Shown: one piece after another, positions 1 through 64,000 of the stretch
How the letters are laid out: the number at the start of each line of letters is the position of its first letter
How positions within the stretch are numbered: position 1 is the stretch's first letter
Assembly: GCA_009192285.1 (NCBI GenBank)
Contig: WBVU01000019.1
Coordinates: 434,001 to 498,000, forward strand
DNA from: Morchella semilibera
Lineage: Eukaryota > Ascomycota > Pezizomycetes > Pezizales > Morchellaceae
Reading direction: 5' to 3'
DNA: 64,000 nt
Program-made: the position numbers and the translations under genes
The notes under the pieces: model-generated
What the model saw: only the letters and a program-made list of their open reading frames with translations
The model's database searches: none
Told to the model about the DNA's origin: nothing

Positions 1-671
1 GCGCGTATCAAATGCAGGGAAGGTTGACAGAGGCGGAGAGGATTCAGGTGGCGGTGGTGGAGGCCCGCAAGAGATTACTGGGCGAGGAGCACCCAGACAC
101 CTTGAGTTCGATGAACAACCTTGCAATCACGTATCAAAATCAGGGAAAGTTGACAGAGGCAGAGAGGATTCAGGTGGCGGTGGTGGAGGCCCGCAAGAGA
201 TTACAGGGCGTGGAGCACCCAGACACCTTGAGTTCGATGAACAACCTTGCAATCACGTATCAAAATCAGGGAAAGTTGACAGAGGCAGAGAGGATTCAGG
301 TGGCGGTGGTGGAGGCCCGCAAGAGATTACTGGGCGAGGAGCACCCAGACACCTTGAAATCGATGAACAACCTTGCAATCACGTATAAAAATCAGGGAAA
401 GTTGACAGAGGCGGAGAGGATTCAGGTGGCGGTGGTGGAGGCCCGCAAGAGATTACTGGGCGAAGAGCACCCAGACACCTTGAGTTCGATGAGCAACCTT
501 GCAATCACGTATCGAAGGCAGGGAAAGTTGATAGAGGCAGAGAGGATTCAGGTGGCGGTGGTGGAGGCCCGCAAGAGATTACTGGGCGAAGAGGAGGTAG
601 TGTCTAAACAGAAGGTTAAGAAGCGAAAACGAGGGGAGATTTGGTCTGGAAGAGGTAGAGCACTCGGTTAG
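1..671 (+). CDS. TPR (kinesin-light-chain-type) repeat protein, 3' end only
   Basis: The reading frame is open from the left edge (codons begin at base 3), so the N-terminus lies outside the window. The visible part is four full 42-residue tetratricopeptide repeats and a fifth broken one. The repeat core has TEAERIQVAVVEARKRLLG followed by EEHPDTLSSMNNLAITY. The copies are almost identical in DNA too (126-bp period). The last repeat breaks after LLGEE and runs into a short basic tail (KQKVKKRKRG) ending at TAG 669-671. In fungi such repeats are usually the C-terminal sensor of STAND/NLR-like proteins with a central NB-ARC or NACHT domain. That part is not visible, so the class is inferred. 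The near-identity points to recent duplication or gene conversion. The broken end may mean the array or its 3' end was rearranged. Confidence 0.8.
   Translation, partial: AYQMQGRLTEAERIQVAVVEARKRLLGEEHPDTLSSMNNLAITYQNQGKLTEAERIQVAVVEARKRLQGVEHPDTLSSMNNLAITYQNQGKLTEAERIQVAVVEARKRLLGEEHPDTLKSMNNLAITYKNQGKLTEAERIQVAVVEARKRLLGEEHPDTLSSMSNLAITYRRQGKLIEAERIQVAVVEARKRLLGEEEVVSKQKVKKRKRGEIWSGRGRALG
3..597 (+). repeat. 126-bp tandem repeat encoding TPR units
   Basis: There are about 4.7 head-to-tail copies of a 126-bp unit. They differ at only a few positions, such as LLGEE versus LQGVE in copy 2 and SSMNN versus KSMNN in copy 3. The period equals 42 codons, so copy number can change without breaking the frame. 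Confidence 0.9.
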
Positions 672-1497
672 AAGACTTGGGTTAAGGCCCCGACGTAGAT
701 AGGAGACAAATTTAGTACACTGTTCAACCTGTTTCATTCAAATTCCGACGCCGTTGCGGCTGTCTCTATATTTACCTCGAGTTCTCGTACACACATTCAG
801 TACCTCCCCGGCTGTGAGTGACAATGTGTGATGTGATATCGCCGCGTGCACAAATGTATACTTATGCATATCACAGTTTGATAGATCAACATGTAGTGAA
901 TCTGCGCTCAATATATTAGAACAGGATAAATATATAGGGGGAATATATCCAGCCATGAGGTTCTTACAAACCCAGACCCCGTAATCGTAGTCTAGAGCCA
1001 TGCAGTAGTAATTAGCTGCAATGTTTTCATGAACTTAAATATTGGACCCTATGATACCTATGGCGTTCGGGAAGTCCGAGGCTGTATATGTGAACTTACA
1101 CGAAAATCTGGGATAGCATGGCACAATACCAACTATTGAAGGGTCTTCGGGCTTCTGGGGAAGCCAGCGCTTTATGCGGGTTATAGCCCTACTATCCAAA
1201 AGCCTTATAAGCTTACATAGCTAGGCTATTGAATATATCGATTCCTGCATCTAGGGTATATATACATAACCATGTTTCCAGGAATTTGGAGCCAATAAAC
1301 GATGGTAGGGACGGTATTATCGGTTGATAGGTCGTGATTGCATTATCTGAGTATATGTAAATCCGCACGGGTGGTCTTTTAAGGAATAGACACATTAGCA
1401 AGTAGGAGAACTCCCCTATTATTAGAGAATTAGTTAATCAATCAAATTTGAATTTAATAATTGACCATGAATATAAACCACAGACGTACATCCCATC
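672..1497. other. intergenic stretch, no gene seen
   Basis: AT-rich sequence between the TPR gene end and the methyltransferase 3' end. The short ORFs on the minus strand here have no recognisable domain and no intron signals that extend them. Confidence 0.6.
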
Positions 1498-2674
1498 TTA
1501 GGTCCTCCTAGCAACAACCACACACCCACGCACCGCCCCCGACCTCCCCCACCACCCCACCACCTTCCCCACAGCCCCAAACCCGCCCCACCCCTTGACC
1601 ACACCCATATCCCCCACCACCTCTCCCCGGGCACGAATAAACCTCTCCAACCCCGGAAACACATCGCCCGTCACATCGCAGACCGTGATGTTCTCCCTCT
1701 CATACCCGGCCGCCACCAGCATACCACGGTACTCCTCCTCCGTGAGCATGTTCGAGTACGGTATCTGCGTCACTGCACACACCAGCCTCAGCAGCACCCT
1801 CTGCAGCACAGTGGCCGACCCGGACCGCAGCAGATCAAACGCCACAAGCGACGACCCGAGCTCGCGCGAGACGTGCCGCAGCGCCGGCGCCCGCGACGGC
1901 CGGAAGTGGTACAGCGAGTCGAGCGCAAGCGTCCACCGGGCTTCGGGGACATTGCTGCCGGCGTCCGCGGGCCATAGTTCGGGCCTGGATGCGTCGGCGA
2001 GATGCAGGTCAATGACGTTTGTACCGTCCCCCTCCTCCCCGTTCTTCTTGTCGTCTGCTTTCAGGTACGGGTGGGCGTCAATGTGTGTCTGTATGCGTGC
2101 CCTGGCGTAGAGATACTGGGAGCGGTTTATGGTGAGGCCGTCGTACTTTGATAGGGTGAGGCCGGCGCGGGAGAGCGCTGCGCAGAGAGCTATGGTCTGG
2201 TCGCCGCAGCCAAAGCCGAGGTCCCAGATCCTTATAGCGCGGGAGGGAGGTGTTCTGAGGAGTTGGGACTTCTCGAGGAGTAGCTGTAGGAGGTTCTCGC
2301 AGGCGGTGGGGAAATCACTCGTGTTCTACGTCGCCGCGGGCATGAGTATTTATTATATCATATCAATTGATATTTTTGGACAAAAAAAAGGACTAGAATA
2401 CCTTCCAGTAGCCCATGTTCATCCACATTGTCTCTGGCGGCAGCTTCATGTTAAGAAGCGCATGCTCCAGGCCGTATATATCTTTTCGCGGCGGAGGCCC
2501 ATACTTGAACAGCCTAAGAAACCCACTGAAAAGTCGTGGGGCTAGAATAAATGTCAAGAGGCCTAGAAGATAGGCAAAAATTGAGGTACTTGAGAACATG
2601 ACGATATGTGATGCTAATTGTCCCATGTTCATATGAGCTACGACGTCAACGTCCTTAAGCGCCAAGAGGCGCAC
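1498..2674 (-). CDS. SAM-dependent methyltransferase with N-terminal membrane segment
   Basis: Two exons are inferred: 2674-2402 and 2325-1498, with a 76-bp intron (donor GTATTC, acceptor GACGTAG). The product is about 366 residues. Residues about 25-50 (FAYLLGLLTFILAPRLFSG) form one hydrophobic segment, suggesting membrane anchoring. A WMNMGYWK motif follows, and the intron falls right after its lysine. The SAM-binding motif I is IWDLGFGCGDQT, near residue 125. Family knowledge: MGYW followed by a D-G-G-G-type loop is typical of class I small-molecule or lipid methyltransferases. The substrate cannot be told from sequence. The C-terminal tail is Gly/Trp-rich low complexity. The start at 2674 is the first ATG of the open frame. 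The neighbouring MHR1 gene starts 289 bp away on the other strand. Confidence 0.75.
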
Positions 2675-2962
2675 ACATCCCTGAACGTCTCACCTGAAAC
2701 ACAGCCCATCACTCGCCCACCTGCAACGCCGCCGTGGCACCTCACCAGCCACTCACACACATATATTTGATGACTAAACACGTCCCTCCCGAAACCTCAA
2801 GAATCTTTCTCGGGAGTCCCCGCGGCGCACATCCCCCACCAAACACGCGAATCCACCACCCCCACCAAACACCCTCTCAGTCCGGGTCCTCCGGCTCCTC
2901 TCCGAAGAATCAATTGTGTGTGTGTGTTTGTTTGTTTCCTGTAGTATTATTACTATATCACA

Positions 2963-3852
2963 ATGGTGGCGAAGCCCGTCGTCGTCCACCCATCCGTCGC
3001 CAATCTGGGCAAGTCGATCTTCATATATAACAATATCCAGACCAAGCAGGTCGTCTACTCTTTAACGAGATCGTTAAAGGTTTTCCCGCCCGCCCCATAT
3101 TTGCCCCTTTAGTTGTTCTTCCCCTACTTGTTCCTCCCTCCCTCCCTCCCTGCCTGCCTGCCCGTTGTGTCTTGTGCGCCTGCTATAGTGCTGCTGCTGC
3201 CACTGTCACTACCACTGTCACTGCCATGCCACTACCGCTACTATCACAATCACTACCACTGCCTCTTCTTCTTCTACTGATCTCATACTAACGCCCCGTG
3301 CGCCCTTCCCCCCCACCGCGCTCACAGAACAACAAAATGCTCAAGCAGCTCACCTTCGTCGGCAAAAAGTCGGTCCCCGCCGCGCTGCGCAAGGACGTGT
3401 GGGCGCCGCTGCTCTCGGTGCAGTTCCCGTTCCCGGCCGTCGGGCTCAAGACGTTCAAGAAGCTGCGCGAGTTCAAGAAGCTGCACGAGACGGCCTACCC
3501 CAGGGAGCTGGTCGCGGGAAAGACAAAGAAGGAGAAGAAGAAGATCCTCATGGACCAGAAGGCAAACTCAATCGCGGACCTGGCCGCCTCGCTCGAGTGG
3601 GAGATTGCAAAGGCGAACCGCGAGCACGAGGAGATGGCCGGGAAGGAGAAGGAGCAGCCGCCCAGGATCGGCCGCGACGACGTCGTCGTCAGGTGGCAGG
3701 ATATCTATGATGCCCAGTACGCGAGGGATTGGCCCGAGCTGGTGGTGCATCAGGTGGCGGAGAGGGGGAGGCATACGGCGGCGAAGATTGTGGAGGAGGC
3801 GGCGGTGAAGGGGGAGGCGTCGAGGAAAAAGGTGGAGGTTTTGAAGGCGTGA
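2963..3852 (+). CDS. MHR1: mitochondrial large-subunit ribosomal protein mL67 / Mhr1
   Basis: Exons 2963-3079 and 3328-3852 encode 213 residues, with a 248-bp CT-rich intron. The N-terminal exon gives the family block HPSVANLGKSIFIYNN and QVVYSLTRSL. The second exon continues with LKQLTFVGKKSVPAALRKD and LREFKKLHE, both typical of fungal Mhr1/mL67. Family knowledge: the protein is part of the mitochondrial 54S ribosomal subunit. In budding yeast it was also described as a mitochondrial DNA pairing and recombination factor. The downstream half is Lys/Glu-rich, as expected for a ribosomal protein. The donor is a weak GTTTTC. It is the only site I found that joins the two conserved blocks in frame. 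Confidence 0.85.
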
Positions 3853-4186
3853 TGGCCCCGTAGGTGGCTGTGGCTGGCAGGCATGTGGTGTATTCTAATG
3901 TTCGGCAGCCATGTAGAATCCATGTACAAATATCAGGCACAAGTCCTGAGCGGACGCGTACTGTGCATATACTATCACTCCCTCCCCTTGTCCTTTCCCT
4001 TTTTGGCTCAATTGCAAGGTCTGATATCATATTCCACATCTACAGTATATATTTCTTTGAGCTACTCAAAACCCAGTAATCACAATCATTGGCCCCAAGT
4101 ATGTATCTTGTAGTTACTGGTAAAATATACACCAAGAGCGAGTAAATATATTATTCACTCAATCCACTCGCCTGAATCCCTCATTA
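3853..4186. other. convergent intergenic region
   Basis: The 3' ends of MHR1 (+) and the GFA-fold gene (-) face each other across 334 bp. No ORF or RNA gene was recognised; the region probably holds both 3' UTRs. Confidence 0.6.
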
Positions 4187-4954
4187 TCAGCACCTATTAG
4201 CCACAACCACTGGGGAATACAACTCACCATTCTCCTTATGCCACTCCTCCAACGAGAGACTATTGTAGTCCTCATGCACCTGCTTGTTACCCTCCGGCAA
4301 CCGTACCTATCCATCCAGTTAGCACCACCCCCCCGAAGAACCGTAACAAAAAAGGCAAAAACTCACATATCCAGGCTTACTATTAGTCTTAATACACACC
4401 ATCTCCCGCGGCTCCAACAACTGCGTATCAATCGCCGTCACAAACGGATGTACTAGCTCCGGCCTACCCTCCCCACATCAGCCACCCCGTCCCACCCCCA
4501 CTCTCAGAAAAATGTAAAACTCACCAATCACCATCCCACACCCACAGCATACTCGAGCACTTTGAGCAGAAGCTGCGCTCGCTGTTTACGCGCCTCTCTT
4601 CGGGCGTGTCGCGGTCCAGGACCGCCTTATACTTGCTACACATGCCCCATTAGTACATGGGCTCAGGCGTAGAAAAGAGACACATATATGTGTGTGTAAG
4701 TGTAGGTTACCTGATGACATCGGCACCCTGCGAGATCTTGAGCGTGTCGAACCAGCCGCCGATGTTGACGGAGCCCGAGTAGCCGCCGGTCTTGCGGCAG
4801 ATGGAGCATGAGCAGAGCTGGTAGGGGACGGGGGTGCTGCTTTTGAGCGAGAAGCGGACGGCGCCGCAGTGACAGGAGCCTTCCAGGGAGCTGTGGGTGT
4901 GATTGTTAGTGGTGGTTTTGAAAGGGGGGTGCGGGGGGAGACGTACATGGGCAT
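4187..4954 (-). CDS. GFA/CENP-V-fold zinc protein (DUF636)
   Basis: Five exons are inferred. Exon 1 is only 8 bp (4954-4947, ATG CCC AT) and is followed by donor GTACGT; exon 2 starts at 4890. The product begins M-P-I-S-L-E-G-SCHCGAVRF, then has CSCSICRKTGGYSGSV, then RSFCSKCSSMLWVWDGDW, and ends ELYSPVVVANRC. The CxC and CSxC pairs plus the later CSKC are the zinc-binding set of the glutathione-dependent formaldehyde-activating-like (GFA, CENP-V) fold. Family knowledge: most fungal members have no proven substrate, and glutathione-formaldehyde chemistry is established for only a few bacterial ones. All junctions keep frame, and the stop is TGA at 4189-4187. Confidence 0.8.
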
Positions 4955-5737
4955 TGTTGTAGTTAGGTATATAGTAGTTATGTAGGTACTGTTGGGGGAA
5001 TAGCTGTAGCTTCGAAATTTAAAGGGTGCGGTGTTGTTATAGGGACAAACTTGGTGGTAGGTGGTAAGGTGTGGGGTAGGTACTTTATCACCTGATTTGA
5101 GGGAGGGTGCGGGTGTGATGTCATTGGCTGATGACCACGTGTGCGTAGAATGAAATGTGCGGGCGTGGGGCGTGGATGTGGGGATGAGATGCTGATTTGT
5201 AAGGATTCACTTGTTGAGTTGAGCATTCATTTGTGCATACGGTCACAGGGTCGTGGGTTGGGTCATGGGGTGTCACTCGGTCGTGGTGATCACTACACAT
5301 ATGCGTGCCCTAGCTGCATTCTTACCCCGTAGTCCTATGGTAGATTTCACCCCGCTTTTTTCATACTGTACCTAGAGTACAATAAGGCCCAGTTGACGTC
5401 TGTTCCCAAAGAATGATCCTAGGCCCAGGAATCTGCATACTTGTACATACCAGGGGACCTCACCAACGACCTGCTGGTCTCTTACGGTAGCATTGAAGCC
5501 CTCATACCGTGTTTGGTGTTGCCAAACTGTTGCGGCCAGACTTCACAATATCCGCTAATGAAGAGTGTCTTCTCAAGCCGACACCATCACTCCCCTCCCC
5601 CCCTTTCCTATCCCCTTCTCTTTTCACCTCCCTAGTACCTCCCACTAGACACCATCTATCTACATACATACCTACAAGGCCTACACAATACCACTCATCC
5701 CAAGCTTATACAAACACAAACACAAACACAAACTGCA
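4955..5737. other. intergenic region with dispersed repeat
   Basis: It holds one copy of the 17-bp CGAGTGA-N7-TGA motif (5263-5279, minus orientation) and a segment (about 5259-5395) similar to 19252-19405. No convincing gene. The stretch before 5738 has an ACAAAC-repeat leader that looks like a 5' UTR. Confidence 0.5.
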
Positions 5738-5950
5738 ATGTGCTCCTGGATGCGCTACGTCTACGAATGCGGCTGCATGGGGTGCTACCTACCGACCCGG
5801 TTCTGCGGGCGGCGCTGCGAGGCGGGATACGGCGAGGTGGTGCTGATGGTCATCCACCGCTTTGTGTGCGGGCCGTGCAGCGACAGGATGCGCGAGGTGC
5901 GGATGCAGGCCATATTGAGGGCGACGAGGGGGTACCGGCGGGGTAGGTAG
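5738..5950 (+). CDS. small cysteine-rich protein, function unknown
   Basis: A 70-residue ORF begins MCSWMRYVYECGCMGCY and contains CGRRC and CGPC, about nine cysteines in all, followed by a basic C-terminus (RATRGYRRGR). An A/C-rich leader with repeated CAAACA directly precedes the ATG, as in fungal 5' UTRs. No signal peptide is evident, so it is probably intracellular. The cysteine pairs could bind zinc. I do not recognise the family. Codon use is GC-biased at third positions, like neighbouring genes, which supports coding. Confidence 0.5.
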   Translation: MCSWMRYVYECGCMGCYLPTRFCGRRCEAGYGEVVLMVIHRFVCGPCSDRMREVRMQAILRATRGYRRGR

Positions 5951-6949
5951 ATTTGGGAGGGATTATCTTTTTTTTTTGCACGTGCTGCTTTTGATGGTGA
6001 AAGGTTTGGATGATGGGTTGATTTGGGGGGGGGGTGGGGTTGTTGGTGCTTTGAATTATACTTTAGGGTTATTTTATTATTGCCGGTTGTGCCGATCATG
6101 TGGTGGCTGGTAGGAGCGGGGGAATGAACCACTGCGTATACTGGCAGTACCTACATGTAGTTATTCTGCTCTATCCACCGGGGCATTTATCTATTATTAC
6201 TTGTATGCCAATAATCTTATTATCACTACATGTACCTACATGTTCTTCTCGTGAACGCTCCTCTACAAGTGTGCAAACCGCATCTGTGTTATGTGAGTGA
6301 GGACTCATGATGCAGAGACAATTGAATGTATGGTAAGCATGGAATATCACTCGCACTCGCCAAGAACTTGTTTATCGACATCTGGCGATTGTTTTTTTTG
6401 TTTTTTGTTTACACCATTAATTGTATCTGGCCGCTAGGCTATGACAATATCGTACCCCCAGAACCACCCTCTCTTCCGCCGCCATCTCAACATAAGAAAG
6501 ACATATAAGAAAACATATAGGAAAAACATAGAACAACAGCCTCCTCCGTCTTCTCAATCCCTTGACATCTGGCGATTGAAACATGGCGCACCTTCGACAT
6601 CTCCCAGTTCTACAAAGTTTGGGGTGGGTTTATCTCAAAGTTTCAAACACGAGTGTACCTCTTTATGCCCCCGCCCCGGACAGCTTATACGGCCGCTACC
6701 AATGTTTAATGGCCTACTTTGGCTATCTAGAGCACAGAATGTCACGTCATCACCCAAGATCAAAGAATTTACAGGTTCACGGCAAACCAAGGGGGTAGTA
6801 ACAGTAGTGTACATAAGGTAAAATTAAATATCTATCATCCCATCACATCAGAGCCCTGAATCCCCAACAAACACGCGCACACAAAGAGGGGGGTGACAAA
6901 CAAACCATGAAATGAAAGTGCGAGGGGAAAAAAAAACCACACGATGTCC
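5951..6949. other. intergenic region with a retroposition-like insertion
   Basis: No conserved gene seen. It contains two TACATGTA sites (6152, 6227), a near-match to the CGAGTGA motif at 6337-6353, and a 15-bp direct repeat bracketing an insert with an A-rich end (listed separately). Open frames here lack recognisable domains. Confidence 0.5.
6377..6578 (-). mobile_element. short retroposed insertion with 15-bp target duplication
   Basis: GACATCTGGCGATTG occurs at 6377-6391 and again at 6564-6578. The roughly 170-bp insert between them ends, read on the minus strand, in an A-rich tail (A6 C A8). A perfect 15-bp direct repeat plus an A-rich tail is the usual signature of LINE-type target-primed insertion. 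The source RNA is not recognised. An A-box-like TAGCCTAGCGG lies close to the tail. Confidence 0.5.
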
Positions 6950-7735
6950 TCAAGCCCTCGGCGCCAGCCCAGGCACTCCCGCATACCTCTCCTCCCTCTC
7001 CGTCTTGAAAAACAGCTGCAAAAAGAACTCCTTGCTGTCCGCGTCGAAATGCGTCCAGAACTTCCCAGGGCTCCTATCGACCTCTCTCGCCTGGAGCTTG
7101 AAGCTGACAGTCTCGTACGGCTCGGCGGCAACCAGCAAGTACTGGTAGTTCTTGTCGGCGGGGATCTCCACGCGCTGCTCAAACGCCGACATGAAGCGGT
7201 ACCGCGGCTTTATCTCGGTGCCAATCTCGGGGTACTGCAGCTGGAAGAGCAGGCCGAGCTGCCGCGTCACTGGGTCGCGCAGCTTCGTTATCTTGTATCC
7301 CGGGCGGCCGATCTTGATGAGGTTCTTCCGCGGCGCGATGAGCTGCTGGCCGATCATGCCCTGGGGCAGGCCCGTGATGGGGTCGAGGTTGCGACCCTCT
7401 TTGGCTTCGCGCGCGGCGCGACGGGCGAGGTTGGTTTGGTGCTTGCGGCCTTGGGTGTGCGCGAGGTAGGAGCCATCGTTTTGGTGGACGGTCAGGCAGA
7501 GACGGCACTCGAAGGAGCCGACGTGGTTCTTGAAGCTGTCGGGTTGTTAGTCCTTGTAACATATACGGGGAAGAGGTGCCGGGGCGGAGAAGGCTTACAA
7601 GTAGGGGTCTTTGTCGAGGTCGATTGTTTCCAGGGCGAGCTTTCGGAGACGCTCACGGCGGTCTTGGTTGGAGGCGGAATGGGAGGCGACACCACCACCG
7701 CCGAAGCGGGAACCGACACGGCCTTCATATGCCAT
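6950..7735 (-). CDS. PRP11: splicing factor 3a subunit 2 (SF3A2/Prp11)
   Basis: Exons 7735-7599 and 7535-6950 encode 240 residues, with a 63-bp intron. The N-terminus MAYEGRVGSRFGGGG is diagnostic of SF3A2. The matrin-type C2H2 zinc finger is seen as FECRLC and then HTQGRKHQTN, at about residues 50-75. The second half (IGRPGYKITKLRDP, then FWTHFD and FFLQLFFKTE) is the conserved SF3a66 core. Family knowledge: it is part of the SF3a complex of U2 snRNP, acting in pre-spliceosome assembly in the nucleus. The animal C-terminal proline-rich tail is absent, as usual in fungi. A long open frame on the opposite strand (6944-7867) is a shadow. Confidence 0.93.
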
Positions 7736-8164
7736 TATTTATTATTCTGTAATGTTTTTTTTTTCTTTGGTGTTAAGAGAGTTATTTCTTTTGCTATAGC
7801 GCTGGAGGATTGGGTGGTGGTTGAATATCAGGGACCGGATGAGTTGTTGAGAGTAAAGTTTAGTTAGAGAGATAGGTGTTGTTGCTGCTACCGAAATGTT
7901 CCTCCTTTCAGGTATCCTCGCGTGCCTCGCCCGGGTAACCATTCACGACATCCCTGCACGTACCGGCTGCCAAGAACCCATTCGCGGGCATAGTGGGGAC
8001 AATGCATGGAGGAGTAAGTACAACTTGTAGTTGGAAGCTCACTCACCCACTCACCTCCCCAGTAAGCCCAAACATCAACCCCATCAATCAAAAACCCCAT
8101 CAACTCCTCACCACATCCATCAATCTCCAAATACCCTCATTCTCCCCCATATAAATACCGTAGA
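7736..8164. promoter_or_regulatory. divergent promoter region PRP11 / PUP1
   Basis: These 429 bp separate the start codons of PRP11 (-) and PUP1 (+). No further gene seen; it must carry both promoters. No specific factor site was identified. Confidence 0.5.
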
Positions 8165-9272
8165 ATGCCCGGCTTCGACTTTTCAAACCATGCCCGTAAT
8201 GCGGCCCTCCATTCGAGGGGAATGCCGTTGCCCAAAGCTACCTCCACCGGTACAACCATTGTTGGGTGCATATACGATGGGGGAGTTGTCATAGCTGCCG
8301 GTTAGGAATGCTCCTGATTCTTCCCTGGATGGCGGTGAGCTCGTGCTGATGAAATTTGTGCGGCGGGTGGATAGATACGAGAGCTACCAGCGGCCCGATC
8401 GTGGCCGATAAGAACTGCGAAAAGTTGCACTATATCTCTCCGCAGATATGGTGTGCTGGTTTGTCTTCCCTTCTCTCTTTCTCTTCTTTATCTTCCCACC
8501 CTTATTACACTAGCTAACTTTTCTCCCAAGGAGCCGGAACCGCCGCCGAGTAACAACACCCCCTCCCCCCTCCCCCTTCCTCTGCCCTTCTACAAAGCAG
8601 CGCTAACCCCCACTCAGCACCGAATTCACCACCGCACTCATCTCCTCCTCGCTGGAGCTTCACGCCCTCAGCACGGGTCGCAAGCCGCGTGTCGTCACCT
8701 GCATGACGATGCTTAAGCAGCACCTGTTCCGCCATCAAGGACATATCGGCGCCTACCTTGTCGTCGCAGGTGTGGACCCCACCGGTGTGCACCTCTTCAC
8801 AGTCCACGCGCACGGGTCGACCGATAAGCTCCCGTACGTGACGATGGGCTCGGGATCCCTGGCGGCGATGGCGGTCTTTGAGGCGAGGTGGCAGAAAGGA
8901 AGCACAAAGGAGGATGCGATCAGCCTGTGTAGTGAGGCGATCCAGGCGGGTATCTTTAACGACTTGGGGTCGGGTAGTAATGTGGATGTGTGTGTGATTA
9001 CTGCTGAGAAGGTATGCGAATCCCCCCACACACACACACTAGTAGCTAAAAGGTGATACTGACTCTGGTGGCAGGCGACACTCTTGCGCAACTACTTAAC
9101 CCCCAACGAGAGAGTGCCCAAGGAGCAGTCCTACAAATTTGCGCGCGGCACCACGGCGTACCTCAAGGAGGCCATCATCGAGAAGAAGGATCTCAAGAAG
9201 TATGTCACCATCGTCGATCTTGCGGCGTCGGGTGAGCAGCCGGCGGGAGATAGCATGGAGATCGATGCTTAG
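8165..9272 (+). CDS. PUP1: 20S proteasome subunit beta2 (Pup1)
   Basis: Five exons are inferred. The start is [12 protein letters not shown] at 8165. After a short propeptide comes [12 protein letters not shown], whose first Thr after Gly is the catalytic N-terminal nucleophile released by autoprocessing. Then follow [33 protein letters not shown] and [12 protein letters not shown], typical of beta2. Exons join after GCC-G (intron 1), GCT-G (intron 2), GCC-GA (intron 3) and GAG-AAG (intron 4), all in frame, and the stop is TAG at 9270-9272. Family knowledge: beta2 carries the trypsin-like activity of the proteasome. RPN5 of the 19S lid is also in this window, but far away. Confidence 0.93.
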
Positions 9273-12200
9273 TTGGTCGGTCGCTTGTTCTTCGTCTTTT
9301 TTAAACTAGGGTTGTGATGTGGAGTGTGCTCTTTGTCCCCTTGTTGATGCCCTGTGCAGTAAAAAAAATACACTGATTGACATGTGGGTTTTGTAGATGG
9401 GTGATCTGTGTTGGAAGAGAGAGTGTGTGATAAGAGGGGCATAAGTGACTGGTTTTTTGTGATACAATCTGCCTAACTACATGTAGTGAGATTCGCCCTC
9501 TTAATGTATTCTACCACCCCCAACCACCACCACCACCACTACTTACCATAATTAGCACAAGTATACAACATGTAGCTATATACGTAGAGTTGGCAAAACC
9601 CAACCATAAACAACGAGATATATAGTCTCATGATACGCCGCAAACCCTACCACACCCCCCACCCTCCCCCGCTTCTTTCTGCCCTGGGTCAATGATTGGA
9701 ACAACACCATTTTCGTCCCCCCGTAGCATATATGCGAATACGGGGAGTTAGAAATATCTGACAGCGTCTGATGAGAGGCAGATATCCGGACATCTAGAAC
9801 CCCCCTCCCCACCTTAGTTAGGACTGCCCCTACCATCCCCTTCCCTGCGGGCAGTGCGCTCCGTTTGCTGTACTAGTTCTACCAGAAAATGTATAAAAGA
9901 AAAGAAAAAAAAAGTTAGTCCCCCAGGGGTAGGGATCAAACCCACCCCCATGCGCGGCTGCGGAACCTCTCCACCACGACCACCCCATTTCCTCCACCAC
10001 CACAACCACTCCACCACAGCCTCTCAACGCACGTTGGTAGCAACCATCTTGGCCCCTTTAACCCCACCCGGGAAAAAATGATGGACTCAGCCCAGCACAA
10101 TTACATGTAACCCCCCGCCCCCCACCGCTAAAAGGAAAGGGCATCATGGATCATCACTCGCTCTGCTGTTCTCTGCACACGCGAGTGAGAGGCTGTGATC
10201 TTACTGGGTTTGGTGGTGGGGTCGTTGGTGCTGGTGTATAAGAGTAGGCTGGGGCTGGTTTCTTGCTGCGCATGGCTATGGACTGTCTTCGAGCTTGCTT
10301 GGAGATAGTAGACTGGACGGACTGGATGATAGGCTTGAGAATGTGGTTCCTCCCTCCTCCTCGTGGGGCTTCGCATGTATGTATGTATAGGTCGGGGCGC
10401 GCTGGTAAATGTGGCAAGGTACATCATATATAGGCTCGTGGCCGGGTGGGTTTATCTATATACATCCGATGATGCTCTCGTCGATGCGTTTTCTAGGCTG
10501 TGGTTACGTGTAGCTACATAGCATATGCGGGATCCTGGGGGCGATACATACTACATGTAAGTACGTATAACGTGTAGTCAAAAGTCCCGTGCCGGCGTGC
10601 TTTGTGGGATAGTGTAAAGAGCTATATATTGTATGTACATATGTCATACACCAAAACAATTATCTAGGGCTGTTAAAGATCCCCCCAAAAGATGCTCCAG
10701 TTGGGGTGTAAACATAGTCTCCCTCGATTTTACAAATTTTTAATGTTCTTGGTGAAGGCGTGCTACACTGGTACCAGAGCTTGTTTATAGGTGTGTTTGG
10801 GCGGCCGGCCTATAACCTGGATATATTTGTGAGCTCGCGCGTGCTGCAAGGACTCAAGCTAGAGGTCTTGCGCCCTAGGTACGTACTAGTCTTGCTGCTA
10901 AACTATACTGAAGCCTGTGAAGTAGGCAGAACTATGATCTAGTGGGCCCCATGGGCCCAGCAATGTGCTGCATGAGGACTTGATATATATTGGCACATGG
11001 GTGCAGATCCCGTTGCAAGCAGAACTGGAATGTATCTAGCCAATTGGCATTGCTTGCGCGCGAGCTGCCTTTGCTGGTGCAGGTTGAACTTACATGTATT
11101 ACAGCCCTGAATATTTAAAACATGATGAACTAATGCAGGAACTAACCGATAAAGAGTATCGTGCTACGTAAAGTTTTTTAGTTTCTTAGATCGAGGGTCT
11201 AGAAGAAGCTGGATCGAGGGGGACCTGGTTGTAAAATATTACTACCTGTAGCGCTGCGTCAGTATGGAGGTCCACCTTCGAAGCTAGGTATAACTAACAA
11301 GGACTACCGCCGTTCCGCACTCCTCCTTGCAATAACCCAAAGTGTCGCTTTCTTTGCGGCTAGAGTTATCTGTGATCATAAGATGTCACTCGGATATGAT
11401 AGCTAGACTTTTTTTAGATATGTCGGTGAAAAGTATGGAATGGATTGTCTGGCTCTAAGAAGTTATTGGGTCCCTTATCTGCCTACTATATCATGCACCT
11501 CACAAATCTGACATACTGTGCCACCCGGGGTTCTAGTGCCATTAACTATGACCTCAAAAGCCCCAAAACAGCTCTAGTGCAATAACTGGTCTATCGAGTA
11601 AACAGTTAGACATGCCTCGCTGTTGGTACGATTGGCTAGTTGCTTACATACTAATATATAAAATAACTTGTGTACAGCCTTGAGGGGCCGGTGGTTGAGT
11701 ACTAAGGCAATAATGTATATTATTTTATAGTGTACCCGCGTGTGTTAATTACCCTGCATGGCTACTTGGGGAATGACCTCTTGGTCGCCCAGAAGCCAAA
11801 TCAGGGGCGTGCTAGTTTACCTGCTCGTCTACCTACTTGCCAACCTGGCTTACAGACGGGCCTACTTTGAACTAAGAGGTTTAAATATAATTTTGTCAAA
11901 TACTTGCCTTGATTCCTTAAAATATATTATACTTGGCCAAGGGGATTAGGTACTACTCTATACTGCATGGTGACAGTAAATAAGGCGGCCAATGCCATAT
12001 GACATGTATACGAGGTTCGGAATGGCAGTAGTGGCCGTGGGGGGAGGGGGGAGGGGGGGGTGCCTAACATTAAGTGGCCCCGAGGGAGAAACACCCCCCC
12101 CGGGGCCAGGCAGTCTTTGCTGTTTGATACTCTTTGGTTATCCTACCAATCTGATAGTGATCGATGCCCCCTATGTCAGTGGTTTCTTGTTCAATCAGTC

Positions 12201-12592
12201 TACCGAGCAAGATATCTAGGGGTGGCTGCAAATTAACATCTCTCCCTCCCAACTAGCCATAGGCTGTATAGACATGGGTGATAGATGTTCCAACAATAAA
12301 GCCCGACAAATACTGAGCAAGGTCTACTCATAAGTAACAATTTCTATTAAAACCAACTGTGTCATGCATCCCGGGGATGGTATCGCAAAAGACCGATATA
12401 TCGACATGGCTCCGCCAAAGCTATCTGGGGCCCATTTAGTGTTTCTCAACGCGCACCCAAACAATTTACACAAACACACCGATGCAACAGGGGGGGGGGG
12501 GGAAGGGTAGAAGGCTACATAAAATGCAGGATGAAAAGGGGGCAATAAAATAATGATTTTTTGATGATTACCATCATGCCTGTCTACGATAT
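9273..12592. other. 3.3-kb gene-poor region
   Basis: No conserved gene recognised on either strand. It contains TACATGTA at 9478, 10102, 10552 and 11091, CGAGTGA motif copies at 10144-10160 and 11376-11392 (both minus), and a Pol III-like unit near 9904-10016. G-rich runs are at about 12040-12060 and 12490-12502. AT-rich decayed sequence dominates from 10.5 kb on. Confidence 0.6.
9904..10016 (-). ncRNA. possible Pol III unit or SINE-like element
   Basis: On the minus strand an A-box match (TGGTGGAGTGG, 10016-10006) is followed 84 nt on (outer ends) by a near B box (GTTTGATCC, 9941-9933, one mismatch to GWTCRANNC), then a run of nine T at about 9913-9905. This order is that of a type 2 Pol III gene. 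No cloverleaf can be folded, so it is not a normal tRNA. Confidence 0.25.
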
Positions 12593-14188
12593 CTATCTTG
12601 GTCCTAGCTTCTCGAGCGCACGCGTTCCCTGTTCTTCCCATTCCGCCTTTGAGATCCACATAGCCTCCTGCTCTGCCATGATATTTGCGAGCACAGCCCC
12701 ACCAAGGAAGACCATGTGGCGTCTTCGCGGGGGGTCTTCAATACGGACTTTGAATTTCTATAGAATTGAAACTCGTCAGTGACTCATCTGTGTATACTAA
12801 AACTGGGGAACTCACGTTTAGTCTGGTTGGGTCACCATTAAGTACCCTGGTAAGCCATAGCTGTTTCAACTCTTTTTCCAGTCTGCTTGGCAGACCAGGA
12901 TACATGCTAGAACCACCCGAAAGCACTATAGCCTTGTACAAAGAGGTCCTGACATCGACATCGGCGGACTGAATGGTGTTGAACAGCATCTCGGCAATTC
13001 CCGGTTGTTCGCAATCGACAAGGTGAGGCTGGAACATGCATTCGGGTGCCTCAAAGCGCTCACTACCAACACGGATCACTCGTCCGTCGGGGAGGGTGTA
13101 GTTCTCAACAAGGACAGTAGTCTCCTCAGCAAGCTTATTGTCAAGCTCGAGGTCGTAACTGACATAGCAAAGCTTCTCTTTCATCTGGCGTACCGTCTCA
13201 AAATCAGCTGTGCGGTTGAAGGCATAACCACGGCGAAGAAGCAAGCTGATAAGCTGACGGGTGACATCACGACCCGCAACGTTAAGTCGTCCTGTAAGGT
13301 GATTGAGGACCACACTCTCGTAGACAGGGACAATATGGGTTACACCATCTCCAGAGTCGACGACGACACCAGAGCTAAGACCTAAGGACCAAGCTGTTAT
13401 TGAAGCTCTGGGCCAAATAAACTAAGGAGAGCTACTGCATACCTTGAGCATATAGAGCAAGGACAGCTTGGATGGCAACATATACACCTCCAAAGTTGTA
13501 TCGCTCGAACATGACCTCGCACATCTTCTCCCTGTTGGCGAGAGGGTTCATGGGGGGCTCGGTAAGAAGGATCTTACGACCGCTAGGATCGATCTGGAGC
13601 TTCTCGGCGAATGTGTAGTCCCAAACATGCACCATGTCATCCCATCGCTTAATGATACCGTTATCCATCTATAATGGAGTTAGAAACTTGGTCGAGGTGT
13701 ACTGCAGTTCAGGTATAGAGCTCACCGGATACGTGATCTGCAGCATTGACCTCGCAGCAGCAGCTTCATCTCCACACATGATGTCTTTCACCACCTACAC
13801 GCCAGTATCTAGATCAATTATTTGCCCTCGTGCTTTCAATTCCTTCCCTCGTGCCTCCCTTGCACCGCCAAGAACAGAACTCAATGGGAGAGGTATCCGT
13901 ACTATGTCTCCCTGACGCTCCTCCGCTCGCAGAATCGGACGTCCTACAATGGACGGATACTGATGCTCCGGGAAGTTCTGACCGGCATATCCGACCTTAA
14001 GGCTTTATGAATCCGAATTTCGCGTTAGTCTAGAGCTCTTACCAAAAGAAATAGGGAGCTTCCGTAGAACCTACAAACCAGTTCCACCGTCAAGAACTAT
14101 CCAAGAGCGAGTTCCAAGTTAGCCGGCAAAAACGCATACCATGGAGGTTGAAGATAGGGGAAAGTGTACCGATAGGTGTTTCTGACAT
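12593..14188 (-). CDS. ARP2: actin-related protein 2 (Arp2/3 complex)
   Basis: Multi-exon. Exon 1 is 19 bp, ATG to ATC-G, joining to a micro-exon encoding VLDGGTGF, so the product begins [14 protein letters not shown], followed by [17 protein letters not shown]. This is the actin-fold phosphate 1 loop with the Arp2-type FPEHQYP. Later come [20 protein letters not shown], then [20 protein letters not shown] (phosphate 2/adenosine region), and the end [15 protein letters not shown]. Family knowledge: with Arp3 it forms the pseudo-dimer that nucleates branched actin filaments. The last exon starts after acceptor TTCTATAG and reads [20 protein letters not shown], which fits the family. The gene diverges from SRP68 with 276 bp between start codons. 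Confidence 0.93.
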
Positions 14189-14464
14189 ATTTGAAAATTG
14201 AGGAAGATTATAGGGGATATATTCGTGGCTGTTGTTGACAAGAGAGCTGACGTTGTAATGAGCGGGGGAGAGCCTCTCTACGAACTAACGGGGCGTTGTC
14301 GGTGATACGCCACGAATGAGGCTCAAGTCTAGTGATGACGGGTACGCCTTTGGTGGGAAGACATGAGAACCCCCTCAACCCTCAGACCAAACCCCACCAA
14401 ACCATCAAAGCTTAGGTCGAGAAGTTACACAGGGAGAGTCCCCGTAATCCCAACTTACGGAGCC
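14189..14464. promoter_or_regulatory. bidirectional promoter ARP2 / SRP68
   Basis: The two start codons face away from each other across 276 bp, so both promoters must be here. No defined factor site was recognised. Confidence 0.55.
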
Positions 14465-16344
14465 ATGGACATTATTTCATTCGTATCAAAGCTCCGCCAG
14501 GAGGCCCTCCTGCTGGGTGACTACAATGCCGTCCGAGGTATGTGCTCACGTCGGCTGGCAACTCTCCGGAAACGCCTAGGGCGTGCAAACAAGAAAAAGT
14601 TCGCGCAGCAGCCTCCATTGACTGCTGAGGATGTAGGAAGGGATCATACGTATATTGTCCCAGTTATCTCTATAGATCTATGGGATTGATGCTGAGCTAT
14701 CATGGGAACTTTAGGCATATCCATTTACTGCTGTATTCATCTGAAAGAGCATACTCCCATGCAATGCACCTGAAGTCATTGCTCGCCGATGATGCTTCCA
14801 CAGCTACCCCAGCAATGCGCGCACACTCTGTATCTCGCCTCCACAAGGCCTATACTCATGCAGCAGCACTGTGCGCTCTCCTCTCAGACCCTATCTCCAA
14901 AGCCACGGAGAAAAACGTATTGGAAGCTCATGCATACGCGACCTCTCTTCGCGGTTCAGAAGCTTTCGAAAAGTCCCATTGGGAAGCTTCAATAATAGCC
15001 TTTTCCGAAGCCAGAATCATCTACTCTGTCCTACTCAACAGTAATAAGAATGAGCTGTACAGAGATCAGTTGACTAGCACCATTGACCCAAGCATACGGT
15101 ACTCTGCCTACAAGCTACAGCTCCCTAGGAACTTGGATGTCGCCACAATCTCCCGAAAATACTTTCCGCGAGAACAGTCCGCAAGTGTGGTGGCTATAAT
15201 TGAAGCCTTGGACCCTAGTATCTTCTCCGAGTCTAGTGAGGACACGCCAATGGCTGGAACTGCGGGCTCCGTGTCGTCAGTCACTTGGCGCTCCCACACT
15301 GCGCCAGTGGATAACGCAGAAATATCAGTCGCTTTGGCAGGCGCTCAGGCTGTAGAAAATGCTTATTACGCCAAAATACCGGAAGAGGCAGCTTCTACTG
15401 AAGCATTTGATGATGTTTTGGCTGCATGGCAGGAAGCGGTTGACGCTACGAAGAAGGCGATTGATGACTTACAGGCAGAGAATGTTAAGATGGAAGATCA
15501 GCGGATGCAAAACCTGCAGCTGACTTCGACAGTGGTCAACTACTCTTTAATATGCTGGAGAGTTGCGAGAAATCGTGTCATGATTCAGGGTATCGCGCAG
15601 AGTGGGAAGAAGGGGAAAAAGGGTGAGCCTGAAATTAGGGTTAAGAAGCTCGGACACTTGAAAGAGGAGGTAGCTCTATATGATGCTATCTTACAGGTAG
15701 GCTTACTTATCCTTGGTTTGAAGTTTTAAACTCACAGCGCCCTCCAGAGTCTTGAACAGGTCTATGATCTTCCGGGTGTCGCTCGTGATGAAGATTTCAT
15801 TAAAGAGCTTGACAGCAAAAAGGCCTATTTCTCGGCCTCCAAATGTGCAATAATCGCACAATCGCACGCACTCCTCTCCAACCGTAGAAATGCGCTAGCC
15901 CTCTTTAACCGCGCTCTCTCTTATGTTTCCACCCCCCACTTTTTTTCCGCTTCTACCCCCTCCCACAAGGGGCTCGAAATCGATCCAGAAACCGCCTCGG
16001 AAATACGCACACGTCTCAAGGGTGAAGTTTTGAGGTTTCAGGCACTAGTAGAGATGGACAATATCACTGCTAAAACAGCTACGAAAGGAGCCAACAGCAG
16101 TGTTGTCCTGGAGAGTCTAGACAGGTACCCTGAGGGTAAGGACTTCGATTTTGAAAATGGCATTGTACAGTGGCCACCAAAGGTTTCGCCAGTACCGGTA
16201 AAACCGGTGTTCCTGGATGTTGCATGGAACTTTATCGAATACCCGGGTGATGGCGGGCCAAGGGCGGTTGTAGAAACCAAGGAAAAGGAGAATAAAGCAG
16301 AGGCGAAGAAAGGCGGTTTCTTGGGGAGCTTGTGGGGAAGGTAG
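14465..16344 (+). CDS. SRP68: signal recognition particle subunit SRP68
   Basis: Exons 14465-14649, 14715-15696 and 15748-16344 total 1764 nt, or 587 residues. The start MDIISFVSKLRQEALLLGDYN and the following YCSRRL-like block (GMCSRRLATLRKRLG) are the RNA-binding N-domain. After intron 1 the protein continues HIHLLLYSSERAYSHAMHLK. The second intron is resolved by family similarity: LYDAILQ joins SLEQVYDLPGV at acceptor CTCCAG, whereas the nearer CTCACAG would give a stop. The C-terminal half (QSHALLSNRRNALALFNRAL, then WNFIEYP) forms the TPR-like SRP72-binding part. The tail is Lys/Gly-rich. Family knowledge: SRP68/72 binds 7S RNA and targets nascent secretory proteins to the ER. Confidence 0.92.
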
Positions 16345-16701
16345 CATAGCAATTCGGATATTAAGGGCTGTACCAAAAAGGATAGTAAAATACATGTAGT
16401 TCAGGGCTGATCATTGACCCTAGGATAGTTTTTCTGGGGTTGGTATTGCTTCTATTATTATTTATATTGGTAAGAGCCGATATTAAAACAATTAAATGTA
16501 TCTCGGCGATCGCATATACATGAATTCTTCCTACTTTGTATACTAGAGAGTACATCATGTACTGTAGTTGCAGACATCAGTTACATGTAGTTTTAACCGC
16601 CAAGTCAATTAACGCGTCCAACCAAACGACGCGTCTCCCGCAAACCTCACAACTCATAACGATCCCACCATATTCACTTGATATATACTGCAATTACAAC
16701 A
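16345..16701. other. intergenic region SRP68-PRI1
   Basis: 357 bp with two TACATGTA sites (16391, 16582). It also contains two MluI-type ACGCGT sequences in the last 100 bp before PRI1 (AACGCGTCCA and GACGCGTCTC, about 16612-16632). ACGCGT is the MCB/MBF site of S-phase genes in fungi, which fits a primase promoter. Confidence 0.6.
16611..16633. promoter_or_regulatory. two MCB (MBF) sites upstream of PRI1
   Basis: Two ACGCGT hexamers lie within 25 bp, about 70-90 bp upstream of the PRI1 start codon. Family knowledge: paired ACGCGT is the MBF binding site that drives G1/S transcription of DNA replication genes, including primase, in yeasts. Use in this fungus is inferred. Confidence 0.6.
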
Positions 16702-18604
16702 ATGCCTTCATCCAAAGAATCTTCTGTAGATATAGAAGATTACGAACTCCCCGACGTCTCTGCGACCCCATCTAACTTTCTCGAAGTCCCTACATCCAAA
16801 ATAGAGTTTACCTCTGAACCTGACATCCAGGGCCTCCACCTCAGAAGAGATGAAGACGAAGATGACGAAAAATCCCCGGCCAAACTAGAAAACATATTTT
16901 CCGACGATGAAGAAGACTTTCTCGGCGACGCCGATGATGACAGCGACTTTCTCGCCTCCGATGCGCCCATGAAAACCGAACCTGAGTCTACCTCAGTGTA
17001 AGCTCTCCCCTCTTCCCCGAGTGAGAGTTAAACTGATGAGTGACCCCCTACAGCATACCCGAATCCAAATCTACATTGAGTGCTTCCGACCCGGCGGTAA
17101 TGATAGCGTTCTACCAACGCCTCTTCCCCTTCCGGACGCTCTTTCAATGGCTTAACCACTCTCCGGTGCCCGGGAACGACTTTGGGCACCGCGAGTTCGC
17201 ATTCACACTCCAAAATGATGTATACCTGCGATATCAGGCCTTTCCGACCGCTGACTCGCAAGTCTGCCTCGCCTCTTGTTGCACCTAAATACTAACCTAC
17301 CATAGGTTGCGCAAAGACGTGCTCCGTCTGAACCCATCCCGTTTCGAGATTGGCCCTGTATATACCGCAAACCCGCGTGACCGGAAGGTTCTGCGAAAAT
17401 CGGCATTCCGCCCATTGTCGAAGGAGTTAGTGTTCGATATCGATCTTACAGATTACGATGAAGTGCGCACATGCTGCGCCAAAACAAATATTTGCATCAA
17501 GTGCTGGCAGTTCATCACCGTTGCAATAAAGATTGTGAATGCCGCGCTGAAGGACGACTTTGGATTTAAGCACATCATGTGGGTTTACTCAGGCAGAAGA
17601 GGAGCGCACGCCTGGGTATGTGATAGGAAAGCGAGGGCGTTGGATGACGTTAAGAGGAGGGCCGTGATCTCTTATTTGGAAGTCATTAAGGGTGGTAACC
17701 AGGCTGGGAAGAAGGTCAATATTTGGAGGCCATTACACCCACATTTGGCGTAGGTTTCCTACTACCTCCTCCAGTACTACTTCGATAGGCTAAGGTGGAT
17801 TATAGACGAAGTTTAGGAATTCTACGGGACCAATTTAAGAAAGACGTCCTCCGCAACCAAGACCCCTGGAGGGAGACTGAGCGTGCCGAGCACCTACTCG
17901 GCCTCCTCCCCGACAAAGGTAAACCTGTCCCGTTTATACTCTAGATAGTAAACTCATCGATCAAATTAGAGCTCAACGACGCCCTCCGAAAGAAATGGGG
18001 CAGTCATGAAAACCGGCCCAGCACCAACAAGTGGGAGGACATCGACACACTAGCCAGCGCCGGCGTATCATCAACTGTCGACACAAAGAAGCTCCTTGAG
18101 TCAAAGCAGGATGTTATTCTTGAGTATATGTACCCGAGGTTAGATGTAGAAGTGTCCAAACATCTGAATCATTTGCTGAAGAGCCCGTTTTGCGTGCATC
18201 CGGGGACTGGTATGTAATATTGATCTTATTTGGGTGGGTATGCACTAATAAGTATGTCCAGGCCGTGTGTGCGTACCCATCGACTCTTCAAGACCGGAGG
18301 ACTTTATCCCAGACGAAGTTCCAACGGTCATGCAGCTGCTGAACGAAATTGATTCGTGGAATAAAGAAAACCTTAAATCTGGAGCTAGCTATGTGGATGG
18401 GGGGAAGGTGGAGGGTGTGTATTATTCCTGCCCATTCTTTTCTTGCTTTTGTCCTAATTATTTGCAACAGATTATGAGAAAACTTCCTTGAAACCATACG
18501 TAGTCTTTTTCAAGAACTTCGTTGCAGGTCTATTGAGAGATGAGGGGGAAGCTAAGAGGGAAAGAGATGAGGATAAAAGTGGTGCGGACCCCATGGAGTT
18601 TTAA
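16702..18604 (+). CDS. PRI1: DNA primase catalytic (small) subunit
   Basis: Seven exons: 16702-16997, 17054-17257, 17306-17749, 17806-17918, 17970-18209, 18262-18414 and 18471-18604. They total 1584 nt, or 527 residues. The first about 100 residues are acidic and lineage-specific (DDEEDFLGDADDDSDF). The core then has FYQRLFPFRTLFQWLN, the catalytic DxD in FDIDLTDYD, the zinc region CCAKTNICIKCW, and WVYSGRRGAHAWVCD (the nucleotide-binding SGRRG..WVCD motif). The end is SLKPYVVFFKNFVAGLLRDE. Intron 2 (17258-17305) is GC-AG (GCAAGT...ACCATAG) with a perfect TACTAAC branch site; it is the only join that gives the family sequence ADSLRKDVLRLNP. Family knowledge: it makes RNA primers with Pri2 and Pol alpha. 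Two MCB sites lie upstream. Confidence 0.93.
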
Positions 18605-20087
18605 GAGGACAGTTTATTTTGTCGTAGACCGGTTAGTGAATTGGATACCCATAGTTATTAATAGAAAATTTTGGGGAGCGACAGCCAGTGCCTAGTATAT
18701 CCTGAAATTGGGAGTTCTGCCTGGTTTTTCGTGGTTAGAAAGCCCATAGCCCCAGGAATTCACCACTCGATTAACTTAATTCTTCCCCGGGCCCTCTAAA
18801 AAGCCCATAGCCCCATAAACTGCTTTCTTAGCAGATTTGTCGAGATGATCTTGCTGCTTATTAGCTGGTAAACGGGTGAACAAAAAAACTGGGTAGGAAT
18901 TTTAAACAATCCACAAAAGGAAGGTCGCGGTTGCCCTTGATGCTCCTTTTTCACCTAGTACACCTTTCTGTGGCCAGGAGATGTCTTGGGACATTGCTGG
19001 CTCACTTATCAGATTCTCTCAACATCCGGTACAGTGCAAAAAGGTCAAGATGTCGAGAGCCTAGAATATACTTAGGGGCTAGCTCCCACCCCTAGTTTAA
19101 ACTCTTAACCTCTCGATAAGGGAGTCCAAACTCTCGGTGTTGAGCCAGCAGTCCAAGTGTTACACCCACCCGATCACTGGCCAGATGCTAATATTCCCGG
19201 TAACTAACATAGAGTACATGTACTTCCTATATTTAACCATGCCACAAAAAGGGTTGTGGGGTCACTGCGGGCCAATACGTTACATGTACTAGTTATGCAG
19301 TAGAATATACGGTATTGGTAGCTGAATTCTGTAGTCCTATAGTGGTACATAATTTCGCCCCGTTTTCCCATGATGTACGTACCTAGAGAGGTAATCGCCT
19401 AAAAATTCGCACTAAGTGTTACAATGCTCTGCTGGACCTAATATTACGCCACAACTCTAAGCCAAGGTGCTACTTAAGCAGACACTAGAGGCTACACGCA
19501 CAGAGCCTGGTAGAGTTACTGCAAGTCTTGCGTGACTCGATAGTCCTATTGGCCCTTAAAGGATTTTTTTTGCTGTAAGAGCGGACCAAGAAATTCGAAA
19601 CCTATTCTTTAGTGTATTAATTTACAAGAAGATGTATGAAGGGAGGAGAAAAAAAGTTAAAAAAAAAAAGGTGGCAGGCCACGCAAGCGGTGAAACTTCC
19701 AGCTTGGCAATCCACCCCCACCGCTATAAAATTCCAATTTTCTCCACACCTCCTCTTCTCCTCCCATCAGCATGCGAGCTCCCCGGTGCCCCCCAGCGGG
19801 GCAAACACCAACCCAGAAGGCCACCGGCACAGAGGGGGCAAGCGATGGAGAGGCCCTTGTGCTCTCCGGGAACCCAACCCCTCGGCAACACCCACCGGCC
19901 ACTCGTTGGCTGTCCCCTTACCACGGCGTGGCAAACCGTGGTGAGCCAGCCTCGAGTGGCCGCCTCCTCGGCTCTCTTCCTCCCCCCGCTTTTCCTGTCT
20001 TCTCCTCACGGAGTTGACACAGCCCCACTTTGGTTTTGGAATCTCAGGATTCGAGGACCAGAGTGGGACTTTCACACTGTTCCTCTG

Positions 20088-20312
20088 TCCCTCTTTGGCT
20101 CTGTCCCTGTCCCTCTTTGGCTCTCTCTGTCCCTGTCCCTGTTCCTCTTTGGCTCTGTCCCTGTCCCTGTCCCTCTTTGGCTCTGTTCCTGTCCCTCTTT
20201 GGCTCTGTCCCTGTCCCTGTTCCTCTTTGGCTCTGTCCCTGTCCCTGTTCCTCCTTGGCTCTGTCCCTGTCCCTGTTCCTCCTCGGCTCTGTCCCTGCTC
20301 CCGTCCCTCCTA
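20088..20312. repeat. CT-rich minisatellite
   Basis: About eight irregular units of roughly 18-30 bp, built from CTCTTTGG, CTCTGTCCCTG and TGTCCC hexamer runs. The nested structure (hexamers inside longer units) suggests slippage and unequal exchange. Confidence 0.85.
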
Positions 20313-20633
20313 GTTCCTGTTCTTTTCCGCAAAGAAAGGAAATATTCTCAGTCGACCTCTGGGTTACATCCGAGGGTTCGAACGAGGATATCGAGTGTGC
20401 CTGTCCTCCCTTTCCCTCTACCTTATTGCTCTAGCCTAAATTTTTTCTACTTCCATTTTCCTTTTTGTAGGTGAGTTTTCCACCTCCTTCCTCCCTCCCC
20501 CCGATTTAAAGCGCAACTCCTACATCCCTAGCGCCCCCCCCCCTTTCCCCGTGATATAAACTCCACCTCTTTTTAGACCATGTTTAAAGTCCGAAAGACC
20601 GCCTACAGTCCTGCGCTCAAAGGTTTGTAAGTA

Positions 20634-20825
20634 CCGAGTGATAGTTCGTGATGCACTTCGCTCTAAAATAAGATACGGTAGAGATAATCCCTTTGACTGA
20701 GATAGTTCAACTGTTTCCCCTTATAATAGATAGATTTAAACATATCAAGCTTGCTAAGCTGTTCTATGGTCTAAATTCCCCTCTAGCAATCTGCTCACCA
20801 ACTGTAGTCACGGCTTATCACTCGG
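20634..20825. mobile_element. candidate MITE with CGAGTGA-type terminal inverted repeats
   Basis: The left end reads CCGAGTGATAGTTCGTGA and the right end, on the other strand, reads CCGAGTGATAAGCCGTGA; 15 of 18 positions match. The element would be 192 bp with no coding capacity. No clear target-site duplication was found, so transposition is inferred from the inverted ends only. Confidence 0.4.
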
Positions 20826-20990
20826 CGTGGGGTTCTACGGGGCGGCACAGCGACACAAGACAAAGTTGCGTAAGCTATAGGGTAGAGAGGAGTTTGTTGA
20901 TCCGAACCGCATCCACCCATGTGGAGATAGTTGCTCTGGGCTCTGGGCTCTGGGCTTTGGGCTTCTTGGGCCCGCCTGCATGTAAGTGTA

Positions 20991-21043
20991 GGCAAGCAGG
21001 CGGGCAGGCGGGCAGGCAGGCAGGCAGGCAGGCAGGCAGGCAA
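20991..21043. repeat. GGCA/GGCG microsatellite
   Basis: A run of about ten tetranucleotide units (GGCA with some GGCG), preceded by a short CTGGGCT repeat at about 20934-20962. Confidence 0.9.
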
Positions 21044-21720
21044 GTGAGCGGGCGGGATCGTTGCAATTTACGCCTGGCCTTGTGTAGTCTTATCTTATCT
21101 GTAGAATAATCCTTTTTTTGTTAGAGGCCACGGCATGCCTCGTTTTTTTTACCCGCTCGGGCGGTAAGGGGGCCTGGTGGCGGGAACTATTGCGGATGTG
21201 GGTGTTGCCTCGGGGATGAGAAATGCCCCGACCTTTGATGGTGTGGGGCCTTGATTTTAGCAGAGTTGGGCGCAAATATCCAAAGAAAACTCATTACCTC
21301 TTACACCCGGCCCCATTTCCAACAGAATATTCAGAGCTAGACCGAAGACCTTGCTGCGGTAGAGGTGGGGATATCTTTATATCGGGGAGTAGTCGGGTCT
21401 ATAGCCTTGAATTTAGGCCGCGCGCTGTGATTATTCCCCAGCTATCGACCGGGCAGAGGGGTGCTGAAGGTTTTTGTTTTCTCCGGGGTTTGCTTGAGGG
21501 GGGACGCGACTTACATATCTTAACATGTCATGGTACTTATTAGGCCTCTACAGTAGATTTAAACTAGTGGTAATACATAACTGCCTGTTTGCAGTAGATT
21601 TGGTCATGATTTATCACTCGGAATATTATTCCCGTTACATGACTTCTGTTCATCGATCAATGAGGAATATTCGAATGCAAAAAATCTTTTATTATTAATT
21701 ACAGTAAATGTATTTACAAG

Positions 21721-23098
21721 TTAATCCAGCCCTTTGAAGCTGGCAACAGGCTGTTTGCCCACACTCCTCGCCTTTCCTTTCCCACCCTTTCTCTTTTTAT
21801 TTTTCCTTCTCTTGCGCTTCCCCTTTTCTTCGTCGCTGCTGTCATCGTCACCATCACTATCGTCTTCGCTGTCACTACCAGCTCTCTTCTTTGTGCCCCC
21901 CTCCTCTTCTCCTTCTACGGCATCTTCCCAATGCCATACCTTTACGATGTTCCCGCCCCCAGAAACCACCCTGCCCTCGCAGTCAACCCCTAGGGCCAAC
22001 ACACCCTCCTCCACCCTCTCCTCTCCTGTCCCCTCGCCCTCTCTCACTTCCTCGACTGTCCACGAGTGGGCCAAAGTGGCTACGATACCGTTGCTCCCCA
22101 TCTTGACAATTTTGACTTTGCCATCACCAGCCCCAAACGCCACAAAGCGCCCCCACGAGGAGCCCCCACCAAACTGCCAGCCTTCGGGAAGAACACATAC
22201 CGCGTCAACGCTGTCTCCCGACGCCTTCGCAACATTGATCCTGTTGTCATGGTCGGCCCATTCCCCCTGGTTCCATAGCGTTGCAACACCGCTCGCCATC
22301 CCAGTGATGATCTTCTCCCCGCCGCGCCCATTCTTGCGCGGCAGACCGGAGATGAAGGCTGAGCACAGGAGCTCGTCCTCTTGGTCCTCGGAGGTGAAGA
22401 TGGTGGATGTGGTCTTGCGCACATCAAGATGCGTCAGTGTCGTCGCGCCAGTAGAGATGAATTGGCGCGAGAAGCCAGTGATGGATGCGGCGGTGGAGGG
22501 TAGCGCGGTGAGAGAGGAGACATAGTCTTCATGGACCGCTTTCCAGGTGGCAGACGGGGGTGTAAGGGGTGAAGTACGGGTGTCGTATAGATGTACGGCG
22601 CCGGTGTCAGTGCCGATAAGAAGGTGCTGTGGAGACAATGCTAGTAGCGTTGTAGGAGTATCAGGCTTTCCACTTCGAGGGGTTGGGACATATGTCTTAG
22701 CTACTACGCGGCCGGTCTCGGAGGAGGCAGCTTTGATGAGTGAGTCGGTACCAATTGTGTAGAGCGCTGCGCAATTGCAATTGTTAGTCGGGGGGTTTTC
22801 ATTTTATTCTTGGACAGCACCCGGGGATGATACTCTCGCCGTCACCACTGAAAGCTACATGTCTGCAACTTCCTTTGTGTCTTCGGGTCTTCCAGGCGAC
22901 CTCAAATCCACCACCTTCTGGCTTGTCTTCATGGGCGACTTCGTCGTCTGAGTCTCTATTCTCGTCCTCGTTTTCCGGCCATTTATATGTGTATACATGT
23001 CCGGAGGAGAGACCAGCCGCAAGTAAGGGCTTACTCGGGTGTAGAGCGAGAGAGAAGACGTCTGAAGGGAGAGTGATCGAGTGAGGTTTGTACGGCAT
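21721..23098 (-). CDS. JIP5: WD40 repeat protein Jip5 (WDR55 family)
   Basis: Exons 23098-22834 and 22766-21721 encode 436 residues, with a 67-bp intron. The start MPYKPHSITLPSDVFSLALHP is typical of Jip5. WD-type blades follow (LLIGTDTGAVHLYDTRT, then IITGMASGVATLWNQGEW, then RFVAFGAGDGKVKIV, then VVSGGGNIVKVWHWED). The C-terminus is acidic, then strongly basic (KGKRKRRKNKKRKGGKGKAR), as in nucleolar ribosome-biogenesis proteins, and ends PVASFKGLD. Family knowledge: Jip5/WDR55 is nucleolar and needed for large-subunit rRNA maturation. The gene diverges from DPH2 across 249 bp. Confidence 0.9.
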
Positions 23099-23347
23099 GT
23101 TTATTGTAATTATTGTCTGTCTGTATATTTACAGCATCTACATCGTAAAAATATCTATTCTCATAAATCTTGACATGGAATTAAAAAAAAAAAGTTGCGG
23201 CGGTTAAAGTTACCCTGCAACAATCCAATCCAATTCACCCCACCTTCATTCTTCATTCACCCCACCATCATTATCAACATCATCATCACCAACATCTTCA
23301 TCCCATTCTCTATACAGACACAGACACAAGACAAGACGCTCACAGAA
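23099..23347. promoter_or_regulatory. bidirectional promoter JIP5 / DPH2
   Basis: 249 bp between two opposed start codons, with an A10 tract near 23183 and an AC-rich leader before the DPH2 ATG. The upstream in-frame ATG at 23195 is judged to lie in this leader. Confidence 0.55.
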
Positions 23348-25088
23348 ATGGCAACCCCCCCAACCACTACCACCGCCGCACCAGCACTCTATACGCCCGA
23401 CGCACACCTCTTCACCGATCCCGACAGTACCAAGAAAGAGCAGCACAACTATGCAAACCTCCAAGAAGACGAGTTCATGCAGGTCTACGAGATCGAGTCG
23501 ACGGTGAAGCAGCTCCTCGAAAAGGGATACCAGCGTATCGCTCTCCAATTCCCAGACGAGCTTCTAGGTGACAGCACAAGAGTCTACGACCTGGTTTACA
23601 AAGGCGTCAATGAGAGCATAGACCCCCGGAAGAGCGCTGGTCCAAAACCCACCCCGGAAGAGCCTCAGAACGGATGCTACACCACCAACCAAACCTCCGG
23701 TAGCTGCTGCGGCGGCAGCGGGAAGGACTCGTCGGAGGGCACCTGCGCACCCACAGAGTTGCAGAACGGCTGCTGCTCCAAGAGCACCAACCGAGGAAAC
23801 ACCGGCGGCACCCCCGAAGTCACCCCCGACGAGAAGAAAGTGTTCATCCTCGCCGACACCTCCTACTCCGCCTGCTGCATCGACGAGATCGCTGCGGAGC
23901 ACTGCGCCGCCGACGTGGTGGTGCACTACGGCCGCTCCTGTCTCTCGCCCACTACCCGCCTGCCCGTCATCTACGTTTTTACCACGCGGCCGCTCTCGCT
24001 CCCGCTCGCTGTGGCCAGCTTCACCGCTACGTTTCCGGACCGCGAATCGCTGGTTATCCCTCATGGCGGACGTGACCTACGCCGCGCATATCCCTGCGCT
24101 CCATGATGCTCTCAAGGCAGAAGGCTATACGCACCTCTTCGCAACGAAGATCATCCACGACCCCTCCGCACCGCTCCCGAATCGGACCCACCCCGCACCA
24201 GAACAGATGCGCGAGTACACCCTCTTTCACATCGCCGAGCCCCTCCCCTCCCTCCTCCTCGTGCTCGCCTCCCGCGTCTCCCAGACCAACACCTATACCC
24301 CCAACACCGCCGCGCCCACCACACCCACCACCACCACCCCCCTCCTCCGCCGCCGCTACGCCCTCCTCTCCCACGCGCGCTCCGCCTCCGTGATCGGCAT
24401 CCTCATCAACACCCTCAACGTGCGCCACTACCTCCCCATGATCACACACACAAAGTCACTCATCACCGCCGCCGGCCGTAAGCCCTACCTCGTTGTCGTC
24501 GGAAAGGTCAATGTCGCCAAGGTGGCCAACTTCGACGAGATCCAGGTCTGGGTGGGGATCGGCTGCTGGGAGCAGGGCATCGTCGGCAGCGCAGAGGGGA
24601 GAGAGTTCTACAGGCCCGTCGTCACGCCATTTGAGCTCGCTATCGCGCTCGACAAATCGCGCGTGTGGGGCGGCGAGTGGGTCGTTGATTTCGAGACGCT
24701 TCTTGCCGCACCGGAACCTGCGGCTGCCGCCACCGCCGAGGAGGAGGACGACGACGGCGAGAGCGAGGATGATGAAGCGCCAGAGTTTGACCTGCGGACG
24801 GGCCGCTACGTTACTGCCGCCCGCGCGCCGCGAAGGCGGAAGGAGAAACAGGTACCGCTGCAGTCGGGTGCACTGATCGCCAACGAGGACAGCCGGAAGC
24901 AGGTTCTTGCTGGTGGGGTCGTGTCGCCAGCGGCCGAGTTCCTACGCGACAAGCGGACGTGGCGGGGGCTGGGATCAGATTTTGTCGTGGAGTATGAGAA
25001 GGAGGGCGAGAAGGAGGGCGCGGTTGTGGAGGTTGGGAGGAGCGGCGTGGCGAGGGGGTATACGGTTGATGGGGGGGAGAGACACTGA
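23348..25088 (+). CDS. DPH2: diphthamide biosynthesis protein 2 (Dph2), with a one-base frameshift
   Basis: No intron seen. Start chosen at MATPPTTTT (23348), just after a CA-rich leader. The first part has YEIESTVKQLLEKGYQRIALQFPDELLGD, then ADTSYSACCIDEIAAEHCAAD, which carries the family Fe-S cysteine region, and HYGRSCLSP. The second part has MADVTYAAHIPAL, ARSASVIGILINTLNVRHY and GCWEQGIV. The parts are in different frames: at 24056-24063 ATCCCTCATG appears where ATCCTCATG would restore LVI-L-MADVTY. The total of 1741 nt is one base over a multiple of three, giving 579 residues if corrected. A Cys-rich insert (CYTTNQTSGSCC to GCCSK, about residues 105-150) is unusual. Family knowledge: Dph1-Dph2 makes the first C-C bond of diphthamide on eEF2. 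The break is probably a sequencing error, but could be real. Confidence 0.85.
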
Positions 25089-27106
25089 CCGATGTTTCTC
25101 CCCCTCCTCCTCCTTTTTATTGTATTTCTGTTTTTCTGTTGCGGCGTTTGGGTATAAAAAATTGGGAAAAGTGGGTTTATGTTTTTTTTTATTTGTCTTT
25201 TTATAGAGTAGATATGTAGTGTAATGTAGATAGAAATACTATACCAAGGAGCCAGCAGAATCTAGCTTCCCCTCTCTCACACCTGCGCATACCTAGTCTC
25301 TCCCGCGATGTAGTCTGTAGACAGGACATAAAAACGAATTAGTTGACCCCCAAGTCATCCCAAATAGGTAATCGGCCATACCGAGTGATACAGCATGATG
25401 CGGCAGTTAGGCCCAGTGCACATCAACCAAAACTACATGTCTTTGGTAACTGGGAGCTATGGCGGATCTACTCATAGAGGGTGAGCGGGAGTACATATCC
25501 ACCCTGAAAAATACCATTGGTTGGGGGCCTGTAATAGTGTTAAACTAATCCTATCTAAGGAACTACGGGTCCTTTCTCGGTTGCCATCACTTGGGTTTAG
25601 TGGCCATCAGCCAATAGCATTTTTGGGGGTGGAGTACTCCCGCTCACCCTCTATGAGTAGATCCGCCATAGAACAAGAGCACAGGCGGAGTACTGCCCAA
25701 GAATATTCAGCCCTTCACCGAGGGAACAGCGTCGTCCCTCACTCTTGAACCGCTGTCTGTAACATCTTTACGAGTACGCACAAGCATGGAGATGAAGAAC
25801 CTGCACAGGTAAGTAACGCACACAATGCATCACAACTAAACAACTAAACAGCGTCACAACTGGACTCCACCGCACATAACAAAGAAGCGAAGGGAAAGAA
25901 AAATATATATATAAAATAAAAAAGCAGTTCCTCACTGTTACGGTATTTATTAATTCGCCCGTAACCGCAACAGCGAGTAGTCTGCCTCGACCCCAGGAGG
26001 TGGGGCCGGCCAAAGTACAGATATCCGGATGTTTGCTGGATCGAACGGGTGTTGTCCAGCGTGGGAGGTCGACGCTTTAACCGTTATGAGACCGGACCTC
26101 ACGCTGACCAGTCGCGGGAACTAATACTTGGGCCCCTTCCCTATGCATGCACGGTACCGTGCCCCCTCGTGCCAAAGGAGATTACATACTGTGGCCAAGG
26201 TGATGGGTGGAAGGGGGGGGGGGTGTACGTACAAAGTACGTGTACCTACATCTTAACATAGGTGCTTACAAAGTACTTGTATGTACTTACTTCTTAGGTA
26301 GTAGGTTGTAGGTCTTTGACGTAGCCTCACGCCCATCCCCTACGGACAGCCTTCTATTCACCATAGGAGATTTGGGGAATACCTATGTACTTACATGTAC
26401 TTAGCCTTAACGGCACAGGAAGCTTGATTGATCGAAACCTCTATGCGGGTGTTCTGTCCCGCTACGTACTAACACTAATCAACCCTGATCTATAAAGTGA
26501 GTGGTAATATGGCTAGATGCTCCCCCCGAGTGGGGGGGTATAACACTTTTACGCGAGTTTGTTTAATGCGGTACTTTAATTTGATATTCATGTATTATAA
26601 TTATACGGACCGGAGTGTTGGGCTTTTATGGGCCTAGCAGGTCTGTGGGAGCAATGGGATTGTGACAACACCAGGAGGAGACGCATACTTCTATATGTAG
26701 GCACTAATGTACAACCTACTAACAATTACATTAGCTTAATTAAATCACTTAGCACATTTCTAAAACTGACAAATTATGGCTCTATATATTAACTGCTTCA
26801 CCAAAACGGATACCTATATATTATTTTACATTGTGTTTTTTATTTGCAATGCCTGCCACTTGTAACAGGTACACATCTTTCAATAAGAACGAAAAGTCAC
26901 TATCCCTCATGTGTTATCACTCGGTCGAATTGCACACATGTGCGATGTCTACTACCAAGGATCCTCGGGACTTACATACTAAGCACATGCATCCTTTCAA
27001 TTTTCACACAAGGTCAACCATCTCAGAAAGAGAAAAAGAGACTACTAGGAACTACATGTAGCTAGTATAATAAAAATACTCCTTCTAAAAACAAGATGAG
27101 CTACAT
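25089..27106. other. 2-kb intergenic region with a foldback element
   Basis: No conserved gene. It holds a 215-bp element with 38-bp inverted ends (listed), CGAGTGA copies at 25382-25398 (+) and 26907-26923 (-), TACATGTA at 26392 and 27053, a tRNA-like relic near 26012-26100, and repeated GTAC-rich words at 26224-26300. Confidence 0.55.
25457..25671. mobile_element. MITE-like element with perfect 38-bp terminal inverted repeats
   Basis: 25457-25494 and 25634-25671 are exact reverse complements over 38 bp. Each outer end reads CTATGGCGGATCTACTC inward. The 139-bp centre has no ORF. TA lies two bases in from each end (CTATGG / CCATAG), so a Tc1/mariner-type TA target site is possible. Perfect ends imply recent insertion or selection. 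Confidence 0.65.
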
Positions 27107-29073
27107 CTATACCGCATCCACATTTTCCTTCTCAGCTGCTGCCGCGGCCTCAAAGAACGCAAGGTTATCTCTAAACGCCACGTACTCGGAGTCTATACCC
27201 TCATTAGCGCCGTCTTAACAAACAAAAAAAAAAGTGGGGGGAGTTGAATAAAATATAAAATTACCTGCATAACCCAAAAGCTCCTGGATTTTTGAGCTCT
27301 TCTCGCCCTTTATCCGCGCAATCTCCGTGCTTGAGTAGTTGACGAGCGCCCTGCCAACCTCCTTTCCGAGAATCTCGTATCCGCCCTCTTCGCCTACTCT
27401 TCGCCTGACTACGACGATTGATACTGCGTCTTGCTGGGCAAAATGGCCAGATACGTCAACGACGCCGACGGAGAGCAAGCCAGCCTTGTCTGATCGAGTG
27501 AGGGCGCGGTGCGCGCCCTCGTCTATGTAGATTGTACCATGAGGGGCCAGGCCGTGTAGGATCCAGAAGTATCTGTCACGGAGTGCGCGCGGCTTGGGCA
27601 GGAAGCGGGTGTGAACTGGTGGTGGAGCAGCTTTCGCAAGTGCGGGGGTTGTGGATCGTAAAGGTGTGACAGGTTCAGAGACAGAGACAGCAATTGGGGG
27701 GTTAAGGGCGAGAGATGCGTCGGGAGTGCCTGTGCGGGTATTATTGGCAGACTCGGTCTTGAGCGATTGGATGTAGTGCACTATGTGGAAGACGTTTGAA
27801 GGGGTGGAGGAACGCGTGATAATGGTGGTTACGCCGGCGGAGGTGGCAAGGCGAGCAGCAGTGAGCTTAGTAGACATGCCACCGGTTCCAAGAGAGGATC
27901 CAGCGGAAGAGACTATAAAAGTTCTTAGTGAGAGTCATTAATGCAATGGAGGTGATTATACCGTCGACATTGAGCGATGATATGTCGTCAACTACTTCGA
28001 TTGGCTTGGCATCGGGGTGAGTACGAGGGTTATTGGTGTAGAGGCAGTCAACATCAGTCATGAGAAATAGATAGTCTGCGTTGACCATCCCCGCGGTGAT
28101 GGCAGAGAGGGTATCATTATCGCCAAATTTGATTTCCTGTGTTTTGGCCTCATGTCAATAATAGTGATTGTATTTTCGGTGAGGTGATGCCAGTACGTTT
28201 ACAGAGAGTGTGTCGTTCTCATTCACAATGGGAATGATCCCCATGTTGAGTAACTCGGAAAGTGTGTTCACGGCATTGAGATATTGCGTCCTCTGTTCTC
28301 TATTAGTAAAAGCACACACGGACAGAAATAAAATAGCCAACATACATCTGCGATATCGTTCCTTGTGAGAAGAATCTGCGCAACGGGTTGCCGCAGCTGC
28401 TTGAACAGCTCATCCCACAGCGCAATAAGCCTGCACTGGCCCACTGCAGCGACTGCCTACTCCGCCAGAATTAGCATCTTCCCCCTTAGAAGAAAGGGAA
28501 CAGCTTAAGGCTACTCACCTGCACGACCGCCAGATGCTTCGGTCTCTTGTCAATATCCAGTCTCCTCATCCCAATGCCGATTGCGCCGGAGCTAACAAGA
28601 ATAACCCGGTGCCCCTCCCGCCGGAGCCGGCACGATGTCTCAACTAGAAGGGAAAGGTTTGAAAGTAGAGGCTCATGTGTCTTCTCGTCGCAGATTGAAG
28701 ATGTCCCTAGTTGTGGTTAGCTGCTTGTAGTATCTAGCACTTGTGCCCGGGCATTCAGCAGAAGGTTGTGAAATCTGTGCAACAGGGCCCAATACAAAAG
28801 TGAGGCCCAGCCCTGGCTCGAAGTGGTAATAATGATAAATCAGATTTGGGGCCTTTTGGACTCTATATATTGTGCTTTAATTTATGAACTTTCTGCGGTG
28901 AATTGAGTTCTGTTGGGCTGCACCAGTTTCACAACCTCTTACCGAGCGCCTAAGCGGTTTAGTATGGAGCAATAGTAGAACGAGAACAAACCGAGCTTGA
29001 TGACAATTGTCAATGGACGTGGACCCTTCATGCTGGGCTGCGAATTCTTGATGTGTTCGTTCGCTAGAGTCAT
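27107..29073 (-). CDS. PRO1: glutamate 5-kinase (gamma-glutamyl kinase), PUA-containing
   Basis: About seven exons, start [17 protein letters not shown] at 29073. Exon 1 ends in TIVIKLG and joins across a roughly 290-bp intron to [14 protein letters not shown]. The amino acid kinase core shows [16 protein letters not shown], then [20 protein letters not shown]-like ARNDIAD-type segment ([16 protein letters not shown]), [34 protein letters not shown] and [18 protein letters not shown]. All are glutamate 5-kinase signatures. The C-terminal PUA domain includes [11 protein letters not shown] and [12 protein letters not shown] Pro/Thr/Ser-rich insert lies between the two domains. Family knowledge: first step of proline synthesis, feedback-inhibited by proline. 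The end is AEKENVDAV. Confidence 0.93.
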
Positions 29074-31173
29074 TGTGCTGCAGGGTACAATAATTAGTAG
29101 AGTCGGGGTATGTATATTACATGTTAATGGAGGGGTTAGTGGGGTTAGTTGAACGTCCGGGTAACTCAAGGCACTAGGCAATAAGACGGAAGAACTCTTT
29201 TCCTGGTGACTTGATTGGTGTCTATCCTCCCATCAACCAATCAGTCCATACCCACCACAGCCCCTTAGAGAATTACATACCATATTGCGCTACATCTCAC
29301 ACACCCCTTAACACTCATCAGGCTACATCCGCACAGTATCCGCACACTTCAAAAACTCAGTGCTAAGATCCAGGGTAAGCTCAAGGAGGCGCGTGTACAC
29401 TGCCAAAAGGCAGGTATATACCTTATAATTAAATGAAGTACATACATGTACTTATGTACTTGTTGTAGGATACCATGGCTACGGTAGCCCGGTACGGTAT
29501 AATCGGAAGTTTTGCACAACCCCACATGTACAGTACCTGTACCTACATACTACATGTAGGAGTTGCCACCCCGTGACTACGAGTTATTAAATTTTGGATA
29601 TCAAGTCCACCCTCAATGCAGTTATGGCCTTCGCCCCCCCTCCGGCACCCCCATTCCCTTTTATTCCCCTGTGTTTCAATTCAACTCACAGTCCACCTAG
29701 TTGAGCCGTCGGGTTTCCAGCTCCACATCCTGAACTACTTCCAGCTTTTCCTTTCTAGTTGAGCTATATCTATCTCTTGGAATTATTTCTTGGGGGCTAT
29801 GCAGGTGAATTGTAGGTAGGGTAACCGCCAAAAGCACGCAAATCCTATTCTAGCACTACACTACTAGCTGTGGTTGCAACAGCTCCCACTTACCCCACAC
29901 CCGTAGTAAAGGTGGAACCAGGTTCCATGTATAGAACCACAACACGATTAATTATAATAATGAACCGAGGTAAAAAAAAAATCTTACTCTTGGGAGAAGC
30001 CTTTTGCACATTTTTGAGTTAGCAAAAAAGAGTGGTTAAGGTGTAATAAAATATTGTAGTGGAGAACCCTGTTGCTCGGCCGGTAGATTTTGTATGAGGT
30101 TTCACCATTCAACTACTTTCGGGCTTTCACGAAAACTTTTGGGTAGGGGCTTTACATAGTAGATATTACATCAAATATTCCTGATACTATACTTTATATT
30201 TCTATGTGGTGACCCTTCCTATGAAAAAGAAAATCAAGGGATGTAATCGGGCATCAATATAAAACGAAAGATAGTGAAAACACACCCTAAAAGAACAATA
30301 TTCGAAGCACTAATACTTTATGCTTTATGCTTTATGCCTTGAGGAAACTCAAATCAAACTCAAGCATGAATATCTGGATCCCGCATTATTTAGCAACTTA
30401 CGTATATACTACCTGCTGGGACGTACTTCGAAAGCGTGCTATCTTAGCAGTTTCTGTGGGTATTAAGATAAATCAAATGTAATCCGATCAGAGACTATAA
30501 TTAGCTGGTGTACGTACGTGTTATAACATTAGGGGTTGATACTTCTTTATGAATAGAGTTGTGGTTGTACTTAATTTATTATATATAACCTAAGTACTTA
30601 CGAATGGAGACATATTCAAAGCTACGTCTATACCCGATCATGCCATAAACTGATATCATTGACACAATTCTGTTTTAGTTATTTTCCCTTCTCTCAAGGA
30701 GACTCGAACCCATAGCATTCCGGCCGGCCATAGTTTTAAAAGATCATTTCCCCACCGTAGGTCATTTAGTTACTGCGTAGCCAATTAAATAAGAGAACTT
30801 ACGAATATTATCAGCCTATATCGAGTCATAGTAGTATAACTGTGATCTCTAACATATATCTTATATACTGCTTTTGTTGGGTATCGGGGTTTTGTATAGT
30901 ACCAATGGTTATGGTTTTCTCTATTCGGATACCCTTTAGGTCTCGTACGCCCAACCAAGCAGGCCTACCTTACGAAAAATACACCTAAATGTAGCCCCCC
31001 CCGCAACGTATACTTAATATCAACTCTCAGTAAACCTAATCTCATCGTACAATATTTCCGAACAGCAGAGTGATAACTTATGACTCCGAGTGACATCTTA
31101 TGATCTCCGGGTAAGTACCCACTCTTCACACCTCCGAACCCACACTTTCCGGTACCAGCACGCCGCAAAAAAA
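29074..31173. other. 2.1-kb AT-rich intergenic region
   Basis: No gene recognised. It contains TACATGTA at 29443 and 29551, a tRNA-like relic near 30693-30775 (minus), short repeats such as TATGCTT at 30318-30340, and two CGAGTGA-type motifs in tandem at 31067-31083 and 31087-31103, just upstream of ATP23. Confidence 0.55.
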
Positions 31174-31973
31174 ATGACGACCCCCCCAACGTCTCCCAGC
31201 GCGCCCATCCGGGGCCCCGAGTTCTGGCGCCGCACATTCTGCTATGTGACCGGTCTTGGCCTGTCACCTGAAGACCGTGCAGCCTATGAGGCCGATAATG
31301 AGCTCCGAAAACAGCAGGACGAGTGCCGGAGGTGTGAGAAGAATCGGGATTACCTCCTTCGCTACAGTAGGAGCACCGGTGTAAATAGGCAGGGGTGGAA
31401 ACGTGCTGATTCGGGTTCGGAATAGGTCCAATTGTGAGGTTCATGCTGAAGAGTGTACAGCAGGTGGGCGGCGACTTGTCGGCCGAGAACATCAAGTGTC
31501 TTCCATGCGATGGGGCACTGCGCACGGGAGGATTCTCACCGCAATATGGGATTATGCTATGCCAGAATAAGCTGGATAGAGGAAGAATGGAGGATACATT
31601 GGCGCACGAGATGGTGCATGCGCATGATCACCTAAGGTTCGACGTAAATTGGGATGATTTGAAGCACCATGCTTGCTCGGAGGTAGGTTCAATATATATA
31701 TGGTATTCCAGGATAATAGAAAGTCAGGCTAACCGTAGTAATAGATTAGGGCTTCAAGCTTAAGTGGAGAGTGTAGGTGGACTAGGGAAGCGTTCACTAG
31801 AGGAGTGTGGGACTTCACACAGCAGCACCAGGCCTGTGTAAGGAGAAGAGCTACAATATCGGTCTCTCTCCACCCGAAGTGTAAGGATGATGCAGAAGCG
31901 GCAAAGATTGTTGATACAGTTTTTTGATTCTTGCTTCGCTGACACAAGACCATTTACGGATATCTATCGATAG
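31174..31973 (+). CDS. ATP23: mitochondrial inner membrane protease Atp23, 3' frameshift
   Basis: Exons 31174-31366, 31426-31682 and 31745-31973. The catalytic site is [16 protein letters not shown], a zinc metalloprotease HExxH with the family-specific context. The N-terminal part has [16 protein letters not shown], and exon 3 starts [12 protein letters not shown]. At 31920-31925 there are six T where five are expected. As given, the frame stops at TGA (31925-31927) after IVDTVF. Removing one T restores [15 protein letters not shown], the usual Atp23 ending, at TAG 31973, giving 225 residues. Family knowledge: Atp23 processes Atp6 and assists ATP synthase assembly in the intermembrane space. 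Loss of about 15 terminal residues could be real, but a homopolymer error is likelier. Confidence 0.85.
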
Positions 31974-32357
31974 AGCTTATCCAAGATAAATCCGCATAGT
32001 GCACACTTGTATAATGTCTGTCGATACCTTGTAATTATAGAAATAAAAATATCACACTCTCCATTTTCAGGGCAAAAATGCAATAAACAAAAACAAAAAC
32101 AAAATAGGAAGAAGATACAAAATTAAAGTCCAGCCAAAACACCAAACCGCGCCGAAAGAAAAAAAAAAAACTCAACAGGCATATTTATAATTCCAAAGTA
32201 AAAGTGGAAAGAAGCTGTAGTCCCTAAAAAAAAAAACGGAAACGCCCATGAAATCCTACCCTAGCTTTCCGATGTGCATCTCCCTCTTGCGGTTGGTCAA
32301 GTTATGGAGTTCAGTGAGGACATAAAGAGCGTTTCGAAGAAACAATTTAACAGAAGA
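31974..32357. other. convergent intergenic region
   Basis: ATP23 (+) and the Aurora kinase (-) converge here. A-rich, with several A runs; likely 3' UTRs. No gene seen. Confidence 0.55.
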
Positions 32358-33802
32358 TTAATTTTTACTCGTAGATCCGGAACTGCTGCTGCTACCTGAG
32401 CGTTTTGTAAATTGAGGTTTGTTTATACAGTGCTTCAGAATCCAAGGATGTTTTACAACATCTTCTAACGGAATTCTCTGGTCAGGTTTGATGACGAGAA
32501 GCTAGAGAGGTCAGCATTGTTTTTATAACGGTCAATGATCTCGAGTATACCTTTTTGATTAGGTCTCCTGCCTCGGGACTGACAAAGTCTGGGATTTTCA
32601 TATCTGCCCTGACAATCCTTCTCTGGGTTTCAATAGGGCTATCCTCAAACGGCGCCGCCCCTACAAGGAACTCATAAGTTAATACGCCTAGAGACCAAAG
32701 GTCCACTTTCTCGTTATGGTAGTGACTGCCGTTCAACATCTCTGGGGGAAGATAATCGAGAGTTCCGCACATTGTGGTGCGCCTGTTGATTCCGCAATGT
32801 TAATCTACGCATAAGTATTATTAAGCTGGAAGACCGACCTTTGATTTGGGGCATGTACGCTCCAACCAAAATCTGAGATTTTGATTTCACCGTGAATCCC
32901 AACAAGAATGTTCTCGGGTTTAATATCACGATGAATAACATGCTTCTTATGTAAATACATTAATGCGGCAGCCATTTGTGCAATATACTGAGCGAAAAAC
33001 CCCATTAGCACATGGTTGGATTTGGTTGCGGGAGGGCTGGTAACATACCTCTGCTGCGCGTGGCTCCGGGAACCTTCCCACCTTCCTCAACATCTTGTAC
33101 AGCTCTCCTTGGCCGGCAAACTCTAGAATTAGAAACACTCGTTTTGAGTCGTGAAAATGGCCAAAGAGCCTTAGAATATTAGGATGTCTCAGATTTGACT
33201 GGATCTCTATCTCCCTCCTGAGCTGTTTTTCAACTTTCCCGCTCTGTAGTTCACTTTTGTGGAGAACCTTCAGAGCACAAACAAAACCGTTCTTGCGCTC
33301 TTTAGCCAAATAAACTCGTCCGAACTTCCCTTTCCCCAACGGGCGGCCAATTTCGAACATCCCCAGATGAAATTCCCGAGGAGTGACAGCTGCCGGGATG
33401 CTCTGCGAGGTCGTGGAGCTATTAGAGCGCCTGGCCTCCGAGGGCTCGATAGCTTTCTTTGGGGGTGATGGGGGTGGGGGCATGTCCGAAGGGACCCATT
33501 TGTTGTTCGCATTATTTTGATTATGGACAGCGATTTTGAGAAGGGGGTGTCTAGCAGGCTCTTGTCGTTGGGCCGCCTGCTGTTTATCCTGCAACGATGC
33601 GAGCGCTGCCGCTGCCGCCCCAGATGGTATTATAGCTGTCTAATGAGGTTTAGTTTATTCAATTATTCCCGTTTAATCCATTTGTGGTGATCCATGCTGG
33701 GGGTAGTAGTACCTTAGATTTGTGGTTAGCGCTAGGGTTCACGTTTTCCCCGTTGTCAATAGAGATCCCAGCGAGACGAGCCTCGATTCCGCGAAGCGCC
33801 AT
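32358..33802 (-). CDS. IPL1: Aurora-family serine/threonine kinase (Ipl1/Ark1)
   Basis: About five exons; start [20 protein letters not shown] at 33802. A variable Pro/Ser-rich N-terminus precedes the kinase domain: [18 protein letters not shown] (P-loop), [10 protein letters not shown] (VAIK lysine), [14 protein letters not shown] (catalytic loop), [11 protein letters not shown] (DFG), and after an intron [16 protein letters not shown], the Aurora-type activation loop with its Thr pair. The end is [20 protein letters not shown], followed by a Ser-rich tail. DFGWSVHAP with RTT(M/L)[10 protein letters not shown] is diagnostic of Aurora kinases. Family knowledge: catalytic part of the chromosomal passenger complex, controlling kinetochore attachment and cytokinesis. 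Confidence 0.93.
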
Positions 33803-36204
33803 TATTACTGACTTTCTTGTGGTATGGTTAGTCGGCTTAGGTTCTCGAGCGGTTGTGGGGAATAATAGACGTGAGGCAGAAGGAGAAGGGGTTGAGGCGG
33901 GATGTCGAAGTTTAAGAGGCAACACCACCTGGCGGCTGTTGGTTGCCACGACAACAGTTTTGTGTGTTTGTAAACGTTCGCATCTAGCGCCAACCACTAT
34001 GACTTGCAGATCAAGCAATGTCAATTGGGTGGTAACGGCATGTGTGCGTTTCAGTTCAACGTTGATTTCTAATAACTTTTTTTTTTTTTTTAAATATGTC
34101 CGCAGTCGCTGCTTGAGGATGCTATGGTCTCCAAAGTATCCGCACCTACTCATTCATCACAACCACCCGAATAAGATGCAGCCCGAGTCTATAAACCAGT
34201 CCGATGCTTTCATGAGAATGCTTATGCGAAATTTTCTGTAAGAAGGACTTCTAGTTTTGTACCCGCTCTACATAAGTATTTTACATACATTCCATCTCTG
34301 CGATCCGTGGTATCTCCCCATGCAGATCCCCGGTCCTATCGGCGTCGAAGCCGAGTAACTGGATTCTGGTTGTACCGCAAACAAAGTTACACCAGCAAGC
34401 CAGCACGCTTCATAAGATATCACTCATCCGACGCATCCTGAAGTCAGCTGTTCTATTTGAGCAAATATGTCGAGCGCCAATCAACCAGATCTGTTTCCAA
34501 AGGGTAGGCCGATCGATGCAAATGGCCAGAACCTGCCAATGAATGAATGGCCCTAAAAACAGTGGCTATTGGCGCAGCAGATGACAACTAAGATCTCTAA
34601 CCAATAACAAAAAATCTTTTGATGAAGAGTTTCGTGTCATTAGTCGATTCCAGCCACACTTAGCCCTATTGAGTCTAGATCACTCGGTTACAGGGCTGAG
34701 GCTCAGCGAAAGTCAACAAAATATCGGACCGTTTCAAGACCCCCATCCGCTGTTTAACATTTCGTCAACGGGTGGGTCTCGGGCCTCGAGTATCACGATC
34801 CATGGCATGCCATGTCAATCCTCTCCCTAGGTGGGCGTCTGTGTCGAACGTCAGATACCGCAAAAATTAAGGTTTGAACGGAGATCCTAAAGCTCGACCT
34901 ATATGGAGAAATTACATGTAGTTATAATTTGCCGGGGGTGGGGGTAGTGGGAGAAGGGGCGCGATCGCGGTAATGGGAGCCGTGGCGGTAGTGCTATGGG
35001 GGGGGGGGGAGGAGGAGGAGGTGGGTGGTTGTGGTGCTCGTCGCAGTCAATGGGGGGGGGGGGGGAGGAGGAACCGGACAAACAGTCCCCCCAGTCTTTG
35101 CATGCAGTAAGTAAGGATTGTCTGTCCTGACGAGCAGCAGCAGAAGAAGCAACGACAACGAGAAGACGATGGATGAGGCTGGGAAATAGCTAACCGCTTA
35201 CACGACATGCAGTAAAGTGCTGCATCGAAGACAACCGCAATGGCCAGGCTTGAACCGCCATTTTTTGTTGCGAGTGAAGAGATAAAACGACGACGACAAG
35301 GTCTTCTATTCAAGTCGGGCTCTCTGCGGGAGGAAAAAGTCGTTTGGTTTTCTCAACTCGAGGGGGAGGTTCTTGGCGGACTTGGCAATTGTCTTAGGAA
35401 GAACTTCGGTACACGCCCTGTTCAAGACGGTGCAGCATCCTCCCACACACTTGGAAGCCCCCCAGTAGTGGTAGGCCCTCCTCGAAAAAGATGGACTCCC
35501 CAGTGTCCGCCCTTCCGCGTTTTCTTACCCCCCCCTCCCTCCTCCTCCTGCTCCACACAACCACACCCTCCACACCCTCCACCTCAACCACCACGCTCAT
35601 CCTCCTCCTCCGCCTCCTCTTCGTCAGTCCTCCTCCTTCACGGCCACTCAAAGCGACAACTCCTCCTCCTCCACAACCGCCTGGACTACCCGCATCTCCG
35701 TGGTTTTAAATCGCCGAGACGACAACAAGCCCGCGCCGTACCGCACAACACCACAGCACCAACATACAGGTACTTCTACTCTTTTTTAACCTGTTAGGTA
35801 CGCATCGCCTCCACCCCCGTCCCGGTACGCTGGGTCCGTGCTTCTCTATTGCGTGAAATATTTTCCCTGACCCCTCCCTCGTCGTCCTCCTCCTCATATC
35901 ACTCCCTCAACCTCCCTTCACTCAACTTCTCCCTCCCCCTTCCACATTCTATCTGCGCGCTACCCTCCTCTCGATTCAACCCCCCCCCCCCCATTCAAAA
36001 GTACCACAACTACCCCCAATCACAACTCCATCCCAACTCATCACTTAACACCCAATCAAATATACCAAATATATCAAATATATTTTCCCTTTCTTGTCGG
36101 TTTCTTATTTCCAATTTTCGTTATTTGTGAAACCGGCTCACACTTCACTCAACTGTCAGACTCTTATCCTGCCTTTCCCGGTGGTTCTCAGATTATCGAT
36201 CGCC
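33803..36204. other. 2.4-kb upstream region of IPL1 and ITC1
   Basis: Divergent intergenic DNA. It includes a CGAGTGA-like motif at 34410-34426 (first base differs), TACATGTA at 34913, poly-G runs near 35000-35066, and a CT/CCTCC-rich stretch at about 35520-36100 that is probably the ITC1 promoter and 5' UTR. The 185-codon frame at 35240-35797 is low-complexity and has no domain; it was not accepted. Confidence 0.5.
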
Positions 36205-39200
36205 ATGGTAAGCATAAAACTAATTACAGACATCGCGTTCCTTAATTGCTCAATCAATATCGTAGAAATTTGAGGATATAAATTTAACATATCATACTTT
36301 ATAGGTGCTATACAAGCGTAAGCCTGTACAATACGTGCCAAACCCCGATATTGATGACGAGTCTCAAGAAGTATGGTTTAACATCATTGCGGTGGTGATA
36401 CGTGGCCCACAGCTAATAATGAACTCAGGTTTGGCAAATCTCACAGACTGGAGAGGTCTTCGTTGATTATCAAGACTATCTTGATAGGTAACTATACCCT
36501 CGATTCCGTGTTAATAGTATTCTATTAAGCTAATAATTTCTCAGATTAGATTTTTATAAGACGGTATGTTTAAAGCGCCAGGGAGTATTAAATAAGAGAT
36601 TACCGTGCACATACCTTACTAATTTATTTGGGGGATTGAAGAAACAGTTTAGCTGTGAAATTACAGGACACATGAACCTCAGTTTCTTTGAAGCGCTGAT
36701 AAGTGAAGTGCGAAATCTCGTGTAGTTTTGCGCTCGAATAGATCAAGGCTAATCTAAAATGTAGACTGTCAGCTCGCAAGATGTCGATCAGACGTTTCCG
36801 GAGGCATTGAAAGATCCTGTACTGCGGAAGGTCCAGTTTTCCGTTGTTCCGAGAATTGACTCTTTAGGTATGAAAAGCAGCTTAATCTTCAAAAATAAAG
36901 TGTCCTCGGAGCTAATTTGGGTATTACAATTTTATAGTCGATCAGATGCATGACGTAAGTTAATTGAGGGTAATCATCTGATGGTTTGTCTCAGTGCTCT
37001 AATGTCCATTTCTAGTCCTTCAAGAACGACTTTTACCCCGGCGAGCATGTAACAGCGATCCTGTCAAACGGCGATAGAGTTGAGGCATTAGTCCGCGAGA
37101 AGACGATGTTCCCAGAGCTTCGATACGCGAGTGGCGATATTCAAAGAAAAGGCTTTTCGCGTTACACAGTAAAACTAATCAACCGAAACGATGAGGAAGC
37201 GCAGGTGGACAACGAACATCTTGTTAGGGACAAGAAGTCATTTACTAAAGCCATGCTGCGCTCGTTTATCAAAAACACAGTGTCCCGGGAGCCTTGGAAC
37301 GGCGCGCCGTGGATAGTTAAGGATGAATTTGCAGTAAAGTATAAAATTCCTCAGGTTATCCCGCCAGAACTCCGGAAGGCATCTTCAACAGAGAGAAAAG
37401 CGGCTCAAGCTCGAAGGAAGCAGGGGTCAAGTCAAGGACCTGCTGGGACCGCATTGGCTAGTGTTAACTCTTCGCCTATAACAACAACTCCGGTGGATAT
37501 CAAACCTGCGCCAAAATCTCACAAAAGCAAAAGCCAACAAGCTGCTATGAAGATGACAAAGTTGGGGCAAAATGGAGAGGTGGGGAGTGGGTCTATTAGT
37601 GTTGCCGGATCTTCGTGGAGTGGTAGTCCGGTTGGAACTCCCGATGTGGGTGGAACGAAGATAAGCCTTAAAACTATTATCAAAGAGGAAACTCCTCCGC
37701 CGCCCCCACCGCCACCCAAGGCAATTAAATATCCCATTGAGGATCTGGATCTTCCCATTCAAGAGGACACCCATAGGCCTGCTTTACATTTTCTCTCGGC
37801 TGCGGGAATGCCTGGAAAGCTGGAACCTACTGAAGTTGGGGTTAATCGCAGAATATCGAGATCATCAACGCGAAATTCTTTGGTAGCATCAGCATCCCCA
37901 GCACCTGTGGACAACGGGATAGACGAGGAGAAAGTTGGGTATTATCTCAGTACATGGGTATTCCTTAATATCTATTGCGAGCCGTTAATGCTTGATTCGT
38001 TCACCTTTGACGACTACATCCAATCATTGGAATACAGCAGCGACGAGACGGAATGCGAGTTATTCGTCGAAATCCATTGTTCATTGCTGAAGTCGATTGT
38101 AAATGAACAAGGGGTAATACAGGCACAGCTTCCGGATTTTGAAGAGGAAGAAGACGATGAAGAGAATGAGGATGAAGAGGGGAGTGAGGCAGGGCCAACA
38201 GCTAAGGTAAATGGAGAAGGGGAGGGTGGCGATGGAGAAGGCATGATGGAGGTTGAGGGGAGCGAAAGCGGGCGGAAACCAAGGGGGAAATCCGAAGAGG
38301 GCAGGAAACATCGAGCAGATGAACTCTTTGAGCACAGCGACTCGTGGGTTCAGCGCCTCAAAGTGAGGGATTTCAAAAATGGTGGATGGCAGTCCATCAT
38401 TGTTGGGCTGCTTTATCAGCTCTCGATGGACACCAGATACTCGAAGGATTGCGAAGAAATACTAGCACATCTCGCTCCAGTAGGTATAGAGCCAACACCA
38501 GAAACAGTAGTACAGCAGTACCAGACTCTCAACCCTAACCTGAGAGTTATGGTACTGCACTTGTTGTCGAGGTTGACGCACGAGACAAGGTCTGTCAGGG
38601 ACTACATGGAAGAGTGCGCCGAGGAGATGACCAAACATCGCAAGGAAAAGATTGAGGAGCAAAGAACTAGAAAGTCCTAGTGAGTAACACACTATAGCCG
38701 TCTAAAATTACAGTACTGACTCACGCGTGATTTGGCTAGCCTTGAGGAGTTGAAATTGCTTGAAGACGAGCGGAAGGTTCTCCTACCAGATAACAGACCC
38801 AGATCTCCTTCACCAGTATCTCGACAAGCATCCACCGACGCAGATGGGGATTCTAAGATGATAGGAGCCGATGATGACGAGGATATAGAGGATGATGAGG
38901 ATGACGAAGGAGATGATACCGACCGTGGTAGGTCTCTTCGTCGCGGAAACGAGCGCGCCAACGCCCGGAAACGGAAGCGAGAGGAAGAAAAAGTCAAGGC
39001 AGACGCAGCCGCAAAGATGCCAAAGACCTCAAAGCAATTCCAGAAAGTCCTTAAAGCTATCGAAACAGTCAAGGCAAAAATCATCAAACAGGAAGAGAAG
39101 ATTGCCTCTTTCGACGAGGATCTTAGACAAGCGGATTGTGCAAGGTTCAAGATGATGGGAAGAGACCGGTTCTGGAATAAGTACTGGTGGTTCGAGCGAA

Positions 39201-39844
39201 ATGGTATGCCCTTTGGTGGGCTTCCTCAATCTTCGACGGCCGATTCCGGATATGCGAACGCCATGATCTGGGTACAAGGCCCCGATCCTAGCGAGAGGGA
39301 AGGCTTCTTGATTGAGGAGGCCGGCACAAAGAGGGCACTGGATGGAGACGGAGATGCGACAATGAATGGAGTTGCTGATGGCAATATGACTGTGCTTGAA
39401 CGACAAGCTCGTGAGGAGGGATCTACGACACTCACATCACCCACTCGGTATGGCTACATCGAAACTGTGGAGGAATTTGAGCAATTGATGTCCTGGCTGG
39501 ATATCAAAGGAGTACGGGAAAAGAAACTTAAGGCCTCTCTGGAGGAGTACAGAAAGCACATTGAACAAGGGATGCGGAATCGCCTAGAATATATTTCTGG
39601 TGCTGCTGATACTACGGAGAAAGAAAACGGCAAACCGACCGCCAGGGCCAAGTCAAACTGTGATCCTAATGTCTGGAGATGCCTAAGATGGAGTAACACT
39701 ACCATGATAGAAGAGCATGGCCATACCCACTTTGACCAGCCTTTGCCAAGGAAAACAAAGAAAAAGGGAGCGCAGGATAAGGGGGTACCATTAAATAGGC
39801 AAGGGAAACCGGTTAGCAGACAGGGCGATCGATACAATTTTTAA
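36205..39844 (+). CDS. ITC1: ISWI chromatin-remodelling complex subunit Itc1 (WAC-DDT-WHIM)
   Basis: Many exons; exon 1 is only the ATG (36205-36207), then donor GTAAGC, and exon 2 starts at 36305 with VLYKRKPVQYVPNPD. The WAC domain follows (VFVDYQDYLDRL.DFY, ITGHMNLSFFEAL, FKNDFYPGEHV). The main exon begins before MFPELRYASGDIQRKGFSRY. The DDT domain is VGYYLSTWVFLNIYCEPLML with FDDYIQSLEY, flanked by acidic stretches. WHIM-type motifs follow: RFWNKYWWFERNGMPFGGLP, and later WSNTTMIEEHGHTHFDQPLP. Family knowledge: the ACF1/Itc1 class binds the ISWI ATPase and nucleosomal linker DNA, spacing nucleosomes and repressing genes. The intron between ERT-RKS and LEELKLLEDERKVLL is at about 38681-38737. 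Confidence 0.9.
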
Positions 39845-41013
39845 AGACGAATGCCGTATAGACGAAGTACATGATAATTAATACCGATGTAACGATATCA
39901 GCACTTGTCCAGGCGTATCACTGTGCAATCTATGGGATAGATTTGAGGATTGGCTCAAGTGATAGCTGGCCTCATCTGGTGATTTTATGTCGAAAAAGAT
40001 CAGAGGATGAGCGGTTGAGCACAAAGGATGAGCATTCAGACATTTTTTCTTTTTGGTTATCATTATGTCCTCGGCCTTTTTTTTTCCCTATTCGGCGCTT
40101 GGTGAAATTTGGATTTCCGTTTCCTTTTCTTTAATTGGTGTTTTGCATTGTGGTTTTCCTTTTACCCTTGTGGGTTGTTTTACTATACCTTCATGTACTT
40201 TCAATAAATCTCCTGACCTGATGATTTGATAAGTTAGTTTGATTTGTTTGGATTTGTCAAATTCGAACGATGAAAACCTGACTATGTAGCAGAGAACATT
40301 TCTTTTTTTTGTAGTATCTTTTGGGGACCTTTGAATTTCTTTAGTTGGACTCATAAACATTTCCTTTCTAGAACAAGACGAGCATACGAGTTTCTGGGCG
40401 CGGCGAACAAAAATAGCACGCACACCCAAGCAGCGGTCTTTCCGTACTTTACATAAGTGTTTTGATATTAATGATGTATCAATTTAGAATTAGTACTACT
40501 ATCTAGAGTACTATGTATGTACCTTTTAGGATAATTGAACTACCTACGACTAGAGTAATAGAATATCTCATCCCCCTGCGTTTCGATCCTTGTTCGCATG
40601 AATAGTTTTCGTCTTGTCAATTGACTAAAGATTATTACTGCAGGCACAAATTAATTACCACGCACGCTTCACTTGGAAATTGAAAATAATATTACGGAAA
40701 GTGCCGATAAGCGATAAGACTCTCCTCCGACGTCCCCCGCATGAAGATCGTTTCTTGGGGGGAGGGAAAAAAAAAAGAGGGTTCGCCAGTCACATGGAAA
40801 AGGGGGGGGGGGTATTTATCGCAAGGGGTACCCCCTCTATTAAGCTTATTCCCCCACCATCTCATTATTTTGATTCAGCTGTAGGATCGAAGATTTTGGG
40901 CGAGATATTACTGCTCCGGGTATGCAATTGACATCTTTCTTGGCGGTAACTGGGATTGACTTGACTGGCTGACACAACTGGAATGCCTAAATATTTAATT
41001 AGATACACCAGAT
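39845..41013. other. 1.2-kb intergenic region
   Basis: No gene recognised. Contains T-rich and A-rich runs, a G10 run at 40803, and repeated GTAC-rich words near 40500. Confidence 0.55.
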
Positions 41014-42660
41014 ATGTCTTCCTCCCATTTGGCAAAGGCAAAGGCCGCTGCCCAGCGGTACCATGGCAGAATACCATATATCAGGAAGCTGCCAGTACCT
41101 GTTGTTGGAATTATTGTGGCCGTCGCTTTTGTAAATATAATTTGCTGGGCTGGTGCTGCCGTTATTCTGGTTTGATTCCCGGGGCAATTGCTATCTTCTG
41201 ACTTCAACTAACCCTATGTTCTTTGCGCCATAGCACTTCCACAGGTCCTGTTATAATATACCGAGGCACAAATCTATAATCGTATACTGACTAGCATTGC
41301 ACCTTCAGGCCATTACTAGGAACCTCCATACTAGCATATACCCTAGGTCTCCGTCATGCCCTTGACGCAGACCACATCTCAGTACATCTACTCCACACCC
41401 GATTCTGGTACCTAATCTAATATCCGTAGGCGATCGATCTCATGACTCGTCGTCTCATAGCCGCCGGCCAACGCCCTGTCTCTGTGGGGATGTTTTTCTC
41501 TCTCGGTCATTCCACGTTTGTTTCTCCATCCGTCCCCACTCGGAATAGCCTGATAACCCTAACCCTGTTAAACATGTAATTCAGAATTGTAGTAATCACT
41601 TCTATTATCGTTGCAGCGACGGCGGCATCTTTTAGCGAGCGCTTCGATAATTTTAGACGTGTGGGAGGAATCATTGGAACCTCAGTTTCTGCAGCGTTTT
41701 TGCTGATATTGGCGCTGATGAATGCGTGGATCTTGTATAAGCTGATAAAAGAGATGAGGAGGTTGGTTTCAAGAAGGAATGAGGTGGTGGATATGTGGGA
41801 GATGCAAGGTGCGGGGTGTTTGATGGGCGTGTTTAAAGGCGCCTTTAGAATGATTGATAGGCCGTGGAAGATGTATCCGTTGGGTGTGCTTTGTGAGTGG
41901 GCCTTTTGGATTTTTTTGCAATTTATACCTCGCTTGCAGGATACTGATAGTGGTGTAGTTGGGTTGGGATTTGATACTTCTTCTGAGGTGAAATAACGAC
42001 TTCCATAAATCCCAAAATTGACGGTCTTTCTAATCTTAAACCCCATAGATTGCCCTTCTCGGAATAGCATCGATCCAGGCGGCCCAAGGGACTAGCATTT
42101 GGCTAATCCTAATATTCCCTGTTCTCTTCACCGGTAAGAATAAAAGCGCGGTGACATAGACCTTGAAGACTAATAGCTCCTGAATAATAGCGGGAATGTG
42201 TCTCCTCGACACCACCGATGGTGCGCTCATGTCCGCCCTCTATACCTCTCCCTCCTTCGCCCAAGATAATATCGCAATCCTTTACTACTCCATCGTTCTC
42301 ACAATCATCACTATCATCGTTGCCGTCGTAATCGGGACGATCCAACTACTCTCCCTTATTCTAAATGTCGCAGAACCCACAGGCCACTTCTGGGAAGGTG
42401 TGGAGAAGGTGGGCGATATGTACGATGTTATCGGTGGGTGTATTGCGGGGTTATTTGTAGTGGTGGGGGTTGCGAGTATGTTCGCCTATAAGCCATGGAG
42501 GAGACGGGTTGATATGAAGATGTTGAGAATTGGTGATGATGAAGGGTGCGGGGACAATGTCGAGCAAGATGCGGGGAAGCCGCTTGATGGTGGTAAAGAC
42601 ACGGCAAAGGGGGACGTGATAGGGGTTACTAATGAGAGGGTAGGTGAGAGCTCGGGATGA
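41014..42660 (+). CDS. high-affinity nickel/cobalt transporter (NiCoT/NicO family)
   Basis: About seven exons, start MSSSHLAKAKAAAQRYHGR. Transmembrane segment 1 is PVVGIIVAVAFVNIICWAG. An 11-bp micro-exon (41234-41244) supplies HFHR and leads to PLLGTSILAYTLGLRHALDAD, carrying the signature RHALDADHIS (HX4DH metal motif) in TM2. Further motifs are FFSLGHST, VITSIIVAATAA, GLGFDTSSE and LFTAGMCLLDTTDG, all four being NiCoT hallmarks. Two more hydrophobic helices follow (ITIIVAVVIGTIQLLSLI and GGCIAGLFVVVGVASMFAY). The C-terminal about 50 residues are hydrophilic and variable. Family knowledge: plasma membrane Ni2+ (or Co2+) uptake, in fungi usually supplying urease. Substrate choice cannot be read here. 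Confidence 0.9.
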
Positions 42661-44425
42661 GGACGTATCATAACGTCCACACCTTGGAATCAGGGTGTTT
42701 TATTAGCAGTTAGAATACTAGATGTGTTCTAAACTGTGTAAATCATCCCTTCCAGAGTAGCTTTGGCCTCCATCCTTGACCAGTCCCCTTAAAGACAACC
42801 AAACGTATGCCTATCGCGTTGGGTTGTGTTCAGGGGCATATTGCGCCTATACATACATGTATTTACATTTAGTTACATGTAACCGTAGATACATAATAGT
42901 ACCGTAATCACCCACATCCACGTACATACAATACATGTATGCACCAAACCTTCTCGCATAGCCCACACTTACGATGCCCCATATGTGACAGAGCATCAAA
43001 ACAACCGCTTCCCCTCCTTCATGTCTAGAAACCCCCGAAATCGCTGTCATCAAGCCATCACACTGAGAAATCCGACGTAAGGTTGCCCAGCACACGAAAT
43101 TAGTCAACGGAACCTTGATCCAAATGTCTGAAAAATCTTCAACCTGAACCCCAGATATAGACTGAAGAGGAGTCGGTCCATCTAATGAACTTATTCACAT
43201 GGATTAGTTGTGTACAAATAGTCTGAGCAGCCTCCGCTATACCTATACAACCCAGTTCGACCCGGCCTAGTGCGGAAAACACAACAAGCTCATGGGGAAT
43301 ATGGGTTATAAGGATCCAAGTTGGCCCAGACCTTGTCAACTACTACAAATACCAGTTTATGAGCTCGAATTACGGTTCTGCGCAGCACAATATATCTAGG
43401 CATCTCCCCCATGTCCCCACATTTCCACGAGGCTGTAGCCCCATTGCCGAGAAACCAACCACATAGCCATTCTGGAACCATGTTAGCATTGAGCACCCTG
43501 GGGGTTGGCATCGGCGATTCATGTTCACTGCGTAATGACCAACCTTTAACCATATCAGGTTACCAACAGTTTTGGGGTCATGTTTCATCCCCATACCGGC
43601 CCTATGCTACTTGATTTCTGTCCTAAAGGTTGGATATCAAGGTTCTTGGTTCACAACCAGGCGTCGAGGACTGCGCGAAGGACCCAGGCCTACTGGGGAT
43701 CCCAGGCTCGGGCCCACCCACCCGCACCACTGGTGCACCGGTCTCTCCGTGAGCGAAGCCCAAGGAGGCTAATTCCTGCCCAGGGGTGATGAGCGCCCTA
43801 AAGCCCCTATCGCCGCCGTGAGTGTTCTCCAGGAGATAAAAGGCTTGCTTGTTTCCTATCATTAACCATTCTAGTCATTCTAGAAGCCTATCTTCGTAGG
43901 CAGGCCCGGGGGCCCATCCAGCTCCAACCAATACCCATTACTGGTGACAAGAGCGCCCCCATCAAGGAGTCTTCCCTCTCTACATCTACGATCATGGCGC
44001 AACAAGGACTACCACACCCGAGGGGGAAAGCTACCTCCGGCTTTTTCCTACGAATGACAACTGCTTCATGAACTATCACTCGTCAAATACTAGCGGTCAG
44101 AGCTCTGAATGATAAGGCCATTTACCAATGGATACTGCTATCAAATGAACGGGTTGTAAAGTTCATTTAGAATTCTGTTCTGAGATATACCCATAGTGTG
44201 ATTATACCTACTACGATGAGTCCAACTTGCAGTCTGATAAGTAGATAGTGGTTCACGGGCTATTAAAAGATGGGTACACGAAGTACTGTGCCGTTTAGGT
44301 GAGATAGCTCCACCAAACCAGGAAGCAATAAAGCTAATATTTTTAAAAGCTTGTCAGATAAACCCAGCTGACAATAAATCTACAGTACGGTATAGTCTAT
44401 CTAGTCTATTACCACTCCTACCCCT
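42661..44425. other. 1.8-kb intergenic region
   Basis: No gene recognised. Contains three TACATGTA sites within 90 bp (42854, 42874, 42932), the densest cluster in the window, and a CGAGTGA copy at 44066-44082 (minus). Confidence 0.55.
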
Positions 44426-45031
44426 CTAATTCTCCAATGCCTCCTCCTGCCCGGTCAACAGTGTGTAAACCGGCGCGTCCAACTTCTCCCTCCCCTTGAG
44501 GAAGTCCAGCTCCAAGATGAAGACATACTCGACCAGCTCCCCCCCCAACATCTTGACCAGATCTCCCGCAGCCTTCGCCGACCCTCCAGTCGCAATGATA
44601 TCATCGACAACTAGCACCCTCTGCCCAGGCTTAATGGCATCCTTCTGCATCTCGAAGAAGTCGGTACCGTACTCCTTCTCGTAACCGACCTTCACACACT
44701 CGCCAGGGAGCTTTCCACTCTTACGGACAGGGACGAACCCTGCGCCGAGCTTGAGGGCCAGAGAGGGGCCGAAGAGGAAACCGCGGGCTTCGAGACCGAC
44801 GACGATGTCGACACCGGCGAACGGGGGAGTAAGAGTTGGTGGGTGTGCGGACTGCACATGTAGTTCGAGAGCGCGGAGAAGTGTAGCGTGGAGGGAGGGA
44901 GAGGCGAAGATGGGGAGGATATCTTCGAAGAGGATTCCGGGCTGGGGGAAGTTGGGGTATTGGCGGAGGGAAGCGCGGAGCTTGCTGGTGAGAAGGTGGA
45001 GCTCGTCAGCGTTAACGTTGTTAAGATCCAT
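44426..45031 (-). CDS. APT1: adenine phosphoribosyltransferase
   Basis: A single exon of 201 residues, start [19 protein letters not shown]. It has [17 protein letters not shown] near the N-terminus, [32 protein letters not shown], and the PRPP-binding [17 protein letters not shown]. All are APRT family signatures, and the length matches the family. Family knowledge: salvages adenine to AMP with PRPP in the cytosol. The promoter side carries an A6CCCTAACCC telobox-like motif about 215 bp upstream. Confidence 0.95.
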
Positions 45032-48000
45032 TTTTTACTTATTTCCTTTTTGGCTTGGTTCTAAGTGGTTGAGGTTTTGGAATTTGGGAACGTTCGTTGT
45101 GGATGTGGTGAGGGGGAGCTTGTTTATATGGATGTGGTTTTTTTTTTCCTTCCTCTCTGGAGTACTTAGCGTCATAATGGTATTAGCTAAACCCCTCACG
45201 ATGTGAACCCTGGTGGCATGGTCCCAGAGCCTAGCAACGCAAAAAACCCTAACCCAGTAATAATCATCTTAAGAAGCTTTCTCCGGCATTTCCCCTGCTA
45301 AGAGAAGCAAGTGCTTGGCCGCCCGGCCTGGCCCGGGACCTGCCGGGCGGAGGCAGCCGATACCGGTGGCGAGTGATTTCTGGTGACTGAGATAACTTTT
45401 AATTCATTAACTGTAGGTGACCGAGCTAGTTCTAAGAAGCCCTAGCTACATTTTAGTTTGAATTTTTGAGTAGTGTGGTCCCGAGACATCGGAGTTAAGA
45501 TAGCTTAGTTCGTGCAATCCTACTAGTACCACCACTAGTGATCCCAAATCAGCTCGAGCATATGTTTTCAGGCTCGACCCAAGCCAACCGGAGTTGCTCG
45601 CTTTAAGAAGGAGTTAGAGTTATTAGGAAACCTTCTTTTGATACTGCTGTTACTCACCTGCAGCCCCCACCCATAACGTTTGGCAGAGGAATATTTTACT
45701 CTTTAATCATGGCCTAGCTCGAGCCTTACATCCTCTATCCCGAACGCCCTAGCAAATAGAAGCTTACGCCCCCCACCTTGAGCCTGTCCGTGGACTATAT
45801 TATGCTTTCCGCGTCTAAAAGTAGTCGCCAGCGAAATTCGTCCTGTGAATGGGTTGGATGGACAATCCAGGGGTTGCGGGAAGTGTGGCCGGTTATTTTT
45901 TCTTAAGAAGATTTATACTTAGCTTTCTACCCTTTTACGCTGTCTGTTGCTGGGAATAGAATGGCGTTTGGTATTTTATGGATACGTTAGGTTTTAGCTA
46001 ACTTTTCGACCGTACGTGTAGTCAATTAGTCTACTTCTCGACGAACGCACGTCCTTACCTCCTACTTACAGCCCTTATAGCCTACCACACGACGCAAAAG
46101 ACACACAGCTAATTTAGCATCTCTAGAGCGTCCGAGAGGGAAAGAATAGACCAGAATGGCGATTACCTTATAATTAAGGTCCTTTAACATTGCAGTGAAG
46201 GCAAAGATCTATTAGCCCCGGCCTTTTTGATACTTTAGATCTGGCCATTAAGAAAAGAATAGAAACAGCGTACTAAAGAGCTGGTCTATAGGCTCACCCT
46301 CCAACTTTCGTATAAGATAAATTTAAACCTCTAGTTAGTACCGCCTGACGAGTATGAAGTATAAATAAATAGATAGCTACTGCCTGACGTCAGGATCACA
46401 ACTCATCACTCGTGCCAAGAGGTCTCGCGGTGATCGATTGATTGATACTTCATCGCGGTGATCGATATTAATTGGGATTACAAATAAATTAGTGGACAAG
46501 TCTCTAATGATATAACAGCTCACAGTAAGTTTATGTGTATAATATAATACGTTAGGTACCAGCAGATATCCAGCAGATAGAGCGTATACAAACGTGTCCA
46601 AGAACTCCGAGACTGGATGAGAATAATGGAGAAAAGGACAATCTTAGCCTCTTAGGTCATGGTTATATGAATGGATCTCGTCTCTCTTGCTCTGTGTATG
46701 CAGATATGCAATGATATGGACATGGGTACACCGGTGTGGGGGATATATATTGCATTGAAGATATCTTGGGTTTTGGGGCCGATTGTTTGGTATCTAATTT
46801 GTGGGTTTCGTGATCAGAGATCTAGACGCTTAGAATATCCGGTTGCTTGCTTTTGGTTAGATCCGTCATAATCACTCGGGGGCAGCTGAATCACTGCTAA
46901 TCTAATTCAACCGATTCTGGTATACGGAGGTCTCCAACCCACGTACCACTATTGAATATGAAGATATCCGAAAGCCTCCTCAGGACTGATATTCCCCACA
47001 AAGATCAGGGCTGCAGCTGATAGTCTAAAAACTAGGAATAATTATCAAGACCCCCCTAGTAGGCCTCTTCACGCTTCGCATAGCGGCTTATTGGACAACG
47101 CCCCCACAAACTGAAAGCTCATAAACCTTAGTAACAATAACAGTGAGTGAGGTCCTAGGTCTGTGAGGGATGGGTGGTGGTTGACGATTGTGTCATGTCA
47201 ATGTGTAGAGTAGACTATGTACGTTTTAAATTGACTTGGCTCTCCATACCATACGCCCTGATTCACCACCCGGACGCCCACGCAGCGTAAAATATAGTGT
47301 GATCGAGTGAGAATGTATGACTGCAACCCCCACCCACACAAGCAAGAACCTTCTAAACCAGTGCATATATACATACAACCGACCACCCATCACGTGCGCA
47401 ACTAACTACAACTAAGGGACCTTTAACTTAACTCCTTGTAGTTTCCTAACGTTTCCGGACTGGTCTGTGCATACCACCAAAATTTATATAGGAGAGGGAC
47501 CAGCAACATCTTGCCGACCATGGTTTATAGGGAAAGCTTCATCCGATGTTTTACCCCAGGTTTTCTACCTAGGCCCTGACCACCTACCGAGTGCTGGGAC
47601 TGCGTCAGTTTTTATCTATTCCACCACAAGACGTGACTGGCCTAAGCAGGGGCCTTTTCCAACCTGCGGATGTATCGAAACAAAGCATGGACCTATCGTC
47701 ATTGGCAACTATAATGGTGTGTAACACTAAATCTGGTTAGATTACTCTAGTGAGCATGTATGAGCGCTACGAAATATGTCTTAGAATCTTCGTAGCTGCC
47801 AGGAAAGCCCCACGAAAACAGAAAAATTACGACTGCATGTACTGCACTAGGTACATGCCGAGAAACCGAACCTCTGCATGACGTATGTGGCTAGGGCTTG
47901 TATTTAGCTGTACCTACATAGGTACATGCACGTGTGCATGTAGGTACCCTACTCATACTATCGGCCTATGCAGATTTAAGGGCACTTATACTCACTCTTG

Positions 48001-48437
48001 GTAGTTGACTTCCCAGGACCAATACGATTACTGATGTAAACAAAAAAAAAAACTTCCAGGACCACAACACGGACGAGTGACCAGTTGTGACGGCAACCAG
48101 AGAATCTTGAAATCGGGGTATCCTTATTATCTTCCTTCTTATAGACACAAAAGAAAATTAAGAAAACTACCCAGCCTGAACCCATTCCTAAAACCCACCG
48201 AAAAGAAAAAGAGAAAGAAAAAAAATCCCCTGTATAACCCAGACTAATGGGCAATTCAAAAACAAAGGAAATATTACACAAATACCGACATTACCATGAT
48301 GTGATACTGAGAATAATTTAGAAAAATAAATTATGAAGGCAAGGAAAAAATAATCGATCCCTCGCAATCCACCCAAATAACCCAAAGCCAACCCAAGGAG
48401 AAAAAGAAAAGGAGAACTGGACACCACCAAGCAACTG
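45032..48437. other. 3.4-kb gene-poor region
   Basis: No conserved gene. It holds CGAGTGA motifs at 45370-45386 (+), 46396-46412 (-) and 47304-47320 (+); the first two face each other about 1.04 kb apart. A direct repeat TCGCGGTGATCGAT occurs at about 46427 and 46452. Short frames here show no domain. Confidence 0.55.
45245..45255. promoter_or_regulatory. telobox-like motif upstream of APT1
   Basis: AACCCTAACCC, matching the telomere-repeat/Tbf1-type site, lies 214 bp upstream of the APT1 start. Function is inferred only from motif knowledge in other ascomycetes. Confidence 0.3.
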
Positions 48438-49565
48438 TCACTTCCTTACTCCACGCTGGGCTCGTTCTGCGCGCCAGGCCGCCCGTTCGGAGTCCACAAT
48501 AGCATCGTACTCTTTCAGCTGGGCTTCCTTGTTGAGCAAATCCCTCTTTAGGCTCTGCACTTCTGCCTTCAGCCCCTTTTGTTTCCTAATTGCTTGGATT
48601 CTTCTTTCAAGGTGGCCTAATAGTTCATCGACCATTTCATCACCAGATTCTTTGTCTCCCTCTTCCGGAAGACATAACGGGGTAGTGTTTTTACCACCTA
48701 ATTCAGGCGTTGATGAGGTCTTTTCTTTCAACTCGGAGTGTTGGGTTGTAACCCTAGGAAATTCTCGGTCCAACATTTGCGCCATTTCTTCTGTATAAAG
48801 GACAGTGTAAATATCTTGTTGCAGTTTCCGGTTGTTACGGGAGGACTTGATCAACTGAACTGCCCGACAAAGCCACGGCCAGAATTGGGCGTGGTTGTCA
48901 TCACCTCCTTCGTCACCATCTTCCATTGCAACTACAACATTGCCAGATATCCTCCTTGGTTGGTCGCTGTATACGACAACAGGCATTCTGTCATGCGGGT
49001 TCATACTGCCGACAGCTGTTTGTGTAGCCGGAGTTTCTGCTCCCGATGATGCCGCGATGCCCTGCATCTCATGGTGATGGACCGGATGGAGCTGCATAGG
49101 TGCAATACCGGGAACAACGACCGGTGGTTGTGGCGCAACCTCGACAACACCTTTCCCCCTCGGTTCCCCACGACTTCTCATGACGACTTCAGCATCAGCT
49201 CCTCCCCCTCCTCCTCCAGCCGATGAGGAACCGTTCTGTCGAACATGCCGTCCCGACCCTGCCATTTCCGGGCCTTTAAACGCTGGCTCCTCCTCATCGT
49301 TGAGCTCGTCATCCGTTCCCCCGTCCTGATTGAGGCTATGCTCTCCTGACTCGCTTCTTCCTCCCCCACCACTCCCTACTGCTCCCATATCGCCCGAGTC
49401 TAGTTCCATCCCGGAACCCAACGAGTCGCGGCCCAAGCTCTGGCGCTCCCGATCGCGCGCCCTCTTGCGGGCTTGACGTAGACGGGCCATTTCTCGCTTT
49501 CGCTGGAGACGCTCCTGGTCGGTGAACATGGCTGGTCTTCCACGCTGCCGTTTATCTGCGCTCAT
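48438..49565 (-). CDS. nuclear protein with basic N-terminus and C-terminal coiled coil, function unknown
   Basis: A single exon of 375 residues. The N-terminus has an AT-hook-like KRQRGRP and a highly basic helix (QRKREMARLRQARKRARDR) reminiscent of a bZIP basic region, but no leucine zipper follows directly. The middle is Gly/Ser-rich and disordered (GSGGGGRSESG). A conserved-looking segment FWPWLCRAVQLIKSSRNNRK and YTVLYTEEMAQMLDREFPRV follows. The C-terminal about 70 residues form a likely coiled coil (ERRIQAIRKQKGLKAEVQSL, then LLNKEAQLKEYD). It resembles uncharacterised fungal transcription-regulator-like proteins. I do not recognise an orthologue. Confidence 0.75.
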   Translation of the reverse strand: MSADKRQRGRPAMFTDQERLQRKREMARLRQARKRARDRERQSLGRDSLGSGMELDSGDMGAVGSGGGGRSESGEHSLNQDGGTDDELNDEEEPAFKGPEMAGSGRHVRQNGSSSAGGGGGGADAEVVMRSRGEPRGKGVVEVAPQPPVVVPGIAPMQLHPVHHHEMQGIAASSGAETPATQTAVGSMNPHDRMPVVVYSDQPRRISGNVVVAMEDGDEGGDDNHAQFWPWLCRAVQLIKSSRNNRKLQQDIYTVLYTEEMAQMLDREFPRVTTQHSELKEKTSSTPELGGKNTTPLCLPEEGDKESGDEMVDELLGHLERRIQAIRKQKGLKAEVQSLKRDLLNKEAQLKEYDAIVDSERAAWRAERAQRGVRK

Positions 49566-50422
49566 TTACTAGTTATGATTGGCTTTCTTTTCTTTTGTTT
49601 GAAGACTCCGCACAAACGAGCAAGACGTGAGTCTATTATGATATAAAAAGGAAATTCCGAGGAGAGTGCGCGGTGCAAAAAAAAAAAAAGGTAGATGACA
49701 GGTGCTTTCCTGCGAGCAAGGTTTTTGAAGATGTTAGTAATAACACTCACTCAACCACTCTATATTCCATAGAGCGTAGGAAAAGTGTCATGGAGTGAAC
49801 GAGTTGGGGTGTTAAAGAATGAGAAAGAGGAGGAAGAGGTGGGATTACCGACCCCAGCGGTATATTTCCCCCAGCCACAGGTTTCGCAGATATCGCGAAG
49901 TCACCCGGGCAGCGCGCAGCTGAGTGTGGCGGCGGTCTTGAGCACGCAGACAAAGCTCTTAATTTTTTTTTTTTCTTTTAGCTTTTTCTCTTTTTTTTAT
50001 TTTTTTTTGCACTCCCTTTTTCTCCTTTGGAAATAGGAAGATGTGTAAAGAAAGAAAAAGAAAAAAAACGAGAGGGGGAGCAGAGTAGGTAGGCCGAACA
50101 CTGGTAATGAGAAAAAAGAGAGCGACGGGTTTCTGTTCCTATAAACAGACCACAAGAGTCACGTTCGAATTGCCAAGGGTGCTCGCATCCAAGTGATGGA
50201 CGGAAATCCTTGCGCGCAGAGAGGTTTGAGAAAGAGATAGAAGGAAAATGCGGGTGCTTTTTTTAAACACTCACACGCTTCTGCACGCAAGGGGAAGAGG
50301 AGGAGAGGGGGGGTAACGTTAGGGAGGAGGGTATGAAACGTGCACTGGAAACAAAAAACGACCCGCTCTGGGCGTGACAGATAAATTGTGATGGGGAAGG
50401 GTGATGGTGATTGCTCACCTTC

Positions 50423-50425
<3 letters not shown>

Positions 50426-50456
<31 letters not shown>

Positions 50457-50561
50457 CCCTCGCACGCACGGTGTCTGGGAGTGGGGCTGAGCACGCGTGA
50501 CACCATTTAATTCTTCATTTAGAGAGCACAACACCTCCTTTTTTTTTTTTTTTTTTTTTTT
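50426..50561. repeat. pair of long poly-T tracts
   Basis: About 27 T at 50426-50452 and about 25 T at 50537-50561, separated by 84 bp. Lengths are read directly but are prone to sequencing error. Confidence 0.85.
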
Positions 50562-53500
50562 CTCTCTTGCAGAGTTTCTGAAAAAAAGGCGTGACTCATT
50601 TTGTTTGTGAAGCCAGATTCAAGTTACACAGAGAGACCTGCAAAGTAGTACGTGACTGGGGGAGTTTTAGGTAAGATTCCCCACCCACTTTACTTGGAAC
50701 TCCCAGGTTAATAACTATATGCGTACCAACCGGGTCTCTATGCCAAAAACAAAAACAAAAACAAAACACTGCGATGATCCCGTTCTTTATTTTTATTTTT
50801 TTCACCCTTCCTTCTGACAGCTGCAAAACCTCGGATGGCAACGCACATACACGAGGCCGTGGCGTCATATGTGTGTTCCAGTTCGTCCTCAAATTCCGGG
50901 GTTAAGGTTTACCTTGGCGGGGGGTGATTTATGTACCTACTTGATCTAAAAGGTGCTCTGTAGGAGAAGTTGATCCGTGAGTGAATAGGAATCCCAGTAT
51001 GATCTTGAATGAGGCTAGCTGATCTGGGTTCCATGTGGGTGTGTGGCTCAGTTCAGTCTGGTTCAGTCGGTTAACAAATGGTGATAACAGCGGTCTTGTA
51101 ACCATTGGCTGGAGATGGGGGGGTGATATGTGTGGCACACAATAGGTACTTGCTAAATCCATATGGTGCTACTTACTCATTCACTCTGTATCGTTCGGCG
51201 CAGCTATGACCCAGACGCTCCAGACGCCCGACCAGATCCTCATATATACTCACAGCTTCTGCGTACCGCCTAATTAACTGACTGATTGATTGATGGCTGT
51301 GATACCTGGGTACTCACTCTAGAGAACTGACTAGGTCAATCTACTTACCTGGTGGTTGACTAACAGTAGGTCTAGGTAGCCAGCTGTCACGCTCTATTTA
51401 TATAGAGGTACGCTCGTTATATACCCAGACACCTATTTCCACCACTAGCACCACTAGGTACCGTTCGCCCGCAGCTCGCATGAGTGCATTCCTTCGTCTC
51501 ATCCCATTCCGTTACAGTCATGTCACACCACATACTCGAGGGTTTCGGATTAAAAACCCGTGCCGTTCCCAGAACAGGTCGGGAGTATTGACTGTGCTAC
51601 ACCCGCCCGGATAAGCTGGCGGCCGGGGGGTTGGCGGTGGTGATTAGTAGCGAGGCAGTGGTGGATTATTAGGCCTTACTAATTATTGGGTAGTAGGTAG
51701 TGGCTAGTGAGGTTTTTCCGGGCGACAAGGGGGTTTTGGGGAAGGGTCGGACGCAGAGTTATCTTGACTTTAATTTCGTAACCATTGATAAGTTAACGTG
51801 AACGTGCCCATGATCCTGGGTAGACTTAGGCCATGATACCACGTGGTAACGGCGATGGTAGATCATATGATGCATAGGAGCTCTAAACAAGAGCTTTGAA
51901 ACAATCCTCTGTGTCTTATCCTAGGGAATGGTATCGGACTTGTTGCTTGATCTAGACAGAGGGCAGCGAGCAGTCTTGAACCGAGGATCGTAGATCTGAA
52001 GATTATTCTGGAACAAGATCAAGGTTAATCAACATACCATATAATCCACATGTAGGTAGACACGCGCAAAAAGGATCAGCACAGGTAATCCCCGCCGAGC
52101 TAAGGTAGTTGGGTTGATACCCCAATATCGAAGTCATGCTGCGTATAATGAAGGTTATACGTTGTAATCCTCTGGGGGGATCTCCCTTTGCACAAAAACT
52201 CTCCGATAAATACTTACATATAAGGGTTTTTTTATAGTAGGTTCCCCAACCTTCTTGACTTTACCAGATTTCCGTAGTAAGGTGCTTATATTTTATACTC
52301 TTTCCTGGATCCCCTCCACCACCCCATATCCTTAACTAAAATCCTACTTACTATTCAGAGCCTCCACTTCTGTTAATGAAGGGGAGCCAAAGTCGTGGAG
52401 CGGTAGAATATTTGCGGGGAAGGCTATTTCCATGAACCCTAATACATGTATGCTCTATATGCATCAAATCTAAAGTACATCACACGATATCACTCGCATC
52501 TGGGAGCCAACACTAGCCAGGAGATTCATTCTTCCCCTTCTTTCTTCTTATGTGCATGCGCCTTCCGGCTATGAAACCACCCTCTCCAAGTATGCTTAGT
52601 CACTCCATCACAAATCCGCATGTCCCATTCAGGCGCCATCCAGTGCTGGAAAACTTCCCCACAGGAAAGAAACCCACGTGGTCACACACATTCCAAACCA
52701 GGAAAATTTAAGAAACAACAATTAGTATATCCCCTGGACCGTGTCCCCGCAGGACTAGAACATACGACCCGCCCATCCTCGTAAAGCTTCATCATCAACA
52801 GAACTCAGACACCTGGAAGCCTGCCCACTAGCCGCGAGATCGATTACCGTGGATACAGTGGGTTCCATAGTACTTCCCCTTCTAGTAAGCTCTTCGCCAT
52901 ATATAGGACTAAACAAATTCTCTTGAACCTTCTTTCGTGCTATAAGGCACGTTAGCTAATACAAGACTTGATGGCGAGGGGGACGGTTGGTTATTTGAGG
53001 TCTTAATAATTCTTATACACCTCACTCGACTAGAAGAGACGCCAGCAGCTACACTAATACATTCCTTACTACGGTTCCATACATTATACAGCCTACATAT
53101 AGTTGCATATCCTGCGCGGCAGTACCCGAGCGGAGGGAAATACGCGGCTTTAGAGGGTTCGAAAGATTTTACTCTCTAGCCCGGACAGTTTGGAAAATTG
53201 GGACGCAGATCTAGATTGGAGCAGCCTGGATGGTGCGCTGTCTACATGGCTATATGGTAAACTTCTTAGAAATGAGTGGCCACATATGCCCCCCCCCTAG
53301 GAAAAAGAAAGTAGAGGTTTAAATGTCAAATAATTCGGTTGACTAAGTCGGTTTATCATTAATACTAATACATAAACACAATGTAGAATTAGATTGTTGG
53401 GTCGGGGCCCAACAAGCGTATACCCGAGTGAGAGTTCGTGACGGGAACCCTAGGCAAACATATACCGAACTGAGCGAGTGAGCTCCTGAAGTTTCTTTTG

Positions 53501-53891
53501 TAAAAAGATACATGTTTTTGCCGTTCTCTGTAAAGTTAACCTACTTCACGTGAAAGAAATGATAATGTTATATGGTTTAGGCTCACTGAGAACAAAAATA
53601 TAGGTTGTCTTTGTAGGAAGATATCTAGGGGGTTAAAGTCAGTTAATCCTTCCTGGGAGGATTTATATTGGCCTATCCAGATCTTACTAGACATGCCGCC
53701 CCGAACCTCTTACCCTATTCTATGCAGGGTGGTCGTATGCCTGAACTAAATGCTAGGTACACACTCAGAGGATTCTGGTTTCCAGTGTCTCCTAGCTCAC
53801 AGCCGAAGGCTTGCATTAATGGTGCGATGATCAATTTTTCCCTATTCTCTTAAGAAGGGGCCACTGCACGGCCATATACCATAATTCACTA

Positions 53892-54030
53892 TACCGCAAA
53901 TATTCGATCGTTGCACAGGGGTTCAGTTGGGTTTCTTGGTGAGAGAAGGTACTATCGAGCCTCTCCCTTGAGGCTCTCTCACCAAAAAACCCCCGCGCAG
54001 CGATAGCGAATTTATCGAGTGTTTGCGGTA
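53892..54030. mobile_element. foldback MITE-like element
   Basis: An imperfect inverted repeat covers the whole 139 bp. The ends are TACCGCAAA and TTTGCGGTA. Inner matched parts include ATTCGAT/ATCGAG and TTGGTGAGAGA/TCTCTCACCAA around a short loop. No ORF. The structure fits a decayed Tc1/mariner- or pogo-type MITE. Target duplication is unclear. Confidence 0.55.
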
Positions 54031-54582
54031 GTTGATTCCATGATTGTTTAACCAGGTCAGTAGATGTTTATCTTGGGGTTAGGGTTTTGTTATAAAACTA
54101 GTAGCCAGAATGTGAAATAACCCAGTGACTTCCTCCAATAGTATATTCAACTCTCGATCTCCTCCACGGACATCGGACGCGTAAGAGTTAAAGAATATTA
54201 CAAGAGATCTGCCAAAACTGACCAAAAGCGAGTGGTCATACAGATAGGTACATGTAGACAGCACATAAATTAAACCTTCAAAGATATACGCTGGATGGGT
54301 CTAGTTATACTCTCTCTTCCTAATTTATAAGAATACGGACTTTCGGTCCCGAGTTTCTCCAGTCCTTATACATATCAAGAGTAGGTAATCGTTGAAGTCT
54401 GCCAAGACACGCCTTACCAACCTTGCAACCTCGGCTCCCCATGATTCCCCGGGTTTCACCAGATCTATCACGAGCTCAGGGCTGGTTACACCTCGGGGCT
54501 GCCCACAAGGTACATAAAGTACCAACTTCCCCAGATTCTACCCAAACCTTCAGTCTTTACACTACGAATCTCGCGCACAAAG

Positions 54583-55750
54583 ATGGTTTTCAGAACAGCC
54601 TTAACAGAAGCTCTTGGGATTGCTAGTAAGCTCCTAAATACACCACGCGTAAACCCTACATGTAGTTGCTGACATGAGCATAGTCCCGGTGGTCCAAGGA
54701 GGAATGCAATGGGTTGGCTACGCAGAGCTCGCATCGGCTGTCTCTAATGCTGGTGGACTTGGAATCTTAACGGCGCTCACTCAGCCAACGCCTGAAGATC
54801 TCCGAAAGGAAATCAACAGATGTAGAAAAATGACAACCAAGCCATTCGCCGTGAATATTACGCTTCTGCCTAGCTTGGTTCCCCCAGATTATGGCGCCTA
54901 TGCGCAGGTCGTTATTGATGAGGGTATTAAAATCGGTATGTCAACGGGGCTACTATTACTTAGACAAGGATCATGTTAACAAAGCCTAGTCGAGACCGCG
55001 GGTAATAGCCCAGGGCCAATAATCAAGCAGCTCAAGGCCGCAGGAATCACAATCCTCCATAAGTGCACAACCGTCCGTCACGCTCTTTCCGCTGAAAAGC
55101 TCGGGGTCGACTTTCTTTCCATAGATGGTTTTGAGTGTGCTGGCCATGTTGGTGAGACCGACATCACCAACTTTGTCCTGCTCCGCCGTGCTGCACAGTC
55201 TCTCAAGACTCCGTTTATTGCCTCTGGCGGTTTCGCAGATGGTGAGGGTCTTGCTGGGGCGTTGGCACTAGGAGCTTGCGGGATAAATATGGGGACCCGG
55301 TTTATGTGCACAGCCGAAGCACCGATCCACAACAACATCAAGCAAGCTATCGTTGATGCGAGCGAGGAGCAGACTGAGTTGTTGCTCAGAAGATGGAGAA
55401 ATACGAGTCGATTATATAAGAATAAGGTCGCAATCGCGGCTAAGAAGGTCGAGCTTGAGAGCACAACCGGAAAATTTGAGGAGATCGCACCATATGTGAG
55501 CGGGAAGAGGGGGAGACAGGTGTTCATTACAGGAGATGTCGATGAGGGTGTAAGTTTTTCTTAGTGGATTTCTATGCATGATTGACTGATACTGATTGAA
55601 TTGGTTTAGGTATGGACCGCTGGCCCAGTCATGGGTCTTATTCATGATATTCCGACATGTGAAGTTCTTTTGAAGAGGATAGAGAAGGAGGCGGAGGACT
55701 CGATCAGTAGGATAAGCTCCTTGATCGTATCTTCTAAGTCTAAGCTTTAG
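54583..55750 (+). CDS. nitronate monooxygenase (2-nitropropane dioxygenase family)
   Basis: Four exons, start MVFRTALTEALGI at 54583, which joins after GCT-A to IPVVQGGMQWVGYAELASAV. The FMN-binding TIM barrel shows SNAGGLGILTALTQPTPE, DFLSIDGFECAGHVGE (with the catalytic-type His), PFIASGGFADGEGLAGALAL and GACGINMGTRF, all signatures of NMO class proteins. The final exon is VWTAGPVMGLIHDIPTCEVL. Intron 2 acceptor is CCTAG, giving IKI-VETAGNSPGP. Family knowledge: FMN-dependent oxidation of alkyl nitronates, including the toxin propionate-3-nitronate. About 350 residues, as usual for the family. Confidence 0.9.
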
Positions 55751-56349
55751 AGAAGTCTAGCTGTAGCCTGGTTGTTTAAGCCGCGGGGGTTTTTTTTTTT
55801 TTGTATTAGTTGTAGATTAGCCATTATTTGAACTATCATCACCAAAAGTTCCGTCCTGGCGTGTACTTTATTATCACATGACCCATCTCCGAAACTACGT
55901 CTTTTTTGCCTTGCAGTTATCACAGAAAATATGGTACTCACATGTACTCTACTCAATCGCAGATTCTGTGGAGGTATATATTGTACTTGTTGGCGAGTGT
56001 TCTACTAAACTACATGCACTTATAGTGTATTAACCCGGTGCTTCCCAATTGATGTAGCTGTATGTACATATCCCTCGCTCGATCACATTTTCCAAGGTCT
56101 TAAACTTTCTAAAAGGGAACATCGATCTGTTGGCAAAAAGTCCTGCGATTATCCCGGTACAATTCCCTCTTTCTCAAGACGCCGGGTGGTAAATACATAA
56201 ATACGGCATTCCATCTACTCGTACAACATTATTATGCTAAGAAACAAAGAGGCAAAGCTATAGGGATGAATACAAAATGAGCCCCCTAAGGAAGTTCGTA
56301 TCTACATCACATAATCCGAACCTGTAGACAGGTGGGAAGAGCAACGGAA
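55751..56349. other. convergent intergenic region
   Basis: Between the 3' ends of the NMO (+) and RMD1-type (-) genes. A T12-type run at 55792 and AT-rich sequence; no gene seen. Confidence 0.55.
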
Positions 56350-58044
56350 TTAATCTGCACCAGCAAAAAGATCTACAACAACGTTGACGACGGCTACAAG
56401 AATTTCTGCCGCGATTAATACAATAACAATCCATTCTAGATGCTCCCCTTGTGAATGGGACATTTGCTCTTTGAGCATTTGGAGCTACATCACAAACCGT
56501 CAGCCAAATAGCTACAAAATTAGGACGAAAGCTTACTAAGTCTCCAATGACATCTAGTCGCTGGTTTAAAAGTGAAACCCTTTGATTGATTTCTAGGTAA
56601 CTTCGTGCAGCTTGGTAGACTGGGTCTAGTTGTGGTTCCTGAAATCAAACACATCAGCTTGTGATGGCCAGCTTTAGAAATAAAAGAATGTGAACTTACG
56701 GCCCACATGAGCTCAGGACTGTCTAGAACACTGCCCTGAAGATTTATATTTATTCGAAGAATAAATAGTTCGCCTATATGCTTCATGATATCACGTCTAC
56801 TCATATTTACTTTGCCTGTTGTAGCAACATCCTGCGGGATCGATTTTGTGTCTTCGATTGTATTATCGACGAGGTCCTCAAACAATGAGATCTGCAAGCA
56901 TGACCTATCAGTAAATACAGCCTTGGGAGAACGATGTGTTAATTGAAATAAGGGATCGCACCTTTACTGACTGGGCAATAGCATGGCTGATACTAAGCTT
57001 AATCATATAATTTCTGCCATCCTTCAATGTGATAAAATCGTTATAGATTCTTGGTTGGTATGAGCTTGTGACGTAAAAATTGAAATTCTCGACCTGCACA
57101 TCATCTTCTGCGAGCTTTTCACTCTCAAACTTTGCGATGTCCTTCAAAAATCTCTGCTCCTCGTCTACTGTCATTCCCCAAATTACAACTACTCCGTATT
57201 GGTAAAGGAACACCTCGCTTGACACCACCGACCTGTTCTGCTCTATGACAAAATTTAGAAGCGACCTATCATCTCTATCGTCTTCGATGATCTCACTCTC
57301 TGCGCTGCCTGTATCGTCCGCTGCGCTGATTCTCGGACGTTGATCACCGATTAAGTCAATGAGATCATCCTCAGGGATTGTATGTGGTTGAGATGCCCGC
57401 TGTTCATAGTTATAGCTGTACGGTGTATAGATGCACTCATCAAACTGCTTTGGGTTTGTTCCTCGTGTGGACTGGCGACTTTTTAAAAACTTGAGTAAGT
57501 TCTCCATTTTGTAGGCGTTTGCTGTCGCATAAGCTGTTACTCTGGGTAAATGTGCCCTCTCAGCTTTTCCGAGCCGTTCAGCATCTCGGCGGGCTGTAGT
57601 ATCTTTGATCCGTGTAACTTGAGAGTACACATCGCGTCCGCTCTCCTCATCTTGGTCTGCAGGACTTGGGAGAATCTTTAACTTTTGAGAAACTTTACTT
57701 GTACGCTGAGGACCGATTTTGCTTGGTGGGCCTTGAAATGGGGAAGATGCAGTGCCGTGTATTGAGGCTGAGCGACGTCGGCCCTTAATTGGCGGTGGTG
57801 AAGTTTGGGAATTGGGCGCGCGGCGGTAGTTAGCCGTTGAGGAGGACGCGCTGTCGGTTGGGGCTGAGGTACCCATTATTGAGGGTGAAGGTTGGGGTAT
57901 TACTACAGTGGCCATTAGTGTCTTTGTGAGAACTGTGGACTTTTTACGGGAGGATTGATGTGGTGGTTGTGGGTTGTTCCAAAGTTTAAAAAGCTCCTTT
58001 TCATATGGCTGGGGCTGGAAGTGGACGAGAGCTTGTGAATCCAA
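56350..58044 (-). CDS. RMD1: RMD1/RMND1-family protein (DUF155)
   Basis: Four exons. The first is long (58044 to about 56962) and is followed by three short ones; the stop is TAA at 56352-56350. The N-terminal about 150 residues are Ser/Pro/Arg-rich and disordered. The DUF155 core includes VFLYQYGVVVIWGMT, EEQRFLKDIAKFE, ISHAIAQSVKISLFEDLVD and MSRRDIMKHIGELFILRINI. The C-terminus has a coiled-coil-like SLLNQRLDVIGDLLQMLKEQ and one transmembrane helix (WIVIVLIAAEILVAVVNVVV). Family knowledge: the yeast relative Rmd1 is needed for meiotic nuclear division, and mitochondrial homologues support translation. No N-terminal presequence is clear. An in-frame ATG at 57915 (MATVVIPQPSPSI) is an equally likely start. 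Confidence 0.85.
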
Positions 58045-58381
58045 TCAGAACTCGACGGGCCGTTGGAACTTTACAGGGGTTACCCGGAAACAGGATGGTA
58101 GTACCACGTCATGCGAGGTCGTTTTCTAAGGCATCACTGACCCATTTGTGCCAAGAACACGATGGGGCTGTTTCTGTGGCTGGTGAGCAGAGGGAGGCTT
58201 AGTAAGTGGGGAGCCCCGCCAGCCACTCAACACAAGCTTCGTGATAGAGTGACCATCAACCGTGCAGTAATCCATCCATAGCATCCAACTCCATCATCAT
58301 CATCCGCCGTATCTAACCCCCCCCTCCCCGCTCATCATCATCTAGCTACCCCCGCTCTTTTACGACAAGTACAATTCAAAG
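58045..58381. promoter_or_regulatory. divergent promoter RMD1-type / RPN5
   Basis: 337 bp between start codons on opposite strands. Contains ATCATCATC-type short repeats at 58288 and 58335. If the RMD1-type gene starts at 57915, the region extends into it. Confidence 0.5.
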
Positions 58382-60098
58382 ATGTCGGAGGAAGCAGTAC
58401 TTAAGGCCGACAAAGATTGTGAGGGCCCTCTCCGTCGCGGCGGTCCCGCTATCTTCAATTTGTTGATGTTCCAGCTACTTACATGCCATAGATACCGATA
58501 TTCTTGATGCACAGCTTCCGGATCACTTGAAACTTGCCAAGGTGTGATTATTAATGGATTAAGGTGGAGATGGACTTGGGCTTGGAGCTTACCTGACTAC
58601 AGACAAACCTCCCAGCGGCTATTGAAAAGCTCCTAGCGTTGGAAAAACAAACCAGACAGGTACTTCTCCATCCCAAAACCGGTCGCCATTTATATACCAA
58701 AAAAACTGACAGCGTTCCACTCTAGTCCAATGACCTAGCCTCAACCTCTCGGCTCCTCATCGCTATAGTGACACTATGCAAGGATTCAGGTGATTGGAAA
58801 CTTATGAACGAGCACGTCCAGATGCTTTCAAAGAAGCATGGGCAGCTCAAACAGGCCACTACCAAGATGGTGCAGGTTGTGATGGGATTCTTGGATGAGA
58901 CTCCGAACATAGACACAAAGCTTTCCGTCATCGAAACTCTGAGGAACGTTACCGAGGGCAAGGTTAGTGAAACGCATGAACGGCATTAGTGATGCAGAGA
59001 CTGATGTGAGAAATTTAGATCTTTGTCGAAGTTGAGCGGGCCCGTATAACACGTATTCTTGCGACCATCAAGAAGGAAAGGGGTGACCTTGCTGGCGCCA
59101 CTGATGTCCTTTGTGAGCTCCAGGTTGAGACCTTCGGATCCATGGACCGGCGGGAAAAGACCGAGTTTATCCTCGAACAGGTCGAGCTCTGTATTGAACG
59201 TGGAGACTTCACACAGGCGGCGATCCTTGGGAGAAAGATATCAACAAAGTACCTCAACGGTGCCGATGTCTCAGACCTGAAGTTGAAATATTACGACCAG
59301 CAGATTCAACTTGCGAAACAGGATGAGAAGTATTTGGATGTCTGCAAACATTATAGAGCTGTGTACGATACACCCAGTGTAGTAGAGGATCCACAAAAGC
59401 TGAAGAGTGTAAGTTCCTGCAAGCTCTGCGTAAAAGAAACATGGATCCTTACAACCTGTTTTAGGTCCTTGAAAGAATCATCTTCTACGTCTGTCTTGCG
59501 CCATACGATAACGAGCAGTCTGACCTCCTTCACCGAATTAATGCCGATACCAAACTTAAGCTTGTCCCAAAGACAGCTAGTCTCCTCAAGTTCTTCACTA
59601 TCTCTGAGCTGATGCGCTGGCCCCTTATCGCGGAGGTTTATGGCCCCGATCTCCGTGCAACAGACGTTTTTGCCATTGGCGACCCCAAGGCTGAAAAGCG
59701 CTGGGAGGACCTAAGAAAACGTGTTATCGAGCACAACGTTAGGGTTGTCGCCAAGTATTATACCAGGATTAAGATGGATAGATTAAAGATGTTATTGGAT
59801 CTTGATGAGGACGAGGCCGAAAGCTATCTAAGTAAACTTGTAACTCAAAAGACTGTATATGCGAAGATCGATAGACCAGCAAGGGTTATATCGTTTGCCC
59901 AGCCAAGGGACGCAGATGATGCGTTGAATGAATGGAGTGCAAACATGAAGAGTCTTCTGGGGCTTTTGGAGAGAATTGATCATCTGATTACAAAGGTATA
60001 CTCACCCTATAGTCCTTTTTGTGCAGTAACTGACGGGAGCATAGGAGGAAATGATGGCAAATATTGCACCAAAAAAGGGAAAAGGAAAGGCGAAATAG
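58382..60098 (+). CDS. RPN5: 26S proteasome regulatory subunit Rpn5 (PSMD12)
   Basis: Several exons, start MSEEAVLKADKD-Y at 58382. Exon junctions join DYTDILDAQLPDHLKLAK to TNLPAAIEKLLALEKQTRQ and then SNDLASTSRLL. The TPR-like part shows KLMNEHVQMLSKKHGQLKQA, ELCIERGDFTQAAILGRKIS and DVCKHYRAVYDTPSV. The PCI part has SLLKFFTISELMRWP, HNVRVVAKYYTRIKMDRLK and YAKIDRPARVISF. The last exon reads EEMMANIAPKKGKGKAK, stop at 60098. Family knowledge: PCI-domain scaffold of the 19S lid, in contact with Rpn11 and the base. Confidence 0.93.
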
Positions 60099-60556
60099 AC
60101 TCTCTCCGATCATATTGAACTTGTGTATAATAGACGGCAATGATTCTAGCTACTACCATCATTTATATAAGTAAAGGAGCGGCTCGTCTAAACGAATGGT
60201 TTTCATGACAATAGTGGGTTACATGTAGATCTTGTAGTAAGCGGAAGAGGTGCCTTGACGGTTCATATTTCTGGGTAATCGAAGACCGTAGATCTCATAT
60301 GCCAGTCCCCATCCAAACCAGTTCTCAAAGTCATTACTCCCCCTATTACAGCTTAGCGCCCTACCCGCCAAGACAGCGGGCTAGCCCTAACCACCGGTCA
60401 CCTATCCCACAACCCTACTCCCAAATTCCAACCCGCAATTTGAACATTTTCATTACGAGGAATTTCACCAAAAAAAAAAATAGCCACCACACGCACCCTT
60501 TAAATCCAGAAACCTATATCCCAACCGGAGTACTTTATCGACCAAAAAGTGCAGAG
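60099..60556. promoter_or_regulatory. RPL30 promoter and 5' leader
   Basis: 458 bp between RPN5 and RPL30. It contains TACATGTA at 60220 and an A11 run at 60471. A telobox-like GCCCTAACCACC near 60383 resembles the Tbf1-type sites seen in ribosomal protein promoters of some ascomycetes. Confidence 0.5.
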
Positions 60557-60562
60557 ATGGGT
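60524..60562 (+). promoter_or_regulatory. kink-turn-like RNA element at the RPL30 start codon and 5' splice site
   Basis: In RNA form, ACC-GGA-GUACUU (60524-60535) can pair with AAGUGC-AGAGAUG-GGU (60547-60562). Stem 2 is six pairs including one G-U (GUACUU/AAGUGC). Stem 1 is three pairs (ACC/GGU). The internal loop is GGA opposite AGAGAUG. The strand GCAGAGAUGG holds the AUG, and GGGU holds the splice donor. I recall the same GCAGAGAUGG strand and an ACCGGAGU partner in the yeast RPL30 transcript, where L30 binds to block splicing. The one extra G in stem 1 is a difference. Confidence 0.6.
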
Positions 60563-61337
60563 ACGTTATCCCCCGGGCAGAATTGGACGAGAGGGGAAAA
60601 AAATACTGACAGAATCCCCTCACCATGAAGCCCCCACCAAGAAGACCAAGAAGACCGCCGACTCCATCAACTCGCGCCTCGCGCTCGTGATGAAGTCCGG
60701 AAAGTACGTGCTCGGCTACAAGTCGACGCTCAAGACGCTCCGCTCCGGAAAGGCCAAGCTCGTCATCATTGCCGGTACGTCCCACGTCCCCACGTCCCCG
60801 ACGGAGAACTGACGAAAAACGATAGGAAACACCCCCCCGCTCAGGAAGTCTGAGCTCGAGTACTACTCCATGTTGGGGAAGTGCAATGTCCACCACTTTG
60901 CTGGTAACAACGTAAAGCCGCCCCCCCCCCTCTCTAGTCGTTTTACTTCGGGATGGGTTTATTCTGCACCGGCGGAAGGTTGGGGTGGGTGGTCTGGTGG
61001 TCTGGCATTGGGTGTGGTGGTGGAATGATGCTCCTTGGGAACAAGGAGAGGATGTCATATCATGATTGCCCTAGCTAGACCCAAACCCCATCCTCCCGCT
61101 AGGAGCTCGCAGAGAGCAATACCATGCCCCCAAGTTCCTGTTGGTTCTTGTCGGGCTGGAGGCGCTCTCTGCTCCCTGAGAAGAAGCACTCGTACTCTGC
61201 TTCGGAGGGAAGATTTGCTGACGGGTAAATATGATGTATAGATTGAACTCGGAACCGCCTGTGGTAAGCTCTTTCGCTGCTCCACCATGGCCATTCTCGA
61301 CCAGGGTGACTCCGACATCCTTTCTTCCAACGCCTAA
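60557..61337 (+). CDS. RPL30: 60S ribosomal protein eL30
   Basis: Exons 60557-60560 (ATG G), 60631-60774, 60826-60911 and 61242-61337 encode 109 residues. The product is [20 protein letters not shown], then [20 protein letters not shown], then [39 protein letters not shown] and [10 protein letters not shown]: eL30 throughout. Intron 1 uses acceptor CATGAAG, 18 nt past a CAG that lies 1-3 nt from the branch site TACTGAC; using that CAG would add six residues in frame. Intron 3 is long (330 bp). Family knowledge: eL30 contacts 28S/18S rRNA and in yeast represses its own splicing. The ATG-G first exon at the splice site matches that arrangement. Confidence 0.95.
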
Positions 61338-63509
61338 GTGGAAGTGAAGTGATGAAGGTGGAAAGGGATAAGGGAAAAAAAAAAATGGGGTATATAGAAT
61401 ACATAATGGGATTCTTGTTCTTCGGTAGCTCTCTTGTGCGTTCTTGATTGAGTCTTGATTTGTGAACTACTTATTTCTAGAGTCATTAACCTTTATCGTA
61501 ACTCCTGTGATTCCAGTAAATTCGTATGCCAAGAATGTTACCATGCAGTGTTCAGGGGCCTCGCAAGCTTGAGTTGCGCATCATCAGAGAAATACTTGTT
61601 TGGATCGGTTCATGCGATGTTACAACATTTATCTTGGATTGTTCAACAATATGAAGCGATTGTAATGAATTCTTAAGGATCTCTATATTCTCGAAATACA
61701 ATTACACAAATTTCGTCCACAATATCTTGTGAACCCCCACAACAGGCTTGGTCAACGTCGCTCGACGCGACCTGCCCTAACCAAATAAAACTAACAACCA
61801 AATAAAACACAACAAATCCTCTCTCCTCGCGTCCTCGCTTGCAGCCAGAAACGCAACGAAAAAAGAAAGCCATGATTCGCGTCAACTGGAGGCAGTGTAA
61901 TACCAGTGACACAGTGGGACACGTCGATGTGCAAGCACAGAGCCACGGTCCCGGGGCAAGCAAAAATAAGTATAATCAATAAATGGTCCCATAGGACCGT
62001 TTCAGAGATTAAACTGAAAAGAACAGATACTACACTTGATCTAAGCCACTGTGAGGTTGTTAGCTTTTTATTCCACGAAAAGAGTCGTATGGAAAAGTGA
62101 ATGTTGGGGGTAGACTTACAAAGGCAAAGAGAGCTGGAGAAGCAAGAGGGACGCGGGGGAGGAGGGATTATATACGAGGGGAGAACTTGGCGCCCAGGCA
62201 TAATTTGGCCGCGATAGAGGATATTAGGGCTGCGGGTTTGGGGTCTGAGGTATAATTGGCTACTTGAAGAGGGGACCGTGTGTAGAGTGGCTGAGGACAC
62301 GGTTATTAATTCCGCTGAGATTGTCGTTCGGGAAATGGGTTTCGTGGAGCTTCGGAATGCGGTTGACCTTCCTGCACTCTGTGTGCTTTCCGGGAAATAA
62401 GCTGTAGACGGCAAGAAGGGAACTCAGATTAATTGTTGACTGATTGATATATATATTACATACTGCAAAGTATCTCACTTTCTCGAGACGATTTGGCTTT
62501 CGAATTTTACAACTTGAGAGCATACTTCCTTCCTGTTGAGTACATGGCCGTATGAATCCTGAACGCTTACATTGAAAGCCCTACGAATTATCCCTCTATA
62601 GATCTGTTTGATTTGCGCTTTCTTGAGGAGTTCACACAAGCCTCATGTGGCTGGATCAGACTAGCTCGCCAGTTATTATATAAGTTGGTATCAAAAGTCG
62701 CCAAGGATGTAATAAATTCCCAATTATTGGTTTCCAAATGCAGTTAGCGCTCTACCAGAAACGAGAAACGGGTGACCGCGGGTGCTTCCGGCCATTCTCA
62801 CCGGCCATGTCTTTAAGGATATGATGATGATGATGTATCTATCCTCCCCGGACCAAATAAAAGCCTCCAATGAAATTATATCATACCCATCGTGCTAGAT
62901 GCCGCTCATCCAACAACGACGATTTGTGCTACATGCTACATGATGATGATGATGACGACGATACGTACAACCTCGGGCAGCCCGGTGCCAATGATCGCAG
63001 TGGTATGCAGACCATCACCCGTTCTCATCCTACATGTATGTAATCATACACACAGGAATACGAGATTATATAGAGTGTCATATATAATAATAACATAGCA
63101 ATACTATTATACTAATCAGGGCTATTTCTAGTAGTATACCCCGAGTCATACCCGCTCTACTGTAATAATATCTTTACTCCATCATCACTGGGCTGTTGCC
63201 CTGCGAGTGCTTTCCTGTGATTCGCATGGGGGGCCCCGGCAGCACTGGCAGTGAGTATTTACTTAGCTCAGCCCGCCGCACGCCAAGTAAGACATTAAGC
63301 ACACCACGGACACACCACACCCACGCACCCACGAGAATCACCCCCGCTACGCTACCCTCATCTGCTCTGCTCTGCTCTGCTCCTTGAATTGGTTATATAT
63401 AAAAGGTTGTTAGTTCCTGTCATCCTTATTTCCATCAGCAAAAGTAATTAACATTAGCATCCTCAGGCAGAAGCAGAAGAAGCACAGTCTTAATCAGTAA
63501 TCTAATATA
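61338..63509. other. 2.2-kb region without a confirmed gene
   Basis: Minus-strand frames at 61791-62414 (207 codons) and 62260-62523 (87 codons) are open, but neither shows a known domain. The second reads HTECRKVNRIPKLHETHFP and could be a small gene with an intron at about 62404-62478. TACATGTA is at 63031. ATGATG microsatellites lie at 62821 and 62939. I cannot assign a gene. Confidence 0.4.
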
Positions 63510-64000
63510 ATGCCCGTCGCCATCTCAGCACCGGGGAAGGTCCTCCTCGCTGGAGGCTACCTCGTCCTCGACAGGGACTATTCCGGCCTGGTATTTGGCC
63601 TCTCGGCGCGGATCCATTCCATCTCGGCACCCGACAACAAGGCCGCGCCGGGAATCATCACCGTCAAGTCGCCGCAGTTCATTAATGCGGTGTGGAAATA
63701 TGAGATCACCTGTCCAGACTCAGACAAGGGCGTTGTCGTGACGCAGATCATGGAGGAAGGGTATGGTACCCTATTTTCTACATCTATATTCTACTGAATG
63801 TTAAATCTGAATGATATAACATTCCCCCCTCGGGTTCACTAGCTAATGGGTGTGGTATGTGTCTACAGGTCCACTAGAAATCCCTTTGTCGAGACGACGC
63901 TACGCTACGCCCTCACCTACATCTCCACCACTGTACTCACGACCGAGTTCGCCTCCAAGACTATCACCATCCTCGCCGACAACGACTACTACTCGCAGCC
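63510..64000 (+). CDS. ERG8: phosphomevalonate kinase, 5' part only
   Basis: Exon 1 is 63510-63760, the intron is 63761-63868, and exon 2 runs off the right edge. The N-terminus [21 protein letters not shown] is the GHMP-kinase start typical of Erg8, followed by [15 protein letters not shown]. Exon 2 begins [18 protein letters not shown]. The catalytic and ATP-binding GHMP motifs farther on are not in the window. Family knowledge: converts phosphomevalonate to diphosphomevalonate in ergosterol synthesis, cytosolic. The start is the first ATG after a long AT-rich leader. Confidence 0.9.

Follow-up and report, generated by a model that had tools for sequence, protein, structure and literature searches.

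A spaced motif, CGAGTGA-N7-TGA, recurs thousands of times in a Morchella genome and may be the site of a two-part DNA-binding protein

A 64-kb stretch of Morchella DNA, referred to here as the window, carries many copies of the spaced motif CGAGTGA-N7-TGA, and the question this raises is whether the copies are the ends of a decayed repeat or MITE family or a dispersed binding site, the two options left by an earlier note on the sequence. A pattern scan of the window finds 17 exact copies on both strands, against a mean of 0.09 and a maximum of 2 in 100 dinucleotide shuffles (the earlier estimate was about 0.1 by chance on both strands). The earlier tally was 15; all of these are real and had been assigned correct coordinates and strands, but two copies, at 10182..10198(+) and 48074..48090(+), were overlooked. 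The first of these forms a divergent pair with the copy at 10144..10160(-). Other exact copies lie at 5263..5279(-), 11376..11392(-), 20635..20651(+), 20808..20824(-), 21604..21620(-), 44066..44082(-), 45370..45386(+), 46396..46412(-), 47304..47320(+), 52480..52496(-) and 53425..53441(+), as well as at 25382..25398(+), which is 293 bp beyond the stop of a diphthamide-synthesis gene, at 26907..26923(-), which is 183 bp beyond the stop of the predicted gene that follows in convergent orientation, and at 31087..31103(+). A variant with T for C at the first base, TGAGTGA-N7-TGA, occurs at 815..831(+), 6294..6310(+) and 34410..34426(-), the last of which had been reported as a near copy. Two further reported near copies, 6337(-) and 31067(+), have TGC in place of the final TGA and A rather than C as the first base, respectively.

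Across the 56.8-Mb genome there are 8,560 exact copies (4,278 and 4,282 on the two strands), a number larger than the haploid count since some assembly contigs are duplicates, versus 74 (31 and 43) for the reversed pattern. This comparison with random expectation, which the earlier note had proposed, confirms the motif and shows it to be more pronounced than the earlier note had stated. A tighter form of the motif is found 7,105 times genome-wide, compared with 14 in the control. The spacing is fixed, as had been claimed: in a 314-kb sample N7 occurs in 65 cases and no other spacing between 0 and 20 is seen more than three times, and when eleven spacings were compared genome-wide, spacing 7 accounted for 7,105 of 7,478 occurrences of the tighter form. 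An alignment of 82 copies, which include eight loci chosen for holding the motif, gives the extended form [C/t]GAGTGA-B-a/g-NN-y-Y-R-TGA-y-b. This form is weaker than the extended consensus first proposed. The sequence RTGAY occurs twice in the motif, 10 bp apart, at positions 4-8 and 14-18.

If the motif were the best-kept remnant of an old dispersed element, such as the ends of a repeat or MITE, its high copy number would be accounted for, as would the observation that part of the close pairs face one another. Conservation is nevertheless confined to about positions 1-20 in alignments of 56 and 82 copies, with nothing in common in the flanks, and the seven inner bases are free. None of the 72 sites in the 314-kb sample lies within sequence repeated inside that sample. 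Nor was a decayed tail found there, as copies that are exact or have one or two mismatches number 59, 27 and 48, versus 0, 2 and 52 for the reversed control. The lack of common flanks, the absence of sites from repeats within the sample and the chance level of two-mismatch copies argue against a decayed repeat or MITE and favor a binding site that is maintained, and an origin from decayed repeat ends, which is hardly credible on this evidence, was rejected. Inward-facing pairs, to which the earlier note had drawn attention, are not the general pattern, since close pairs are tandem, convergent and divergent alike. Over the whole genome, copies with one mismatch are more numerous than chance predicts (4,777 versus 466), but much of this excess comes from degenerate positions and probably from the T variant.

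A dispersed binding site, the second of the original options, is supported by the fixed bases and fixed spacing, the free flanks and the occurrence on both strands. With a probability of roughly 0.7, a single nuclear protein with sequence specificity and a two-part DNA-binding domain recognizes the motif, which is present at several thousand places in the genome. The first part of such a protein would read CGAGTGA and the second part would read RTGA about one helical turn further on, and selection would presumably retain the copies.

Copies also cluster at short range. Tandem close matches number 162 versus about 20-33 expected and convergent close pairs 65 versus 10-17, where the expectations presume copies scattered uniformly across 60-100% of the genome. 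The favored gaps are 1 and 2 bp for tandem pairs and 9 bp for convergent pairs, and no tandem gap of 0 occurs among the pairs listed. Small tandem duplications may account for some of these pairs. Preferred pair spacings fit bound proteins better than a self-accumulating sequence, in which a recombination or repair process would favor the motif and spread it through unconstrained DNA. DNA uptake sequences accumulate in this way in some bacteria, and a similar process could produce many exact copies with few near-misses, as well as an even intergenic spread with none in predicted coding sequence (CDS). In addition to the pair spacings, however, two transposon-bearing 10-kb stretches lack any copy and we know of no fungal process of this type, making self-accumulation quite improbable. 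Bacterial uptake sequences and the cyanobacterial HIP1 resemble the motif in having thousands of exact copies and few near-misses spread evenly over unconstrained DNA, but the morel motif is bipartite with free inner bases, belongs to a eukaryote and is absent from predicted CDS. One 10-kb pair from duplicate contigs proved identical and so is uninformative on selection.

So far as it was checked, the claim of an exclusively intergenic location is upheld. With each of three gene-finder settings, 0 of the 72 sites in the 314-kb sample, 20 of which belong to the window, fall in predicted CDS, so that the alternative of copies spread through exons was not borne out, and the chance two-mismatch matches differ in this respect, with 16 of 48 in CDS. 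Some shortage in CDS is expected anyway because TGA occurs in two of the three forward frames of the motif, but the probability of 0/72 given that effect is near 6e-9 by our own arithmetic. Genes were predicted with a home-made finder limited to CDS, which at its strict setting failed to call two real genes located at 31-34 kb in the window. The copy at 31087(+) is inside an antisense stop-to-stop open reading frame (30965-31627), but the gene at this place, which encodes a Peptidase_M76 domain, is on the + strand and has its start at 31174, and hence this copy is just upstream of a gene, about 70 bp from its start.

That copy, together with the strictness and spacing of the motif, is what would be expected of an ordinary promoter element recognized by a single transcription factor that controls a large regulon. 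Only 3 sites lie within 300 bp upstream of starts, though, versus 7.7 expected (P 0.027, with imperfect gene models), and with 89 to 131 genes predicted, depending on the setting, the 72 sites amount to about 0.55 to 0.8 per gene. They are distributed nearly uniformly over intergenic DNA, close to a Poisson pattern (0.97). A promoter element is thus improbable. Alternatively, the bound protein could halt RNA polymerase between genes, as does Reb1, a DNA-bound protein that acts as a polymerase roadblock or terminator. When 68 of the 72 sites were permuted within intervals using the strict gene set, 17 were found 100-400 bp past stops versus 10.9 expected (P 0.025). Intervals between convergent genes hold 17 sites versus 12.9 expected and those between divergent genes 11 versus 20.6 at one setting, but these leanings weaken as more genes are predicted (18 versus 16.0 and 12 versus 15.2 at the laxest setting). 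Moreover, many copies are distant from gene ends, and orientation within 500 bp of stops is nearly even (12 same, 8 opposite), so a roadblock behind genes is unlikely. Position relative to gene ends, which the earlier note had wished to see compared, thus shows weak leanings to ends on an otherwise nearly even spread.

For a protein bound at these sites, a genome-wide role in marking intergenic points, be it architectural, at boundaries or as a general regulatory factor, and not a single regulon, would be suggested by the breadth of the distribution, since placement relative to genes is only weakly non-random. A tRNA- or TFIIIC-linked element was dropped, as no tRNA gene was found in the 314-kb sample alongside the 72 sites. 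To look for copies downstream of the large rRNA gene, as would be expected of a Pol I or Reb1 terminator site, the assembly was scanned for a conserved rRNA word, which had no match. A base-skew change at the motif was rejected because it is weak and the distance bins disagree (G-C difference z 2.7 within 300 bp and -0.5 within 1,000 bp).

Several known systems share properties with the motif. CTCF-type insulator sites of animals are likewise long and strict, occur in thousands of places mostly off promoters and on both strands, but they have other letters and belong to animals, whereas the motif is from a fungus. CTCF itself is not known from fungi. Sites of the budding yeast general regulatory factors Reb1 and Abf1 are strict, often bipartite and intergenic genome-wide, yet they too have other letters and are concentrated in promoters, as the morel motif is not. 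The CENP-B box and the sites of pogo-type transposase-derived proteins resemble the motif in being 17 bp long, with two blocks of contacts separated by roughly one helical turn. The box sits in satellite arrays, however, whereas the motif is dispersed singly, and comparison by eye with the box found no match to its letters in the motif consensus. Abp1, Cbh1 and Cbh2 of S. pombe are described as pogo-type transposase-derived DNA-binding proteins (PMC10799480).

A further likeness to the CENP-B system is that the morel genome encodes a conserved tandem-helix protein of CENP-B type with an almost invariant DNA-binding domain, which can tentatively be put forward as a candidate binder of the motif. 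A search of the genome for Tc5-type helices gave 44 matches, and two loci were read. One (L036) had no transposase domain match, and the piece at the other (L037) contains the helix domain plus a single match that falls far short of the cut-off. A C2H2 search for a many-fingered protein gave 22 single matches with 150 of 201 candidates scored and nothing decisive. It is conceivable, if speculative, that morels and perhaps other Pezizomycotina possess a CTCF-like architectural system, in which a two-part protein, possibly of CENP-B type, would divide the genome into domains by sitting at intergenic sites that number in the thousands and scarcely vary, being retained with such strictness that there are hardly any decayed copies.

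Binding motifs that are numerous, strict in sequence and independent of promoters are familiar in animals but hardly known from filamentous fungi. No publication on CGAGTGA-N7-TGA was found by title or abstract among the matches listed, which is not proof of absence. The motif allows one to ask directly whether fungi have an insulator-type genome architecture, and several thousand near-invariant copies offer a ready probe for fishing out the putative binding protein. With the motif and a second abundant motif, the palindrome TACATGTA, masked, no other hyperabundant word of equal strength was found. The palindrome is similarly abundant in the same genome, and no clear distance link between it and CGAGTGA-N7-TGA was found. 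It has already been described from Phytophthora, where it is an abundant motif of promoters (PMC3520976). Its presence beside the spaced motif suggests that morel intergenic DNA holds more than one such code.

The spaced motif CGAGTGA-N7-TGA (motif 1) occurs in 17 exact copies in the window, whereas dinucleotide shuffles hold a mean of 0.09 and at most 2, in agreement with an earlier note that had counted at least 15 copies against a chance expectation of about 0.1. The whole-genome count proposed in that note extends the excess. Across 56.76 Mb and 23 contigs, in which the window lies within contig C16, motif 1 has 8,560 matches (4,278 and 4,282 by strand), compared with 74 for the reversed pattern, and a tighter form, CGAGTGABNNNNYRTGA, has 7,105 compared with 14. 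The haploid count is somewhat below 8,560 because some contigs resemble duplicates. The pairs C9/C10, C12/C13 and C21/C22 have parallel coordinates in the match lists and resemble duplicate or allelic copies; the single 10-kb pair compared (L034 and L035, from C21/C22) is 100% identical. A 314-kb sample with 72 sites consisted of the window and 50 kb adjoining it, 100 kb plus three separate 10-kb stretches of contig C1, and 70 kb of contig C2. An SRP68 exon in the window (14629-15729) identifies the organism as a Morchella: it shares 94% identity with M. importuna across 89% of the query, and the next named matches are from Choiromyces and Tuber.

The fixed spacing of the two half-sites, claimed previously for the window, is borne out in the sample and genome-wide. 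In the sample, 65 cases have a gap of 7 bp between the half-sites, with at most 3 cases at each other spacing from 0 to 20; genome-wide, eleven spacings together give 7,478 matches, 7,105 of them at 7 bp, and the reversed control totals 141 over the same spacings. Base preferences were profiled in 82 copies, whose sources include eight loci chosen for containing motif 1, using a pattern in which positions 2-7 and 15-17 were fixed and position 1 was C or T. C occupies position 1 in 73 copies and T in the other 9; a pyrimidine stands at position 13 in 73 and a purine at position 14 in 81, and A is found only once at position 8 and three times at position 19. No conservation is seen in the 82 aligned copies beyond about positions 1-20. 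The element RTGAY recurs within motif 1 with a 10-bp offset, an arrangement compatible with a protein that would contact one face of the helix through two parts.

Decaying repeat families would leave a long tail of progressively worse copies. Exact copies of the tighter form number 59 in the sample; one-mismatch copies number 27 compared with 2 in the control, and two-mismatch copies 48 compared with 52, so that no tail past one mismatch is seen against the reversed control. None of the 72 sites lies within sequence repeated inside the sample. Together these two results rule out nearly fully that motif 1 is a repeat, including the decayed repeat or MITE family entertained earlier. One-mismatch copies number 4,777 genome-wide compared with 466 in the control. 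At most 1,455 of them (8,560 minus 7,105) are attributable to three degenerate positions, and the T variant, TGAGTGA-N7-TGA, should make up a good part. The sample holds 7 copies of this variant to 59 exact ones, and most remaining single changes occur 0 to 3 times each.

Placement was judged from a home-made gene finder that predicts 89 to 131 genes depending on the setting. At each of three settings all 72 sites are intergenic and none lies in predicted CDS, which upholds, for the sample, the claim that motif 1 occurs only between genes; 16 of the 48 two-mismatch chance matches lie inside CDS. Two window genes were overlooked at the strict setting, an ATP23-like Peptidase_M76 gene at 31174-31763(+) and, at 32482-33639(-), a protein kinase gene in pieces. 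The intergenic spread of motif 1 is near-Poisson (ratio 0.97, 75 intervals), and both orientations relative to the nearest gene are about equally frequent. Judged against a permutation of 68 sites within their own intervals, 3 sites lie within 300 bp of starts compared with 7.7 expected (P 0.027) and 17 lie 100-400 bp past stops compared with 10.9 expected (P 0.025), with P values uncorrected for the several bins. Divergent intergenic regions hold 11 sites versus 20.6 expected at the strict setting and 12 versus 15.2 at the laxest. Position relative to gene ends, raised in the earlier note, thus shows fewer sites near starts and more past stops, but these leanings are weak and small and are reduced under laxer gene models. 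The excess past stops speaks weakly for one rival explanation, a roadblock at gene ends, and the deficit near starts speaks against another, a promoter factor with motif 1 as its site. One copy, at 31087 in the window, runs contrary to the leaning, lying about 70 bp upstream of the Peptidase_M76 gene start.

We consider motif 1 to be probably (at roughly 0.7) a maintained, putative binding site with a genome-wide role. Its strict spacing, the lack of conservation outside about positions 1-20 and the absence of a decay tail favour the dispersed binding site that had been offered as the other option. One two-part DNA-binding protein would then act at thousands of intergenic places, and we infer the exact role from the breadth of the distribution; a drive process spreading motif 1 is a further rival explanation. 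Abundant sites of general or architectural factors are known from animals and yeast. Among the matches listed for open-licence papers, none describes motif 1, and with such strictness and so even an intergenic spread in a fungus it is a variant worth following.

Close pairs are also in excess genome-wide. Tandem matches 0-30 bp apart number 162 where density predicts about 20 to 33, and convergent pairs at that distance number 65 where it predicts 10 to 17. Of the 94 tandem rows listed, 18 have a gap of 1 bp, 11 a gap of 2 bp and none a gap of 0 bp, and of the 48 convergent pairs listed, 10 have a gap of 9 bp. The divergent arrangement, with 30 full pairs among 94 rows listed, has no sharp gap peak. 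The preferred gaps are consistent with proteins bound side by side, although small duplications, whether tandem or inverted, can produce them as well.

Searching the genome for the Tc5-type helix domain yielded 44 matches, the best on contig C3. The ORF there (L036:334-1425(+)) has this domain as its sole Pfam match, with no transposase domain match, and shares 95% identity with a Morchella conica protein of 539 aa. It has 621 relatives at E up to 0.001, and the named ones among the 120 listed we take to be Pezizomycotina, as far as the names are recognised. The M. conica protein carries a CENP-B_N domain and a Tc5 helix domain arranged in tandem, its match to the CENP-B structure 1hlv spans both domains (E 1e-9), and the tandem-helix DNA-binding region is almost invariant in five aligned relatives. 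CENP-B reads a 17-bp bipartite box, and a CENP-B-type architecture therefore fits motif 1, which is likewise 17 bp and bipartite but differs from the box in its letters. By this analogy the tandem-helix protein is a candidate binder, albeit a doubtful one; were it the binder, motif 1 would be expected to be abundant across Pezizomycotina.

A second motif, the palindrome TACATGTA, is likewise hyperabundant and intergenic: of 137 copies in the sample, 136 fall outside predicted genes, the remaining one is in a predicted intron and none is in CDS, and its one-base variants occur 2 to 29 times each. The window holds 23 cores, from 6152 to 63038, with 0.78 expected. Flanks lengthen it to TANNTACATGTANNTA, found at 3,317 places genome-wide compared with 251 for its reverse. 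Its leaning, opposite to that of motif 1, is towards divergent regions, with Fisher P values of 0.002, 0.004 and 0.04 under the three finder settings. TACATGTA was already known: in passages of PMC3520976 it figures as an upstream motif abundant in Phytophthora, as the site that Irx homeodomains prefer and as a footprint left by Tc1 excision in C. elegans. By analogy, the morel copies could be Irx-type homeodomain sites or Tc1 excision footprints. A Tc1-type transposase piece is present in the morel genome (L021). Both motifs are sparse in a part of C1 at about 622,000-786,000. Of three 10-kb stretches from it (L019, L020 and L021), two hold retrotransposon or Tc1-type transposon domains and no motif 1, and the third holds ordinary genes and one T variant.
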